NCBI RefSeq assembly: GCF_932294415.1
Contig: NC_065538.1
Location: 12,034,330 to 12,098,329 of the forward strand
Source of the DNA: Quercus robur
Lineage: Eukaryota; Streptophyta; Magnoliopsida; Fagales; Fagaceae
DNA: 64,000 nt
Reading direction: 5' to 3'
Shown: in pieces, positions 1-64,000 of the stretch
Position numbering within the stretch: position 1 is the stretch's first letter
Layout: each line of letters opens with the position of its first letter
Position numbers and translations under genes: made by a program
The notes under the pieces: model-generated
What the model was told of the DNA's origin: nothing
Databases searched by the model: none
What the model saw: only the letters and a program-made list of their open reading frames with translations

Positions 1-386
1 CAATCACAACGCTCCATGCTAGATCTTTTATACAATTTACATAGTAAACTTCTATTGCTTGACACACTAACACAAATGGCTCTTGTGTGTTTAGCTTACT
101 GTTCTATTAATACTAGTGATCCCATGATGATCTAGCTTATAACCAATTCCTTCTTGAGCTACATCATACCAATCACATTTAAACAAAACAACAGAATTCC
201 CCTTTGTGTAACGGAGTTCGATGATGTCTGTTATCAATCCATAATAAAACATATTTTGATATTCCCCTCTCACCATAAGAGCATTTGCAACAGTGGAGCT
301 AAAAAGCTATAATGCTATTTTAGCTCCACCAATATACCAAAAAATGCTTGCAGCAGTGAAGGCAAAGCTAAAATTTTTAGCTGATT

Positions 387-426
387 TGCTACAGTGCACA
401 TCTATATATAGATGTGCACTGTAGCA
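387..426. repeat. perfect 40-bp palindrome
   Basis: Positions 387-426 are self-complementary around a TATATA centre (arms include TGCTACAGTGCACATC). It lies just inside the left end of the PIF/Harbinger-like element and could form a cruciform or hairpin. Confidence 0.85.
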
Positions 427-601
427 CACATCTAAAAAAAAAAATTAATTTTTTAATCCAACTCCTATTAAAATAATAAAACCCACTTTATTTTTCTTCA
501 TTCTTTTATTCTATCTCCATCCATCATCTTAGTTCTCTCAGGAGCTCTCATCTTAGTTCTCTCGAGCTCTCATCTCTCTCACTCATCAAGCTCTCATCTC
601 A

Positions 602-722
602 CTCATCAAGCTCTCCACGCCGTCGCCGTCCCAGCCATCCCAGCCCACGCCGTCACCGTCCTAGCCGTCGCCATCCTAGCCGTTCCAGCCCACGCCGTCG
701 CCGTCCCACGCTGTCGTCGTTT
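602..722. repeat. GC-rich degenerate tandem repeat (CACGCCGTCGCCGTCCCAGC type)
   Basis: Several imperfect copies of a unit of about 20 bp rich in GCCGTC/CCAGCC occur inside the 279-1815 element. The base composition is sharply different from the AT-rich surroundings, which suggests captured sequence. No coding function is supported. Confidence 0.7.
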
Positions 723-1477
723 AAATTCTGCAGATTGAAAGACCTTTCACCAAAAACAATATCAAATACTGGAGGACTTCATCAAATGCCTGGTCTGCGT
801 GACAATGGACTTGCAGCTGTAGCATGGGATTCTTTTCAATGCTTCTGGGTTGTCTTTTGGTAATTGGCTTGTATAACTTCTCGGCCGTTTAACGTCTATT
901 TCAAAATATTTTATTGATTAATTTGTAAATATTTATAAATTTAATTGTGTTTATTTCAGTTTAAACCTGTAGAATACATGGAAATGAGGCCAAACATATG
1001 GCGAATCAAATTGTGAGATGGCTTGGTGCGCGTGGCCCATAAAGCCCAGTAAGAAATTATAGAGACAGGTGGCAGAGCAAATTGACAGCCAGACTAACTT
1101 CTCTTGTAAATCTGAGCTATAGTCGTCAAATTTCTAAATTTTTCTGGGCAATCTTGATCACATGCATTTTGTGCACAATATAGTGTTATTATTATAGTCT
1201 CTGCTGTTTTCTTCAAAAGCAATCATGTCAGATATTTCATATTTTACATACTACGAACTTACAATGAGCTGGTCCATATATTTCTCACTAATAAATTATC
1301 ATTTGTCTCAAAAGTTTAAGGTGAATTTAATTATTTTGCTATCATTATAAATTCACAATGAATTAAAATGGCCAAGATTTGAATTTAATGGAGTGGACAT
1401 ACTTTCAGAATAGAGAAATTCAATGAACAACCAAACCAATCTTTTGTTTGGTTAGAAAACTTGGGTCGGCAAGAACT

Positions 1478-1590
1478 CGGCGGCGGCGGCGGAAGAGTCG
1501 GTGGCGGTGGCGGTAAAAGAGTCGTCAGTGGCGGCGGCAGCGGTGACGGTGGCAGCGGTGGCGGTGGCGGCAACGGCGGTGGCGGTTAAA
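1478..1590. repeat. GGC/GGT trinucleotide-rich tract
   Basis: A run of GGCGGC, GGTGGC and related triplets inside the 279-1815 element. Open frames across it would encode only low-complexity proline or valine/alanine strings on the two strands, so I do not call a gene. Confidence 0.8.
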
Positions 1591-2610
1591 GGTGGTTGTG
1601 ATTGTTGTTTATTGTATAGGATATATTATTTTATTGTAGTGGATATATTATTTTATTATAATGGATATATTATTTTATTGTGATGTTTATATTATTTTAT
1701 TGTGTTAAAAGCTAAAATAGATCCACTGCTGCAGCATGTATGTAGGTAAAATAGATAAAGTAACTTTTGGTGGAGCTAAAAAGCTAAATTTTTAGCTCCA
1801 CTGCTGTGGATGCTCTAACACCACTATTTTGTGTTTTTTTACCATCATCACGTTGTTTAGTACGGAACCTAAACCCATTGACATTGTAACAAGGGTAGTG
1901 TGTAGCTCGTTTATCTAGACCCCAAGCCAATGATTGCACATGCTCGTCAACTTGCTTGTTTCCATCATTATAAAGTTTTGTGATCTACAAAGATATATAA
2001 ATAATGTAAGATTCATGCTTAAGTAATTAATTAAAAAAAAAAATGGATGAACCAATGTGATTGTACCCTTTCTTTGAATGAACAAATGAACTCATGTCTA
2101 TGCATCTCGTCAACATTGAGACCCAAGTCTACAAGGGTGTTCCTATGTTCTCTACATATAAGATATCATAATAGTCAATCTTCAAAGTTTATACAAGAAT
2201 ATTAAAGAGTTGATGTATAAGAAGTAAGTCTTACTGAAAAAGGGGCTCGATCTCATCACAATTTTGTAGGACATAAAGCGATGCTGCATAGTAATCAGTG
2301 TTGTTTAACTCTCGTACTACACTCTTCCCAAAAGGGCGGCCTCTCCTAGAGAATATGGGTAATCGAGGGGTATCATCACATGTTGCTGGACATTGATCAT
2401 CATTTTTCTCAGGTCGATTAAATATTGTTTCGATCTCAATTAGATACCGTGAGCAAAATGTTAGACATTCATCCGCCACATATCATTCTGCAATCGACCC
2501 TTCTGGGTGTGCCTTGTTACGAACATAACCCTTGAGCTTACACAAATACCTATTGATGCATCAAATTAATATGAGTATTTAAAAAAAAAAAACTATATTG
2601 TAAATAATAT

Positions 2611-2667
2611 CTCATTTTAGCTTTCACTTATCAAAAAAAAAAAAAAAAAAACTCATTTTACCTTTCA
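2611..2667. repeat. tail-only retroposition scar in a transposase intron
   Basis: The 16-bp direct repeat CTCATTTTAGCTTTCA (2611-2626) and CTCATTTTACCTTTCA (2652-2667) flanks only CTTATC plus an A tract. This looks like a target duplication around an almost completely 5'-truncated retroposed 3' end. The duplicated target covers the probable 5' splice site of a CACTA transposase intron (exon ends near 2661 on the minus strand). Confidence 0.55.
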
Positions 2668-3164
2668 ATCGGATACATCCATCGATATTGCACTGGACCG
2701 GCAACTTTAGCTTCCCAAGGTAGATGAATTGGCAAGTGTACCATTACATCAAAGAAAGCAGGTGGAAAAATTCTTTTCGAACTTACTAAGAATTATAGGA
2801 ATTGTGTGCTCCATATGCTCCAAGTCCTCCAACCGTAAAACTTTAGAGCATAATTCTTTTAAAAAATTGCTGAGCTTGATCAAAGCATCAGATACATTTT
2901 TAGGTAATAATTCATGCACTACAAGAGGGAGTAATCTCTCCAAGAAGACATGACAGTCACGAGTTTTCATACCAAAAATCTTCTGTTCTCCTACATTCAC
3001 ACACCGAGACAAATTTGCGAAGTAACCATCCGGAACCTTTACATTTTGCAACCATTGAAACACAACCTTTTTCTCATCTTTTGAGAGTGTATAACAAGCA
3101 TGAGTAAAAGTAGTCTTCCCATCTTTAGGATGAAGTTCCTTTCGTATACCCATCATTTTTAACT

Positions 3165-3469
3165 AGGATTGCTTACTAATAGCAGATAGGCTTCACATCT
3201 AGCTTCAAACTGCCTAATAGAAAGGGAAGAACTTCGCCCAGTCGGAAGGAATCCACGACTTCGAGATACCTCCATACCGAGAAAGTAATGCAGCGGATGA
3301 AAGAGACAAATGAAATGGGTTGCCAAGCTCCTTGATGAAATCGAATTAAAGAGAAAAATCATTCCCGGTGAGAATGTTGTTGTCAACGTATAAAAGAAGG
3401 ATGAGGCAACGACCATGACGTCGATGAACAAAGATGGAAGAATCCGCACGGCTACAATGGAACCCTTTT
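3165..3469 (-). pseudogene. copia-type reverse transcriptase scrap inside the CACTA transposase
   Basis: Between the TNP2 part (ends near NARLK) and the DUF4218-like part (starts MGIRKELH) lie about 300 bp unrelated to transposase. On the minus strand, in shifting frames, they resemble the C-terminal half of a Ty1/copia reverse transcriptase: SLFVH, LLYVDN near the catalytic motif, and LHYFLGMEV. Stops and frame changes show it is dead. No LTRs accompany it, so it is either filler DNA from break repair or a remnant of a larger insertion. Confidence 0.65.
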
Positions 3470-5246
3470 GAGCCTAGCATTTAAGGAATCTTTACTTTTC
3501 TTATCAATATCTAATACTGTCCCCATCACACTATCACATATATTTTTCTCAATGTGCATCACATCTAAATTATGATGCAACAACTATGTTCTCCAATACG
3601 GCAAATCAAAGAAAATACTACGCTTCTTCCAATTGTGGCACTTTTCACGGCCAGGTAACATTTTCCTTTTAACGGCCTTGCCTAGTGTTACTGGTGGCAT
3701 AGTACCAAGTTGATTTAGCACATTATCACCAGATAATCGTTTTGGTGCCCCTTTTCTCTCTCTCTCTTACCATCAAATTGTGCTTTCTGTGAGGAGGAAG
3801 AAATCGATGATGACCCATATAGCACATTTTGCTACCATGCTTTAACCTACGATGAGAAGTCTCACTACCACAACAAGGGCATGCAAGATTCCCTTGTGTA
3901 CTCCAACCCAAGGTATAAGCGTACACAGGAAAGTCATTGATAGTCCACATTAATGCAACTCTCATTTGAAAATTTTCCTGCGTTGAAGCATCATAGGTTT
4001 CAACACCCTTTTCCCATAATTCTTTCAACTCATCAATTAATGGCCTTAAAAATACATCGATACCATTGCCAAGACCCTTTTGGCCCGGAATAAGTAGAGA
4101 CATGAATAGGTAAGGCTCTTTCATACACATCCACGGGGGAATGTTGTAAGGGAATACGACAACAGGCCAACAACAATAGCTAACACTCATGTTTCCAAAA
4201 GGATTAAAGCCATCGGTAGCTAACCCAAACCTTACATTGCGAGGATCTAAGGAAAAGGACTCATGAGTTCGATCAAATGATTTCCAAGCCTTAGCGTTTG
4301 CAGGACGCCTAAGTACTTCATCATTAGAACGATTCTCATGGTGCCATCTCATGTCTGGAGCTATTTTTTATGACATAAATAATCTTTGTAGCCTTGGATT
4401 AAGAGGAAAATATCGCAATACCTTCCATGGGACTTTTTAAGCATCCCTTTTACCACCCTTGCTATTCAACTTCCATCTTGAGATCTGACAAACTGAGCAC
4501 TTATCTGCTTTCGAATGCTCCTTGTAATATAGCATACAATCATTTTTGCATGCATCGATCTTTTCATAGTTTAGACCAAGATCACTCACAATCTTCTTTG
4601 CCCCATAGTGGGATATGGGCAATTTTTCGCACATTGGAAATGCATCCTTCATTAGCTCCAGCAAAATTGTGAATGAGTTGTTGCTCCATGAATTCTTGCA
4701 CTTTACGTGCATTAATTTGACAATAAAGGACAAATTGGAATACTTTTTACAACCCAAATAAAGTGGTTGGTTTGCCTCTTTAACCAATCTATAAAACTCC
4801 TTTGCTTCTTCATTTGGATCTTGTGATTCACTCCCACTTGTTTCCTTAACATCTCTCATATGAGGACAAGCATCCCGTATCATATTATGGATATCATCAA
4901 TATTTTGTTCATCATCACTATTATTATCCTCATCCTCATCACTACCTTCCTGGTCCTCATCACTATTTCCCTCTCCATTCAGATGCCATCTAGTATAATC
5001 ACACCTCATCCCTTTCCATAAGAGGTCTCTTGTAACCTCAACTCGTGTTCTTTTATATCTATTGTTACAATCATTACAAGGACATTTTATCTTCATATCT
5101 TCATCTTTGGTACGTTGAAATGCATAATCAGCAAACTCTATTACTCCATTTATATATTCCTCACATGACCTACTAGAAAGACTGATCCAAGATTTATCAA
5201 CCGGCATTATATCAACACCCTTAAAAAATGACATAAATATTAACAA

Positions 5247-5709
5247 TTATTCCTATCTAAATTGTGATAGATAAACTTATTATAAAAGTTAAAAAAAAAA
5301 GCACTAAATTAACAACACCACCTCTAAATATATTGTAAACTAACTAACATGAGAAACTTAATTAAATTTTAGAGTTCCACTAATTTAATTAAATAATTAT
5401 ATACAAATAACATGCACATATAACAATACCTGACCAAAAGAGAGACTGCTAAAAGAAACTAATAATTTCCTCATTATTAACTCACACAAAAAATCCACAT
5501 ATTCAAAACATATATATATATATATATATACACACACTTTACTTTCTGCCACCTGCCACCCTTAGTTCACTTTTAAGATAAGGACAAAACTAGATAACCA
5601 TTATCATCTTTTGAGATGATAACTTCAAGTACGGTTAGGCACATGGCCTTATGGGAAAAACAACCCTTATTTCTTTTTATTTTTCTTTTTCATGATATCA
5701 TGTTAGAAC
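5247..5709. other. CACTA 5' non-coding region
   Basis: AT-rich leader upstream of the transposase start. It includes a TA/CA microsatellite at about 5509-5536. I see no gene. Confidence 0.6.
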
Positions 5710-6732
5710 CAAGGTTTTAAAAATCGGTACGGAGAAAGAACCAGAAAAGGAGCTAATTATCGGTTTTCTAGTCGGATCGGTGACGTCATAAATAATTTAA
5801 TTAAAATATTAAAATAATTTTATTTATATTTTAAATTTTAGTATTTTATATTAAGAAAATATAAAAAAAATAAAAAGTTTTTTTTTTCCATACCACCTTC
5901 CTATTCTTGTCAGTAATAGTTCACAAAGAATAAACTATTTAGCATTTAAGCTTCAGCTTTTAGTTTGTACAAACAATAGCATAACTTTAACTATTTATTT
6001 ATTCAAGAAAATTTAAATTAAAAAAAAAAAAAAAAAAAAACCCAAAGTCAGATGACTTGACTAGTCACTGACTTATTACTCCTTTATAAATTCACTTTCC
6101 CACTCCACCCCTCCTAGCCACACATTTACTCTTTCTTTAATTTTTTTTTCCTCTAATACACGGTATACACCTTATAAAGCTGGCACTCCACTGCATACAC
6201 TCCCCACTTTACTTACCATCAAAACACTATTTTTCCAGTCTTTTGTCCTCCACAAAATCCATATCTCCCTCTATCTCTCTCTCTCTCACTCAGGAAGTTA
6301 GAACTTAGATCTATTGCTTATCTCTACAATATCATCAACGGTTCCTCTCTTCCTCACTGAAGATCTGTAGATACCACTACAAGATGCTAATTTCAACGCC
6401 AAGCATGAACATTTAGTCATTTTCTCTCTCTCGAGCATAGCCAATCTTAAGAAAAAAGACTTTATTGCAAAAATCTGTCCTCACCATCAACAGATCTAAG
6501 AAAAAAGAAGATTTTTACTGCAAAAAAAGCTCCATTGCAGATCTGTTTTAGCAATATTGCAAAACCGGTTCGACCTTTCCGGTTTTCGGTTCTCAGGTTG
6601 AACCGGCCGGTTTGCACTGTTTATCAGGTTTAAAGCTATTTTCGGTTTTTTACTATAACCGAACCAGATTGAAGGCCGGTTCCCGGTTGAACCGGTCGGA
6701 CCGATCAGACTGGTCCAGTTTTTAAAACCAAG
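5710..6732. mobile_element. hAT-like non-autonomous element, 1023 bp
   Basis: The left end is CAAGGTTTTAAAAATCGG and the right end reverse-complemented is CTTGGTTTTAAAAACTGG. Both are flanked by the same 8-bp target duplication GTTAGAAC (5702-5709 and 6733-6740). An 8-bp duplication and C-x-x-G-G ends fit hAT. The subterminal regions are rich in CGGTTC/GAACCGG motifs. No transposase is present. It is nested in the CACTA leader. Confidence 0.85.
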
Positions 6733-6829
6733 GTTAGAACTCAAAGCCTATTTGCAAAAGGTTTTTTCTTTTTTATCAAGTCCCCTACTTTGGCATTATT
6801 ATTGCAGATTTTTCTATTCAGTAACTTAA

Positions 6830-6981
6830 GTGGTTTTTGGTACACTCACTCAAATACACATTTTTAGTTTTTGAATAATATTACACGCGTTTTCATATAT
6901 TTTTTTCACCCACACATATTTCTACACATATTTTCAAATAACAAAACACATATTTTTAAATACATATACCAAACACCCCCT
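6830..6981. mobile_element. Tourist-like MITE, 152 bp
   Basis: Ends GTGGTTTTTGGTACAC and (reverse-complemented right end) GGGGGTGTTTGGTATA form imperfect inverted repeats. TAA flanks both sides (6827-6829, 6982-6984). Small size, the TAA duplication and the GTTTGGTA terminus fit the Tourist/PIF-Harbinger group. Confidence 0.65.
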
Positions 6982-6984
6982 TAA

Positions 6985-8119
6985 TCTTTTTCTATACCTT
7001 TGTGCGTTAAGCGTAGAGAGAAGCGCAAATTTTTCTTAACAAATTGCTAAAGTTTAGCACGAAAAAAAAAAAAAAAAAGGGGTAAAGTTACTTTTACTGG
7101 TACACATATATTATTATATATCCACAACACAAATACTATTATTATAATACTATTATTAAAGCTTCAACAAATACTTAAAGTATTTAAAAGTGGTCAATAA
7201 TACTATTCATCAAGTCTCCCTTGTAGTTTCACAGACAAAAAATTATTCAAACGGTACACTAATCAATATTATATTATTATATATCCACCACACAAATACA
7301 CAAGCACCAACCATTCATTCAAATATATTTTTTTCATAAAAAAAATTTCAGCCATTCATTCATTAGCTTTTTGGCTCAGCACCCAACCATCCATTATCAC
7401 TATATATCTATTCAGTGGATTCATTTAACCAGAATGTGCAGTATAACTTAAAACTGTACAAAAAGCTAAAGTGCAGACAAAGAGAGTGAGAGAGAGTAAG
7501 TGATACCAGTGGCTCAGCAAGGCAATTGGATTCTGGCAAGTATGGAGAACGATGGTGTAGAGATAAGCAAAGATACTGAGGGCACAAGAGAGTAACTGTA
7601 AGACAGAGTTGTGGTTTTTATTTTTTTTTATTTTTCTATTTTTTGGTTTTTGTACTGAGAATTAGGGATTTGTTGAGGAAGACAGATTTGGGCTTTTTTT
7701 TTTTTTGTTTTGTTTTGTTTTGTAATTAAGGATATGTTTACCTGAAAGGAATTTCCTATATTTTTGGGTCTTTTAACCTTTTTTTTTTTTTTTTTTGGTT
7801 GAGAAGATGGGTTTGTTCCATTGTTGTACCAACTTTATTTTATTTTTTGAATTTTTTTCGACAAATTTATAAGGGTCAATTATAAAATTTTAAAGTATAA
7901 ATTAAATTTTTTTTGGATGATCTGAATTTTAAATTTTTTGTTGCCAAATTCTAAATTTTGAGAGGGGTGGGGGTAGGAGGGAGGGGGTGGTGGTAAAGAA
8001 AAAAGAAAATTTGCTACCAAATTATAAAGTATACATTCTTTCCTTTAAAGCAAATTAAATATTTATGACAGTTAGCATGTTTGTCGTAAATACAATCTCA
8101 ATTAGAAAAAAAAAAAATT
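6985..8119. other. CACTA 5' non-coding region, T-rich
   Basis: Long T and A runs, short imperfect direct repeats near 7095-7140 and 7255-7295 (TATATCCAC[A/C]ACAC), and a G-rich stretch near 7963-7995. No coding frame or RNA gene is recognisable. The element's own promoter may lie here. Confidence 0.5.
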
Positions 8120-8744
8120 TAATTGTGTTGGATAAATGTTGTCACAAATGTGAAAAGTAAGGCGGGAATTTTCCCTCCAAAATATTTTACCATTTTTGAT
8201 GGCTTCATGTCTGTCGCTAATACTCTTTTTTGTATTTACGATGGAATCATGTTTGTTGCAAATAATAACACCATAAAAAATATATATTTTGTATTTTCAA
8301 TGCACAAAAGCCGTCACAAGTGTTAATAGTGTCGACAGTATTTCTTCTATCATCGTAAATAATACCCTCTTTTATATTTATGATGGAAGATTGTTTGTCG
8401 CAAATACTAACACCATAAAAAATATATATTTTGTATTTTCGATGTACCAAAGCTATCACAAGTGTTAATAGTTCCGACGGTTTTTTGTTTAGTCGTCATA
8501 AATAATATCTTACTATCGACAAACATTTTTATGCCATCGTAAAAAGTAAGGCGGGAACATTTCCCTCCAAAAAAAATCACATTTTCGACAAAAATAATAG
8601 GCATTTTTGACAGACTCATTTTGCCATCACAAATGTGTTGATATTTGACGAGTCATTGTCGATGGAAGAGACTTGCCGTCGAAAAAGCTAGTTTTTACGA
8701 TAACTTTTTGTAATCGTCGAAAAAGTTTCGTCGCAAATAGCAAT
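8120..8744. repeat. CACTA subterminal repeat region
   Basis: Variants of GTCGCAAAT, CATCGTAAA, GTCACAAGTGTTAATAG and GGCGGGAA recur in both orientations. One unit is tandemly duplicated with a 142-bp period (about 8233-8333 and 8373-8477, both containing ACACCATAAAAAATATATAT). Such arrays beside CACTA ends are the expected binding sites of the element-encoded TNPA-type protein. Confidence 0.8.
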
Positions 8745-8757
8745 CTTTTTTGTAGTG
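8745..8757 (-). repeat. CACTA terminal inverted repeat
   Basis: CACTACAAAAAAG on the minus strand. On the plus strand the same bases read CTTTTTTGTAGTG, a pyrimidine tract followed by AG. They could therefore serve as a 3' splice site for the open frame immediately to the right. Confidence 0.9.
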
Positions 8758-9004
8758 TATTTTGAATGACATCCAAGATTTTTGTCAACGCCTTAACAAA
8801 GTATGGAGCAACTATAAAGATGCTAGTCCTTTGGAGAACATTAGCCTCCAAAATCCATGGCCTGAGTACGAAGTTGTATACAAACATGTTGACAGCATCA
8901 TTAATCCCACTGAAGAGATTGTGCCAAACGTAAAAAACCCAAACGAGGGTTTTGAGCAGTGGTTCCTTAGTGTGGTCAACAAAATAGAGTTCTCTGCGTT
9001 GTAG
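8756..9004 (+). CDS. possible terminal exon of an unidentified host gene
   Basis: An open frame of about 82 codons runs from the edge of the CACTA element to a TAG stop at 9002-9004, with no ATG at its start. If the AG at 8754-8755 is used as a splice acceptor, the frame opens at once (C-I-L-N-D-I-Q-D). The peptide has a natural composition (contains NPWPEYEVVYKHVDS and ends FLSVVNKIEFSAL) and is followed by a 3'UTR-like AT-rich sequence. I do not recognise the family. It may be the last exon of a gene whose upstream part lies beyond the CACTA element, or a fragment left by the insertion. Confidence 0.35.
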   Translation, partial: CILNDIQDFCQRLNKVWSNYKDASPLENISLQNPWPEYEVVYKHVDSIINPTEEIVPNVKNPNEGFEQWFLSVVNKIEFSAL

Positions 9005-9845
9005 GTAATTGTAAATGTAATTCCATTGCATTCCATGTCTTCTGTTAGTTAGAATTGATGGGATTTGAATGGAATTAATTGAGCTATTGGCACAAGTTTT
9101 ACAATTGGACCATTATTGTATCATCTTGAATAATATAAGCAATTTGTTGCCTTTGGCATTGCTTATCCCTCTTAATCTTTCTCTTGGAAGGTGACTATCT
9201 TGAATTAAGTCAATGTCTTTTCCATCTCTTAATTCTAATTCCCAACCAAAAGAAATCTAGAGTTTTAATGTCAATTTTATGTTACAAGCGTGAATAGAAA
9301 CTACAAACAATAGTTTCTACAAGTTTGAATAGAAGGGGTGCATCATCTGTAATTGTAAAATTCTCTAGTAATATTTTAACACATTGACATGCTTTGTGAA
9401 ATTTATTGACCAAGGAATTAGTTTCTCATGATTGTTGCCGGTCCATCAGCAACTAACTTCATAGAATCCATACTTGAGAGAATTCAGTATCTTAAATATT
9501 TGTAATTGTGGCAGTTGTTCAGTCATGCTTACATAAACAGAATTTCCATAGAAAAAAGTGAAAGATGATAAACAGCTCATAAATAAAATTATTTTAATAT
9601 GGAATTAATTGAATTTTGTATCTCGATGAGAGTATAAAGTATAAACGTAAACCAAAACTAGTTTCGAATTTTCATCAGCATGTTGATCTGCTTGGCCTTT
9701 ATAAAACGTGATGTATTCTTCTTTTGTTTAGTTAAAATCATATGATTCCAGTCCATGAACAATTGCTTGTCCTTCGTCTTCCCAAGTAATAACTTGTTTC
9801 TGTTCCTAATCAAAGTCGCCATAAATTCTTTATCTTTTTTTTTTT
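9005..9845. other. AT-rich sequence without a recognisable gene
   Basis: May include the 3'UTR of the preceding exon. Open frames here are short and low-complexity (lysine-rich on the minus strand) and I do not support them. Confidence 0.5.
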
Positions 9846-9849
9846 TTTT

Positions 9850-9974
9850 TTGGTCATGGAGCTCTAGCTCAACTGACACACCCTTTACTTACAAGTACTA
9901 GGTAGAGCCAGAGGGTAAGGTCTTGGTTCAAGACTAATGGGATGTGTATGAAACTCACCAATAAAAAAAAAAAA
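9850..9974 (+). mobile_element. tRNA-derived SINE-like element
   Basis: A tRNA-like head has a box-A-like segment (AGCTCTAGCTCAACTGA) and a box-B-like GGTTCAAGACT about 60 bp later. A body ending in AAACTCACCAATA and an A tail at 9962-9974 follow. ATCTTT occurs on both sides and may be part of a short target duplication. This is the layout of plant SINEs transcribed by RNA polymerase III. Confidence 0.55.
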
Positions 9975-10315
9975 TCTTTGCATCTCTATCAGATAGGTTA
10001 TCGAAAAGGGTGACATTTGTGCACCAATGTACTCAACCAGTCAACCAAATGTCCATCAATAATTCAATCCTTCTATCGTGTCACTTTTCCCTTACAATAA
10101 GTCTAATTTCATAAACACACTTTTCACAGTTTGCCATTTCAACAAGTTGTAAAATTTGTTATGTTTGTATAATTGTTACTTCCTTTAAAGCATCAGCAGA
10201 TGATTAGTGATTTTGCCACTGTTACCATCACATTAACACGTCCTCTGATCTAATGGCAAGGTTAAAGGTGGTAGGACCCAAGGCTTGCTTTATACTAGCA
10301 TAAATTTTTTCAAGC
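9975..10315. other. no confident gene; 3' flank of the LINE ORF1 pseudogene
   Basis: A frame on the minus strand (10542-10228) overlaps the LINE ORF1 pseudogene and probably continues its decayed 3' end. No reverse transcriptase follows, so the LINE copy lacks ORF2 here. Confidence 0.45.
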
Positions 10316-11992
10316 CTATTTCCAACTGCAGCCGCTGCAAAGGAACTGTCCTTCTTTTTGCTTTCTGGAGTTAGAGGGAAGATGTGCTGCCATGCTTGCA
10401 TCTCTTCCAGATCGTACCAATCCCAAATCATGGTGGGGCTTGCTATTATTTGTGCCAACATGCTCGAAGATACCACCATGATTTTTCCCTTTCGAAAAAT
10501 TGCCCATTCTTGCTTGCTCCAGCCATCCATCCCTGCCATCACCCTTCCTACTACTCATTGAGCCTAAAGGTGAGGTTGCACCACCAAAACTTCTTACTCC
10601 AGAGACACAAGAATTCGACGGGCAAGACAAAGTCTCGTTCTTGGAGTTGGTCTCTGCACCGAAGGAAAAGACAAGGGCACTTCCAAAATCGTGAAAAGGG
10701 GGTTCTTGAGAGGACTGAAGCCTTTGTTTCGTGGAAAGTGGGTTTTGCTTTTTCTTATCTCTAACCGAGGGGGGGCTTAAAGACCCCCTGTGACCTACCT
10801 CCATCTTATCTTTGTCAGACCCATATCTAAAATTATAGGGTGGCTTATCACATGTTTTGTTAACATGCCTTGGTGAAGTCTCACCATGCCAAAAGTACCT
10901 TTTGCCTGGACCCACATCCACTCCCTGTTTGGTGTTTCGAAGCCCCTCAAACTTAGCTCCAACTTTCTTTCTCTTAACAAGCAACCAAGGGCCATATGCA
11001 TCCTTCCCATCACCTTTCAAATCAAAATCCACCTTTCCCGCCTCTTGTGAACCGTCACCATCCTCCCCACTAGTGTCAGCTTTATCGACAGTTGAGTCAG
11101 GCCTCTCCGCCTCCAAAGCTTGCTTCATATCCTTGATTGTAAATGGGCATCCTTCTCGTCAGTGCCCCACTCCACCACAAGAAAAACAAAGGGTGTTAAT
11201 ACCCTATTAGAGTACTTCCTGTACAACTTCTTCAAGCAAGATGCTCGTGATCAACGGTTTATCCAAGTTAACCTGGATACAAATTCTCGCAAACTGACCC
11301 CTAGCCTTCGACGCAGTATTAGAGTCCACCCTCAGAATCGGTCCAATGGCAGAGCCAATTTCTCTTAGAACCCCAGGATTGTAGTATTCAAAAGGTAGCT
11401 TTGGTAACCTGATCCATTCAGCCACTAAATTGCACACTACACTAGCAGGTTTGATGTTTGGTTCCCACGCTCTAATCGTCAAAAAGTGGCCTCTGATGAA
11501 CCATGGTCCTCCTTTGATGATGTTCTTAAAGTCCTCAACCAATCCGAACCTCATAAGGAAGAAATCCCGACCAAGGTTGATGCAGTTAAGCCGCCCCGTT
11601 GGCTTCCATAAGCTCATAACCTTCAAACGGAGAAAATGGAAACCCAACGTCCGACCATACACCTTCACAATCAGGGCGTGGTTCCATCTTGCTCTAATGG
11701 ACTTTCTCGTATCCAGGTCCAAGTTGACAGCCACCATACTGTTTACTAGCTCACCCATACTCACCAACAGGGTGGACATATCCATCTCGTGGCTATCAAG
11801 GTTGAAAGCCTGAGCAAAAGCGCCAGGCATCTCACCGACCAGCTTATCCCTGTAGGAAGGGGGAGAGCCGAACTCTGATGCTCCCTTTGCATCTTTTGCT
11901 TTCTTGGTGCTTCGTTGGAGCTCCGCCTCTTCTTCTGTGGACTTTTCGCCTTGAGAGAACTCACACTCCATGCTATTTTTCTCTGTGAACAA
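10316..11992 (-). pseudogene. L1-type LINE ORF1 (DUF4283 + CCHC), with in-frame stops
   Basis: One reading frame runs from 11992 to 10316. Its first 261 codons hold a DUF4283-like RNA-binding region (RARWNHALIVKVYGRTLGF, GGPWFIRGHFLTIRAW, EWIRLPKLPFEYYN). Three stops follow: TAA and TAG together near 11204-11209, and TGA near 11160. The third falls inside an otherwise clear zinc knuckle (CFSCGGVGH, then REGC). A basic, low-complexity C-terminal part continues to 10316. This arrangement is typical of ORF1 of plant L1 elements. ORF2 is missing, which is unusual for 5'-truncating LINEs and implies a deletion. Confidence 0.8.
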
Positions 11993-12364
11993 TGCTTCAT
12001 AAAACTACCCATGTTGAATACATATAAGCCTTTATATTTTACTCTTTAGATGCCTTCAGTAAGTAAAAGAAATAACAAAGTCTTATAACTCTACAACCAC
12101 GATAGACATACGGGTTAATTTTTAAGGGTTGAATTTGAATTTCCTGGGTTGGAGCTTAGCTTAAATCAGTTGATAGAATGTTTATGCCAAATAATGATCT
12201 AACACTTGTGTGGAAGTAAGATTTTATTTTATTATTTTTTTTTCTGGGAATGAATCAGTAAGGATTTTATTACCAAACCAACATATACGAGAGCAGTAGG
12301 CTAAAAACTATAAAGCCAGCACTGCTATACAAACAACAGAACAAAGCCACAACAAACTTATCCC
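11993..12364. other. AT-rich stretch with a possible LINE 3' end
   Basis: A T run at about 12232-12242 followed by CTGGGAATGAATCAGTAAGG resembles the minus-strand 3' tail of an L1 insertion. I found no target duplication. No gene seen. Confidence 0.35.
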
Positions 12365-12440
12365 ACCCAACATGAGCCACTAAAGGCAAGTAAATTCAAC
12401 TAACCCAACATGAGCCACTAAAGGCAAGTAAATTCAACTA
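12365..12440. repeat. 38-bp tandem duplication (two exact copies)
   Basis: The unit beginning ACCCAACATGAGCCACTAAA occurs at 12365-12402 and again at 12403-12440 without a visible difference, so the duplication is recent. Confidence 0.9.
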
Positions 12441-12812
12441 GCTAGAGCCTCTAGTCCAAACAGAAAACAATTAAGCCTAACTCAACAGAAACCAAATTCA
12501 AAGCCGAGTACAGAGCAAGGCCAGATTAATTCCCCAATTATAGCAGAGCACTTTATTTAATACTGAGTTAGAGCATTCACATCAATCTCCTTAAATTTTT
12601 AGCTAAACTAACCCAAAAAACTCTACTTTTACTATTAGCTACCCATGTTTTTTATGCACACACATCAAACTCAATACTCTATTTCTTACTTCATTTAAAT
12701 ATTTATTTATTCTCTCTCCTCTTAGCATCAGGCCTCCTAGTGATGATTTTTCAACAACAATACAACTCTTAGTTTTTACCTAGTAGACCCAAAAGGAGGC
12801 CACATTGCTTAT

Positions 12813-13125
12813 GACTGCAAAAATTCCACATCTTCAATACCAAGCAGTAATCAAAATAAAAACTAATATAAGTAGAATGTGATCAGAATTATAAGCTAAA
12901 CAATACATTTGCATTTGACCGGAAAAATGCCACATCTTCAATACCAAGCAGCAATCAAAATAAAAACTATTCTAAGTAGAATGTCATCAGAATTATAAGC
13001 TAGTCAATACATCTGCATTTGATTGGAAAAATACCACATCTTCAATACCAAGCAGTAATCAAATTAAAAACTATTCTAAGTAGAATGTGATCATAATTAT
13101 AAGCTAGCCAATATATTTGCATACC
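12813..13125. repeat. 104-bp tandem repeat, three copies
   Basis: The motif CCACATCTTCAATACCAAGC recurs at 12826, 12930 and 13034, a constant 104-bp spacing. The intervening sequence (AAAACTATTCTAAGTAGAATG, then ATAAGCTA) is conserved with a few substitutions. No coding potential. Confidence 0.9.
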
Positions 13126-14199
13126 TATCAGTCTACCCCGCTTTTATCCAAATTAAATAACTGTACTAAGCCTATAGCTTACATTAAAAGGGGAACCACA
13201 TAAGATCAACAAATATTTGCATAAGGCATCAAGTAATAACTTGTCAACTATAAACAGAGTACTTATCTTGCCAGCAGGGGCCATGAACATTTTACATTTA
13301 GTGGACAAAAACCATACCAAAAGGAACTTAAGAAACCAGAGAGGAACAAAAGCAACACAAAACACACAAATAAAGTTAAAGTTTCGTTCTTTAATAAATC
13401 AAACTCTTTCCCCAACTACCAAACAGACCCAAAAGATTATTGAAAATCTGAGAAGTGAGTAAAATGTAGAACAGAGTTCTGAACCTCAGCACGTTAGAAT
13501 AAATAGAGTACCATGAAAAAAAAAACAGCTATTCAGTTTAAAACCCAGAAACATGAACAAACACATTCAAACAGAAGTAAAATTGAGTAAAGAAAAATGA
13601 TGATTTTGAGCAACAAATTGCATCAGCTACTAAAACAGATAGAGCCAAAAAAATTGAACCCATCATCAAACAAACCCACACCTGCAGCACAACTAATCCC
13701 ACACGCTGCCAGCCACTCACCAGTACACGGCAGACACGCACACCCAACTGATATCATACCCATCATTAAGCAATTTTGGTGAAAAATTGAAGCACAAGTA
13801 AAGCAAATTTGGGGAAATTTCAAACCAACTTTACACTACCTGAAATGGGTTTCGATTGGCAACGTATAAAACCCCATTTCCCTGTGCCGCCAAGGCCAAT
13901 TAACAGTGAGCTCCTTTACAAAAATGGTGCAAAGTCGAAGAGAGAGGACAGAGAGCATGGTCGAGAGAGAGAGAGTGATGCAAACTGATTTTGGGTGTGT
14001 TTCTGCATGAACAATGATTTTCTATTGTTTGGAATGAACAGTTCCCTCGCTAGAGCTGGCAAGGTACTGTTCATCTGCCAAGTTTGAAGGTCAAACTGGT
14101 GAGGCAGATGCAAACTGATTTTGGGTGTGTTTGGCCATTTATTTGCTGAAATGTTAAAGTAGCGACTAATGCAAAGGCTCTTACAGCTGCACCTTTTAC
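13126..14199. other. no confident gene; small tandem duplication at 13977-14132
   Basis: The 26-bp sequence starting GATGCAAACTGATTTTGGGT occurs at 13977-14002 and again at 14107-14132, a 130-bp period. The second copy runs into TTTGGCCATTT, similar to Tourist-type ends. The rest is AT-rich with CT/GA runs near 13940-13975 and no supported frame. Confidence 0.6.
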
Positions 14200-15030
14200 T
14201 CTCCGTTCTTCCTTTAAGATCTTTTTGATGATGCTAATAATCTGCTCCAGTATAGGTTATCCCTGCATGTATAATAGCATTCCCTTACCGCCATATTTGG
14301 TGGACAGTAGCCCACCAAGCTAGCTTACACAAGGTGGCTCTAAATCCCTTTCCTTTTAATTGGGTAGCACCCCATTTCTCTAAGTCCTGCCAACTCGTTA
14401 GCATCTGTCACTAGACAAAGCCCCATGATATTATCCCATAATCTCTTAGTAAAGGGGCATTGAAAAAAGAAGAGGTCTCTATCTTCAATACTGGACCTGC
14501 AGAAATGCAGGTAGTGTTCACAGCAAGACCCCATTGTATCAACCTGTCCGTAGTTGGGAGCTTATTAAGGATAACCATCCAACCAACAAAAGAGTACCTA
14601 GGGATAGCTAGATTAAACCACACCACGAACCACCACTCTTCCTTATTAGCTTTAGTTCTAATTTCATTCCAGGTTTTAGCACAATCAAACTTGTGAGATA
14701 CAGACCATAAAGCCTAGTCTTCCTCTTTCAAATCTATCAAAGGAAGCTTGCTCTGGATATTTATAAGATGATCTGATCTGGCAGGCCTCCATGTCCAGAA
14801 TTTGTTGCGTAGGATTGATGCAACTTTAGCTTCACATCCATATTTCTGTCGTAAGATACCATCAGGATGCCATGCATCATGCCAAAGAAATATCCTGCTG
14901 CCATCTCCTACTTTTTAACTCAAAAATTTTCTTGCCTCTTCCCTGAGTTTAAGAATAGATCTCCAACTCCTAGAACTGTCTTGTGGAATTTTTATAGTCC
15001 AAAAGCACCTTCTTTTCAAGAAAAATTGTC
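14200..15030 (-). pseudogene. L1-type LINE ORF2, C-terminal (zf-RVT) fragment
   Basis: In shifting frames the minus strand encodes the zinc-binding region that follows reverse transcriptase in plant L1 ORF2: WHDAWHPDGI near 14870, WMVILNKLPTTDRL near 14560, then C-x-x-C-like residues and LFFFQCPFTKRLW near 14450. A remnant of the terminal helix (YGGKGMLLYMQG, EQIIS) follows to about 14230. Stops and frameshifts interrupt it. The polymerase and endonuclease parts are absent. Confidence 0.75.
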
Positions 15031-15310
15031 TTCAATTCATAAATTTCTATGCCACCTCCAAATTTAGACTTCAATTGCCAAACTCACCTTCTTTTAGATC
15101 CCGTCAATCAACTCACAATGGTTCTAAATACGAATATACACAATTCAATTTCCTGCACTAAATAAAGCACCAAGATCTCTTCCCTTTGGAAAACTCAACC
15201 TTATCTTGCACTAAACGAAAAACCCACCACCAATTAACAATTATGCAGATGGAACATCAATTCAAGTTCAAATTGAACCCACTTTTATAGTCTAAACATC
15301 AAATCTATGA
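15031..15310. other. no gene recognised
   Basis: AT-rich spacer between the L1 ORF2 tail and the RTE LINE 3' end. Confidence 0.5.
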
Positions 15311-15449
15311 CACAAAATAATGACGACGACAACAAACAAAGCCTTAGTCCCAAAATTTTGGGTTCGGCTTAGATACTCAATAGGATTAGTTAGGGTTGGC
15401 CATATCTATTCTTTTCCTTCATTCTACTCTATCTAAAGCCATATTCTTT

Positions 15450-15543
15450 TTTTTTTTTTTTTTAAATAAGTAAGAAGAATATATTATTGAAAAATGAATA
15501 GCAAGAAAAATACAAAAAGTTCACGTTAGCGAACAAAGAGTTG
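15450..15543 (-). mobile_element. 5'-truncated LINE insertion with 14-bp target duplication
   Basis: AAGCCATATTCTTT occurs at 15436-15449 and 15544-15557. Between them lie a T run (the A tail of a minus-strand insertion) and about 75 bp ending in a GTTCACGTTAGCGAACAAAG motif. It is nested in the RTE pseudogene. Confidence 0.8.
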
Positions 15544-15568
15544 AAGCCATATTCTTTGTTACTTCCTT

Positions 15569-15626
15569 AATTGACATGTCATTTTTTTCTCAAAAAAAAA
15601 AAAAAAAAAAATTGACATGTCATTTT
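15569..15626. repeat. tail-only retroposition scar (17-bp target duplication)
   Basis: AATTGACATGTCATTTT at 15569-15585 and 15610-15626 flanks only about 24 bases, TTTCTC plus an A tract. A retroposed 3' end with almost no body explains this best. Confidence 0.7.
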
Positions 15627-15752
15627 CTATTACTTCTGCTAATGTGATTTTAAGTCTTCCTCTACCTTTATTGGTTCCCTCAATTTGGATCAACTCACTC
15701 TTTCTTATTTATGCATTAGTTGCTCTCCTTTGAACATGACTGAACCATCTTA

Positions 15753-16064
15753 ACGTCCCGTTTGTTTTGTTGGAAAATCTTGTTTAAAGATGTATTTGGT
15801 AGCATAAAAAAAGATGAGTTAAAGGAAAACTATCTTTGGTCAATATAAAAAGTATGACTTATTTTTAGATATTGTTTTCCATTAATTTTTTTTTGGAAAA
15901 TAACTCTATCTCACAGCAAGCTAAATAAGGGAAGTTAGGAGATTGTTTTTTAACTCATTTAAAGTTGCTACCAAACATTAGAAAACGAGATAGTTTTATA
16001 GAAAATGATTATTGGAAAATGACTTATTTTCTAGAAAACATCACTGTTGAAACAAACAGAGCGT
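15753..16064. mobile_element. MITE of about 310 bp in the RTE pseudogene
   Basis: Left end ACGTCCCGTTTGTTT and right end (reverse-complemented) ACGCTCTGTTTGTTT form a 15-bp inverted repeat with a few mismatches; both ends continue into GGAAAA/AAAATGACTTATTTT-type sequence. It separates REGH from LRWFSHV of the RTE protein, so the host sequence joins up when it is removed. The target duplication is unclear (TTA-like), so the superfamily is not assigned. Confidence 0.65.
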
Positions 16065-16930
16065 AGTGACCTTCCCTCATCTTTTCATCAATAGGGGCTA
16101 CCCCTATTTTTAAGCGAATTTCCACATTTCAAATTCTATTTTCGAAGTGTATTTCCACTTGTCCATCTAAAATTTCTCATTTCAGCTACTTATTTTTATG
16201 AATATGTTGCTTCTTAATAGCTCAACATTTGGTACCAAAGAGCATAGTTGGTCATAAAGTAGTCTTATAAAATTTTCCCTATAACTTAATAGGCATTCTA
16301 TGATCGCAATTGCACAACACTCCTGATGTGCTTCTCCACTTCATCCACCCTGATTTTATCCTATAATTCACATCCTCTTCAATCTCCCCATACTTATGAC
16401 TTATTGATCCAAAATATTGAAATTTGTAACTCTTTGACATCTCTTGACCATCAAGTCTTACCACCTCTTTGTTTTTGCTTATAATTCCACTAAATTTACT
16501 ATCTATGTACTCTGTTTTAGTCCCACTTAATCAAAAACCTTCAAATTCTAATCACCGAATTTCTAACTTGGCATTAACTCCACTTCTAGTTTCTTCCACT
16601 AAAACTATATCATTTGCAAAAGGCAAATACCAAGCTCTAGGATTGATTTAGTGAGCTCATCCATCACTAGTGCAAAGAGATATGGATTGAGTGCTAATCC
16701 TTAATGCAAACCTATAGTGATAGCAAACCCACTTGTGATTCCTCCACTTGTTCTCAAACTAGCTACAGATCCATTTTAAATATCCTTAATCAACTAAATA
16801 TACTTAAGAGGAACTCATTTCTTTGCCAAAACCCACCACATAAACTCTCTATGGACCCTATCATATGTTTTCTCTATACCAATGAAATCCACATGAAGAT
16901 CTCTACAGTCCTCTCTATGTTTTTCCATTA

Positions 16931-17640
16931 GACATCTAAGTAAGAAAATATGACACTAAACAACAAACAGATTCAATTCCCTACCCTAATGTCTGGTTGC
17001 TAACCTGGAAGCACAAGATAAATTATCAAAAAGTTACATATTTGTTCATTTCATTCAAATTAATATACAATTACGAGTCTTTAAGAGAAATAAAAAAATA
17101 AATAGGTAAACACGTCAAGATAACCCACACATCGGCATACAAGTTTCTCTTCAATGGAGATGCTCTACAGTAAACTCTCCCTAAGGCTAATAATATTTGT
17201 TTACCTGTCAAATATTTTTACATTTTTTTATTATTATTAATTTTGTTATATAAGTATTTTAAGTTAGGACCGGGCTTAAAAAGCATTTCTAGTTTTGGTG
17301 ATGCAAAGCTTTATCAGAAGTTTTTCTACTTTCTATTTTCCAAAACATATATGATAAAGTTCATGAATTCATCTTGCTTACTTCAGACCAAATAATATAT
17401 TTATGGATAGTGTTTGCTTTGTTTCACTACTAAAACAATTAAGAAAGTTATGCCTCATGCCTGTGATATCTATTGTTGAATGTAAAACTAGTACAAGTGA
17501 TAAGTGATAACCAATACCGACACTTATATTCACACCTAATAAAAATTCACAAAATCACCACAAGACTTGATTATGGAAAAACTGATGATTGATATAGCAA
17601 ACATGTAACAGTAATCAAACAAATCGGCAATAAATGCATT
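16931..17640. other. intergenic AT-rich spacer
   Basis: No coding frame, RNA gene or clear repeat seen between the RTE pseudogene and the 3' end of the F-box gene. Confidence 0.5.
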
Positions 17641-17646
17641 TTTATT
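17641..17646 (-). terminator. poly(A) signal of the F-box gene
   Basis: AATAAA on the minus strand, about 230 bases beyond the stop codon of the F-box gene. This is a plausible distance for a plant 3'UTR. Confidence 0.5.
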
Positions 17647-17873
17647 GCTAGCTAGGTAGGTAAACGTTTTGAAGCAATTCAACCCCCCTGACATATCCCC
17701 ACACTGGAGATGGAAGCCCTAGTTTACTCCAAACACAACTGGAAATTACAATAGCATAATTAAGAAAATCAAACAACACAAATACATAGCAGGGACGCTG
17801 CATGGAACAGCATGCAGCGAAATTTTTCACACCAAGCTGGCATCAAGACACAAGATAGCAAGCAGCAGAATCA

Positions 17874-19244
17874 TTAGGTGGCCTTCTCCGTCTGAAAGGG
17901 AATGGGAGTTGGCCAACAAGGGAGCACAAAGGTGAAGACATTGCAGCCATGGTAAAAGTAGTCAGCAGTCGGAATATCACAGACCACTTCCAGTGTTTTT
18001 CTCCTCAAGTTGCATGATACCACCTTAAATTTAATCATCAAATACACAATTTCTCCATCATTTGGATGATAGGCTAAGACTGCCACAGTTGGATATTTCT
18101 TGCTTAGGTATTCTGTGAGCCAAGGAGATTTTTCTGAAACCATTTTGTCAAAATACAGCTCATGCTCTAAGTTCCATTTGCCTCCTTCATCATAGTCCTT
18201 GAGCTCCCAAACACGTAAACAAGGATCAGCAAAAGCAACCTCATAAGGGTAACCTGAAATCTGGCATATCCTCAAGGTACCATGACACACTCCGAGACGC
18301 TCAATTCCATGGGATGGGTTCAATTCTACGGGCTTCTCAAAGAATTGGCAGCATTTACTGGTGTTTGGATCAAACCCAACAAGGCAATCAGTGCTACTCC
18401 ACCAGAAAAGCAAACCGTTATAGGGAACACCGGGGAAGGCAAAGACATCCAACCGAAATCCTTGCGGGCACAACCCCACAGACTGAGTCCATTTACCTGT
18501 GTCGGATGAGAATATCTCTACACCGAATTCTGCTGACTCACCCTTAAATTCAGGAATGCGCATCACCCTATAACTAAGTTGCTTATGAAGAGCAGTGTCA
18601 TACCAACATATGAACCCAACCCGAGCCCTTGCAAGTTGAGGCATGGGAGGCAGGGCAGTCCATTGCCTACTAATTGGATTTATCACATAGTATTCGCTCA
18701 TAGGACCAGACCCCGCATCATTGCCAACCATGTTTGCGCAGCATAATAGCAAGTCATTACACGAAGCTTGAACAGTGACCTCAATATTATCATGCTGATA
18801 TATTGGTGGTATATAAGTCAGAGATTTAAATTCCGGTTCCTCCGATGTCACGAGAAGGTGTCTCTTCTTTATCTGCTTATCAACGTAGTGGAGGAGCAAG
18901 GCAAAGGGACGACCCATAACTGAAGATGCATGGAGCCTAACAAAGTTGTTGGCAAAAGAGGGATCAGAGATAAGATTGCACCATTGCCTTGCCACAGACT
19001 TGCATCGCATCGCGGATTTCAGATCCAGCCGATACAGGATTTCCAACAGTAGGGAAATTGGGAGGTCCTCTATTTTCGTCAATTGCTTCTCAAAGTTGGC
19101 ATTCCAACCATCAACCTGATTTTTCATTCCAACTCCCAAATTCCGACTTACCATCCAATTTTCTGATGATTGGGTCGGATTTTCTTTTCTTCTTTTGCGA
19201 TGTGGAACCAAAGAAAGGTTTTTTCTTGACTTCAAGAGAGACAT
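17874..19244 (-). CDS. F-box protein with F-box-associated domain (456 aa)
   Basis: This looks like an intact single-exon host gene. Residues about 57-102 form an F-box (IEDLPISLLLEILYRLDLKS, then CKSVARQWCNLISDPSF), which in this family binds a SKP1/ASK adaptor so that the protein acts as the substrate receptor of an SCF ubiquitin ligase. The remaining 350 residues resemble the F-box-associated repeat region (VINPISRQWTALPPMP, then FSSDTGKWTQS and LVGFDPNTSKCCQFF), which would bind the substrate. The N-terminal 50 residues are basic; MVSRN (31) and MKNQ (40) are alternative starts. I chose the first Met because a TATA box lies about 80 bases upstream and the frame is open throughout. The substrate cannot be inferred. 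This is the only clearly functional cellular gene in the window. Confidence 0.92.
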   Translation of the reverse strand: MSLLKSRKNLSLVPHRKRRKENPTQSSENWMVSRNLGVGMKNQVDGWNANFEKQLTKIEDLPISLLLEILYRLDLKSAMRCKSVARQWCNLISDPSFANNFVRLHASSVMGRPFALLLHYVDKQIKKRHLLVTSEEPEFKSLTYIPPIYQHDNIEVTVQASCNDLLLCCANMVGNDAGSGPMSEYYVINPISRQWTALPPMPQLARARVGFICWYDTALHKQLSYRVMRIPEFKGESAEFGVEIFSSDTGKWTQSVGLCPQGFRLDVFAFPGVPYNGLLFWWSSTDCLVGFDPNTSKCCQFFEKPVELNPSHGIERLGVCHGTLRICQISGYPYEVAFADPCLRVWELKDYDEGGKWNLEHELYFDKMVSEKSPWLTEYLSKKYPTVAVLAYHPNDGEIVYLMIKFKVVSCNLRRKTLEVVCDIPTADYFYHGCNVFTFVLPCWPTPIPFQTEKAT

Positions 19245-19320
19245 GTCAACAGCAAAAGCAGGAGCAGAGAACAGACGAACGTGTATGAGTATCTACCTGC
19301 CTCTAGGGATTTGCTTTCAA

Positions 19321-19327
19321 ATTTATA
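19321..19327 (-). promoter_or_regulatory. TATA box of the F-box gene
   Basis: TATAAAT on the minus strand, 77 bases before the start codon. Transcription would begin near 19290, giving a 5'UTR of about 45 bases. Confidence 0.6.
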
Positions 19328-19647
19328 GACTGCCTTTCATGTCCGAGTCCTTGTAGATTTCTAATTGACGTGGGCGAAATCCAAACCGTTTGTTTTTTAA
19401 TTTCACAAGATCGAGTTATTCAGTTTTTGTGTGGGCGGTGTAAACAATATCGGAACATCCAATCTATTTTATGTATACTAAGTTACCAATACAGCAATAC
19501 GCCTTAGCTTGATTTCGACCTTCAAATTATTTTCTTTTCTTTTCTTTTCTTTTTTTCTACGAACAATTAACACAATTTTGTGATAAACTAACTTTTAGAT
19601 TCTATTTGTGATTTTTAAAAGTATTATGAAAAACTGAGCATATTCAG
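19328..19647. other. upstream region of the F-box gene
   Basis: AT-rich, with a TTTTCTTTTC run at about 19528-19555. No other gene seen. Distal promoter elements may be here but none can be named. Confidence 0.4.
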
Positions 19648-20141
19648 TTAGGATCCTACGTAGGATCGTAGGAGGTAGGTGGAATTGTAGATCGTAAGAT
19701 CGGATCGTGGATCGTAGGATCTTATATTATTTAAGAAAAAAACAAAAAAAAATACACATTGGTATGTTAAATAATCACATAAATTATACATTCATTGATA
19801 TAATTACCATACATTACTACATCCATTTATAAGCATCATTTAAAGTGACCAAAAATCTCAAAATGTGACACTCTATTGGGATATTTTTTATTTGAGTCCA
19901 ATTGACACACTCTCTACATTAGAGTAGAAAAACTTGGTTTATTGGGATTTTATTTTTCATTTGGGTCTAATTGAGCCTTCTATCAAGTTAAAGAAAATTA
20001 CAAGAAACCAAGGTTGTTTGGGATTGTCAGAATCGTACGATCTTACCGATCCTGAACATTCTTGAAAGATCCGAATCGTTTTGGGCAGGTGGAATCATAA
20101 AATTGTAGGATCGTAGGATTCAGATCAGGATTTTGACAACC
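19648..20141. repeat. GATC/ATCG-rich repeat, probable DNA-transposon ends
   Basis: Blocks at 19650-19725 and 20025-20125 are built from GGATCGTAGGATC-like words and share GGTGGAAT...TTGTAGGATCG in the same orientation. The right edge reads GACAACCATG, resembling the TGGTTGTCAAAATC termini of plant DNA transposons. No matching left terminus or target duplication found, so this may be a truncated copy. Confidence 0.45.
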
Positions 20142-20143
20142 AT

Positions 20144-20232
20144 GCTACACAAAGACAAATTCACCTTTGTTTGAATCTTATATTCAGTTTTTTGGGCTTT
20201 TGGGCATTATTACATACAATGGAACCCCTTCT
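20144..20232 (+). repeat. 89-bp direct repeat, copy 1 (copy 2 at 21709-21796)
   Basis: The stretch from ACACAAAGACAAATTCAC to ATGGAACCCCTT is repeated 1565 bp downstream with about four differences. Copy 2 is the interior of the long-inverted-repeat element at 21433-22331. Copy 1 is followed by AAATAGATGAAGGACACGTG (20308-20327), the outer end of the same element, but in a different order. Part of that element was therefore duplicated or rearranged. Confidence 0.8.
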
Positions 20233-20367
20233 CCGAATTATGAAAGAAGTGTGAGTCAACAGCTGTGGGCATATTTTAACAGGTGAGTGCATATCATTTC
20301 TCTTTTCAAATAGATGAAGGACACGTGTAAGTGAAATAGGTGTGTACATATAACTAGGTGTTTCCCT

Positions 20368-21425
20368 CAAAGGAGTCAATATCGTACTAGAGGCTGTACC
20401 AGTTTGGTCAGCGATACGATATATTTCAGATACCGATCAATACCAATGTACCGTTTCGGGTTTACCATTCTAGATATATATATAGTGTTAAGCCCATATA
20501 TATATATATATATATATATGTATAAATTCATAGATTAGACTAATTTGTAATCTTAAACCCCACACAAGTCCAAGCCCAAGCCCAAGTCTATACATCTATA
20601 TCTATAAAAAGAATTAAAAATCAAGTTAAATTTAAAATACTAAGCTTACCTTTCAATGCTTTCACACATGAACTAACTCAGGGCTAAAAAAAAAAATAGA
20701 ACAACTGACAATTGATAGGACTTTTGACCGTTTTAGGGGCTAGGAAATAATTAAAAAAATGAAAAAAATCTAACACATGAAAGTTGCTTTTAACTTCCGG
20801 TTAATGTGTGCCCTTAGGGCACACATTAAGTTTTCTATTTTTGGAAACATTTTCTCGGGAATTGAAAAAGCTGTCATTACTTTTTCAATTCTCGAGAAAT
20901 TTTTTTCCAAAAATAGAAATTAATGTGTGCCCTAAGGGCACACATTAGTAAAATCCTTAACTTTATACATAACTTTTGCAAGCTGTCAACTTTATTAGGT
21001 GTTTAAAGAAGCTAAAATTCAGGCTATTGGGAATTTGAAAGAGAAACTGCGATTTAAACCTTTCTTGGACGCAACCCTTCCTGCCAAGAAAGAGAAAGTA
21101 AATCTGAAAGAGAGAAAGAGAACGCTGGTCAAGAAGATCTGGAATTTGAGAGAGGAAAGACCATGCGCTATGAGTTTGAGAAACTGCAAGTGACGCCGGC
21201 GAGTGGAGAGATGAGAGAGTGAGAACATTTTTTTTTTTCTTCTTCTTTTTCTTGTTTCGGTCCGGTATGCATTTACCGGCCGAAATAGCCGAATTTTGCC
21301 GGTACAGTCGGTATGGCCGGTATTTTTTCCTATACAAAACAAAGGGGTAATTTGTACCGGTTTACTGGTCAGTACGGTATATACCTGCCGTACCGGTCGG
21401 TACGGTACGGAATTGACTTCCTTTG
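20368..21425. mobile_element. hAT-like non-autonomous element, about 1058 bp
   Basis: Left end CAAAGGAGTCAAT and right end (reverse-complemented) CAAAGGAAGTCAAT match, and both are followed by CGTAC-rich subterminal sequence (GGTACCG/CGGTACGG words). The flanks share GTTTCCCT (20360-20367 and 21425-21432), a 7- or 8-bp target duplication. No transposase seen. It contains the palindromic element at 20801-20947 and (TA)n runs near 20460-20520. Confidence 0.75.
20801..20947. mobile_element. fold-back (palindromic) MITE, 147 bp
   Basis: Two arms of about 72 bp are nearly perfect inverted copies, each starting TAATGTGTGCCCTTAGGGCA. That terminal word is itself palindromic. No clear target duplication. 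The transcript of either strand would fold into one long hairpin, so it is also a candidate small-RNA source. Nested in the 20368-21425 element. Confidence 0.8.
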
Positions 21426-21432
21426 TTTCCCT

Positions 21433-22331
21433 TTTTAAATAGATGAAGGACACTTTCTCAAAAAAAAAAAAAAAAAAAAAAAAAAAATGAAGAAGAAGAA
21501 GATGACAGTCACGTGTAAGTGAAGTAGTCCAAAGGCCAAAAAAAAAAAAAAAAAAAAACACCACAAAGCAGCTTTTCTTTCATTCTCTCTCCATTACTCT
21601 CTCTTTGTCTCTCTCTATCTCTCAACCCTCTCTAGAACTCCAAAACTGAGCATCAAAGGTGTTTCTCTTTCTCATTAAATTGTGTCTTGCTCCTTCCTTC
21701 ATCTTCTACACAAAGACAAATTCACTTTTGTTTGAATCTTATATTCAGTTTTTTGGGCTTCTGGGCATTATTACTTACAATGGAACCCCTTCATCTGTAA
21801 GAATTTTTTTTTTTTTTTTTTTTTTCATTTTTAGGTGAGTTTAAGCCAAGCTTTTGTATTTTCTTGAAACCCAAAACAACTATAGACTAGGATTTACCAG
21901 CTTTGGTGTTCTTGAAGAACCATTTATGATTGAGTGGTGGGGTTTGGGTTCAATTTCCTTTCCCTGATCTTGTTAGAGATCCCATGGAATATTTCATCCA
22001 ATGTCCCAATTTCACCCTTTCTTCTCTGGTAAGCACCGATCTTCTCAGGTGAGGTCTGATCTTCGAGCGTCTGATGCTCAGCTCTGAAGAGAGCTAGACG
22101 GAGAGAGAATTGGAAATAGTGGAATTTTTCAATAATTGCAATAGTACTAGAGATTTTGTGCACTGCCTTGTGGATTTTTGCCATCTTTGTTCAGAAGATG
22201 AAGGAAGGAACAAGACAATTTACTGAGAAAGACAGTTCTGGAGTTCTAGAGAGAGTTTAAAGTTGCTTTGTTGGTTATTTTTTAGCCTTTGGATTGCTTC
22301 ACTTACACGCATCCTTCGTCTATTTAAAAAA
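21433..22331. mobile_element. long-inverted-repeat element (MULE-like)
   Basis: The left arm (about 21434-21710) and right arm (about 22190-22331, reversed) share AAATAGAYGAAGGA, CGTGTAAGTGAAG, CCAAAGGC, TCTCTAGAACTCCA and TTCCTTCCTTCATCTTCT in order, with gaps from A runs in the left arm. Arms this long suggest a Mutator-like element. The middle contains a short frame (22184-21924, minus, MAKIHKAVHKISS) starting in the right arm; I do not recognise it. No target duplication confirmed. Confidence 0.6.
21454..21499. repeat. A-tract insertion, possible tail-only retroposition
   Basis: TTTCTC followed by 27 or more A breaks the left arm of the 21433-22331 element. The flanks AGATGAAGGACAC (21441-21453) and AGATGACAGTCAC (21500-21512) are similar. 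The TTTCTC+A start matches the scar at 15586-15609. Confidence 0.4.
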
Positions 22332-22925
22332 TGGAGAAAACAGGAGGGTATTGAATGGGAGACGAGGGTTCGCTTGGTAACGTTGTTCTAGTGACGTAAT
22401 CTGTATTTTTTAAAATATATGTTGGTGAAAAAATATATAAAAATACGTATAATGTTGTTTAAACACTGAAAATTATCGTTTAAAATACACTGCTAAACAA
22501 CCCTGAGCCTGCATTAAAAAACCCTAAGACTAACGACAAGCCTAAAGTTTGAGTGGATTCCCAGTTCGGCCTTGTGGATCAAAATGAGTGTTTTATTTTT
22601 AAAAATGGTTTCAAGTGTTGTGGTTTTATATTGGATTGGAATGGGTTAGCTTGGGTCATTTGTGACTTGGGTTCCGATTCTATATTAATTTTCTTAGTTT
22701 TTGTTTGACAAAAGGACCTAAAAGGGTTAAACGGCTTGAGTGTAACGGACTGAGTTTTTAGTTTTTTGTTTTTGTTTTTGTTTTTGTTTTTTTGTCTTTT
22801 GTCTTTTCATTTTAATTCTTTTTTTTTAAAATAATTATTACTGATGGAATTGTAAGTTGTAACTACATCCTTACCCCTTAGGATACAAAAGGGAAAACCA
22901 CTAGAATGTAATGAGTTGAAAGGGC
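22332..22925. other. no gene recognised
   Basis: AT-rich spacer with a (GTTTTT)n-like run near 22757-22800. Confidence 0.5.
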
Positions 22926-23406
22926 CTTTACTCACGTCAATAGCCTATTTTTATGCAGGTCTTAGTAAAAAAGGATTAGGTTATTTTCGTAAATACATTC
23001 AATCAACTCCAATCCTTATACCCATTAATATTTTAGAAGATTTCACAAAACTCCTATCATTTAGTTTCGATTTTATTCCCTTGACGCAATGATCACTCCA
23101 CAAGTATAAGTATTTGTGAAGTGTGGGGGATAAGAATCGGAGTTCAAGTCTCTAAAAGGGAGACACATATACACTTAGACAAGGCTAGAGTAGAATTTAT
23201 ATCTTATATATAAAAATAAAAGAATTTTCAATTTTTTGAAAATATTAGCTGATGAATTAGTTGTTTTTGTTCTTTTTTCTTTAGTACCTTTGGTGGTTCC
23301 TATACCTATCATGTTACTTGGATTATTTACAAGTGGTATTCAAGCTCTTGTTTTTGCAACTTTAATTGTGACTTATATAGGCAAATCCGTGGAGGGTCAT
23401 CATTGA
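22926..23406 (+). pseudogene. atpI: nuclear copy of chloroplast atpI, 3' part, split by a SINE
   Basis: Two blocks translate as the C-terminal half of the chloroplast ATP synthase a subunit (CF0 proton channel). 22928-23076 gives [20 protein letters not shown] and [10 protein letters not shown]. 23237-23406 gives [32 protein letters not shown] and a terminal SVEGHH before the TGA stop. The 5' part of the gene is absent and substitutions are scattered, as expected for an ageing plastid-to-nucleus transfer (NUPT). A SINE sits between the blocks. In a nuclear context it cannot be functional. Confidence 0.92.
23077..23225 (+). mobile_element. tRNA-derived SINE inserted in the atpI fragment
   Basis: Has a tRNA-like head (GACGCAATGATCACTCC, then GGAGTTCAAGTCTC as box B) and the body GGGAGACACATATACACTTA, then AGGCTAGAGTAGAATT. 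It ends in TATATAAAAATAAAA. The flanks TTTCGATTTTAT (23065-23076) and TTTCAATTTTTT (23226-23237) are diverged copies of the plastid target, so they mark the target duplication. Confidence 0.75.
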
Positions 23407-23425
23407 CTAGTTTTCAAAATAGTCT

Positions 23426-23427
<2 letters not shown>

Positions 23428-23462
<35 letters not shown>
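23428..23462. repeat. poly(T) tract of about 35
   Basis: Uninterrupted T run just upstream of the hAT element. Confidence 0.9.
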
Positions 23463-23466
<4 letters not shown>

Positions 23467-23698
23467 ATTTAAGCCTTGTGCAATATCAAGGCCGGCTCAA
23501 TAGGTGATGCAATTGATGCATTGCACAGTAGCACAATTGCGCACTGCACAGTTGCACATTGCACATTACACAGGCTGCAGAGACTGCACAACCTTCAGTC
23601 ACAAGACAGCACGTTTTCTTACTTTATCAATTATTATAAATTATCATACCAATTAATAATTTGATGTGTATCATATCAACTCGGGAAATTATTGTGTA

Positions 23699-23817
23699 CT
23701 CCCGGAATACCATAAATACATATTTCCTCCTCTCATTTGAATGGTGGATCCCATTAATTAAATTCATGGTGGGACCCACCATTTATGTGAGAGTGTGCAT
23801 TTATGGTACTCTGGGAG
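23699..23817. mobile_element. Stowaway-like MITE, 119 bp
   Basis: Ends CTCCCGGAATACCATAAAT and (reverse-complemented right end) CTCCCAGAGTACCATAAAT, flanked by TA at 23697-23698 and 23818-23819. The CTCCC terminus and TA duplication identify the Tc1/mariner Stowaway group. Confidence 0.85.
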
Positions 23818-24063
23818 TATCTAATAATTTTCCTATCAACTTATTTGTATTATAGTGATACTAATTTATTGAACCATGTAATAAATTAATTTCTATTTGT
23901 GCAGGTTTAGACTTTAAAGTGGTCATGACTTTAGAAAAATAGCAATAACTAGGTTCTATTATTCTATACTTTAAATTTTATCTTTAGTTAAATTATCATT
24001 TTTAATTATAAATTGTTCAAAAATTCAAAATTAAAATTAATAAAATCTTATTTAAGGTCTACT

Positions 24064-24192
24064 ATGTCACAAGAAAGATTAGGTAGATTAGCTATATTAT
24101 CAATTAAAAAAGAAATGTTAGAGGAACTTAAATACAAAAACTTGATTAGCAATTTTGCATCTCAAAAAGCAAGAAAAATAGATTTTAAATAA
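24064..24192 (+). pseudogene. hAT transposase, C-terminal dimerisation fragment
   Basis: About 42 codons ending at TAA read MSQERLGRLAILSIKKEML and FASQKARK, the conserved C-terminal dimerisation motif of hAT transposases. The catalytic region is gone, so this element would depend on another hAT for movement. Confidence 0.85.
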
Positions 24193-24510
24193 AAAAAATT
24201 CAATATATATTATTTGATTAATATTTAAATATAAAAAAAGCTCCACTTAAAATTTTCTCCTAAGGCCCCCAAAGTTGTTGAGCTGGCCCTGTGCAATATA
24301 TGTGCACATCAAGATAATCTGCTCTTCAAACTGATTTTTCTTAATGTATTTAATATTTCTATCATTATTTATGTTTTATTTTGAGTGAAAGTGCAATGTT
24401 AGTGCTTTGATTTTGTAGATTGGTTCATAATTAGTGGTTGGGTTTGTGTTTGCGTATATTCCTGTATTTTAGTGGTATTTGGTTAAATTTTCATTTCTAT
24501 TAACTATATA

Positions 24511-25250
24511 AAAAGAGCCAAAGGCTCATGAATAGTGTTTTTTGGTTTATTCAATTAGTGAGCTACACTTTTTCTTTTTCTTTTTCTTTTTTTTCCCTTC
24601 AAGTACGCCAAATGGTTTAAGCTTTGATTTTTTTTTTTTTTTTTTTTTTAAGATCTTTATATGTTTACTTTGTACTTGCAATGTAAGTTTACATTGTAAA
24701 TACACAAAAAGTGGCAAATATTATACACATTTACACAAAAAATGGCAAATATTGTACAAATTTTGCAAATGTGTACAAAATTTGCCAATTTTTATGTCTA
24801 CAATATGTATTGTAAGAACAATACATACATAGAAATATTGTGAAAATGTTGTGATGCATGTATCAATTTCCTTATAGGTCAAAAAGAGCCAAAGGCTCAT
24901 GAACAGTGTTTTTTGGTTTATTCAATTAGTGAGCTGCACTTTTTCCTTTTTTTTTTTTCTTCCCTTCAAGTACGCCAGATGATTTGAGCTTTCATTTTGT
25001 TTTTTTTTTTTTTAAGATCTTTATATGTTTACTTTGTCCTTACAATGTAAGTTTACATTGTAGATACACAAAAAGTGGCAAATATTATACACATTTACAC
25101 AAAAAAAAAAAAAAATTGCAAATATTGTACAAATTTTGCAAATGTGTACAAAATTTGCCAATTTTTATGTCTACAATATAAATTTACATTGTAAGTACAA
25201 TACATACATAGAGATATTTTCAAAATGTTGTGACGCATGTATCAATTCCT
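24511..25250. repeat. 371-bp tandem duplication
   Basis: The block starting AAAAGAGCCAAAGGCTCATG occurs at 24511 and at 24882. Both copies continue through GTGAGCT[A/G]CACTTTTTC, TTTATATGTTTACTTTGT, and AAAAAGTGGCAAATATTATA, and run to GTATCAATT near 24870 and 25245. They differ mainly in the lengths of T and A runs. No coding role supported; each copy contains a hairpin word GAGCCAAAGGCTC. Confidence 0.9.
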
Positions 25251-25747
25251 TAAAAAAATATCATACCGAGATCTAGCACAACTAAAAATGTCATGACATT
25301 TTGTTGTTATTATAATATTTTTACAACTATTGAGGTGTAAGTTCCTTATAGGTCAAAATAAGATAATAAAATATTAGACTGGATCTACCACCTTTGAAAA
25401 TAGAGGTATTGTGAAAATGTTGTAATATTTTGTTGTATTTATAGACTTTTTTTTTTGTTGGTTTAGTCAAATTTAGTAATTTATATATAAAAAGAGTGAA
25501 TAGGAAAAGCTACTGTAATTTCGCTACAGTAGTTTTGGCTTGTTCAATTTTCATTGTTTTGTTGGCCTTTTTTTTTTTTTGGTGAATGCGTAAAGCTGCA
25601 GTAGATTTGCTACATTATTTTTGGTTTGTCCAATTCGCATTGTTTTACATTATAATAAAATATTAACACAACAAATTAGCCCAATATTTTCACAATTGTT
25701 GAGGTGTTAATTCCTTATAGATTGAAATAAAATAATAAAATATCATA
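25251..25747. other. AT-rich degenerate repeats
   Basis: Two diverged copies of a segment with CTACAGTAGTTTTGG / CTACATTATTTTTGG (25524-25537 and about 25610-25625) and several AATAAAATAT runs. No gene. Confidence 0.5.
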
Positions 25748-25914
25748 TTGATGCCCTTAGGGCAATGGTTAACAATTCATTTAAAGAAAATTTTTATGAG
25801 AAAAGAAAAAAAAAAAAGCAATTAATATTTTGATAGCTTTTTTCATTTCCCATAAAAGTGGTGTCAAAACTTTCCTAAAATGAATTGTTAACCATTACCC
25901 TAAGAGCACTCATT
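25748..25914. mobile_element. MITE of about 167 bp with long inverted ends
   Basis: Left end TGATGCCCTTAGGGCAATGG and right end (reverse-complemented) TGAGTGCTCTTAGGGTAATGG, both continuing TTAACAATTCATTT. The core word CCCTTAGGG is shared with the fold-back element at 20801-20947, so the two may be related. The flanks repeat AATAATAAAATATCATATTG (25731-25750) and AATAATAAAATATCATACTG (25925-25944), a 20-bp direct repeat that is unusually long for a MITE target duplication. Confidence 0.65.
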
Positions 25915-26016
25915 AGCATGATCCAATAATAAAATATCATACTGAAACCAACCACAACTAAAAATAAAGCTATTATGAAAAAAGAAGTGCTACATCCATA
26001 ATATTTTTTACATTAC

Positions 26017-26480
26017 TTTTGATGAGTCCAAAAAAAACATTAAGGTCATCCATTAATATGGAGGACCTTGCATCATTAACAAACTAAAAGATGTAACCGC
26101 TTAAGCACATTCAAAACATTAATGGTGACCGTTACTCATCAGTCTTAAACGCCCGTCAATACGATAACTGTTACACATGGGTAATAATCACCTCCAATTA
26201 TGTACAACAGCTATCCAAATCACCTATAAAAGGGACAGTCCGTCTCACTTGTGAAGGTACGTCAAAAGCTACAACAAAATACTATCTGAATACAAGAAAT
26301 ATGGGTTGATACTAACTTAAGCATCGGAGGCTCCCCTACCGGGCACAACCCAGTGGTCTCTTCGATCTATCTCTCTTTACCTTGCAGGTCCTACAAGATC
26401 CTCTAAAGCTCCGGATTGGAAGAGTCACCCAACTGATGATTTTGGCATCATCAGTTTGGTGCCGTCTGCGGGGAGTGATT
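26017..26480 (+). mobile_element. probable LTR-retrotransposon 5' LTR and primer-site region
   Basis: A TATA box (CCTATAAAAGGGACAG at about 26222-26237) lies about 220 bp before GGCATCATCAGTTTGGTGCC, then GTCTGCGGGG. An LTR ending in CA followed by TTGGTGCCGTCTG-type sequence is common in plant LTR elements. The left LTR limit is a guess, no second LTR was found, and no gag or pol can be recognised downstream. Confidence 0.4.
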
Positions 26481-29400
26481 AGTCATCTAGCTCTTCCTGC
26501 AACAAAGGGTTCACTCAATTCAATGGAGAATTACAAATACAACAGTACCGATCTAAGAGTACCCCACGGGATAATACCCTTTGATCATCTCTTCATTCTG
26601 CCCATGCTAATTTCATTTAATCTACGATTGGGCTGAGATGGGGGAGATAAAGAGGCATCACCAAGACAACTTCGTCTTCAAAGCATGACTTTTCAACCAA
26701 ACAAGTAGACGATGATGTGAGAGCCAAGACGCAATGTCTGAAATCCTCTAGTCTTTAAACAGAGAAACATAACATCCATTTGGGTCTAAAGGTGGAGGTA
26801 ATGAAGTGGGTGGCTCATTGTGAGGCATGGCCTAAACAAAAGACGACCACAAAATTCAAGCGACCTCAACAGTCCTCAAGGGTATGACCTAGTTCTTGGA
26901 TCTTAAGGTCAGATTTATGCATTTCCCGTTCTAGCTCTCCAAATATTTGCAAGTTGCAACAATGTTTATATGATTGTTTTGGCATGTGGCTTCTTTTTAA
27001 TTTCATGCTAAACTACTTTCAAAATATTGGATTGCCTCACGCTAAAAATTTTCTAAATTAAAATGCTTTCCTCACTAGCTTTAGATCTAGAATAAGTCTG
27101 GTTGTCTGTTGTCCTACCAAGCTTAAAGACCCCAATTTTGGGTATTAAAGAGGTGAGGTCAAATTGTATTTGAAAATACAAGTTTTTGGCATAAAAACAA
27201 TATCACTACGGTTTTGCCACATTAAAAGACCATTTATTGTCTACAAAATTTAAGAAAAGGAAGAAAACGGTTAAGGAAAGCCAGCTGCCATGTATATAAT
27301 TTTAATTGTATTCTCATTATTGCATTAGGCAACGTAATTTCTGGAAAGTATACTAGAAAGTTTCTTGATAAAGAATGGTACCAATTAAGGAGAGTGCCTA
27401 TTAAGGAAGTCAACTATGAAAATGGTAGAAAATAGAAAACAAATCAAATTCTTTTGAAATATTTACCATAACTGTTGTTGGGGAGAAGAATTATGTGTAT
27501 CCCATATGGAATCAAATCAAAATTTAAGTCCCGTAAATGTTGTTATGCCAGAGGTGGTGGGTAGCAAACCGCTACCATTTACCCAATTTTATTTGTCCCA
27601 ATCCGAACAGCCACATAAAACACAATTAAGCTCTCACTAGAAGTTCAAATGATTTTTAGTCTGGACTTAAACCATTGTTCACAAGGCCAATCATAGGCAA
27701 ATCACAAATCTGTTTTGCTCTTACACCATAACTCAAATAATGTATTTTATTTATCTCACATAAGAACTCCGCATGGTTCACATCCATAAAGGAATAGGCT
27801 AACACATCGGGTTTCATAGCTTTTTAAACACTTTACCGGGTGTAATTTATTTGCGTGGGAATATGCCTATATATTTTTTACTGTCAATCTTAAATGATTT
27901 TAAGATAGTCCCTCTTGTTATTCCATCCAAAGCCTAGAAATTTAAAAGGAAAGTTTCAAGAAAAATCGTCAATTTTATATTTGCCTTATAGGCCTAAAAA
28001 TAAGAGAAGCTGCTTTTTGACTTTTCAAAGTTTAAAGATCCCAATTTTGGGTACTTAAAAGCATGAAACCAGGTATTTTTGAGCTTGAAGTCTTTAATTG
28101 CTCATTTAAAATGGAGCACGACATGCCTAAATTCTAGATTTTAGCATATGCACAAGCACAACTATTTAATTACATGTGCAAAACATTGTTTTCTTTTGAT
28201 CAATATCTCATATGTTATAGTTTGTCAATATATATATATATATATATATATATCTCATATGTTATACACTAATGTGTGCAAGTAGTGGAAGAAATATTTC
28301 TCATTAGCTCTCTTTTTAGGAGAAATCCCACGAGCATATGATTGATTATGAATTCATAAATAATAATCATGACCCACTATTCGAAACCTTTCTAAATGAT
28401 ATCAACTGCTTTAATTTTTTGAGAAGAAATTCCAAAATATATTTGTGTTATGTAAACACTAAGGGATATTATGCTATGTCATAGATGCATCAACATATAT
28501 CGCCCTTAAGTTAGAGAAAATTTTATACATTTGTGGTTAATATTATTTGTGAATTTCTTTATTGGTATCGTTGCTCCTAGTCTAACACTTTGCACAAAAA
28601 GAGTACATGTAGTACAACAACTAGGCTAGAGCAACTAGACTATTTCGACTGTACATATACTGTCAAGTCCACAGGATTAAGAATAAGAACTTGTCAAGAA
28701 GAGCCTGCTAAGAAGGATCAAAGCTATGTGACATGATAGCATCATATCACCCCATATCTCTATCTATATATAATTGTTGACACTACTATAAGGTAATTTT
28801 GTGCCAAGGCCAAAAATCATGGAAAAGCCTAGAGTCTTTCCATAGCATCATGAATATTTCTTTCTTTTAAAAAAAAAATGCTATATTAGTATGCTATATG
28901 TTTGATATATAATGGCTCACACAATGATATGTAAGAGACATGGTGTTAAAACTTTAGCTTGAATATATATTGAATGTGAAAGTATGATGATAGATCATGT
29001 ATCAAGCATAAGTAGTCTTTTTAAATTATAGTATATGCATAACCAATTAGGCATGTGTTCGGAAGAATCTTATCCTATGCACATGCCAATCTTGACCTTA
29101 ATGGGATCACCCCTTAAAACAAACTAGAACAAAGGCTAAATGCCCTATAAAATCTTACCAACGGTCTCTTTACTCATATGACATGTGTTTAATGAAACAC
29201 TTTGCAAGTACATGTATAAATTGCAGAATGACAGAACTTTAGACAATCGATCATAACAGTCAAGTGAATAGTCCAAGAAGAATAAGAAAAGAAATTGGCC
29301 AACTAGGCCACTGTCTCAACAAAGAGACAAAAGTGAAGGGTCATTTCACTAGTCATGATCAAACGATAAAGGAAGTAATAATAGAAGCCCATGGGATAGC

Positions 29401-30083
29401 CTTCGTCCCTAAAGGAAGGAAATATACCCTTGAATGGTTAACATGCCCTAGTCCTTGCACCTTCAAAAGAATGAAGCAAAAGAGATCTAAGCCTTAAAAT
29501 ATCATGTTAAGCTTAACAAAAGAGATCTTCAAGGCAGGGGAACTTGTCAAGAAGAATACAACAATGAAAAGATCAAAGTACATACAAAATAGTATTGTGA
29601 TTTAAGGTCTCTTGTTAAGGTAACTCATTTATTTATTTCTTTCTAATTAGCCATGCCAAATATGATCTTATTAGAACTAAGTGCATATCAAGCTTGGTCC
29701 AATCTTCATGGCTTTAATACTAGACTTGAACTCTTGTTCTTTGAAGTATTAAACACATGCTAGATCTACCAAATTACAAGTAAACTGCGTTTTGTCAAAT
29801 GATTAGCCAATTCTAAATGACATATGTTCTTAACATCATCCACATATGTCCTAACACCAATAATCCCTTTAATGTATCTATAAGGGGAAAATAAAGGGGG
29901 GGGGGGGTGAGATAATTCAATAAGTGGAATTCACTAACATTGGGGTGTGGGAACAAACCTTTCAAATAAATAATTCTTACAAAAAATTCATAACTTGTAA
30001 CTCATCAATATTTTGTCGTCAAATATTTCACATAAAAAAATATCTTTATATTGTGAGTCATCATAATATATATCAATACTATC
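26481..30083. other. degenerate LTR-type interior; no confident gene
   Basis: AT-rich with scattered stops. A short word, TTAAAGAYCCCAATTTTGGG, recurs near 27123 and 28029. A (TA)n microsatellite lies at about 28226-28252 and a run of about 12 G at about 29898-29909. Open frames at 26382-26636 and 29264-29497 (plus) show no recognisable motif. I see no RNA genes. Confidence 0.45.
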
Positions 30084-30933
30084 TGATAGTTTTTAGACCC
30101 CTTAAACAATTGATTAAACCTAGATAATTAGCCAAGTTGTTACTTAGTCCAATTAAACAAGTCTAGGTTATACAATAACAAAGATCAAATCATGCATAGC
30201 AGCGGAAAATAAATAAGACAATGATATGATCACCTAGTAAACCAAACCGGTAAAAACCCGGGGAGGATTTGACCTAGCTATCCTCAAGGTAAACTTGAAT
30301 CCACTATCTTGAAAGAATCGAAGTTCATACAATAAGACTTACAAGCCCCCACGCTCGATTTCTTATTGCTACCAACCAGTAGAACTTACTGACACGACCA
30401 CGTGCAAGCTCCGAATCTACGGACTCGTTCTTTCTTGGATTCCCACCAACTACAAGCACACCCGCTTGTGTATTCTTTAAGTTTTAATGGCGGCAATTGA
30501 ATTGATCATCAAGGTGTAAATAAATCTTCTCCTTGAAAACCCTAAGTTTGTGTAAAGGAAAGCTCCTCTAGATCTCACAAGAGATTTACACAAACCGCAA
30601 AAATGAGCAACACTAAAACGTGGCTAGGGTTTGCCTTTTATACTTAGGACAAATAAGAAACGCTAAAAACGTTTTAAAACAAATAGGGCTGAGTTGGACG
30701 AATCTGTAGAAAAGCATTTTGCCCGAGCTTTGATCGGTCGCGCCTAAGCTTCGATCGATCGAGCCAGGCCGAAAGGCACAATGCCTCCTGCTTTAACTCG
30801 ATTCCAACTTTACATTGACACACAACTTTGAGCTAGCTTAAAACACTTCTAAACACATTGTTTTGATCATGGTTTGCCAACAATACACATTAGAGTTCTA
30901 AATACATAAAATCCTAAACTTTAGAACCTAACA
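30084..30933 (-). repeat. element A 3' LTR
   Basis: The 850-bp partner of 34240-35089. It contains the TCGATCGATCGA-rich segment at about 30729-30765 and the minus-strand TATA box near 30637-30644. Confidence 0.9.
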
Positions 30934-30948
30934 AACTCCCCCTTTGGC
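30934..30948 (-). promoter_or_regulatory. element A 3' polypurine tract
   Basis: On the minus strand GCCAAAGGGGGAGTT directly precedes the 3' LTR start TGTTAGG. This is the expected primer for plus-strand DNA synthesis. Confidence 0.75.
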
Positions 30949-33323
30949 AATCCGTGACAAAACACAACTTAGAAGCTCAAAGTTTACAAAATGAAAAGCC
31001 CTTTACAAAATAATGCTCATAAACCAAATTCAATCCTAACTACTATCCATCAATTGCAAGTGTAGACAGCAACTCAATTGAATCAACCTGTATATTTCCT
31101 GAAATACTAAACAAAATGCATAACTGCATGTGTGGAAAGAAAGACATATATACAATAATATGAAACAGAATATAAAAAACAAAAGTAAATTCTAACTCTC
31201 CCCCTAAGTTAGATACTTCAAAAAGTTTTTTATATTCTCCCCCTAAACAAAACAAAGAGGTCATCTATGTCTCCCCCTTTTTGTCACGTATTGACAAAGA
31301 CTACCTAATCAAAAGGTAGACAGAAAACATGCGCAACAAAGTAAGAGAAAATAGAGACAACTCCCCCTATGAAGAGCAACAACTCCCCTTAAGAACCACA
31401 AAGGTTAAAAAAAAAAATTTCCCCCTATAAAAATAGGAAAAACAAAACAAGTTTTGGGGAAAAATAAAGGGGTTGGGGATAAATAAAAAGACACAAACCA
31501 AGTTTTAAAAAAAAAAACTAAGTTGAGGATACACATGAAGAAAAAATATTCTCTCTTTCAATAAAATGCAAACATGGCACTATGTGACCCATAAACAATT
31601 GCATGAGTAGAGAAAATATTTGCACATTGATTATCCATCACATCTCTTAAAAAAAATATTTTCTACTGTTCACACATAAAAATAGCATATACTAGAAAGT
31701 ATATAACTCAAAAAATTAATCAATCAATTTTTAAATCAAGTTGAGTACCCAATGTAGCAAAGTGTATGCATGTTATGTGTGAAAACAATGAAAGATATGA
31801 CTGCAAAACTGCAAGATGGATACAAAAACAATCAATGCAATACATTTCATGTGAATCCTAAACATAAATGATGCATGGAAAAATCAAATTTTTGAAAAAC
31901 AGAGCAATTTAATGCAGAAACTCCTCAAAGCACAATATTTCATGAATAAAATGCATGAGTATGAGATGAAAAGTTAAAAAAAAAAAAAAACACTTGAATT
32001 CAACCCAAATCTTCCAAAAAAAAATTTCAATCAATTTGTCCTCAAAGCGCAAACATTAAACACATTTTGCATTAAAATCAAGGAACTTTTAATCTTGGAT
32101 GGCCAAAACAAGATCACACACAATATAATGTACCAAGTTTAGCAAAGAATAACTTGTGTAGTGTGTGCAACTAGCAAAAACTTGAAATACATGTGAGGTG
32201 ATATGTGAATAGCAATCAATCACAAAATCTACAAAATTCATCACATAGAATTTGAAAGAGACTATCACCTAAAGAGTTACATCATATAACTCCCACATCT
32301 CCTAGATCATAAGCTTGCAATCATGTAAGTTTCTTGTATTTATGCCTCATAATATACATTCCAATTTTAAGTTATGTGAGTTTGGCATCAAGCCTAATAG
32401 TACACACCAATTAGATTTTAAGAATTAAGCACTTTAACCGAGGCTTCACCTTATGTTCTTTTTGTGCATATGCTACACTTTCTTGAGCACAAAATCTTAT
32501 GATATGCACTAAGGTGTTCATGATTGGCTAGTGAACAGTGGTGAGATGGTTATTTATGCCTTTCTCAAAAGGTTCAAGTCCGACAGTCAAAGACATGTGA
32601 CTTCAAGATCAAGACAAAGTGATCAAAAACTATAAACATTTCTCACACAACATGCACTACAAAGCTCAAACTAGTAAAGTGCAATACAAGAAGCTCATCC
32701 AAGCTAAACAAGGTACATAAACTTGTTATGTAAAGATAATATGGCCAATCCTTGATTATAAATCCAAGATGTGAAAAACAAAATACAAAAATCTTTTTGG
32801 TTTTAAAAACTACATGACCAAAAACAAAAAAAAAACACATATTATGCAAAATGAACAATGCAAATGCAATGCATGACAGTGCTTAACTAAGCTATAGAGG
32901 GTACACAAACAAGAAATATCAATTTCTTAATTAACCCATGAGTACATGTACAAATTAGTACATACTCACACAAAATCAGAAATAGCTTAGCACTTATATA
33001 ACACATACTATTCAAGTTTCTCCACAATGTCAAGCATGTTCTAAATCAAGAGAGAGATATCATAATTCATGTAATCCTGAAGAAAAATAAAACTAGACAC
33101 AAAATAAAATATTTTTGTCTTTTTGAAATTTTTTCAATGTTTTTGGATTTTTTTTTTTTTTAAAAAAAACACGACCAAAAACAGAAACAAGGTATGTCCA
33201 CAAATAATTGAAAGAATTAAATTAGGGACAAGTCAGCAACACTCACCTTGGAGAATCTTTTCTCACCCATATAGGACGAGTCTTCGGCTTTATAGGTGAA
33301 AATCCATGAGAAGTAGAGTGTAT
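30949..33323 (-). other. element A 3' non-coding interior
   Basis: Low-complexity, A-rich on the plus strand, with repeated CTCCCCCTA words at 31195-31420 (GGGGGAG on the coding strand). A conserved purine block lies at 31270-31300. No open frame is supported; in the sister element C this zone holds the second gene. Confidence 0.6.
31270..31300 (-). promoter_or_regulatory. conserved internal purine block (element A copy)
   Basis: On the minus strand CTTTGTCAATACGTGAC is followed by AAAAAGGGGGAGA. The same block is found at 41010-41041, 48950-48981 and 63595-63628. Where the second gene is intact (48980) it starts within a few bases of that gene's stop codon. Its purine run resembles a second, internal polypurine tract. 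Confidence 0.6.
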
Positions 33324-34181
33324 TTAAGGAATTACACTAATCTTCTGAGAAAGACTAAAATCCTGCAAATTCCTTTCACAAGCCAACAAGCTCAAATTTT
33401 TCAAAAAAATATGAAACAATTTATATGGACTTATGGCAGGAGAAATATCATCACAAATCCTAGATTGAAACACAGAATGTTTAAATTTCAATTTATGACA
33501 ATTAAGACGAATGTGACCATGGATACCACAAAAGTTACAAACATGAACAAATTTAGGAACATCAGTATTCCTAACAACAAATCTAGTCTCAGATTTTGGT
33601 TTTTTCCTCAACAAAGAGCAATTTGGTCTAATATGACCAACAACACCACAAAGGTGACAGGTAGGCGCAAAAACAGATTTATTGTACTCTCTAATAGTAG
33701 GTTTAGACTTAGGTTTAGAAACTTCAGCGTCTACATCAGAAATTTTACCTTTGTCTAACCTAGCAAAATAAGCCTTTTCTTTATTATTCCTCTTAAAAGG
33801 AGGGATATAAACTTTCTCAGTTTTAGGCTTAAGAGAAACAGAAACACTTCTGTTATCAACAGCAGGCTTGGTACTAGTCAAATTTTCAATTTTAGCTTTA
33901 GATTCAACTAACTCTTGTTCCAAGCTTTTCATCTTCTCATCTTGAGAGGAAATTTGATTTCTCAAAAATTTATTCTTTTTATTAGATTCATCTAATCTAA
34001 CAATCAATTCCTCTTTTTCAAGATTAGCCAATTTTAACTCTTCCTTGAATTTCTTAGCAATTTTTATAGATTTCAATAATTCCTTACGAAGAGTTTCACA
34101 GGCATCAATAAAATCAACAGATGCATGAGCAGAAACATGATCAAAAAGACACTTCAAATTATCCATGACAACAGGGGTCAA
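33324..34181 (-). CDS. element A gag-like protein, coiled coil + two CCHC knuckles (285 aa)
   Basis: An open frame starts 59 bases inside the 5' LTR boundary. Residues about 30-105 are a charged, probably coiled-coil region (KEELKLANLEKEELIVRLDE). A basic YIPPFKRN motif follows at 125-132. Two CCHC zinc knuckles lie at residues 175-188 (CHLCGVVGHIRPNC) and 215-228 (CNFCGIHGHIRLNC). These would bind RNA and act in packaging of the element's transcript. The UBN2-type capsid region of copia gag is missing, so the protein may need to co-assemble with a complete Gag from another element. The last 50 residues, past the knuckles, look random and may reflect loss of the original stop. Confidence 0.8.
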   Translation of the reverse strand: MTPVVMDNLKCLFDHVSAHASVDFIDACETLRKELLKSIKIAKKFKEELKLANLEKEELIVRLDESNKKNKFLRNQISSQDEKMKSLEQELVESKAKIENLTSTKPAVDNRSVSVSLKPKTEKVYIPPFKRNNKEKAYFARLDKGKISDVDAEVSKPKSKPTIREYNKSVFAPTCHLCGVVGHIRPNCSLLRKKPKSETRFVVRNTDVPKFVHVCNFCGIHGHIRLNCHKLKFKHSVFQSRICDDISPAISPYKLFHIFLKNLSLLACERNLQDFSLSQKISVIP

Positions 34182-34225
34182 GGATCAGCTCTTAGATCAA
34201 AAGATCTAAAACAAAAGAGCAACCT

Positions 34226-34237
34226 GCTCTGATACCA
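34226..34237 (-). promoter_or_regulatory. element A primer-binding site (initiator tRNA-Met)
   Basis: TGGTATCAGAGC on the minus strand, two bases after the 5' LTR. It matches the 3' end of plant initiator methionine tRNA, the usual primer of copia elements. Confidence 0.9.
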
Positions 34238-34239
34238 CT

Positions 34240-35089
34240 TGACAGTTTTTAGACCCCTTAAACAATTGATTAAACCTAGATAATTAGCCAAGTTGTTACT
34301 TAGTCCAATTAAACAAGTCTAGGTTATACAATAACAAAGATCAAATCATGCATAGCAACGGAAAATAAATAAGACAATGATATGATCACCTAGGAAACCA
34401 AACCGGTAAAAACCTGGGGAGGATTTGACCAAACTATCCTCAAGGTAAACTTGAATCCACTATTTTGAAAGAATCGAAGTTCATACAATAAGACTTACAA
34501 GCCCCCACGCTTGACTTCTTATTGCTACCAACCAGTAGAACTTACTGACACGACCACGTGCAAGCTCCGAATCCATGGACTCCTTCTTTCTTGGATTCCC
34601 ACCAGCTACAAGCACACCCGCTTGTGTATTCTTTAAGCTTTAATGGCGGCAACTGAATTGATCATCAAGGTGTAGATAAATCTTCTCCTTGAAAACCCTA
34701 AGTTTGTGTAAAGGAAAGCTCCTCTAGATCTCACAAGAGATTTACACAAACCGCAAAAATGAGCAACACTAAAACGTGGCTAGGGTTTGCCTTTTATACT
34801 TAGGACAAATAAGAAACCCTAAAAACGTTTTAAAACAAATAGGGCTGAGTTGGACGAATCTGCAAAAAAGCATTCTGCCCGAGCTTCGATTGGTCGAGCC
34901 TAAGCTTCGATCGATCGAGCCAGGCCGAAAGGCACAATGCCTCCTGCTTTAACTCGATTCCAACTTTACATTGACACACAACTTTGAGCTAGCTTAAAAC
35001 ACTTCTAAACACATTGTTTTGATCATGGTTTGCCAACAATACACATTAGAGTTCTAAATACATAAAATCCTAAACTTTAGAACCTAACA
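34240..35089 (-). repeat. element A 5' LTR
   Basis: 850 bp. It has a minus-strand TATA box TATAAAA at 34792-34798, and the tandem TCGATCGATCGAAGCTT / TCGACCAATCGAAGCTC pair at about 34881-34920 downstream of it. Transcription would start near 34765 and run toward lower coordinates into gag. Confidence 0.9.
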
Positions 35090-35094
35090 CCATC

Positions 35095-36554
35095 ATATAA
35101 ACAATTTCGTAGACTTTTCTCATGATCAACGTTTACGCCCCATTGACAGGGTTGTGCTGTCCCCTTTTAAGACTTAAACCTCCTTTTCATCCCTTTTCTT
35201 AAGGATGGCTCCTTTGGAACCTAAAGGTGCACTCCCTTGCTAAGGAGCTTCCTTTTTGGATCATTAATAGTATACTCCCTTGCTAAGGAGCTATCAAATG
35301 CGCACTGTCCCCTTTTTTAGAACCATCCCTTGCTAAGGACTAGCTATAGTATGATTGTCCCTTGCTAAGGACTAAATACAATACTGAGCTTTTAATCACG
35401 ACTTGCCATAGGTTTTCAAAACATATTCAAGATGCTCACAAAATAATCCATTCAAGATGCTCACAAAAAGTAATCCATTCATAGTTCTCAAAAATATAAG
35501 GAAATATTCACACATATAAGTTTAAATAGATTTAGGTTGTCCCACAAGTTTTTCATAAAATGAATAGTCAATGTGCACATCAAGCATTTATAAAATATCA
35601 ATTTATATATAGAATATCAACATATTTCTTTGATATAAAATAGTTTAATAATCAATATTATTTGGGAAAACTCCCAAAATTAGTAAACACCACTTACCTC
35701 TTAGTTGCAAAAATATGAAACTAACCTCCCTTGAATCACAACAAATCAATAGAATTAGAACTTAGCAACACCAAAGATAGGTCCATCAATACAAAATTTC
35801 CCACTTAAAATCAATTTTCACACTTAAACAATTTTATCCTAGACAATACTGATATATCCAAAATCTTCATTTATTCACTTAACTATCCAATTCACTTTCA
35901 GCTTTGATCAGCTTTTTGGACTTCAAAATATTGTTGCCTAATCAAAATTTTCCATTAACGTAATCATAGGTATTCATGAAACTTCAATATGGGCGAATAA
36001 TGAATATCTAATCAACCTAAATTTAACAGCCATGTGATTTATTCATATCTATTCATTCTAACATTACATCTATCCAATCTAATGTAGGAAGCCACGTATG
36101 GTAGTCTTAATTATCAATCCATTTGCCTATTATTCCCTGGATGCCGCTGGACTAGTATTTAGACAATAACAAAAGTGTGATGCATGTTCGTTGATGGTAA
36201 ACAAGGTGAGGCTATAAACGAATATATATTAACCACAAAGCACCCTTTTCCCTTTAATATAAAGATAGGTCAAGCTTGTTGAGATCAGAACATATGCCTA
36301 GAAGTCCTTTCTTGTAATATATTGATAGGTTGGGTTTTATGAAGTGATGCCTATTATCCTAATAGCTACTAAAGTAATTCCACGCACCAGTCATGCCTTT
36401 CCTGCAAACGTGGGACAAGTCTAGCCATTGAATATTCAACTTCTAAATTTAGAGCTAAAGGAAAACATACTTGCAGCAGTCTCACATTCAGCCACAAAGC
36501 AGAAAAGAAAATAAGTTGTTCAACCATGTGTTGCGGCTAAAACAAAAGAAAATC

Positions 36555-36600
<46 letters not shown>

Positions 36601-36827
36601 ATCTTAAGAGGTAAAAGGCTAGGGTTTTTTTTTTTTTTTTTTTTAAATCTTATCAAGGCCCATATATTTACTTATGCCACCTCACTTGGGTTTCATATTC
36701 CATAATATTTATCAGATTTAAATATTTTAGGTCCAAACCAATTAAATCCATTTAATTGTGGGCCTCCTTTTAAAATTACTTATAAGAAGTAAATTGGTAT
36801 CAAAATTATGGGGTATTACAATCCTAG
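35095..36827. other. no gene; short CCCTTGCTAAGGA repeats and microsatellites
   Basis: CCCTTGCTAAGGA occurs four times between 35238 and 35370, each followed by a different spacer. An (AT)n(GT)n tract is at about 36556-36602 and a T run at about 36625-36644. No coding frame recognised. Confidence 0.55.
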
Positions 36828-36994
36828 CTCATATGTTTGGAGAGATCCAATGAGTTCTTGAATCTTGATCTTGTCCAAATCTTTACTTTCCTCAATGGCG
36901 GTGACCTTAGCCCAGAAACTTTTGGGTAAGGATCTTAAGATCTTTCTCACCACTTTGGCGTTTCAATCTTCTCTCCAAAATTGAGTTTGGCAAT

Positions 36995-38443
36995 TGTTAG
37001 GATTAGTGCCCTAAAATCCTATTGTATGATGCTATGTATGATATTATGTATGACATTATGTTATAAATAATGAAGTTGTTTTATTATCTAAAATAATGGT
37101 GACATGAATATTTGGACATTATCATATAGTTCTTGAGATGCATAATATGTGATTTATGTGATTTAGTTATAGAAGATATAAATCACAAGTTCTTTGTAAA
37201 CTAAAAATCTTAGTTTGTAGTCGGTGATGAAATTGGGTATTTCGTCTGTGAAGACTATAACGTGTCAACTAAGATGGTCTGTCTTAATTATGGAAGTGGT
37301 GACTTCTAGTTGATATGTTGATGTGTCTTAAATGTATAAGACATATTGAACTGGACCATTGTGAGATTAATTATTCTAGTAATGACTTTCAACTGAAAAT
37401 AAATCTTACGACTTTAATTTACATAAACTCTCAATCCTGAGAGGATAATGAACCCGATCATGAAATGTAGGTTGTTTTGATATATCAAAAGTGAGATCTA
37501 ATTCAACGGTCAAAATCTCAATATGTTGGGCAGCCACACGTAGTGTTAAAGGAACACATATCCTCAAGATGAAATTCATAGTCTCTTTGTAGAGATATAA
37601 AATATTCCCTTGAGATAAGTTTAATGAGTTTGGTTATTCAGAGTGTTTAGCCTAACCACTTTAGTAAAGAGTTACTAAAGCTTATATTTTATGAAATTTG
37701 ATTTCATAAATATATATGAATAACTTAAAGGATTAAACCGGGTACTCAAGGATCAAGAGGTAGTAATTTTCAAAGTGGCAGTTATATATTATGACTTTGT
37801 ATTACTACGAATATTTTCATGAAGGGGTTAATTGTTTAGATAATAAAGTCTTGGGATTTAATTTTATTAATAAAGCCTAGAGTGCAATTATATTTATATA
37901 GTGGTATTAAATATAATTAATGGTAACTTTGCGCTTGTTAAGAGTTGAGAGATAAGTCTGAAACCCATTGGAGCTAGAGTTTTATTTGTCTCTTTAGTCC
38001 AATCCTAAGCCACACACTAAAGCCCAATTGGGTTGGCCCAAAAGGCTAGCCCAATTAGATAATCAGTTATTTGTTTATTTAATAAGAGTTATTAAATAAA
38101 GTAACTGCCTTTTAACAGTTTATAAAATAAAAAAAAATTAAAAAAAAATGTACGTACGATTAAAAGAGAAATAAGACAATTTTCTCAAAACACATTCTCT
38201 TTTGAACAAGAGCGTACATAACTGATTGAGAGACCACACATCTTGGGCATTTGTGGAATTGGGGTGAAGATTGAAGGTTTTTCAAAGTTCTTTTGTTTTG
38301 AATTTCACTCCATCAAAGTACGCTTTTCTATTCTTCGTTTCTAAAATTCTAGATATTCCATGTTATCTCATATGAATGAACAAGATACTTGTGTTGCTTC
38401 CGCTATGTGTTTTGTATGAGATGCAAAACTAGTTTTTCCAGCA
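36995..38443 (+). mobile_element. solo LTR, copia type, 1449 bp
   Basis: Begins TGTTAGGATTAGTGCCCTAA and ends TTTTTCCAGCA, flanked by the perfect 5-bp duplication GCAAT (36990-36994 and 38444-38448). No primer site, polypurine tract or coding region lies inside, so the interior was probably lost by recombination between two LTRs. It sits within the gag fragment described above. Confidence 0.85.
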
Positions 38444-38542
38444 GCAATCACAATCTCATTGAGTCTTCCATAAAAGTAATCAAATGACTCATCGTCACTC
38501 ATCTTCACTTCCTCGAATCGAGTAGTAAGCATTTGAAGCTTG

Positions 38543-38767
38543 GTGTCCTTGACCTTCTTGGTTCCTTCGTAGGTAGTCTCAAGAATGGGCCACGCCTCTT
38601 TGGCGGTCTTCACATGCGAAATCCTGTGAAACTTATCAATAAATACACCACAGAAAATAGCATTAATAGCTTAGTGTCCTTGACCTTCTTGGTTCCTTCG
38701 TAGGTAGTCTCAAGAATGGTCCACATCTCTTTGGCGGTCTTCACATGCAAAATCCTGTGAAACTCAT
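38543..38767 (-). repeat. 131-bp duplication within the gag fragment
   Basis: GTGTCCTTGACCTTCTTGGT starts at 38543 and again at 38674. Both copies run through the ETTYEG and ISHVK codons with a few differences. A duplication inside an already dead gene. Confidence 0.85.
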
Positions 38768-39870
38768 TGAAAGTTCACAAACGTGTATAAACACCCTTGA
38801 ACTTTTAGACCCCCAAATACAAAATAACCAATTCAAGCTTTATGACAAACAACTAGTGTGCGGAAAATGAACATAAGCTATAAACAGAATTGGAAATCAA
38901 TCTAAGCCAATTATAAATCACATCCACAGCAGAAAATAAAAGGCAAAGATAAAGAGAAGAGAGATGCAAACACAATGACAACACACGATGTGTTATCGAA
39001 GAGGAAACCGAAGCCCTCGGCGTAAAACCTCTCCGCCGCCCTCCAAGCGGTCAATAATCCACTAGAAAATGCAGTTGGGATACATGAACAGCAATAGACC
39101 CTCCAGGCCTAATCTACCCGATGTACCTAAGCCCTCCAAGCTTCTTGCTCCAACGAGGTTGCGCCGAACCTTTTTCTTTTCTAGCTTACCGGATTCCGCT
39201 ACTAGACCGTAGCATCCGCCATCCTTGGCATCTTCCAATGCTTCCCAAAGCTCTAAAAACACTCAACACTCTGAATGGGTGTGGGTAGTGTTTGGATAGA
39301 AATCTCCTCTCAATAGGTATGACAATGAGAGAGGGAATGAGAAGAGACTACAAAGATTTCTCTCTAAGAATGAGTAGCTCTCTCTAATTGGGTGGGTGTT
39401 TTGAAGAAACCTCTCTTAGGGTTTTTCTTTCTGAATAGCCACACATATTTTGTGGGAATGAAGGGTATTTATACTGGTGTGAGAATGGAATACGAAGAGT
39501 CAGTTTTTCCAAAAACAGGGCTGGCTGGCGACTTGACCTCGCGACTTGACTGAGTCGCGAGTTCAAGTCGCGAGCTAACTTAATGGCCAGTCTGGATTTT
39601 TGTCGTGTAGTGCTCCAGGTGGCGTGACTGTTCAGCTCCCCTGCATGCTCTGCACGTGAGCAACTTTTGGCGGCTTGCAAGCCGCGAGCCACCTGCGAGT
39701 CCTAGCCGCGAGTCTCTGGTTCACTGCACTGTCTTGAGCATTTCTTCACACTCTCTCACACACTACCCTTACATGATTCCCACCTAAATACAAGGTTTCT
39801 AAGTGCTATATTACAAGCAAATTTGTCATGGAATAAAGTCAACACATGGTTGATTAAATTCAACCTTACA
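38768..39870 (-). repeat. element B 3' LTR
   Basis: 1103 bp. On the minus strand it starts TGTAAGGTTGAATTTAATCA and ends GAACTTTCA. TCGCGA-rich motifs lie at about 39525-39570 and 39665-39715. The minus-strand polypurine tract GCCAAAGGGGGAGAT abuts it at 39871-39885. Confidence 0.9.
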
Positions 39871-39885
39871 ATCTCCCCCTTTGGC

Positions 39886-42800
39886 TATTCCATGACAAAA
39901 CACCCTAAAACAGACTCTAGACTTAAACGTGAGTTTGGGAACAATGGCAAAACTCACTCACACCTAAATCTAGAAGCTGTGCAGCTCTTGAATCATATGA
40001 ACATGAATATCCTGAAACACAACAATACACCATGATCATTGTAAGCAGAAAATTATAAATGCATATGAAACAGGCAGTATGTGATCAAGCAAAGATGGAG
40101 TTAAGAAACAAACCATGGCTTGATCAACCAAGTGAACACCACAAGGTAGTGATCACAGTGCTCATTCACACTTGGAATGAACATAAGGACATACAAGTTA
40201 ACAAGCACAAGGCAAGACACTTGTATGCTCAACACTCAACCAATGCATAACACACAAGGCATATGCATCTAGGAACAATCCTACAAGGGCACAAGAGTGA
40301 CAGTACATAAATCAAAATGCACGACATTTAGATTAAAGTACTGATTTCAACATAGCATAAAGGCTGCATTAAGCAAGGTACAAACCATATAGCCTACAAA
40401 CTATGCATAAAACATTAACCCTAAAAGCTTACAAAAGCACATGGGAACAAAGCACATTATATTGAATAAAAACTTAAACAATATAAACTAAAAGTGCTTA
40501 AAGTTTCTCCCCTTCAAAATGATGAGAAGCTGTGATGCACTTAGAACATATATACTTGTAACCTGAAACACTTGCACAAAACACATTAGACCCTCAAGGT
40601 AAAGCAAGTAATAAAAGAACAAGTATAATGTAACAAGTAAATTGTGATCAAGTAAACATGATGTGAAACATATGAGCAACTAGATCAAACACCAAAACAG
40701 TCATATAGAAATGACTACAATGAACACATAGCAAAGCAATTGATCATCCGAACATGCATTCAATGAAGCACAATAGCATAGGGATATATGCATGTCCAAA
40801 ACACAAACACGATGCAATACAAGAAAACAAACACAATAAAGTTTTATTGTTAACACAATGTCTTCTCCCCCTTGGTATATGCATCTCCCCTATGGAATAT
40901 CTCTCCCCCTACAAATGTGCATGAGAAATAGAATTTCTCCCCCTAAGGATGTGCACAAGAGTCATATAAAAATGACAAAATACTCCGGTATATTCACTAG
41001 AGTATACTCTCCCCCTTTTTGTTAGGAATAGACAAAGGGTCAAGAAGAAACGAGGGCAAGAGATGAAGGTATGAACAATGCTAATGATGCATGAGGGGTG
41101 CAAGATGAATGAGAAAATGAAGCTCAAACCTAAGACAAAGTAATATGCTACAAAGCATAAGGTAAACATGACAAGCTAGGATGAAACAACAAGGTCAAGA
41201 CCAATGCATGACAAGGGTAGCAAAGGTGTGTGCAAGAGGTGGCTAAGTGCATGCATGACCAATGCAAGAAAAATGCACATGTGGGGCAAAGTGTGTTAAA
41301 ATACACAACCAATGAACCAAACATGTTCCTAACGAGGAAACATGAGAAACCCCAAAGTTTGGTACTCATCGGACTCCAAACAAGCGAGAAAATGTCTAAG
41401 AGGCATTTTATCAAACACCTAGCATGCACACTATGAACAAAAATGTGAAACAATGCATGAACATCATGAAATCCACCCTTAATACATGTTCTTTCTGCCA
41501 CAAGGGGCCAACATCCAATGCATATCAACAAAAGAAACCAATCCCATGAAGAAAATTGACAAAAAATAAGTTTTCCCAACCCCTATGATGAAAATCCCAA
41601 CCAAGAGCACAAAACTCTCTAAAACATAATCTAAGGATCAAAATCAATGAAAAGAGTTTATAATTACCTTAGAGATGTTAATGGATTGAAAAACCATTCA
41701 AATTGGTTGGGTTTTGATGTAAAAATATTGAAAGAGGGGTTTTAGAGAGGATGGGAGAGGTTTAAACAAGTTTCCCACGAAAAAGCTCTTTAAAAAGCTG
41801 ATTTTGGGCGACTCGCGACTGGCGAGTCGCGAGCCAAGTCGCGAGTGAGCCGCGAAACCTCTTTGTATGAACTCGCGGCTTAGACTCGCAGCTTGCAAGC
41901 CGCCAAACCGAGTAGCCAAAACTGGCAGCTTGCTGGCAGCTCACGCAAGTAGCCAAAATGAGTGGCCAAAAAATCTGACACTTGTTTTTCAAACCAGAAC
42001 AAGTTTAAACATTGAAAAACAAAGTAAGCACTAAACATAAACACAAAAAGTGATAAAAATCACTTCCAAAAACATATAAAATGATCAAAAATATTTTTGG
42101 ATTAATCCATATAAGATTGAGCACACACACATCACATTTAGACAAGTATAATCTAACAAATGAATAAGACATTCATTGAACATTAGGCATGTGTGTTGTG
42201 TGTGTGTATCAAATGTGGAATAGTCCTTAGTCTAGAGTGAAGCTTCAATGATCAATTCAATCAAGTCATACACAACTAGTGCTAAGTCAAGTGGTCTATC
42301 TCAATTATAGAAATGAACATATATGACCTCCCACAAGAAAATGATTACATATGATGAAGCTTTTCATTTGGCTTCTTTACAATTCATAACATTTGATCAT
42401 TTTGAATCAAAACATCTCATTTTGAGATCGATGCCTGAAATTTGTGATATTTCAATTTGATGAACAAGCCTTTGGCTTTTTAGGCATCATACAATTTCAT
42501 TTAAGTCGCTTTCCCTTTTTCCTAGTCGAATACTAGTATGTGCGACGGCTTTTGCAGCTCATTATCTCTTTTCATTTTGAGATTTACATTTATTGAGCTC
42601 TTTAAGCAATAAAAATAAAAGAGTGGGAAGAGATATAAGCACAAGTCTACGCAAGTATCAAAACCAACATGACTATTGACTAATCATTCATGACAAGCTT
42701 GAAGATCGATTTACAACAATCACACAAAGATGTCAAGATTTTTCCCACAAAGATATAAGTGCAAAAATAACAAGTTAAGCTCGAAAATGCACAAAACCAT

Positions 42801-43057
42801 TTGTACAAAGGTACAAGGCCAAACTCACATGTGATATGTGCTCAAACAAATACGATCAAACTTTTTGAATTTTTCACTTTTTATGTGGTTTTGGATTTTT
42901 ACTCACACAAAAAAGAAACATAAAAGTAAGATAAAAAACGAAACAATGCATACAAATAAATGCAAGATGCACAAAATGCATGAAGATATGACATTTAATG
43001 TATGAAGGGTCCTACAAAGATCGAAAGAATTAGATCAAGGACCAAAAGAGCAAAAGC
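39886..43057 (-). other. element B interior downstream of gag
   Basis: Mostly non-coding. It holds repeated GGGGGAG words (40860-41020), the conserved purine block (41010-41041) and a TCGCGA-rich cluster (about 41800-41900) followed on the minus strand by a CT-rich leader with a possible splice donor (near 41665). The frame at 41579-41148 (minus) lacks family motifs. The layout matches element C, with the second gene lost or decayed. Confidence 0.5.
41010..41041 (-). promoter_or_regulatory. conserved internal purine block (element B copy)
   Basis: On the minus strand ACCCTTTGTCTATTCCTAAC is followed by AAAAAGGGGGAGAG. The match to the element C block after its second gene includes the TGACCC that overlaps the stop codon there. 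This suggests element B once carried the same second gene. Confidence 0.65.
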
Positions 43058-44080
43058 TCAACCATAGGAACCCTTCCTCATCCAAACGGAACGATTGTAT
43101 GGAATGAGTGTCTCAAGAGAAGCGAGACGAGGGTTGGAAGAATGAGAACCGGAGATGCACATAGTCAAGGAGTTAAGAACATTAAACATTTTCTTTAACA
43201 ACATGCTATTTTCACTCAAATCTAGTTTACTCTTTTTAGCACAACTTCTAAAAAGCTCAAGTTTCTCTTTTCTTTTGATTCTCTTAAGAGCTTGAAACTT
43301 AGAGCAATGAGGTCTTAGATGACCAAAGGCACCACAATGGTGACAAACAATGTGTTTAGGTCCACTAGGCTTTTTGAGAATGGATCTAGCAACATGGTTT
43401 TGTTCCCTCTTCAACTTATGACATTGAGGTCTTATATGACCAATCACACCACAATGGTGGCAAGTTGGAACAAACTTAGATCCATCCAAAGCCTTAGGTT
43501 GAGACCTAAACGAAGGTTTTGACTTAACAGCCTTTCTCTCCACCTTTTGATTTCTTTTATGTGGAGGAATGTACACCGATTTGTCCTTTAAGGTAGAACA
43601 CACACTAGGCACAAAATCGGGTACCACAACATGATTGCAACAAATATTATCATCCATTTTATCAATGGGTTTAGCAATCAAACACTTGGCATGCATCTTA
43701 AGAGATTCATTTTCACATTTAAGATCATCAACAAGTTTGTTAGACAAAACAAGTTTAGCATCCAAGTCCATATTCAAACATTCAAACTCTTTCAGCTTTT
43801 TAAGAGAAATTTCAGCAAGTTTTTTATATTTCTCAACCAATTTGTTGGATTCATTGAGCTTAGCAATCAAATCATCATTTTCACAAAATAACTTGCTCAA
43901 ATTCTTTTGAAACTTCTTAGCATTTTTCTTCAAGAGTTTGTCAACAACACCCATGGATTCAAATAACATGTCATCACACTTATGAGGATTAACACTCATA
44001 GAGGCATTTTCACAAACATGTGGCATGTTACATTCATCACCAACCAAATCATGCAAAGAGGCATACAAAGCACAATCCAT
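43058..44080 (-). CDS. element B gag-like protein, coiled coil + two CCHC knuckles (about 340 aa)
   Basis: The frame is open further upstream into the LTR, but the likely start is the Met at 44080, since the primer site lies upstream. Counting from the longest frame, residues 75-165 are lysine/leucine-rich and probably coiled (KLNESNKLVEKYKKLAEISL). VYIPPHKRN is at 198-206, and CCHC knuckles are at 236-249 (CHHCGVIGHIRPQC) and 275-288 (CHHCGAFGHLRPHC). The layout and the YIPP-x-KRN motif match element A. As there, the UBN2 capsid region is absent, so it is a nucleocapsid-like protein probably dependent on a partner Gag. Confidence 0.82.
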   Translation of the reverse strand: MDCALYASLHDLVGDECNMPHVCENASMSVNPHKCDDMLFESMGVVDKLLKKNAKKFQKNLSKLFCENDDLIAKLNESNKLVEKYKKLAEISLKKLKEFECLNMDLDAKLVLSNKLVDDLKCENESLKMHAKCLIAKPIDKMDDNICCNHVVVPDFVPSVCSTLKDKSVYIPPHKRNQKVERKAVKSKPSFRSQPKALDGSKFVPTCHHCGVIGHIRPQCHKLKREQNHVARSILKKPSGPKHIVCHHCGAFGHLRPHCSKFQALKRIKRKEKLELFRSCAKKSKLDLSENSMLLKKMFNVLNSLTMCISGSHSSNPRLASLETLIPYNRSVWMRKGSYG

Positions 44081-44142
44081 GGCAAATAAACACAAGGGGT
44101 CAAGGATCACACTTAGGTATTTAAACCACAACAAGTGTACCC

Positions 44143-44154
44143 GCTCTGATACCA
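44143..44154 (-). promoter_or_regulatory. element B primer-binding site (initiator tRNA-Met)
   Basis: TGGTATCAGAGC on the minus strand, two bases after the 5' LTR end. Confidence 0.9.
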
Positions 44155-44156
44155 AT

Positions 44157-45141
44157 TGAAAGTTCACAAACGTGTATAAACACCCTTGAACTTTTAGACC
44201 CCCAAATACAAAATAACCAATTCAAGCTTTATGACAAACAACTAGTGTGCGGAAAATGAACATAAGCTATAAACAGAATTGGAAATCAATCTAAGCCAAT
44301 TATAAATCACATCCACAGCAGAAAATAAAAGGCAAAGATAAAGGGAAGAGAGATGCAAACACAATGACAACACACGATGTGTTATCGAAGAGGAAACCGA
44401 AGCCCTCGGCGTAAAACCTCTCCGCCGCCCTCCAAGCGGTCAATAATCCACTAGAAAATGCAGTTGGGATACATGAACAGCAATAGACCCTCCAAGCCTA
44501 ATCTACCCGATGTACCTAAGCCCTCCAAGCTTCTTGCTCCAATGAGGTTGCGCCGAACCTTTTTCTTTTCTAGCTTACCGGATTCCGCTACTAGACCGTA
44601 GCATCCGCCATCCTTGGCATCTTCCAATGCTTCCCAAAGCTCCAAAAACACTCAACACTCTGAATGGGTGTGGGTAGTGTTTGGATAGAAATCTCCTCTC
44701 AATAGGTATGACAATGAGAGAGGGAATGAGAAGAGACTACAAAGATTTCTCTCTAAGAATGAGTAGCTCTCTCTAATTGGGTGGGTGTTTTGAAGAAACC
44801 TCTCTTAGGGTTTTTCTTTCTGAATAGCCACATATATTTTGTGGGAATGAGGGGTATTTATACTGGTGTGAGAATGGAATACGAAGAGTCAGTTTTTCCA
44901 AAAACAGGGCTGGCTGGCGACTTGACCTCGCGACTTGACTGAGTCGCGGGTTCAAGTCGCGAGCTAATTTAATGGCCAGTCTGGATTTTTGTCGTGTAGT
45001 GCTCCAGGTGGCGTGACTGTTCAGCTCCCCTGCATGCTCTGCACGTGAGCAACTTTTGGCGGCTTGCAAGCCGCGAGCCACCCGCGAGTCCTAGCCGCGA
45101 GTCTCTGCTTCACTGCACTGTCTTGAGCATTTCTTCACACT
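44157..45141 (-). repeat. element B 5' LTR, truncated at its outer end
   Basis: Matches 38768-39752. The last 118 bp of the LTR (its U3 start on the minus strand) are missing. TATA box TATAAATA on the minus strand at 44855-44862 is retained, so it could still be transcribed. Confidence 0.88.
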
Positions 45142-46123
45142 AAACTAAATGAAAGCTTAAATGAATCGATAACACCATATTCACAATGAATCGATAACTC
45201 TACTCTAAGCCATATTCATCCACAATAAACAATTAAATGAAAGCTTAAAGAATAGGGAAAAGAGATGCAAACACAAGATAACACCAAGACGTGTTATTGA
45301 AGAGGAAATCGAAGAAGCAAAAAACCTTTCCGCGACCCTCCAAGTAGAAATCGATCCACTAGTGAATAAAGTTCGAGTACACGAATAACAAAAGACCTTC
45401 CAAGCCTAGTCTACCCCATGTACTTAAGCCCTCCAAGCTCCTGCTACCAATGGATCTCTCGGAGTCTTGTCTTCTTTAGCTTTCCGAATCTCACAATTCA
45501 GCCCGATTGCATCTGCCAACGAATGGCTCATTCCAATGCTTCCCAACAACACCAAAATCTCACTTAACACTCAGAATGGGTGTGGTAAGTGTTTGAGCTA
45601 AGAACCTCTCAAGGATCTAGAGATGGAGAGGTAGGAGTTGAGAAAAACCACAAGGAAATGTGTAGATGATTATGGGTATAACAATCTTTAACTCTCAAGT
45701 GTATTTGCTAGGGTTTTCCCTCTGAAAAGCACTCCTTACAATTCGTGGGTAATGAGGGTATTTATAGTGTGGGTAAAGAATTTGGTAAAACAACTTAACT
45801 TTTTGCCAAACATAAAATTTCACGGGTACTTCGCGGGATGACCCTTCTCACGAAATACTCGCAAACTTGATAGCCTGGCGTGACCTTCAGCTTCCAGTCA
45901 TGTGCTTCACACATGGCCTTTTCGAGGGTTGCTTCTCGTGAGCTACTCGCAAGCTAGTCGTGAATTCTATCAATTCATCTTTTGAAGCTTGATTTTTCAC
46001 CGATCTCTCACACTCATCCCTTACAAATAAACCCACATACATACAGGAAAAATGATTGAAGAAATTACAATCAAATTTGACACAGAATTAAAGTTAACAC
46101 AAGTTAGTTGAAAATCACAACTT
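45142..46123 (-). repeat. diverged LTR fragment of the same family
   Basis: Same order of motifs as the element B and C LTRs (GATGCAAACACAAGATAACA, GACGTGTTATTGAAGAGG, TCCAAGCCTAGTCTACC, CCTCCAAGCTC, GGTATTTATAGTGTGGG) but with many differences. It has TTCGCGGG/CTCGCAA in place of TCGCGAG. It ends ACAACTTTACA where B and C end CAACCTTACA. It is joined directly to element B, which suggests recombination between family members. Confidence 0.7.
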
Positions 46124-46199
46124 TACAAGGACCGTTGATAATTGTTACAGTATAACACCAAGTATAAGTCACAAGTGTTATAGTGTAAAAATTAATCAG
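46124..46199. other. junction sequence between LTR fragment and integrase
   Basis: Short AT-rich segment with no feature recognised. Confidence 0.4.
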
Positions 46200-46778
46200 G
46201 TGGACCTATGGCATCAACGATTAGGACATGCTAGCCACAAGCAAATAGAGAAGATCTCTAAGTGTGAAGCAATCCTCAGTTTACCAAAGTTTGAGAAGTT
46301 AGAGAAGAGTATTTGTAGACCATGTCAAATTGGTAAACAAGTGAAAGCTAAGCATCCATCAATCAGTGAAGTCCAGACATCTAGACCTTTAGAGTTGTTT
46401 CATATTGATCTCATGGGTCCTGCCAAAGTTCAAAGCTTAGGTGGAATGAAGTACCTTCTTGTTGTAGTGGATGATTTCACACGATACACTTGGGTGATTC
46501 TCCTGAAGGATAAATCTGAAGCTCCTGACAAGTGAATTCATCTATTCAAGAAGCAGCAAGTAGAGAAGAATACATTGATTGCTCGAATTAGAAGTGATCA
46601 TGGAAGAGAGTTTGAGAACTCTAAACTCGGGTCCTTTTGCAATGATCAGAGAACTAAGCAAGAATTTTCCTCACCCAAGACACCTCAACAAAATTGGGTC
46701 ATGGAAAGAAAGAATAGAGTAATTCAAGAGATGGCTAGAGTCATGTTGAATAACAAAAGTATGCCAAAGTCTTTCTAG
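46200..46778 (+). pseudogene. copia integrase fragment
   Basis: LWHQRLGHAS near the start is the GAG-pre-integrase signature. It is followed by C-x2-C (CRPCQIGK), then the integrase core: HIDLMGPAKVQS with the first catalytic Asp, VVVDDFTRYTWV with the second, and KTPQQNWVMERKN around the third catalytic Glu. An in-frame TGA at 46533 interrupts it. The zinc-finger part is short and the reverse transcriptase is missing: the sequence switches at 46779 into the second gene of the gag-only family. Confidence 0.9.
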
Positions 46779-47037
46779 GGGGAAAGACAGATTATCCTAG
46801 ATGAGTTAGATCCTTCTATTCGTAGGAGTCTAGTATCTAGGAACTGGGTATCTTTGTGTGATGTTTTTGATCCTCCTCTTGCTACCTTGATTAGAGAGTT
46901 CTACTTGAACCTCTCTATTTATTCTAAGGATACAGGTGGTCATTATTTGACTACTTGGATTAGAGGTAAAGAGTTTAGGATAAATAAACATGTAGTTTCT
47001 GAAGCTTTAGGTGTACCTTTGGTTTGTAAACCCACAT

Positions 47038-48147
47038 TGAAAGTTCAAAAACGTGTACAAAAACACTTTTGAACGTTTAGACCCCCAAAAATAACTTAAC
47101 CAACTCAAGCAATATGTCAAACAACTAGTGTGCGGAAACTTAACACATGCTATAATATGAAATTGGAAAAACAACTATCTAAGCCAAAACAAAATAAAAC
47201 CACAGCAGATAATGTAAAGGCAGAGATAGAGAGGAAGGAAGATGCAAACACACAGATAACACCCGATGTGTTATCGAAGAGGAAACCGAAGACCTCGGCG
47301 AAAAACCTCTCCGCCGCCCTCCAAGCGGTAATCAATCCACTAGAAAATACAGTTGGGATACAAGGACAGCAATAGACCCTCCAAGCCTAATCTACCCAGT
47401 GCACCTAAGCCCTCCAAGCTTCTTGCTCCAACGAGGTTGCGCCGAACCTTTTTCTTTTCTAGCTTCCCGGATTCCGCTACTACACCGTAGCATCAACCAA
47501 TGAATATTGGCTCCTTCCTAACTGCTTCCCAGAACTCCAAACGACTGTCTCACAGAGATGATAATGGTGAGAACCAGGTTTGGTATAATGCCTCTCAAGG
47601 TTTTGACAATGGAGAGGAAGAGAGTGAGGGATTTTGATGAGACTCTAAGGTAGGGATTGTGTGTGAAACAATCTTGTTTTTCTTTAGGGTTTCTCTCTCA
47701 AAATTCTCTCTGGAAGCTCTCTTTCAATCGTGGGTTAAAGGGGTATTTATACTGGAGTGGAGAGGAATGTGAAACGTCAGGTTTTTCCAAAACAGGGGTG
47801 GCTCGCGGCTTGACCTCGCGGCTTGACCAAGTCGCGAGATCCAGTCGCGAGTTAACCGTATGGCCAGTTGTCCTGTTTTGTCCTGTAGTGCTCCAGCTAG
47901 CATGACTGTTCATCTTCCAGCATGCTTGGCACGTGTGCAGCTTCTGGCGGCTTGCAGCCGCGAGTCCACCCGCGAGTCCCAGCCGCGACACTCTGTTTTC
48001 TTGCACACTCTTAAGCAATCTTCACTCTATCTCACTCACTACCCTTACAACAATCCCACCTAAATACAGGGTTACTAAATGCTGAATTACAAGCAAATTT
48101 GGCACGGAATAAAGCCAATTAGATGGTTGAATAAATTCAACCTTACA
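47038..48147 (-). repeat. element C 3' LTR
   Basis: 1110 bp. Minus-strand start TGTAAGGTTGAATTTATTCA, end GAACTTTCA. The polypurine tract GCCAAAGGGGGAGAT lies next to it at 48148-48162. Confidence 0.93.
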
Positions 48148-48162
48148 ATCTCCCCCTTTGGC

Positions 48163-48979
48163 TATTCCGTGACAAAACCCTAAAACAGACTCTAGACTTA
48201 ACATGTGAGTTGGGAACAGTTGAACAAAACTCACTCACACTTAACTCTAGAAGCTGTGAAGCACTTGAATCATATGACCATAAACTCCTGAAACACAACA
48301 ATACACCATGATCATTGTAAGCAGAAAATTATAAATGCATATGAAACAGGCAATATGAGATCAAGCAAAGATGGAGTTAATAAACAAACCATGGCTTGAT
48401 CAATCAAGTGAACACCACAAGGTAGTGATCACAGTGCTCATTCACACTTGGAATGAACACAAGGACATACAAGTTAACAAGCACAAGGCAAGACACTTGT
48501 ATGCACAACACTCAACCAATGCATAGCACACAAGGCATATGCATCTAGGAACAATCCTACAAGGGCACAAGAGTGACAGTACATAAACCAAAATGCAGAA
48601 CATTTAGATTAAAGTACTGATTTCAACATAGCATAAAGGCTGCACTTAAGCAAGGTACATACCATAAAGCCTACAAACTATGCATAAAACATTAACCCTA
48701 AAAGCTTACAAAAGCATATGGGTACAAACCAAATAACTTCCTGAAAAACATCATCAAACATATATTAAAGTTTAAACCAAGAGTATATGAAAGGAGTTAG
48801 GAACATCTATATACCAAAACACAGTGTATCAAAACCATAAAAACACTAAAATACCCAAATCATAAACATATATAAACACATTACTCCCCCTCAACTAATT
48901 ACTCCCCCTTAAGAGTTGCTTTTCTGCTGCTCAATCATCAATGAACTTCTCCCCCTTTTTGACAGGAATGGCCAAAGGG
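48163..48979 (-). other. element C 3' non-coding interior
   Basis: A-rich on the plus strand, closely similar to 39900-40450 of element B (GATCAAGCAAAGATGGAGTT, CACAAGGCATATGCATCTAG). Repeated GGGGGAG words lie at 48885-48960 on the minus strand. No gene. Confidence 0.7.
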
Positions 48980-48981
48980 TC
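48950..48981 (-). promoter_or_regulatory. conserved internal purine block (element C copy)
   Basis: On the minus strand the stop codon TGA of the second gene is immediately followed by CCCTTTGGCCATTCCTGTC and AAAAAGGGGGAGAA. This is the reference copy of the block shared by elements A and B and PF20167 copy 2. Confidence 0.7.
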
Positions 48982-50056
48982 ACTTGTCATGCTGAGTTGT
49001 GAAGCTGTCAAGTGTAGCAGCCAAGACATCAATCTGGTCTTGCATGGCTCTCATCCTGTCAGAGTGCTCAGTTTGAACTGCCCTGATCCCATCAAGCCTT
49101 TCCAGAATGATCTGGAAAGCATCTGGAGGTGTGTCTGCAGAGGTTGAAGCTCTGTGTCTTTTGCCACTTCTCCTAGGTGTTGAAGTTGATGCAAGCCCTG
49201 CTGCCTCTGCTTCAGTCTCCATTGGAGCAGCCTCTCCTTCATCACCTTCATCTTCTTCTCCTGGAAGCCTGACACTTATCCTTTTGCAGGTAAGCTTGTT
49301 GATTGCAGAGGGTGTAGACATGGGACTGATGTCTTGAGGGATTGGAACACCCTTACTCCTAAAAATCCTCATTAGCAAACTTGGAAAGATCAATTTAGGC
49401 CTAGAGGTTGTTCTAGTCTCATCCACAATGGTGTCATAAAAGTGGGAACTTATGTCTATGAAGTTCTTTTCTTTGAGATCCATCAGAAAGACTGCTCTAG
49501 CACAGTTGATTGTAGTCAATTTCCTAATGGGATAGAGGTTAAACATCATAATTATTGTAAGGCACCTCATGTCCACTGGAAAGGCAGTGGTATTCAAACA
49601 TTTCCCTTCTCTCTGCCCACCTATCCTTTGTTGAATTGTTTCAATAGACACACTCCTATCCTTGTAATTGATAAATTCTTCATCATCTAATCCTTCAAGC
49701 CCTAATGCATCATCTATGACATGAGCATCCAAGACAAATTCTTTACCCCTCACCCAGCAACTCAATTCATTATCCTTTATCACAGCATTTGAGTAAAATT
49801 CCCTAATTAAGGGTTCACACACAACAGGGAAACCACCCAGAAGCTTTTCCCATCCCCTTCCTTTAAAACAGCTGGGAATAAATGTTTGCCTTAAGTCTTC
49901 CAAATCCACAAATCTCTCTTGAATGATTCCTGCATTTAAGAAGTTATCCTTGTATCTCTCAAAGTGGTGAACTGACCTAAACAATCTAGAATTCATCTTT
50001 AATCTTTTGTCAGCCTTCTTTGCAGTAGATTTCTTCTTCTGAGGTGAGGGAGCCAT
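48980..50056 (-). CDS. element C second protein, PF20167-like (358 aa)
   Basis: Intact frame. The N-terminus is basic (MAPSPQKKKSTAKKADKRLK). Residues about 30-235 resemble the putative plant transposon protein domain: FERYKDNFLNAGIIQERFVD, CEPLIREFYSNAV, CWVRGKEFVLDAHVIDDALG, LFPSLLMRIF-like region near 225. A Glu/Ala-rich linker (265-290) leads to a short basic patch (RRSGKRHR) and a C-terminal heptad-like helix (ILERLDGIRAVQTEHSDRMR, residues 309-350), probably a coiled coil. No catalytic motif is visible. Its position after gag, where pol would be in a normal copia element, suggests an accessory role in the element's cycle, but the function is unknown. Confidence 0.82.
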   Translation of the reverse strand: MAPSPQKKKSTAKKADKRLKMNSRLFRSVHHFERYKDNFLNAGIIQERFVDLEDLRQTFIPSCFKGRGWEKLLGGFPVVCEPLIREFYSNAVIKDNELSCWVRGKEFVLDAHVIDDALGLEGLDDEEFINYKDRSVSIETIQQRIGGQREGKCLNTTAFPVDMRCLTIIMMFNLYPIRKLTTINCARAVFLMDLKEKNFIDISSHFYDTIVDETRTTSRPKLIFPSLLMRIFRSKGVPIPQDISPMSTPSAINKLTCKRISVRLPGEEDEGDEGEAAPMETEAEAAGLASTSTPRRSGKRHRASTSADTPPDAFQIILERLDGIRAVQTEHSDRMRAMQDQIDVLAATLDSFTTQHDK

Positions 50057-51524
50057 CTGTAACTTGACGATTTTGAGCTATAAGAGTGCAACACTAGAGA
50101 TTGGAAAAGGGAGCACGGAGTGTTTGGGAGGGAGAGAGTTTAGAGAGAAGATGAACAGTCACAAAAATTCGAGGGAAAAACTGAAAAAGTTTAAAAACTG
50201 CTCCTGTTTCTGCAAAACACGCGATTTTCGCGACTGGATTAAGTCGCCACACAGTCGCCAGCTCAAGCCGCCAAAGCACTCAAGAACAAAATTTTGAAAA
50301 ATTTTTCTAAGTGTTTTTCGCGACTGGAAGGTCTACCCGCGAGTGAGTCGCGAGCTGAGCCGCGAAAATCTCTGAGTGAACCTCGCGACTGGACCTTCCA
50401 CTCGCGAACAAGTCGCCAAAAATGACCAGCGAAGATGCGACTGAGGCTCGTGACTTGACATACCCGCGACTGAGCCGCCAAAACAGGGCAAAACTGTATT
50501 TTTGAAATTTTCAGATTTTTCCAACAAAATACTTTCCAAAAACACCTAAAACACTCAAAAATCTTTTTGTGCTTGAATTAACAAAGATAGAGCATGTGAA
50601 AACACATTTTATCAAGTACAATCACACAAATGAATATGGCAATTATTGAACATAAACTTGTGTGTTGTGTGTGGATATCAACAATGAGATAGTCCTTTGT
50701 CTAATGTGAAGCTTCAATGATCAATTCAACCAAGGCATACACAATTAGCACTAGATCATGTGGCCCATCTCAATTATAGAAATATGTATATATGACCTCC
50801 CACACAACTTGATAACATAACTTGGAGCTTTTCATTTGACTCCACTATCAATCATAACATTTGATCTTTTTGATCTTTTTGAGGCAATCATCTCTCATTG
50901 TGAGAGGGATAGATAACATTTCTCTTTGAAGAACAGGCCTTTGGCCTTTTTGAATGAAATTTCACTTTTAATATAAGGTCGCTTACCCTTTTTCCTAGTC
51001 AAATACTAGAATGTGCGACAGGCTTTTGCAGCTCAATATCTCTTTTCATTTGGAGATTTACATTTGGTGAGCTCTTTTTAGCAAAACAAAAAAAATAAAA
51101 AGTGGGAAGATATATAGACACAAGTCTATGCATGTCTCAAGATCAACATAATCATTCACTAATCATTCATGACAAGTTTGAAGATCTATTTACAACAATC
51201 ACATAGATTTCAAGATTTTTCCCACAGTGATATGAGTGCATGAAAACAAGCAATGCTCGAAAATGCACAAAGCCATTAGCACAAAGGTACAAGGCAAAAC
51301 AAGTTTTGAGACAAAAACTCAACAAAGTCAATCAAGCTTTTTGATTTTCTAATTTTTATGTGATTTTTGGATTTTTGACACATGAAACAAAAAGATTGAT
51401 AAAACAAAATTAATAAATATTCACAAGAAGACAAGCAAACAACCAAAATCAAAAACAACAAGCATACCAAACAAACATAGTCACAAAGCATAGGAAGTAT
51501 TAATGCATGGACATGTTGTAATGC
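50057..51524 (-). other. element C inter-ORF leader
   Basis: About 1.5 kb between gag and the second gene. Nearest the second gene (50215-50480) is a dense cluster of TCGCGA, AGTCGC and GCGACT words like those in the LTR, then a CT-rich stretch (minus strand, 50140-50095) resembling a 5'UTR. The rest is AT-rich and matches 42000-43000 of element B. It may hold an internal promoter or a splice acceptor for the second gene; no TATA box is obvious. Confidence 0.55.
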
Positions 51525-53495
51525 TTATGCATGAGTACCCCTTTTCACCCACACGTCACTTGCGTTTGGGGTGATTTCCTTAAAGGATTGGGTACGGGAG
51601 TTAGGGCTTTCAAACCTTCGTGAGAAGCTTTCCAAGCAGTTGGTGAATGCACCAATCATCTTCATCACGTTCATCATTCCGGGATCTCCATTTTGCTCTC
51701 TAGATTGATCACCTGCCCAAGTTCTCCTATCAATTCTGGGTCCTCCTGACCTTTGAGGAGTTGCACTGTTCTTTGCTCTCAGCTTTTGGCAATTTGGTCG
51801 AGTGTGCCCTTGAAGTCCGCAATAATGGCACACATACGTTCCTCTAGGACCTCTTTGTGGTCGTGGACGTGACTTGGCACGAGATTCAGACCTGCCCACA
51901 GACTGATTACGATGATTCAGCATCCGTTGGTCCACCACATTCTTCTTCTGCTCCACCTCGAGCTTCACACCAGTAAGTTCAGCTACAACTGGATCTTTGG
52001 CCTTTACAAACTTCACTTCTTTGGTGACATTTCCAGATGAACTACTTCCTCCGGTATATCCCAGTCCGGATTTGTCTGAAAAGCTCTTTTGAGAAGATAT
52101 AACCTCATCTAGCTTCTTGGTGGTGACCCTCTCTATTTTAGCATTTGCTTGCACAACCTCATTCTCAAGAAATCTCACTTTAGTGTAAGCTTCGGACAGC
52201 TCACCATTCAGTGTTTCAATCTCGCATTTGGCCTCCCTATACCGGATTAGGAGACTTTTGTAGTCCTCCTCAGCCTTCTTCATTTTTCTCACAGCAGCCT
52301 TGGCCACCCTTGTGTATTCACCCGACTTCTCCAAGAGTGAGTTATAATTCTCTTGAAGAGTTGCTGTGCTTTCTTCTTCTTCAGCTTCTGATTCTTCAAC
52401 AATTCCTAGTGAGTCATCATCACTATGTTCTCCAAGGTCTTGAACAAGCAAATTCAACTCATCCGAAGACTCAACATGAGCAATAGTCATGAAAGCTGAA
52501 TAGTTCCCCTCTCCATCACAGCTCTCTTCAGATTCTGAGTCAGACGAGTCTGAGTCACTCAAGGTCGTGGCATACACTTTGCCTTTCGATTTCAAATAAT
52601 TCGGACATTCCTTCTTAAAGTGTCCATGCCCGTTGCATTCAAAACAAGTGACACCTTGTGTGGATTGAGATTCTTTTCCATCTTTCCTTTTGAAATCCCT
52701 CTTTTCCCTTCCAGAATTTTGGAATTTTCTCTTATCATCAAATTTTCCATTGTTTTTGAATTTCAAAAACTTTCTGAAATTTTTAACAAGATAGGCTACA
52801 TCTTTGTCAACCATATCTTCTCCCGATGAGCCTTGATCTTCCACCTTCTCATTAATGGTCTTTAGAGTAAGGGATTTACTCTTCCGTTGATTGGGCAGCG
52901 ACATCTCATAAGTCTGTAGAGAACCAACCAGCTCCTGTACCTTGATGTCGTCAAGATCCTTGCTCTCTTCAATGGCTGTCACTTTAGCACGAAAACTTTC
53001 CGGCAGTGATCGAAGGATCTTCCTTACAATCCTTGAGTCCTCCGTTTTCTCCCCCAAGTTAAACTTACTGACAACCACCTCATTTAGCTTCCCATAGAAA
53101 GAGTCAAAAGACTCATCCTCACTCATTTTAAGCTCCTCAAACCGAGTGGTCAGCATTTGTAACTTGGTGTCTTTCACTTTCTTCGTGCCTTCATAAGTTG
53201 TTTCCAGAATCTCCCATGCATCTTTGGCAATGGTAATGTGAGAAATCCTGTGAAATTCATCTGGAGACATACCACAGAAAATAGCATTTAGTGCTTTACT
53301 GTTAGCATTAGATGCAGCAAGTGCTGCCTTATCCCATGTGGATTTGGCTGCCTCAGGTTTGGTCCAACCAATCTCAACAGCATCCCACACTGATTCATCA
53401 ATAGAGCATAGAAAAGCTCTCATACGAACCTTCCAAAACGCATAATTACTTCCATCAAAATATGGAGGTGCATTAAGGGATTGAGACCTATCCAT
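51525..53495 (-). CDS. element C Gag (UBN2 capsid-like + CCHC + coiled coil + CCHC; about 656 aa)
   Basis: The likely start is MDRSQSLNAPPYFDGSNYAF; the frame is open eight codons upstream. Numbered from the longest frame, residues 20-215 are the UBN2-type copia Gag region (FWKVRMRAFL, AWEILETTYEGTKKVKDTKL, VRKILRSLPESFRAKVTAIE). A first CCHC knuckle lies at 292-305 (CFECNGHGHFKKEC), followed by an acidic Ser/Asp/Glu stretch (320-385), a probable coiled coil (385-470) and a second CCHC at 564-577 (CHYCGLQGHTRPNC). It ends in a stop where intact copia elements continue into protease. It should form particles and bind RNA. Elements A and B keep only the coiled-coil and knuckle half. Confidence 0.92.
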   Translation of the reverse strand: MDRSQSLNAPPYFDGSNYAFWKVRMRAFLCSIDESVWDAVEIGWTKPEAAKSTWDKAALAASNANSKALNAIFCGMSPDEFHRISHITIAKDAWEILETTYEGTKKVKDTKLQMLTTRFEELKMSEDESFDSFYGKLNEVVVSKFNLGEKTEDSRIVRKILRSLPESFRAKVTAIEESKDLDDIKVQELVGSLQTYEMSLPNQRKSKSLTLKTINEKVEDQGSSGEDMVDKDVAYLVKNFRKFLKFKNNGKFDDKRKFQNSGREKRDFKRKDGKESQSTQGVTCFECNGHGHFKKECPNYLKSKGKVYATTLSDSDSSDSESEESCDGEGNYSAFMTIAHVESSDELNLLVQDLGEHSDDDSLGIVEESEAEEEESTATLQENYNSLLEKSGEYTRVAKAAVRKMKKAEEDYKSLLIRYREAKCEIETLNGELSEAYTKVRFLENEVVQANAKIERVTTKKLDEVISSQKSFSDKSGLGYTGGSSSSGNVTKEVKFVKAKDPVVAELTGVKLEVEQKKNVVDQRMLNHRNQSVGRSESRAKSRPRPQRGPRGTYVCHYCGLQGHTRPNCQKLRAKNSATPQRSGGPRIDRRTWAGDQSREQNGDPGMMNVMKMIGAFTNCLESFSRRFESPNSRTQSFKEITPNASDVWVKRGTHA

Positions 53496-53552
53496 CTCAA
53501 AAAGGGAGTCAAGGATCACACAATGGTAATGAAACCAAACAGCTGTGTACCC

Positions 53553-53564
53553 GCTCTGATACCA
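53553..53564 (-). promoter_or_regulatory. element C primer-binding site (initiator tRNA-Met)
   Basis: TGGTATCAGAGC on the minus strand, two bases from the 5' LTR. Confidence 0.92.
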
Positions 53565-53566
53565 AT

Positions 53567-54676
53567 TGAAAGTTCAAAAACGTGTACAAAAACACTTTTG
53601 AACGTTTAGACCCCCAAAAATAACTTAACCAACTCAAGCAATACGTCAAACAACTAGTGTGCGGAAACTTAACACATGCTATAATATGAAATTGGAAAAA
53701 CAACTATCTAAGCCAAAACAAAATAAAACCACAGCAGATAATGTAAAGGCAGAGATAGAGAGGAAGGAAGATGCAAACACACAGATAACACCCGATGTGT
53801 TATCGAAGAGGAAACCGAAGACCTCGGCGAAAAACCTCTCCGCCGCCCTCCAAGCGGTAATCAATCCACTAGAAAATACAGTTGGGATACAAGGACAGCA
53901 ATAGACCCTCCAAGCCTAATCTACCCAGTGCACCTAAGCCCTCCAAGCTTCTTGCTCCAACGAGGTTGCGCCGAACCTTTTTCTTTTCTAGCTTCCCGGA
54001 TTCCGCTACTACACCGTAGCATCAACCAATGAATATTGGCTCCTTCCTAACTGCTTCCCAGAACTCCAAACGACTGTCTCACAGAGATGATAATGGTGAG
54101 AACCAGGTTTGGTATAATGCCTCTCAAGGTTTTGACAATGGAGAGGAAGAGAGTGAGGGATTTTGATGAGACTCTAAGGTAGGGATTGTGTGTGAAACAA
54201 TCTTGTTTTTCTTTAGGGTTTCTCTCTCAAAATTCTCTCTGGAAGCTCTCTTTCAATCGTGGGTTAAAGGGGTATTTATACTGGAGTGGAGAGGAATGTG
54301 AAACGTCAGGTTTTTCCAAAACAGGGGTGGCTCGCGGCTTGACCTCGCGGCTTGACCAAGTCGCGAGATCCAGTCGCGAGTTAACCGTATGGCCAGTTGT
54401 CCTGTTTTGTCCTGTAGTGCTCCAGCTAGCATGACTGTTCATCTTCCAGCATGCTTGGCACGTGTGCAGCTTCTGGCGGCTTGCAGCCGCGAGTCCACCC
54501 GCGAGTCCCAGCCGCGACACTCTGTTTTCTTGCACACTCTTGAGCAATCTTCACTCTATCTCACTCACTACCCTTACAACAATCCCACCTAAATACAGGG
54601 TTACTAAATGCTGAATTACAAGCAAATTTGGCACGGAATAAAGCCAATTAGATGGTTGAATTAATTCAACCTTACA
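53567..54676 (-). repeat. element C 5' LTR
   Basis: 1110 bp. Minus-strand TATA box TATAAATA at 54273-54280. TCGCGA/CGCGAG motifs lie on its downstream and upstream sides (54330-54385, 54480-54520). Differences from the 3' LTR were seen only near 53643, 54542 and 54662. Confidence 0.93.
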
Positions 54677-55405
54677 CACATATCCATACACTGAGTCACC
54701 TCCTATAAATGATGTGATGTCTTTACTTTGTGGAAGAGCAATAACTTGGGGATCTAAACTAAGGATAAACTCATGTGAGTTTACTAAGCTTAACCATCTT
54801 TATTTAAGGATAGTTTGTCATAATATCTACCCTATCTCTCATGTTCACACAATTCCTTTAGACAGGTGTGCTTTTCTTTATGCCTTTATCACAGACGAGT
54901 CCATGTGTTTTCCTTCCCTATTCATTCAAACCATTGTTGAAATTTATAGGAGTAAGTCCAAAGCACAAAAGCTGTTCTTTCCTGTGTTTATATGTAGGGT
55001 GTTGAATTTTCTAGGGTTAGAAGACTTTCCTGCTCTAGAATTAGTTCATACCATTGCCCCTATTGGAGCCACTTTTCTCAGACAGCGACAGGCTTAGACG
55101 AAGAGTGCTGAACCAAGCACTGGGACTTCAAAGAAACCAAAAGGTGATGCTTCTACTGCAGCTCCTGCCTCTGGTGATCAGCCTGTTGCTAAGGAGGTTC
55201 ATGTGGATCCTACTAGTATGATGATATTGTTGACCCTACAGTTACCCCTCCTCTCTCACTCTGTGCCATGATGGAGTCCTTTATGACTACTCAAGCGGCT
55301 CATGGACAACTTATTGATGAGTTACTCATAAAGGTTGCTACCCTGAGAGCAGATTTTGCTGAGTATAAGAGTGTTTTCCCACCTCCTCCACCCTCTGACC
55401 CTTGA

Positions 55406-55599
55406 TGGTTGCCTTTGGAAGGGGGAGTAGGTTGTTAGGTTAGAGGTTTAGGGCTTTTGTATTTAGGGGAGAGCAAGGAGGTTTTGTATATAGGGAGAGT
55501 TTTGGGGAGTTCTTACTTTGATGTATTTTTGTATATGTGGTTGTATATATTTATTTCTTCTGTTCTTGTTTCACAAACATTGATTTGATTCTTGATTAT
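55406..55599 (+). other. 3' flank of PF20167 copy 1
   Basis: Contains GGAAGGGGGAGTAGG and further TTTAGGGGAGAG purine words, as in copy 2 (63625-63715). It then reads TTCTTGTTTCACAAACATTG, shared with copy 2 at about 63783. The solo LTR follows. Confidence 0.6.
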
Positions 55600-55833
55600 T
55601 GTAACACCCCGACCCAATTTTTATAATTAAACTATGTGTTTAAGTGGTTAAGTATTATTAATATTTTAAGCCACTTACTTACAAAAATTAATGTAAGAGT
55701 ATTTAATAAACATATTATTTTATAATGTCATTGAATAAGAATTGTAAAGATTATAAATAATTGAAATGGCTATTTGTATTATAAATATATACTTAGTATG
55801 TGCAAAACTATATTAAGTGGTTAAGTTATGAGA

Positions 55834-55864
<31 letters not shown>

Positions 55865-58800
55865 GTGTTTTAACTGTGTATGATGCATGAGATATTATAG
55901 AACATATATGCTCTTTTAATGTGATGGATATAACTTTATAAAGGTAAGGATATATATATATATATATATATGTATATGCAAAGTGATATTATTTTTGTAG
56001 AAAAGGGTGAGTGTGAATGCAAGAAATTATTTTTGTAGGAAAGTTTGAGTGTGAATGCAACAAAGTTGAAAAGTGGGTGTGATTTTTCTTTCCCTAGCCA
56101 TACACGTATCCACCCAAAATTTTCCACATCTCTTATCTTCTTTTGTGCCCCAAAAGTCTTCTCCTTACCTTATTTTCTTGGCCGCATCAGATCAGAAGTC
56201 CAGCCCCTCTACTCCTTTTTCCTCTTTCTTTGTTCTTCTTTCTCTTTTCTTCCTTTGCTTCTTACATGGCAGCCCTCCCTCTCTCACCAAAACAAAATAT
56301 CCCTCTCTAAGGAAGAAATTAAAGGGTTAACACTAAAATTTCAGCTTCAAATTGTTGGGGGGTAAGTAATCAAAACTTCATTTGTTTATTTCTACTTCTT
56401 TAACCTCTATCCTGATTTTATAGGCTGAATTATGATTCTGTTTAGTGATTTGAAGGTTTGATGATATTATGGTTTATTGAATGTTTAATAACATATTTTA
56501 GTATGTTTATTATAGTTACAAAAATACCCAAATGAAATTAAGGCCTATTGCTATTTGTTGATGATTTTGTAAGAATATGTACTGAAGCTGTCTCTGTGAC
56601 AGATTTGATGTTTACAACAAGAAAAATATGTATTAAATCATATTCTGTGAATTAGGATGCTAGGAGTAGTTTTTATTAATTCTAAGACACACATGGTTGT
56701 TATGAAAGTGGTCTCACATCAATTTGATTAATATAAAAATAATGGTTTAATTTATAAGTTGCGTGAAATTCTGTCAGGACAGATTTGAGTATGCTGTCTT
56801 GCGTGATTTTTAGTAAATCATGGGTTTATGCTTTGACTTCGAAATTTTTATGGTTTATACTGGACATACAGGGGAGTAGTTATGTAAAATTTCATGACAA
56901 TTTGATGTGTGTGGACAGCCTGTTTGTATTTTAAAAATGAAGCATATGCTGCTGAAATGAGCAGTGAACAACATACGCTACACCTAACTTTGTGGATTTA
57001 ATTCTCAAGTTAGGGTGAATTTTTTGAGCTATAATTTAATATTCTTATCTTTTGGTATGTATCGATCATAGATTAATTTTTGTGTAACTTTTTTTGAGGT
57101 TTAGTACTCAAAGGAAGGGGTTCTAAACCATGCGACGGTTGTATTTATGAAGCTGTTTTGTCCGACGTGTTGTATGTTATCATATGAATGTATATAATTA
57201 CATAACCATGCTTAAAAGATTTTATATTTATGCATCATTATTGCCCTAATCTCAAAGCACCTTTTGAAATAAAGTTGGCTCTTCTAGAGATATGGGATTA
57301 ATATAAGAATGTTGGTTTCTCTAGGATTTTGTACCTGTTGTTTGATGAATGTATTTTTGTTTGTGGGAACCTCGTTGAGGTGGGATTAGGATTTTCTTGA
57401 TTCTAAGAGATAGGCTTTGAGATGAATGTGTAAGTCTATGACAAGGAAATTATGGATAGTAATAAGCTTTGACTTATGGTTTAGGTGTTACCAGTATCCA
57501 AGTCTAAGCTCCTTTGACTGTAGGCTCTCAGTTCCTCTGCTTTCAGGTAAGGGATAAGTTATATGGGCATTTGGTAAGTCATGAGGTTATTTTAAAGTAT
57601 ATTATGTATTAAAATGTTTTTTATTAGAGATATGGCATGTAATCATTATTCTAACAAAGATATGTTCGTGAGCTTTCCAAAAACTTATGTATATGATTTA
57701 AGCATATTGATGCCATTACTAATTTCCACGAACATGATGTTTAATGAAAAGAATGGAAATGCTATTATTATGAGATGTTATGCAAAATAAGAAATTTCAG
57801 TATAATGTAAAGTACGAAATGTTTTCGGGTTATGTCCTCTGATAATCTGAACTCTGTCAGTAAGGGTTAATTACTGACTTTCCATGAAAAATGTTATATG
57901 ATTGGCCATTAAATGGGACTGGCTCTGCTGTACCCACCCCTTGTTGGTTACGGCCAACTTGTGGGGGAAGCCAACCTACCCCCATGGTTAGAAAATATGT
58001 ATTATGATGTGATCCCGGGAATACCTGGCATTATGGGGAATGCTGGATGCCTAGCACCGTGGTGGTAGAAGCCTCCCAAATAAGTACAGATTTATCAGAT
58101 ATGGGCTAACCAATAAGTTAGTTATGAACAGCTATATTATGTTATTAATCATGAGAGAATGATTTTGTTAAATGCATTGTGAAAAGTTAAAAGCTCTCAT
58201 GAAAGTAAGAAGTTTCTGATGAAAAGAAAAGCTGTTCATTAAAGATAAAAGTTTCTGAAGTTCTATTGTGCTATAAAGATAAAACTTCTGATGAAAGTGC
58301 AAGATATGTTTGAAAGTTATCAGATACCTATTCTTTATGAAATGTTAAGTTTTATGATTATGAAAGTTATAATATTTTTCAGGAAAATGTTTATAAAGAA
58401 AGATTTTCTTATTGGGTCAAGATGTTTCTAAGTTAATACAAAGTTGCCGATTATCTGATTTAAGTTAAAATTATTATTTTGTAATGAGAATATACATATG
58501 GTGACTTTGTAGGAAATGAAATAAGCTTAATCCGAAAGGTTTTGGTAATATTAACCTGATAAGAAAAAGGAGAACAATTATTTTCTATGAAGAGCGTATA
58601 AGCTATTATTATGAATAGTATAAAATACTATGCATGAAAAAAAAATGTTCTCCTATTCGAATGTTCATAGAATGAAATGATTTGATTTACATGCATCCTT
58701 ATTGAATTCTCATATATCTTACCTTTACTGAGCTGTGTAGCTCACCCCTTCCACTCTTTCAGTTAGCAGATTTTATTTTGGAGCAGAGGGAGCCGTAGTC

Positions 58801-59166
58801 GAGTTTGGAAGGAGCTGGTTTTAGTTTTATATGTATAGATCTTAAATTAGCAATTTGATGTTTAGCTTTGTAGTATTGTGTATTTTAGGATCTAATGAAA
58901 GTTGTGTACCTTAAAGTATTAAGAGATGTATTATGTGAAAGTGTGGAAATTAAATGATTGGTGGATTATGTTATATTTCGAGTACAGTGTAGATGCTCTG
59001 ACTATCAAGTGAAAAATTATATCAAGAAGTAAAGGAACAAGAATGAAAAAAAAAAAAAAAAAGCTTTTGTAAAAGTTAAGTTGGTTCTTGTTAATATCAA
59101 GTTTAAGCTTGATATTAGCATGCCGGTCATGGTCACAAATCCGGGTATTGGGTTTGGGGTGTGACA
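55600..59166 (+). mobile_element. solo LTR, 3567 bp, gypsy chromovirus-like (Del/Tekay type)
   Basis: Begins TGTAACACCCCGACCC and ends GGGTTTGGGGTGTGACA, so the termini are inverted copies (TGTNACACCCC). The flanks carry the perfect 5-bp duplication ATTAT (55595-55599, 59167-59171). No gag-pol is inside; frames such as 56045-56365 show no family motif. The ACACCCC termini and great length fit long-LTR chromoviruses. Two (TA)n runs lie at about 55831-55857 and 55951-55970. The homologous site in copy 2 (near 63810) lacks the insertion. Confidence 0.8.
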
Positions 59167-59171
59167 ATTAT

Positions 59172-59479
59172 GACAGTTATTAATGATGAGTTTATTCATT
59201 ATGATATTACTGTCTCTCTTTATATGTTTTGTGAATTAAAGATCAGATTTTTTACTTTGGATTTGAACTGTATTTTCCACACATACATTTATGGTTTGTT
59301 TTCAGTGTTTCAAGAATTTAAAGGTTAATTCTTTTAGCAATTGCTGTCTATACTAGCAACTAATAGTTAGTAGTTGTGATAGAATTGTATTAAGGCAACA
59401 CATTGTAATTGGGCTGGTGTTTGATTTGAGCAATTCATTTTGTATGCATGTTTTGTCATGGATTACCAAATGGGGAGAT
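59172..59479 (+). other. 3' non-coding part of the copy 1 element
   Basis: Matches 63845-64000 of copy 2 (ACTGTATTTTCCACA, TTATGGTTTGTTTTCAGTGT, TATACTAGCAA). It ends in a polypurine-like CAAATGGGGAGAT directly before an LTR start. Confidence 0.65.
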
Positions 59480-60366
59480 TGTTAAGTTCTAAAGATTTAG
59501 GATAAAATGTTTAGAATTCTATTTTGTATGTGTTGGCAAACTGAGAACAAAACATGTCTAGTTTATGTGTTAGGCATTGCTCAAAGATGTGTGTTTCAAG
59601 CTTCAAGTTTGAGCTAACTAGAGAAAAGAGAGTTGAGAATCTGCCAAGCTTGATCGATCGAAAATTAGATTTGACTGATCGAAAATCGCAGAAATCAAAT
59701 TTTGCAGAATTTTAAAACAAGGCCCAAGCCCGCAAAAACTTTTAGGGATTCAATCCAACTTGTCCACATATAAAAAGGAAAACCCTAGCTACGTTTGGAA
59801 GACCTTTGGAAGACTTATGAGTTACTCCTTGTGAGATTCGAGAGGTGTTGTACCTTCTAACTATGCAAGCATCTACCGGAGCAAGATCTACAATCAAGCA
59901 TTGGTAGAACCTAGTTGCTACTACAAAGATCAACAACTGAAAGTGATTTGAAACCTTTGAGTGGGATCTCAAAGTCACAAGTGTGGGTGCTTGTGTTGCA
60001 GCAAGTTCAAGAAGAGAAGGAGTTCGTGGATTCGGAACTTGCATGTAATCGTGTCAAAGTTACCACTAAAGGTAGCAATAGATTTAGGGTTAAATCTGAT
60101 TGTAAAAACTTCGATTATCTTATAGTGGATTTGTTTTACCTTGAGGATTGCTAGGTTGAATCCTCCCCAGGTTTTTTTTACCTTGAGACGGTTCGTTTCA
60201 TTAGTTTTCCTAGGTCATCATATCATGGTGTTTTTTACTTTCCGCTGCTTTGCATCATATGATTTATTATTGTTTAATCTAGATTTGAATAATTAACCTA
60301 AGTAATCACTTGGCTAATATATTAGGTTAAACAATCTGCTTTAAGGGGTCTAAACAAACAAACACA
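59480..60366 (+). repeat. plus-strand LTR related to element A (3' LTR of the copy 1 element)
   Basis: Begins TGTTAAGTTCTAAAGATTTA, compared with TGTTAGGTTCTAAAGTTTAG in element A. It keeps TTGGCAAACTGAGAACAAAA, the GATCGATCG cluster (59650-59690), a TATA box TATAAAAA (59769-59776) and the closing AAGGGGTCTAAAC. The right limit is approximate because the terminal bases have changed to an ACAAACA run. Confidence 0.75.
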
Positions 60367-61045
60367 CTGGATAATCACTTCAATGCTATTTCATTATTCA
60401 TGTTTTGGTGTTAGGTCACATTACACTCACTCTTGGCTATTTCGGTAATTGACAAACACAAACCTCACTCAAAATGCATAAATCTCAAATTGGAATGAAT
60501 GAAAAGTTTTAATAGTTAAAAAAAATACATAGAAAATTCTCTAAGCACACACATGCCATAACTTCGCTGTAATAGCCAACAATGAGTATAATGTGATCTA
60601 GACCTCTATTCTTTGGCATGAGAAAAAGGTACTTGATCAAACCTTCTCTAGTGTGTTGTGTACTGAAGATGAATCATGCAATGATTTATTCTAAGATTGT
60701 TTCTCCATACAAGTCATTGGGCTTCTAGCTACATTCTAGAATTCATTTTGGTAGCTCTTCAGTTTTGTCAAAGTATCTAGTTCTTCAATGTCATTATAGA
60801 ATGTAATTTTGTTGAACTAGTTGATTTCCTAAACTCAGTTAGGATTTTTTCATTGGAAGTAACTTGGATTCTTGAGGATATTAAGCTGATATGTGAGAGT
60901 TTTGTTAATATATCCTTTGTTAGCATAAGTTTACATTGTAATCATGCTGCTAGTGTTGCAAAAAAGAATGAAAAGGTCATTATTTTTAGAAGAATACCCT
61001 CTTTTCTCTTTCTCATTGTATAATGTTATTCTGAATAAATAAAGT
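60367..61045. other. no gene recognised
   Basis: AT-rich spacer. No open frame, RNA gene or clear terminal repeat seen. Confidence 0.5.
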
Positions 61046-62441
61046 TTGTTTGGTTCTAAAGATTTAGGATTAAATGTTTAGAATTCTATTTTGTTTGTGT
61101 TGGCAAACCGAGAACAAAACATGTCTACCCCTCTTTAGGTGATAGTCACTTTCAAACATATGTGAATGATAATGTAAAAATTGTGCTTATTTTTCATCTA
61201 CATATCACCTTTTGGATAACTCAAACACTTACTAGTTACACACACCACAAGCAAACCTTTGTTAAACTCTGTACATGTGATTGTGTGCTAATTTTTGAGG
61301 CCTTCCAAAATTTTACTTCTTGATATGTTTAATACTTTTTGGGGGTGTGAGGTAAGAAATGTTTGATGAAATTTTTTTTAGGCTTAACAAAGAAATTTTT
61401 TTTTTAAGGGAAAGAATTTTTGAAAACATTTGGAATCATTAACATGCATCCCATATCATAAAAATCTGTTTTATAAATGTTTCTGTAGAAAATTTCTAGG
61501 TTTTTAATTTTTAATTTTTTTTTTCAGGATTCGATCGATCGAACCTATTTTAGGACCGATTGAAAAGAAAAGAAAAAATCCATTTTTAAGGCTTAAACTC
61601 TCGGGTTGCCTCGATTCCTCACCCAATTCCTCTCAATCAATTGGATCTGTTTTTAATTGTTTTTTTTATTCCTGCCTTGATTCCTCTCGACCAATTGAAA
61701 ATAATGTTTTAAAAACAAATAGGAATCAAATCACAGTTCTTTAGTGTTTTGTCCTCTTCTTCTTTGATTCCTCTAACGATCCCTTTCACTAAAAATTTTT
61801 GTCTTTTTTTGAGTCAAAACTTCAAGGGTTTTGTTCCTCAACACCTAGTAAGTCTCTTTTACCCTTTCTTTTTGGTTAAATTACATGCATACATGCATTT
61901 TCATCAATTTTTTTCAAATTTTCGTACTAAAGAAATTTTGGGGTTTTTGATGATTTTGAGTGTTTTAATCCAATTTGTTGGATGGGTTTTTGTTCATGCA
62001 TCATATAAACATGATCCTTAGGCTTTAATTTCAAATTTTTCATAATTTCTTCAAAATTTCAAAATTAGGGTTTATGTGTTCTTGAGAATTTTGGGGATTT
62101 TGTTCAATTGGGATAAATTGATTGAAATTGTCTTATGATATTGCTTAATTGAGTGATTATAACATGTTTTATACTTGTTGTGTTGTTGAATTGATCAATA
62201 TAAGAATATTTGAAAATTAGGGTTTTCAAAATTGGGGATTTTGCTAAATTTCTAATTTTCTTGGTCAATTTTCAAAATTGAGATGAAATTGAACTATTTT
62301 AGAGCATTAGATCATGCATCATATGTGTACTTGTGTCATGCGTCATATAGTTTTTAAAAATTTCACGTTATCCTGTGCTCTAACTCTATTTGATGCAGTC
62401 TGCCCTTGGTTTTTGTTTATGTTTTTTTTTAAACCTTCAGA
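61046..62441 (+). other. LTR start and leader of the copy 2 element (deleted)
   Basis: 61046-61127 repeats the LTR start (GGTTCTAAAGATTTAGGATT, TTGGCAAACCGAGAACAAAA). At about 61130 it jumps to interior sequence (CTTTAGGTGATAGTCACTTT) that matches the reverse complement of 32150-32280 in element A, so the LTR and interior are joined by a deletion. A GATTCGATCGATCGAACC cluster lies at 61529-61546 and a CT-rich leader at 61740-61870, the same position relative to the second gene as the TCGCGA cluster in element C. Confidence 0.6.
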
Positions 62442-63593
62442 CATGTCTCTTAAGGTTGGTAGAAAATTCAAAACCAAAGGCAATAGAAACTCTTCATCTT
62501 CTTCTTTTGCCCCTTCTTTGGTTGATAGGGTTAGGTTTCTTTCTTCTAAGATTGAGGAAGTCTTTGAGACCTTAACCAAGTATAGGTCTATATGGGGAGA
62601 GAGACAGATTTTCCTAGATGTGTTAGATCCCTCCATTCGTAGGAATCTAGTGTCTCAAAATTGGGTTACCTTGTGTGATGTCTCTAATCCTCCTACTGCT
62701 GCTTTGATTAGAGAGTTTTACTTAAATCTTTCTATTTATCTTGAGGATACAGGTGGTCATTATTTGACTACTTGGATTAGAGGTAAAGAGTTTAGGATTA
62801 CTAATGTGTAGTTTTTGAAGCTCTAGGTGTGCCTTTAGTTCGTAAACTCATATATCCATACACTAACTTTCTTCCTGTAGATGATATGTCTTTACTTTGT
62901 GGAAGATCAATTTCTTGGGGTTTTGAACCAAGGATAAACTCATGTGAGCTTACTGAGCTTAACTCTCTTTACTTAAGAATAGCCTAGCATAATATCTTCC
63001 CTATTTCCCATGTCCACACCATTCCTATAGATAGGTGTGCTTTTCTCTATGCTTTTATCATAGATGAATCTATGTATTTTCCTTCCCTATTCATTCAAAC
63101 TATTGTTGATACTTATAGGAGTAAGTCCAAAGCACAAAAGTTGTTCTTTTCTATGTTTATATATAGGGTGTCGAACTTTCTAGCGTTAGCAAACTTTCCT
63201 CCTCTAGAGTTAGTTCATATCATTGCCCTTATAGGAGCCTCTTTTCTTAAACAGTGATAGACTCAGATGAAGATTGCTGAACCAAGCACTGGGACTTCAA
63301 AAATACCAAGAGGTGAAGTTTTTACTACAGCTCCTGCCTCTAGTGATATGCCTGCTACTGAGGAGGTACATGTGGATCCTACTGTAGCTGTGGATCCTTC
63401 TAGTGATGATGATGTTGTTGACCCTACTGTTACCCCTCCATTCTCACTCCGTGCCATGATGGAGTCATTTATGACTACTCAGGTGGCTCATGGACAGCTT
63501 ATTGATGAGTTACTCACTGAGGTTGCTGCCTTGAGAGCTGATTTTACTGAGTATAGGAGTGCTTTTTCACCTTCTCCACCCTCTAATGCTTAA
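62442..63593 (+). pseudogene. PF20167-like second gene, copy 2 (frameshifted)
   Basis: Starts MSLKVGRKFKTKGNRNSSSS, giving the likely native start of the gene in this subfamily. The domain follows: ILDVLDPSIRRNLVSQNWVT-like (here FLDVLDPSIRRN), ALIREFYLNLSIY, TTWIRGKEFRI. One base is missing near 62805 relative to copy 1, which brings a TAG at 62809-62811. Further stops occur before the C-terminal part at 63267-63593 (SLRAMMESFMTTQVAHGQLI, a helix-like tail). Not functional as a full protein. Confidence 0.78.
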
Positions 63594-64000
63594 TGGTTGC
63601 CTTTGGCAATTCGTAACAAAAAGGGAGAGTAGGTTTAGGTTTAGGTTTGGGTGATGGCTCTTGTATTTAGGGGGGGTAGAGAGTTTTTGTATTTAGGGGG
63701 AGTTGCTTAGATTTTGAGACAAGAGATTTTGATGTATTTTTCTTTTCTCATTGTTTTGAGGTATATATGTTTTGTTTTCTTGTTCTTGTTTCACAAACAT
63801 TGTTGGTTCATTAACTATGATAGTATATTTGACATTTATACATTTGATATTCTGTCTATTTTTCATGTTTTGTGAATTTAAGTTCAGTTTTTATTTATTG
63901 GTTTTGTACTGTATTTTCCACATATGCGTTTATGGTTTGTTTTCAGTGTTTCAAGAATTTATAGGTTAATTCTTTCAATAGCTGCTATCTATACTAGCAA
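63594..64000 (+). other. 3' region of copy 2 with the conserved purine block
   Basis: Within ten bases of the TAA stop, CCTTTGGCAATTCGTAAC is followed by AAAAAGGGAGAG (63598-63628), the same block as in elements A, B and C. Purine words TTTAGGGGGGG and TTTAGGGGGAG follow at 63666-63708. The rest matches 59172-59380 and runs off the window. Confidence 0.7.

Follow-up and report, generated by a model that had tools for sequence, protein, structure and literature searches.

To our knowledge, no proof underlies the label envelope-like that is given to the extra genes at the 3' end of plant LTR retrotransposons, and the locus described here, in a 64,000-nt window of Quercus robur contig NC_065538.1, raises the question of what such a gene does in an element that carries no pol. 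The minus-strand stretch 47038-54676 is a complete, young LTR element without pol, element C. Its 5' LTR (53567..54676, -) and 3' LTR (47038..48147, -) have 3 differences in 1110 sites, and a perfect 5-bp target site duplication, CACAT, flanks it (left copy 47033..47037, right copy 54677..54681). The primer binding site (PBS) TGGTATCAGAGC is of the tRNA-Met type (53553..53564, -); the terminal polypurine tract (PPT) AGGGGGAG adjoins the 3' LTR (48150..48157, -), and three further PPT-like AGGGGGAG octamers lie past the second gene (48884..48956, -; starts at 48884, 48902 and 48949). Gag (51525..53495, -; 656 aa) is copia-type, with a Pfam match to Retrotran_gag_2 (PF14223, 6.7e-30) and two CCHC-like regions that score under the zf-CCHC cut-off. 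The family is abundant: in the scored subset of 11443 first-look candidates, at least 67 Gag matches, C included, are at 97-100% identity.

The second gene, type T1 (48980..50056, -; 358 aa), is intact in C. The sequence-only reading had called it PF20167-like, and a Pfam search of the C frame (48980-50077) bears this out (PF20167, Transposase_32; 4.5e-18, 66.2 bits, gathering cut-off 45); versions T2 and T3 score 56.4 and 75.9. Two older Gag-only relatives, A (30084..35089, -) and B (38768 to ~45141, -), had been given the same layout as C. They do have paired LTRs, a tRNA-Met PBS (TGGTATCAGAGC) and a AGGGGGAG PPT adjoining the 3' LTR, but Pfam detected no copia gag domain in the Gag of either. 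Both Gags (A, 33327..34184, -, a 286-aa frame; B, 43061..44155, -) are of a C-terminal type, aligning at 22-26% identity to the C-terminal part of C Gag alone, with zinc knuckles under the Pfam cut-off. The LTRs of A are 97% identical, its target site duplication is near-perfect (CTATC/CCATC) and the core of the RM boxes described below is absent; B has a truncated 5' LTR, LTRs related to those of C and retained RM cores, and no target site duplication was seen on inspection of its ends. Neither tblastn nor an HMM of 13 family proteins turned up a PF20167 gene in A or B. The earlier claim that all three lack pol holds in the frames scanned: in addition to those of Gag and PF20167, the scan covered 10 of the 69 frames of at least 50 aa in A, B and C, and these 10 (59-144 aa, all minus strand) gave no Pfam match at 0.01.

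On the plus strand, a copia integrase fragment and the 5' part of a T7-version second gene (46098..47037, +) are interrupted by C. The fragment (46098-46535, +) matches GAG-pre-integrase (9e-14) and rve (8.1e-5) in Pfam, and the T7 gene occupies 46779-47037 and resumes at 54677, showing that the insertion of C split it; the remainder (54677..55405, +) has its frame broken near 55223 and a PPT-like octamer at 55420. The other T7 gene (62311..63593, +), with AGGGGGAG behind it at 63695, is also broken, the HMM tracing three open pieces in two frames over 62311-63254. Hence the plus-strand copies are PF20167 genes, as had been proposed, but not elements with gag and a second gene: no Gag match was obtained on the plus strand, and one follows an integrase fragment, an arrangement that recurs at another copy, L004. 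The gene set of C is thus found neither in A and B nor in the plus-strand copies, a point on which the earlier reading is off.

Conservation of the second gene was analysed in the 29 Gag relatives scoring best after C, a non-random sample of the 67 listed among 11443 candidates (37 other listed ones left out). The gene is present in 28 of the 29, with its frame intact in 16 and an intact frame not in view in 12. Its dN/dS is well below 1, as the sequence-only reading would have it: 0.21 for T1 (codon-bootstrap 95% 0.13-0.34) and 0.24 for T2 (0.14-0.35). The T1 estimate omits L014 (not entered) and L031 (divergent, broken frame), the T2 estimate L029 (partial view) and L018, L022 and L028 (different length); rows with inner stops were retained and those codons skipped (1 of 10 rows for T1, 5 of 12 for T2, 5 of 30 for gag), and a separate run used intact rows only (25 for gag, 8 for T1, 7 for T2). 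Given this near-constant presence and these ratios, there is support for the earlier surmise that the second protein genuinely belongs to the life cycle of the element and is kept by selection. T1 relatives have a leader GT-AG intron of 572-605 nt (the splice-site count, n = 27, left out L029 and L034). C carries an intron-absent junction instead (50056..50057, -), and from its sequence its second gene looks exactly spliced, a state that a repeat-mediated deletion could mimic.

The second gene occurs as three versions, 29-42% identical, within one backbone that is 95-99% identical. Since the versions are intermingled on the Gag tree over this near-identical backbone, the gene is a cassette exchanged repeatedly among family copies. 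A search for type-specific motifs in the cassettes (T1 intron, T2 upstream and T3 upstream stretch) gave no enriched 8-mer, which leaves target switching along with the cassette without sequence support. A PF20167 gene is also found beside a MULE transposase, and T7 is the sister of this MULE-linked version.

Clusters of RM boxes lie in the LTR and also ahead of the second gene, in each case just 5' of TATA-like sites. In the 5' LTR, which has 7 distinct sites, the cluster lies ~160-345 bp inside and is followed by TATAAATA at 397; before the second gene, an array of 8 distinct [CT]CGCG[AG] sites (50205..50475, -) is followed by TTTAAA. Overlapping CGCGA/TCGCG matches number 9 in the LTR against a shuffle mean of 0.80, and 14 against 0.59 in the 1468-bp upstream interval, where the array is borderline in an unbiased test, two control stretches exceeding the upstream region of C.

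The T1 protein is modelled with a VANC21-like fold, a disordered linker and a long C-terminal helix. In structure comparisons with 123 and 367 chains, the computed match of the predicted core is to VANC21, the sole solved structure of similar fold found among them. VANC21 works through loss of methylation (PMC5735166). VANC proteins of VANDAL MULEs resemble the second protein in predicted core fold, in diversified versions and in introns; the RM arrays, as candidate targets, may be a counterpart of the short motif repeated in the non-coding parts of VANDAL elements (PMC5735166, PMC10398659). They differ in that the second protein is retrotransposon-borne and has neither a VANC sequence match nor DUF1985 (no match at E 10 in 13 members); that it binds DNA or leads to demethylation here we infer. 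DUF1985 gave no match above the cut-off in this genome and two weak ones below, one of which also matches plant mobile domain.

C shares with Sireviruses (SIRE) the PBS, the AGGGGGAG PPT repeated past the extra gene, the AT/TG attachment and the copia gag, as well as palindromic CG-rich boxes in the LTR and before the extra gene, with TATA behind the boxes (PMC2829016, PMC6317226). The Sirevirus layout includes an 'ENV' gene and RM boxes, for which that study identified no common binding factor (PMC2829016); 3' extra ORFs are found in 74% of SIRE elements and form 19 groups with little similarity, on which account any function has been doubted (PMC6317226). C differs in lacking pol, in an extra gene of the PF20167 family whose fold model is VANC-like, in a box core that is TCGCGA-like rather than CGG-CCG, and in a family that swaps the gene between near-identical backbones. 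SIRE-lineage pol was not seen in C, and we therefore file it as a non-autonomous derivative, not as a Sirevirus member. In TR-GAG elements, gag is the sole gene. C is like them, including what is described of the sunflower case, in its LTR pair, gag and lack of pol, and differs in a second, selected gene that places it outside the gag-only definition. The earlier reading is also off in treating PF20167 as alien to LTR elements: an Athila element of sunflower carries it in an extra ORF (PMC11728184). That protein shares with the one in C the Pfam family, predicted strand blocks parted by helices and terminal helices, and is predicted nuclear, also a likeness; its element is Gypsy, and neither a function nor a VANC match is given in the sections of that report used here (PMC11728184). 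Altogether, the earlier observations are partly confirmed and the earlier interpretation is partly supported.

We put at about 0.47 the joint reading in which the family of C is young, abundant, non-autonomous and derived from a Sirevirus, borrows pol and swaps versions of a second protein acting as a retrotransposon-borne, VANC-like anti-silencing factor with RM boxes as targets. Gag and a nuclear, DNA-binding PF20167 protein would come from C itself, and a relative that has pol would lend the protease, integrase and reverse transcriptase. The second gene would be a unit of its own within the element (RM-box array, TATA-like site, 5' exon, intron, ORF and PPT block), and its protein would combine the VANC-like core and disordered linker with a long helix for self-association. 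It would bind RM palindromes at the promoter of its gene and within the LTRs and so shield both from silencing, in the manner of VANC21 in VANDAL21. Divergent versions are retained and swapped between elements, probably by template switching in reverse transcription, and swapping would pay off where another version evades silencing by the host or suits other targets; TAACTCGA is a candidate target of the MULE-linked protein.

The same fold match to a DNA-binding protein, and RM clusters just upstream of TATA-like sites in the LTR and pre-gene region, would also suit a transcriptional activator of the element's own LTR and internal promoter that leaves DNA methylation unaffected; we consider this unlikely, as VANC21, the solved structure of like fold, acts through methylation loss (PMC5735166). 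A role in the particle, as a Gag partner or in RNA packaging or help to a foreign pol, with swapping that tracks the available partner elements, would suit the long C-terminal helix, the basic stretches and the need of a pol-less element for a helper, and the integrase-PF20167 junction hints at pol-bearing elements with such a gene. It is nevertheless improbable, given a PF20167 gene, sister to T7, beside the transposase of a MULE, a kind of element that has neither Gag nor an RNA stage.

An envelope-like or movement protein, as Sirevirus 'ENV' was read, is suggested by the place before the PPT cluster with an RM array upstream (PMC2829016), but appears very improbable: by hydropathy T1 has no clear membrane segment (maximum KD19 1.18) and the one stretch of 1.9-2.1 in T2 lies within the modelled globular core, the fold model is of a soluble protein, and the Athila counterpart is predicted nuclear (PMC11728184). 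Least credible is a passenger, picked up once and hitchhiking: the missing gene in A and B and the 12 of 28 copies without an intact frame in view fit it, but not the presence in nearly all close relatives, the low dN/dS or the retention of one or other of the three exchanged versions. One-time capture was likewise weighed and ranked low.

The anti-silencing reading would, in one model, tie diversified extra genes to RM boxes, as a diversified DNA-binding protein and its own box array. It is conceivable, at somewhat less than even odds, that LTR retrotransposons carry VANC-like, sequence-specific anti-silencing in which the PF20167 'envelope-like' gene provides the trans factor and Sirevirus boxes the targets, a module common to Mutator-like DNA transposons that has crossed classes and is cassette-exchanged among pol-less parasites. 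If so, self-encoded escape from silencing would extend beyond VANDAL DNA transposons to retrotransposons, and a pol-less parasite may persist by contributing or exploiting an anti-silencing function.

Element C (47038-54676, minus strand) is bounded by LTRs of 1110 bp each (47038-48147 and 53567-54676, minus strand), which differ at three sites, and by the target site duplication CACAT; its primer binding site, TGGTATCAGAGC, starts two bases past the LTR, and its terminal polypurine tract, AGGGGGAG, is followed by AT and then TG. The insertion interrupts an older plus-strand PF20167 (Transposase_32) gene, left as 46779-47037 and 54677-55405. At a plant rate of about 1.3e-8 substitutions per site and year, 3/1110 LTR differences give an age on the order of 0.1 million years. 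C Gag (656 aa) contains a copia gag domain, and a frame scan saw no pol frame between the gag stop and the 3' LTR, in keeping with the sequence-only reading of C as an element without pol. That reading also gave C a layout in common with the Gag-only elements A (30084-35089, minus) and B (38768 to about 45141, minus). This holds for the LTRs, primer binding sites and polypurine tracts that A and B each have, but their proteins align to just the C-terminal part of C Gag (22-26% identity; A versus B 29%), and neither tblastn nor a search with an HMM made from 13 family proteins found the second gene in either. A and B are distant relatives of C with a different design. Between them, fragments at 36819-38768 (minus) that are 75-78% identical to parts of C Gag appear to be the remains of a further C-type element. 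Also in the window are Tnp2/Transposase_21 and Transpos_assoc frames (3726-5246, minus), presumably of a CACTA-type transposon, and a DUF4283 frame (11207-12004, minus).

PF20167 gave 6384 first-look candidates in the 785.7-Mb genome, 150 of which were scored and listed, all above the cut-off. A Gag search gave at least 67 matches at 97-100%, C among them, and we compared the best 29 of the 67 listed, excluding C, each covered from 1.5 kb before Gag to 1.5 kb after it, plus 2.6 kb more downstream. Their Gag DNA is 97.1-98.9% identical to that of C, and their 5' LTRs match that of C at 95.5-98.8% across essentially the full length in 28 of 29 (L015 matches partially). Of the 29 copies, 28 have a PF20167 gene after Gag, as expected had it been kept as a regular part of the element, in three versions: T1, as in C (11 copies), T2 (16, one with only the second half in view) and T3 (one). 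Its frame is intact in 16 of the 28 (T1 8, T2 7, T3 1). All three versions reach the PF20167 cut-off, C's own T1 included; their protein identities are 29% (T1 versus T2), 30% (T1 versus T3) and 42% (T2 versus T3).

The second gene is also under purifying selection, as the sequence-only reading had anticipated. Pooled pairwise dN/dS (codon-bootstrap 95% in brackets) was 0.210 for T1 (10 rows; 0.13-0.34) and 0.236 for T2 (12 rows; 0.14-0.35), values unbiased by the picking of copies by Gag similarity, which biases downwards the 0.138 obtained for gag (30 rows; 0.10-0.19). Relative to neutral expectation, N/S in intact rows was 0.12-0.19 for variants in at least two copies and 0.41-0.43 for singletons. 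The T1 coding sequence (48980-50056) has zero CpG in 1077 bp, and the region 3' of T1 or T2 is also almost without CpG; in T2, T3 and the version linked to a MULE transposase CpG is at 0.56-0.59 of expectation.

Homology between the cassettes dwindles inside the 5' exon and is back about 110-136 bases past the stop, near the AGGGGGAG block; what is exchanged is therefore the gene together with leader, intron and 3' end. At one locus, L063, the leader region begins T2-like. When placed on a tree of the 30 Gag copies (the 29 and C), the version types require seven changes, the minimum possible being two; well supported branches by themselves force two (T1) or three (T2), and T1 or T2 formed a single group in 0/200 bootstrap trees, although stars mark only 5 of the 27 inner branches, the bootstrap was still unsettled and the tree could be blurred by recombination within Gag. 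Against swapping, the types are more clustered on this tree than in shuffles (3/200 as low). Repeated exchange of the cassette is nevertheless what these trees suggest, the exact number of swaps being uncertain.

Where C reads directly into ATG, GTATGG stands in all 27 copies whose gene start is in view, a count that excludes L029 and L034. The 5' splice site is AG|GT in 26 and AA|GT in one, intron lengths are 572-605 nt for T1 and 694-705 nt for T2, and CAG immediately precedes the start codon site in 26, with ATA instead in one T1; the T3 intron would end a few bases earlier. C lacks exactly this stretch, the simplest reading being that it derives from a full-length RNA whose intron was spliced out ahead of reverse transcription. 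A deletion mediated by repeats would leave the same trace, and ACAG does stand at both intron ends in T1, but the conservation of splice signals across T1, T2 and T3 favours splicing.

The LTR and the stretch before the second gene have palindromic CG-rich repeats (RM boxes, [CT]CGCG[AG]) in common. Counted with overlaps, CGCGA/TCGCG, a pattern selected after having been seen, is found 9 times in the C LTR, against a shuffle mean of 0.80 and maximum of 6, and 14 times in the 1468 bp upstream of the second gene, against 0.59 and 4; window positions 1-30000 have it once, and C gag, second gene and 3' part do not have it. Distinct sites number seven in the LTR, at about 160-345 bp and followed by TATAAATA at 397, and eight before the gene, at about 1055-1310 of the interval and followed by TTTAAA at 1330. 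Across the 27 copies counted, the LTR carries 4-9 matches and the stretch ahead of the gene 11-17, and T1, T2 and T3 have one array in common. An unbiased 8-mer test was clear for the C LTR (0/200 shuffles) and borderline for the upstream region (18/200, with two of six window control stretches stronger, at 8 and 5 of 200). Among eight other PF20167 loci, it found enrichment at L003 and L005 (0/200) and L001 (1/200) and none at L002, L004, L006, L007 and L008 (200 shuffles), though L007 has 10 RM matches upstream. The layout in C equals that reported for ENV-bearing Sireviruses, whose boxes have, according to PMC2829016, no identified common binding factor.

PF20167 also occurs beside a MULE transposase. 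Loci L070, L071, L072 and L073 represent a very large young repeat (>10 kb). Besides a PF20167 gene and the adjoining MULE transposase, it has a B3-domain frame, tandem repeats that bear a motif, and several small unknown ORFs. The gene (389-aa frame) lies in a part that was compared between two places and is 98.95% identical across 10 kb; about 7 kb upstream, an adjoining 8-kb piece holds a MULE transposase frame of 875 aa (PF10551 1.5e-19, DBD_Tnp_Mut, SWIM). Three adjoining pieces, of 8, 10 and 8 kb, contain TAACTCGA/TCGAGTTA 11, 8 and 9 times respectively (shuffle means 0.12-0.19, at most 2), in part at one match for each unit, about 154 bp long, of a tandem repeat; C has no such match, and the MULE pieces no TCGCGA. 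From their adjacency and common motif we infer that transposase and PF20167 gene form one element, whose borders were not found. In a 13-protein tree the MULE-linked version groups with T7, the plus-strand version of the window (100/100), separately from T1, T2, T3 and T5, with a program warning of long branches that include the MULE-linked row. Since a PPT-like octamer lies past the T7 stop and an A-type LTR in the same orientation nearby, we are moderately sure that T7 is retrotransposon-borne, though its own element is damaged; the gene would then have crossed between element classes. Copia integrase fragments run into a PF20167 gene at 46098-47037 and at L004:761-2112, two junctions separated by roughly 0.1 Mb of one contig, and the one running into T7 hints at present or past pol-bearing elements that carry this gene. 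Elsewhere, a protein at L069:1378-1890 (minus) matches the plant mobile domain at 1.8e-8 (34.4 bits, with a cut-off of 34.9) as well as DUF1985 at 8.1e-7 (29.5 bits, with a cut-off of 35.1), which may link the two families, and G000:C37:13204498-13419556 has nine plant mobile domain matches inside about 0.2 Mb.

In the accessible literature, PF20167 appears as an Athila extra ORF (PMC11728184), and the label 'putative plant transposon protein' occurs in two association studies; sources mostly outside subscription journals yielded no link of VANC, the anti-silencing proteins of VANDAL MULEs, to LTR retrotransposon genes, a question that PMC12844716 calls open for Tork and Athila ORFs. The second gene is selected, intron-bearing and internally placed, and its fold model resembles VANC21; the boxes before it are shared with the LTR promoter; PF20167 also lies beside a MULE transposase with an array of its own; and divergent versions appear to have been exchanged. 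Gene and boxes are for these reasons best explained as a putative VANC-like system, within which the second protein would act in the escape of these elements from silencing.
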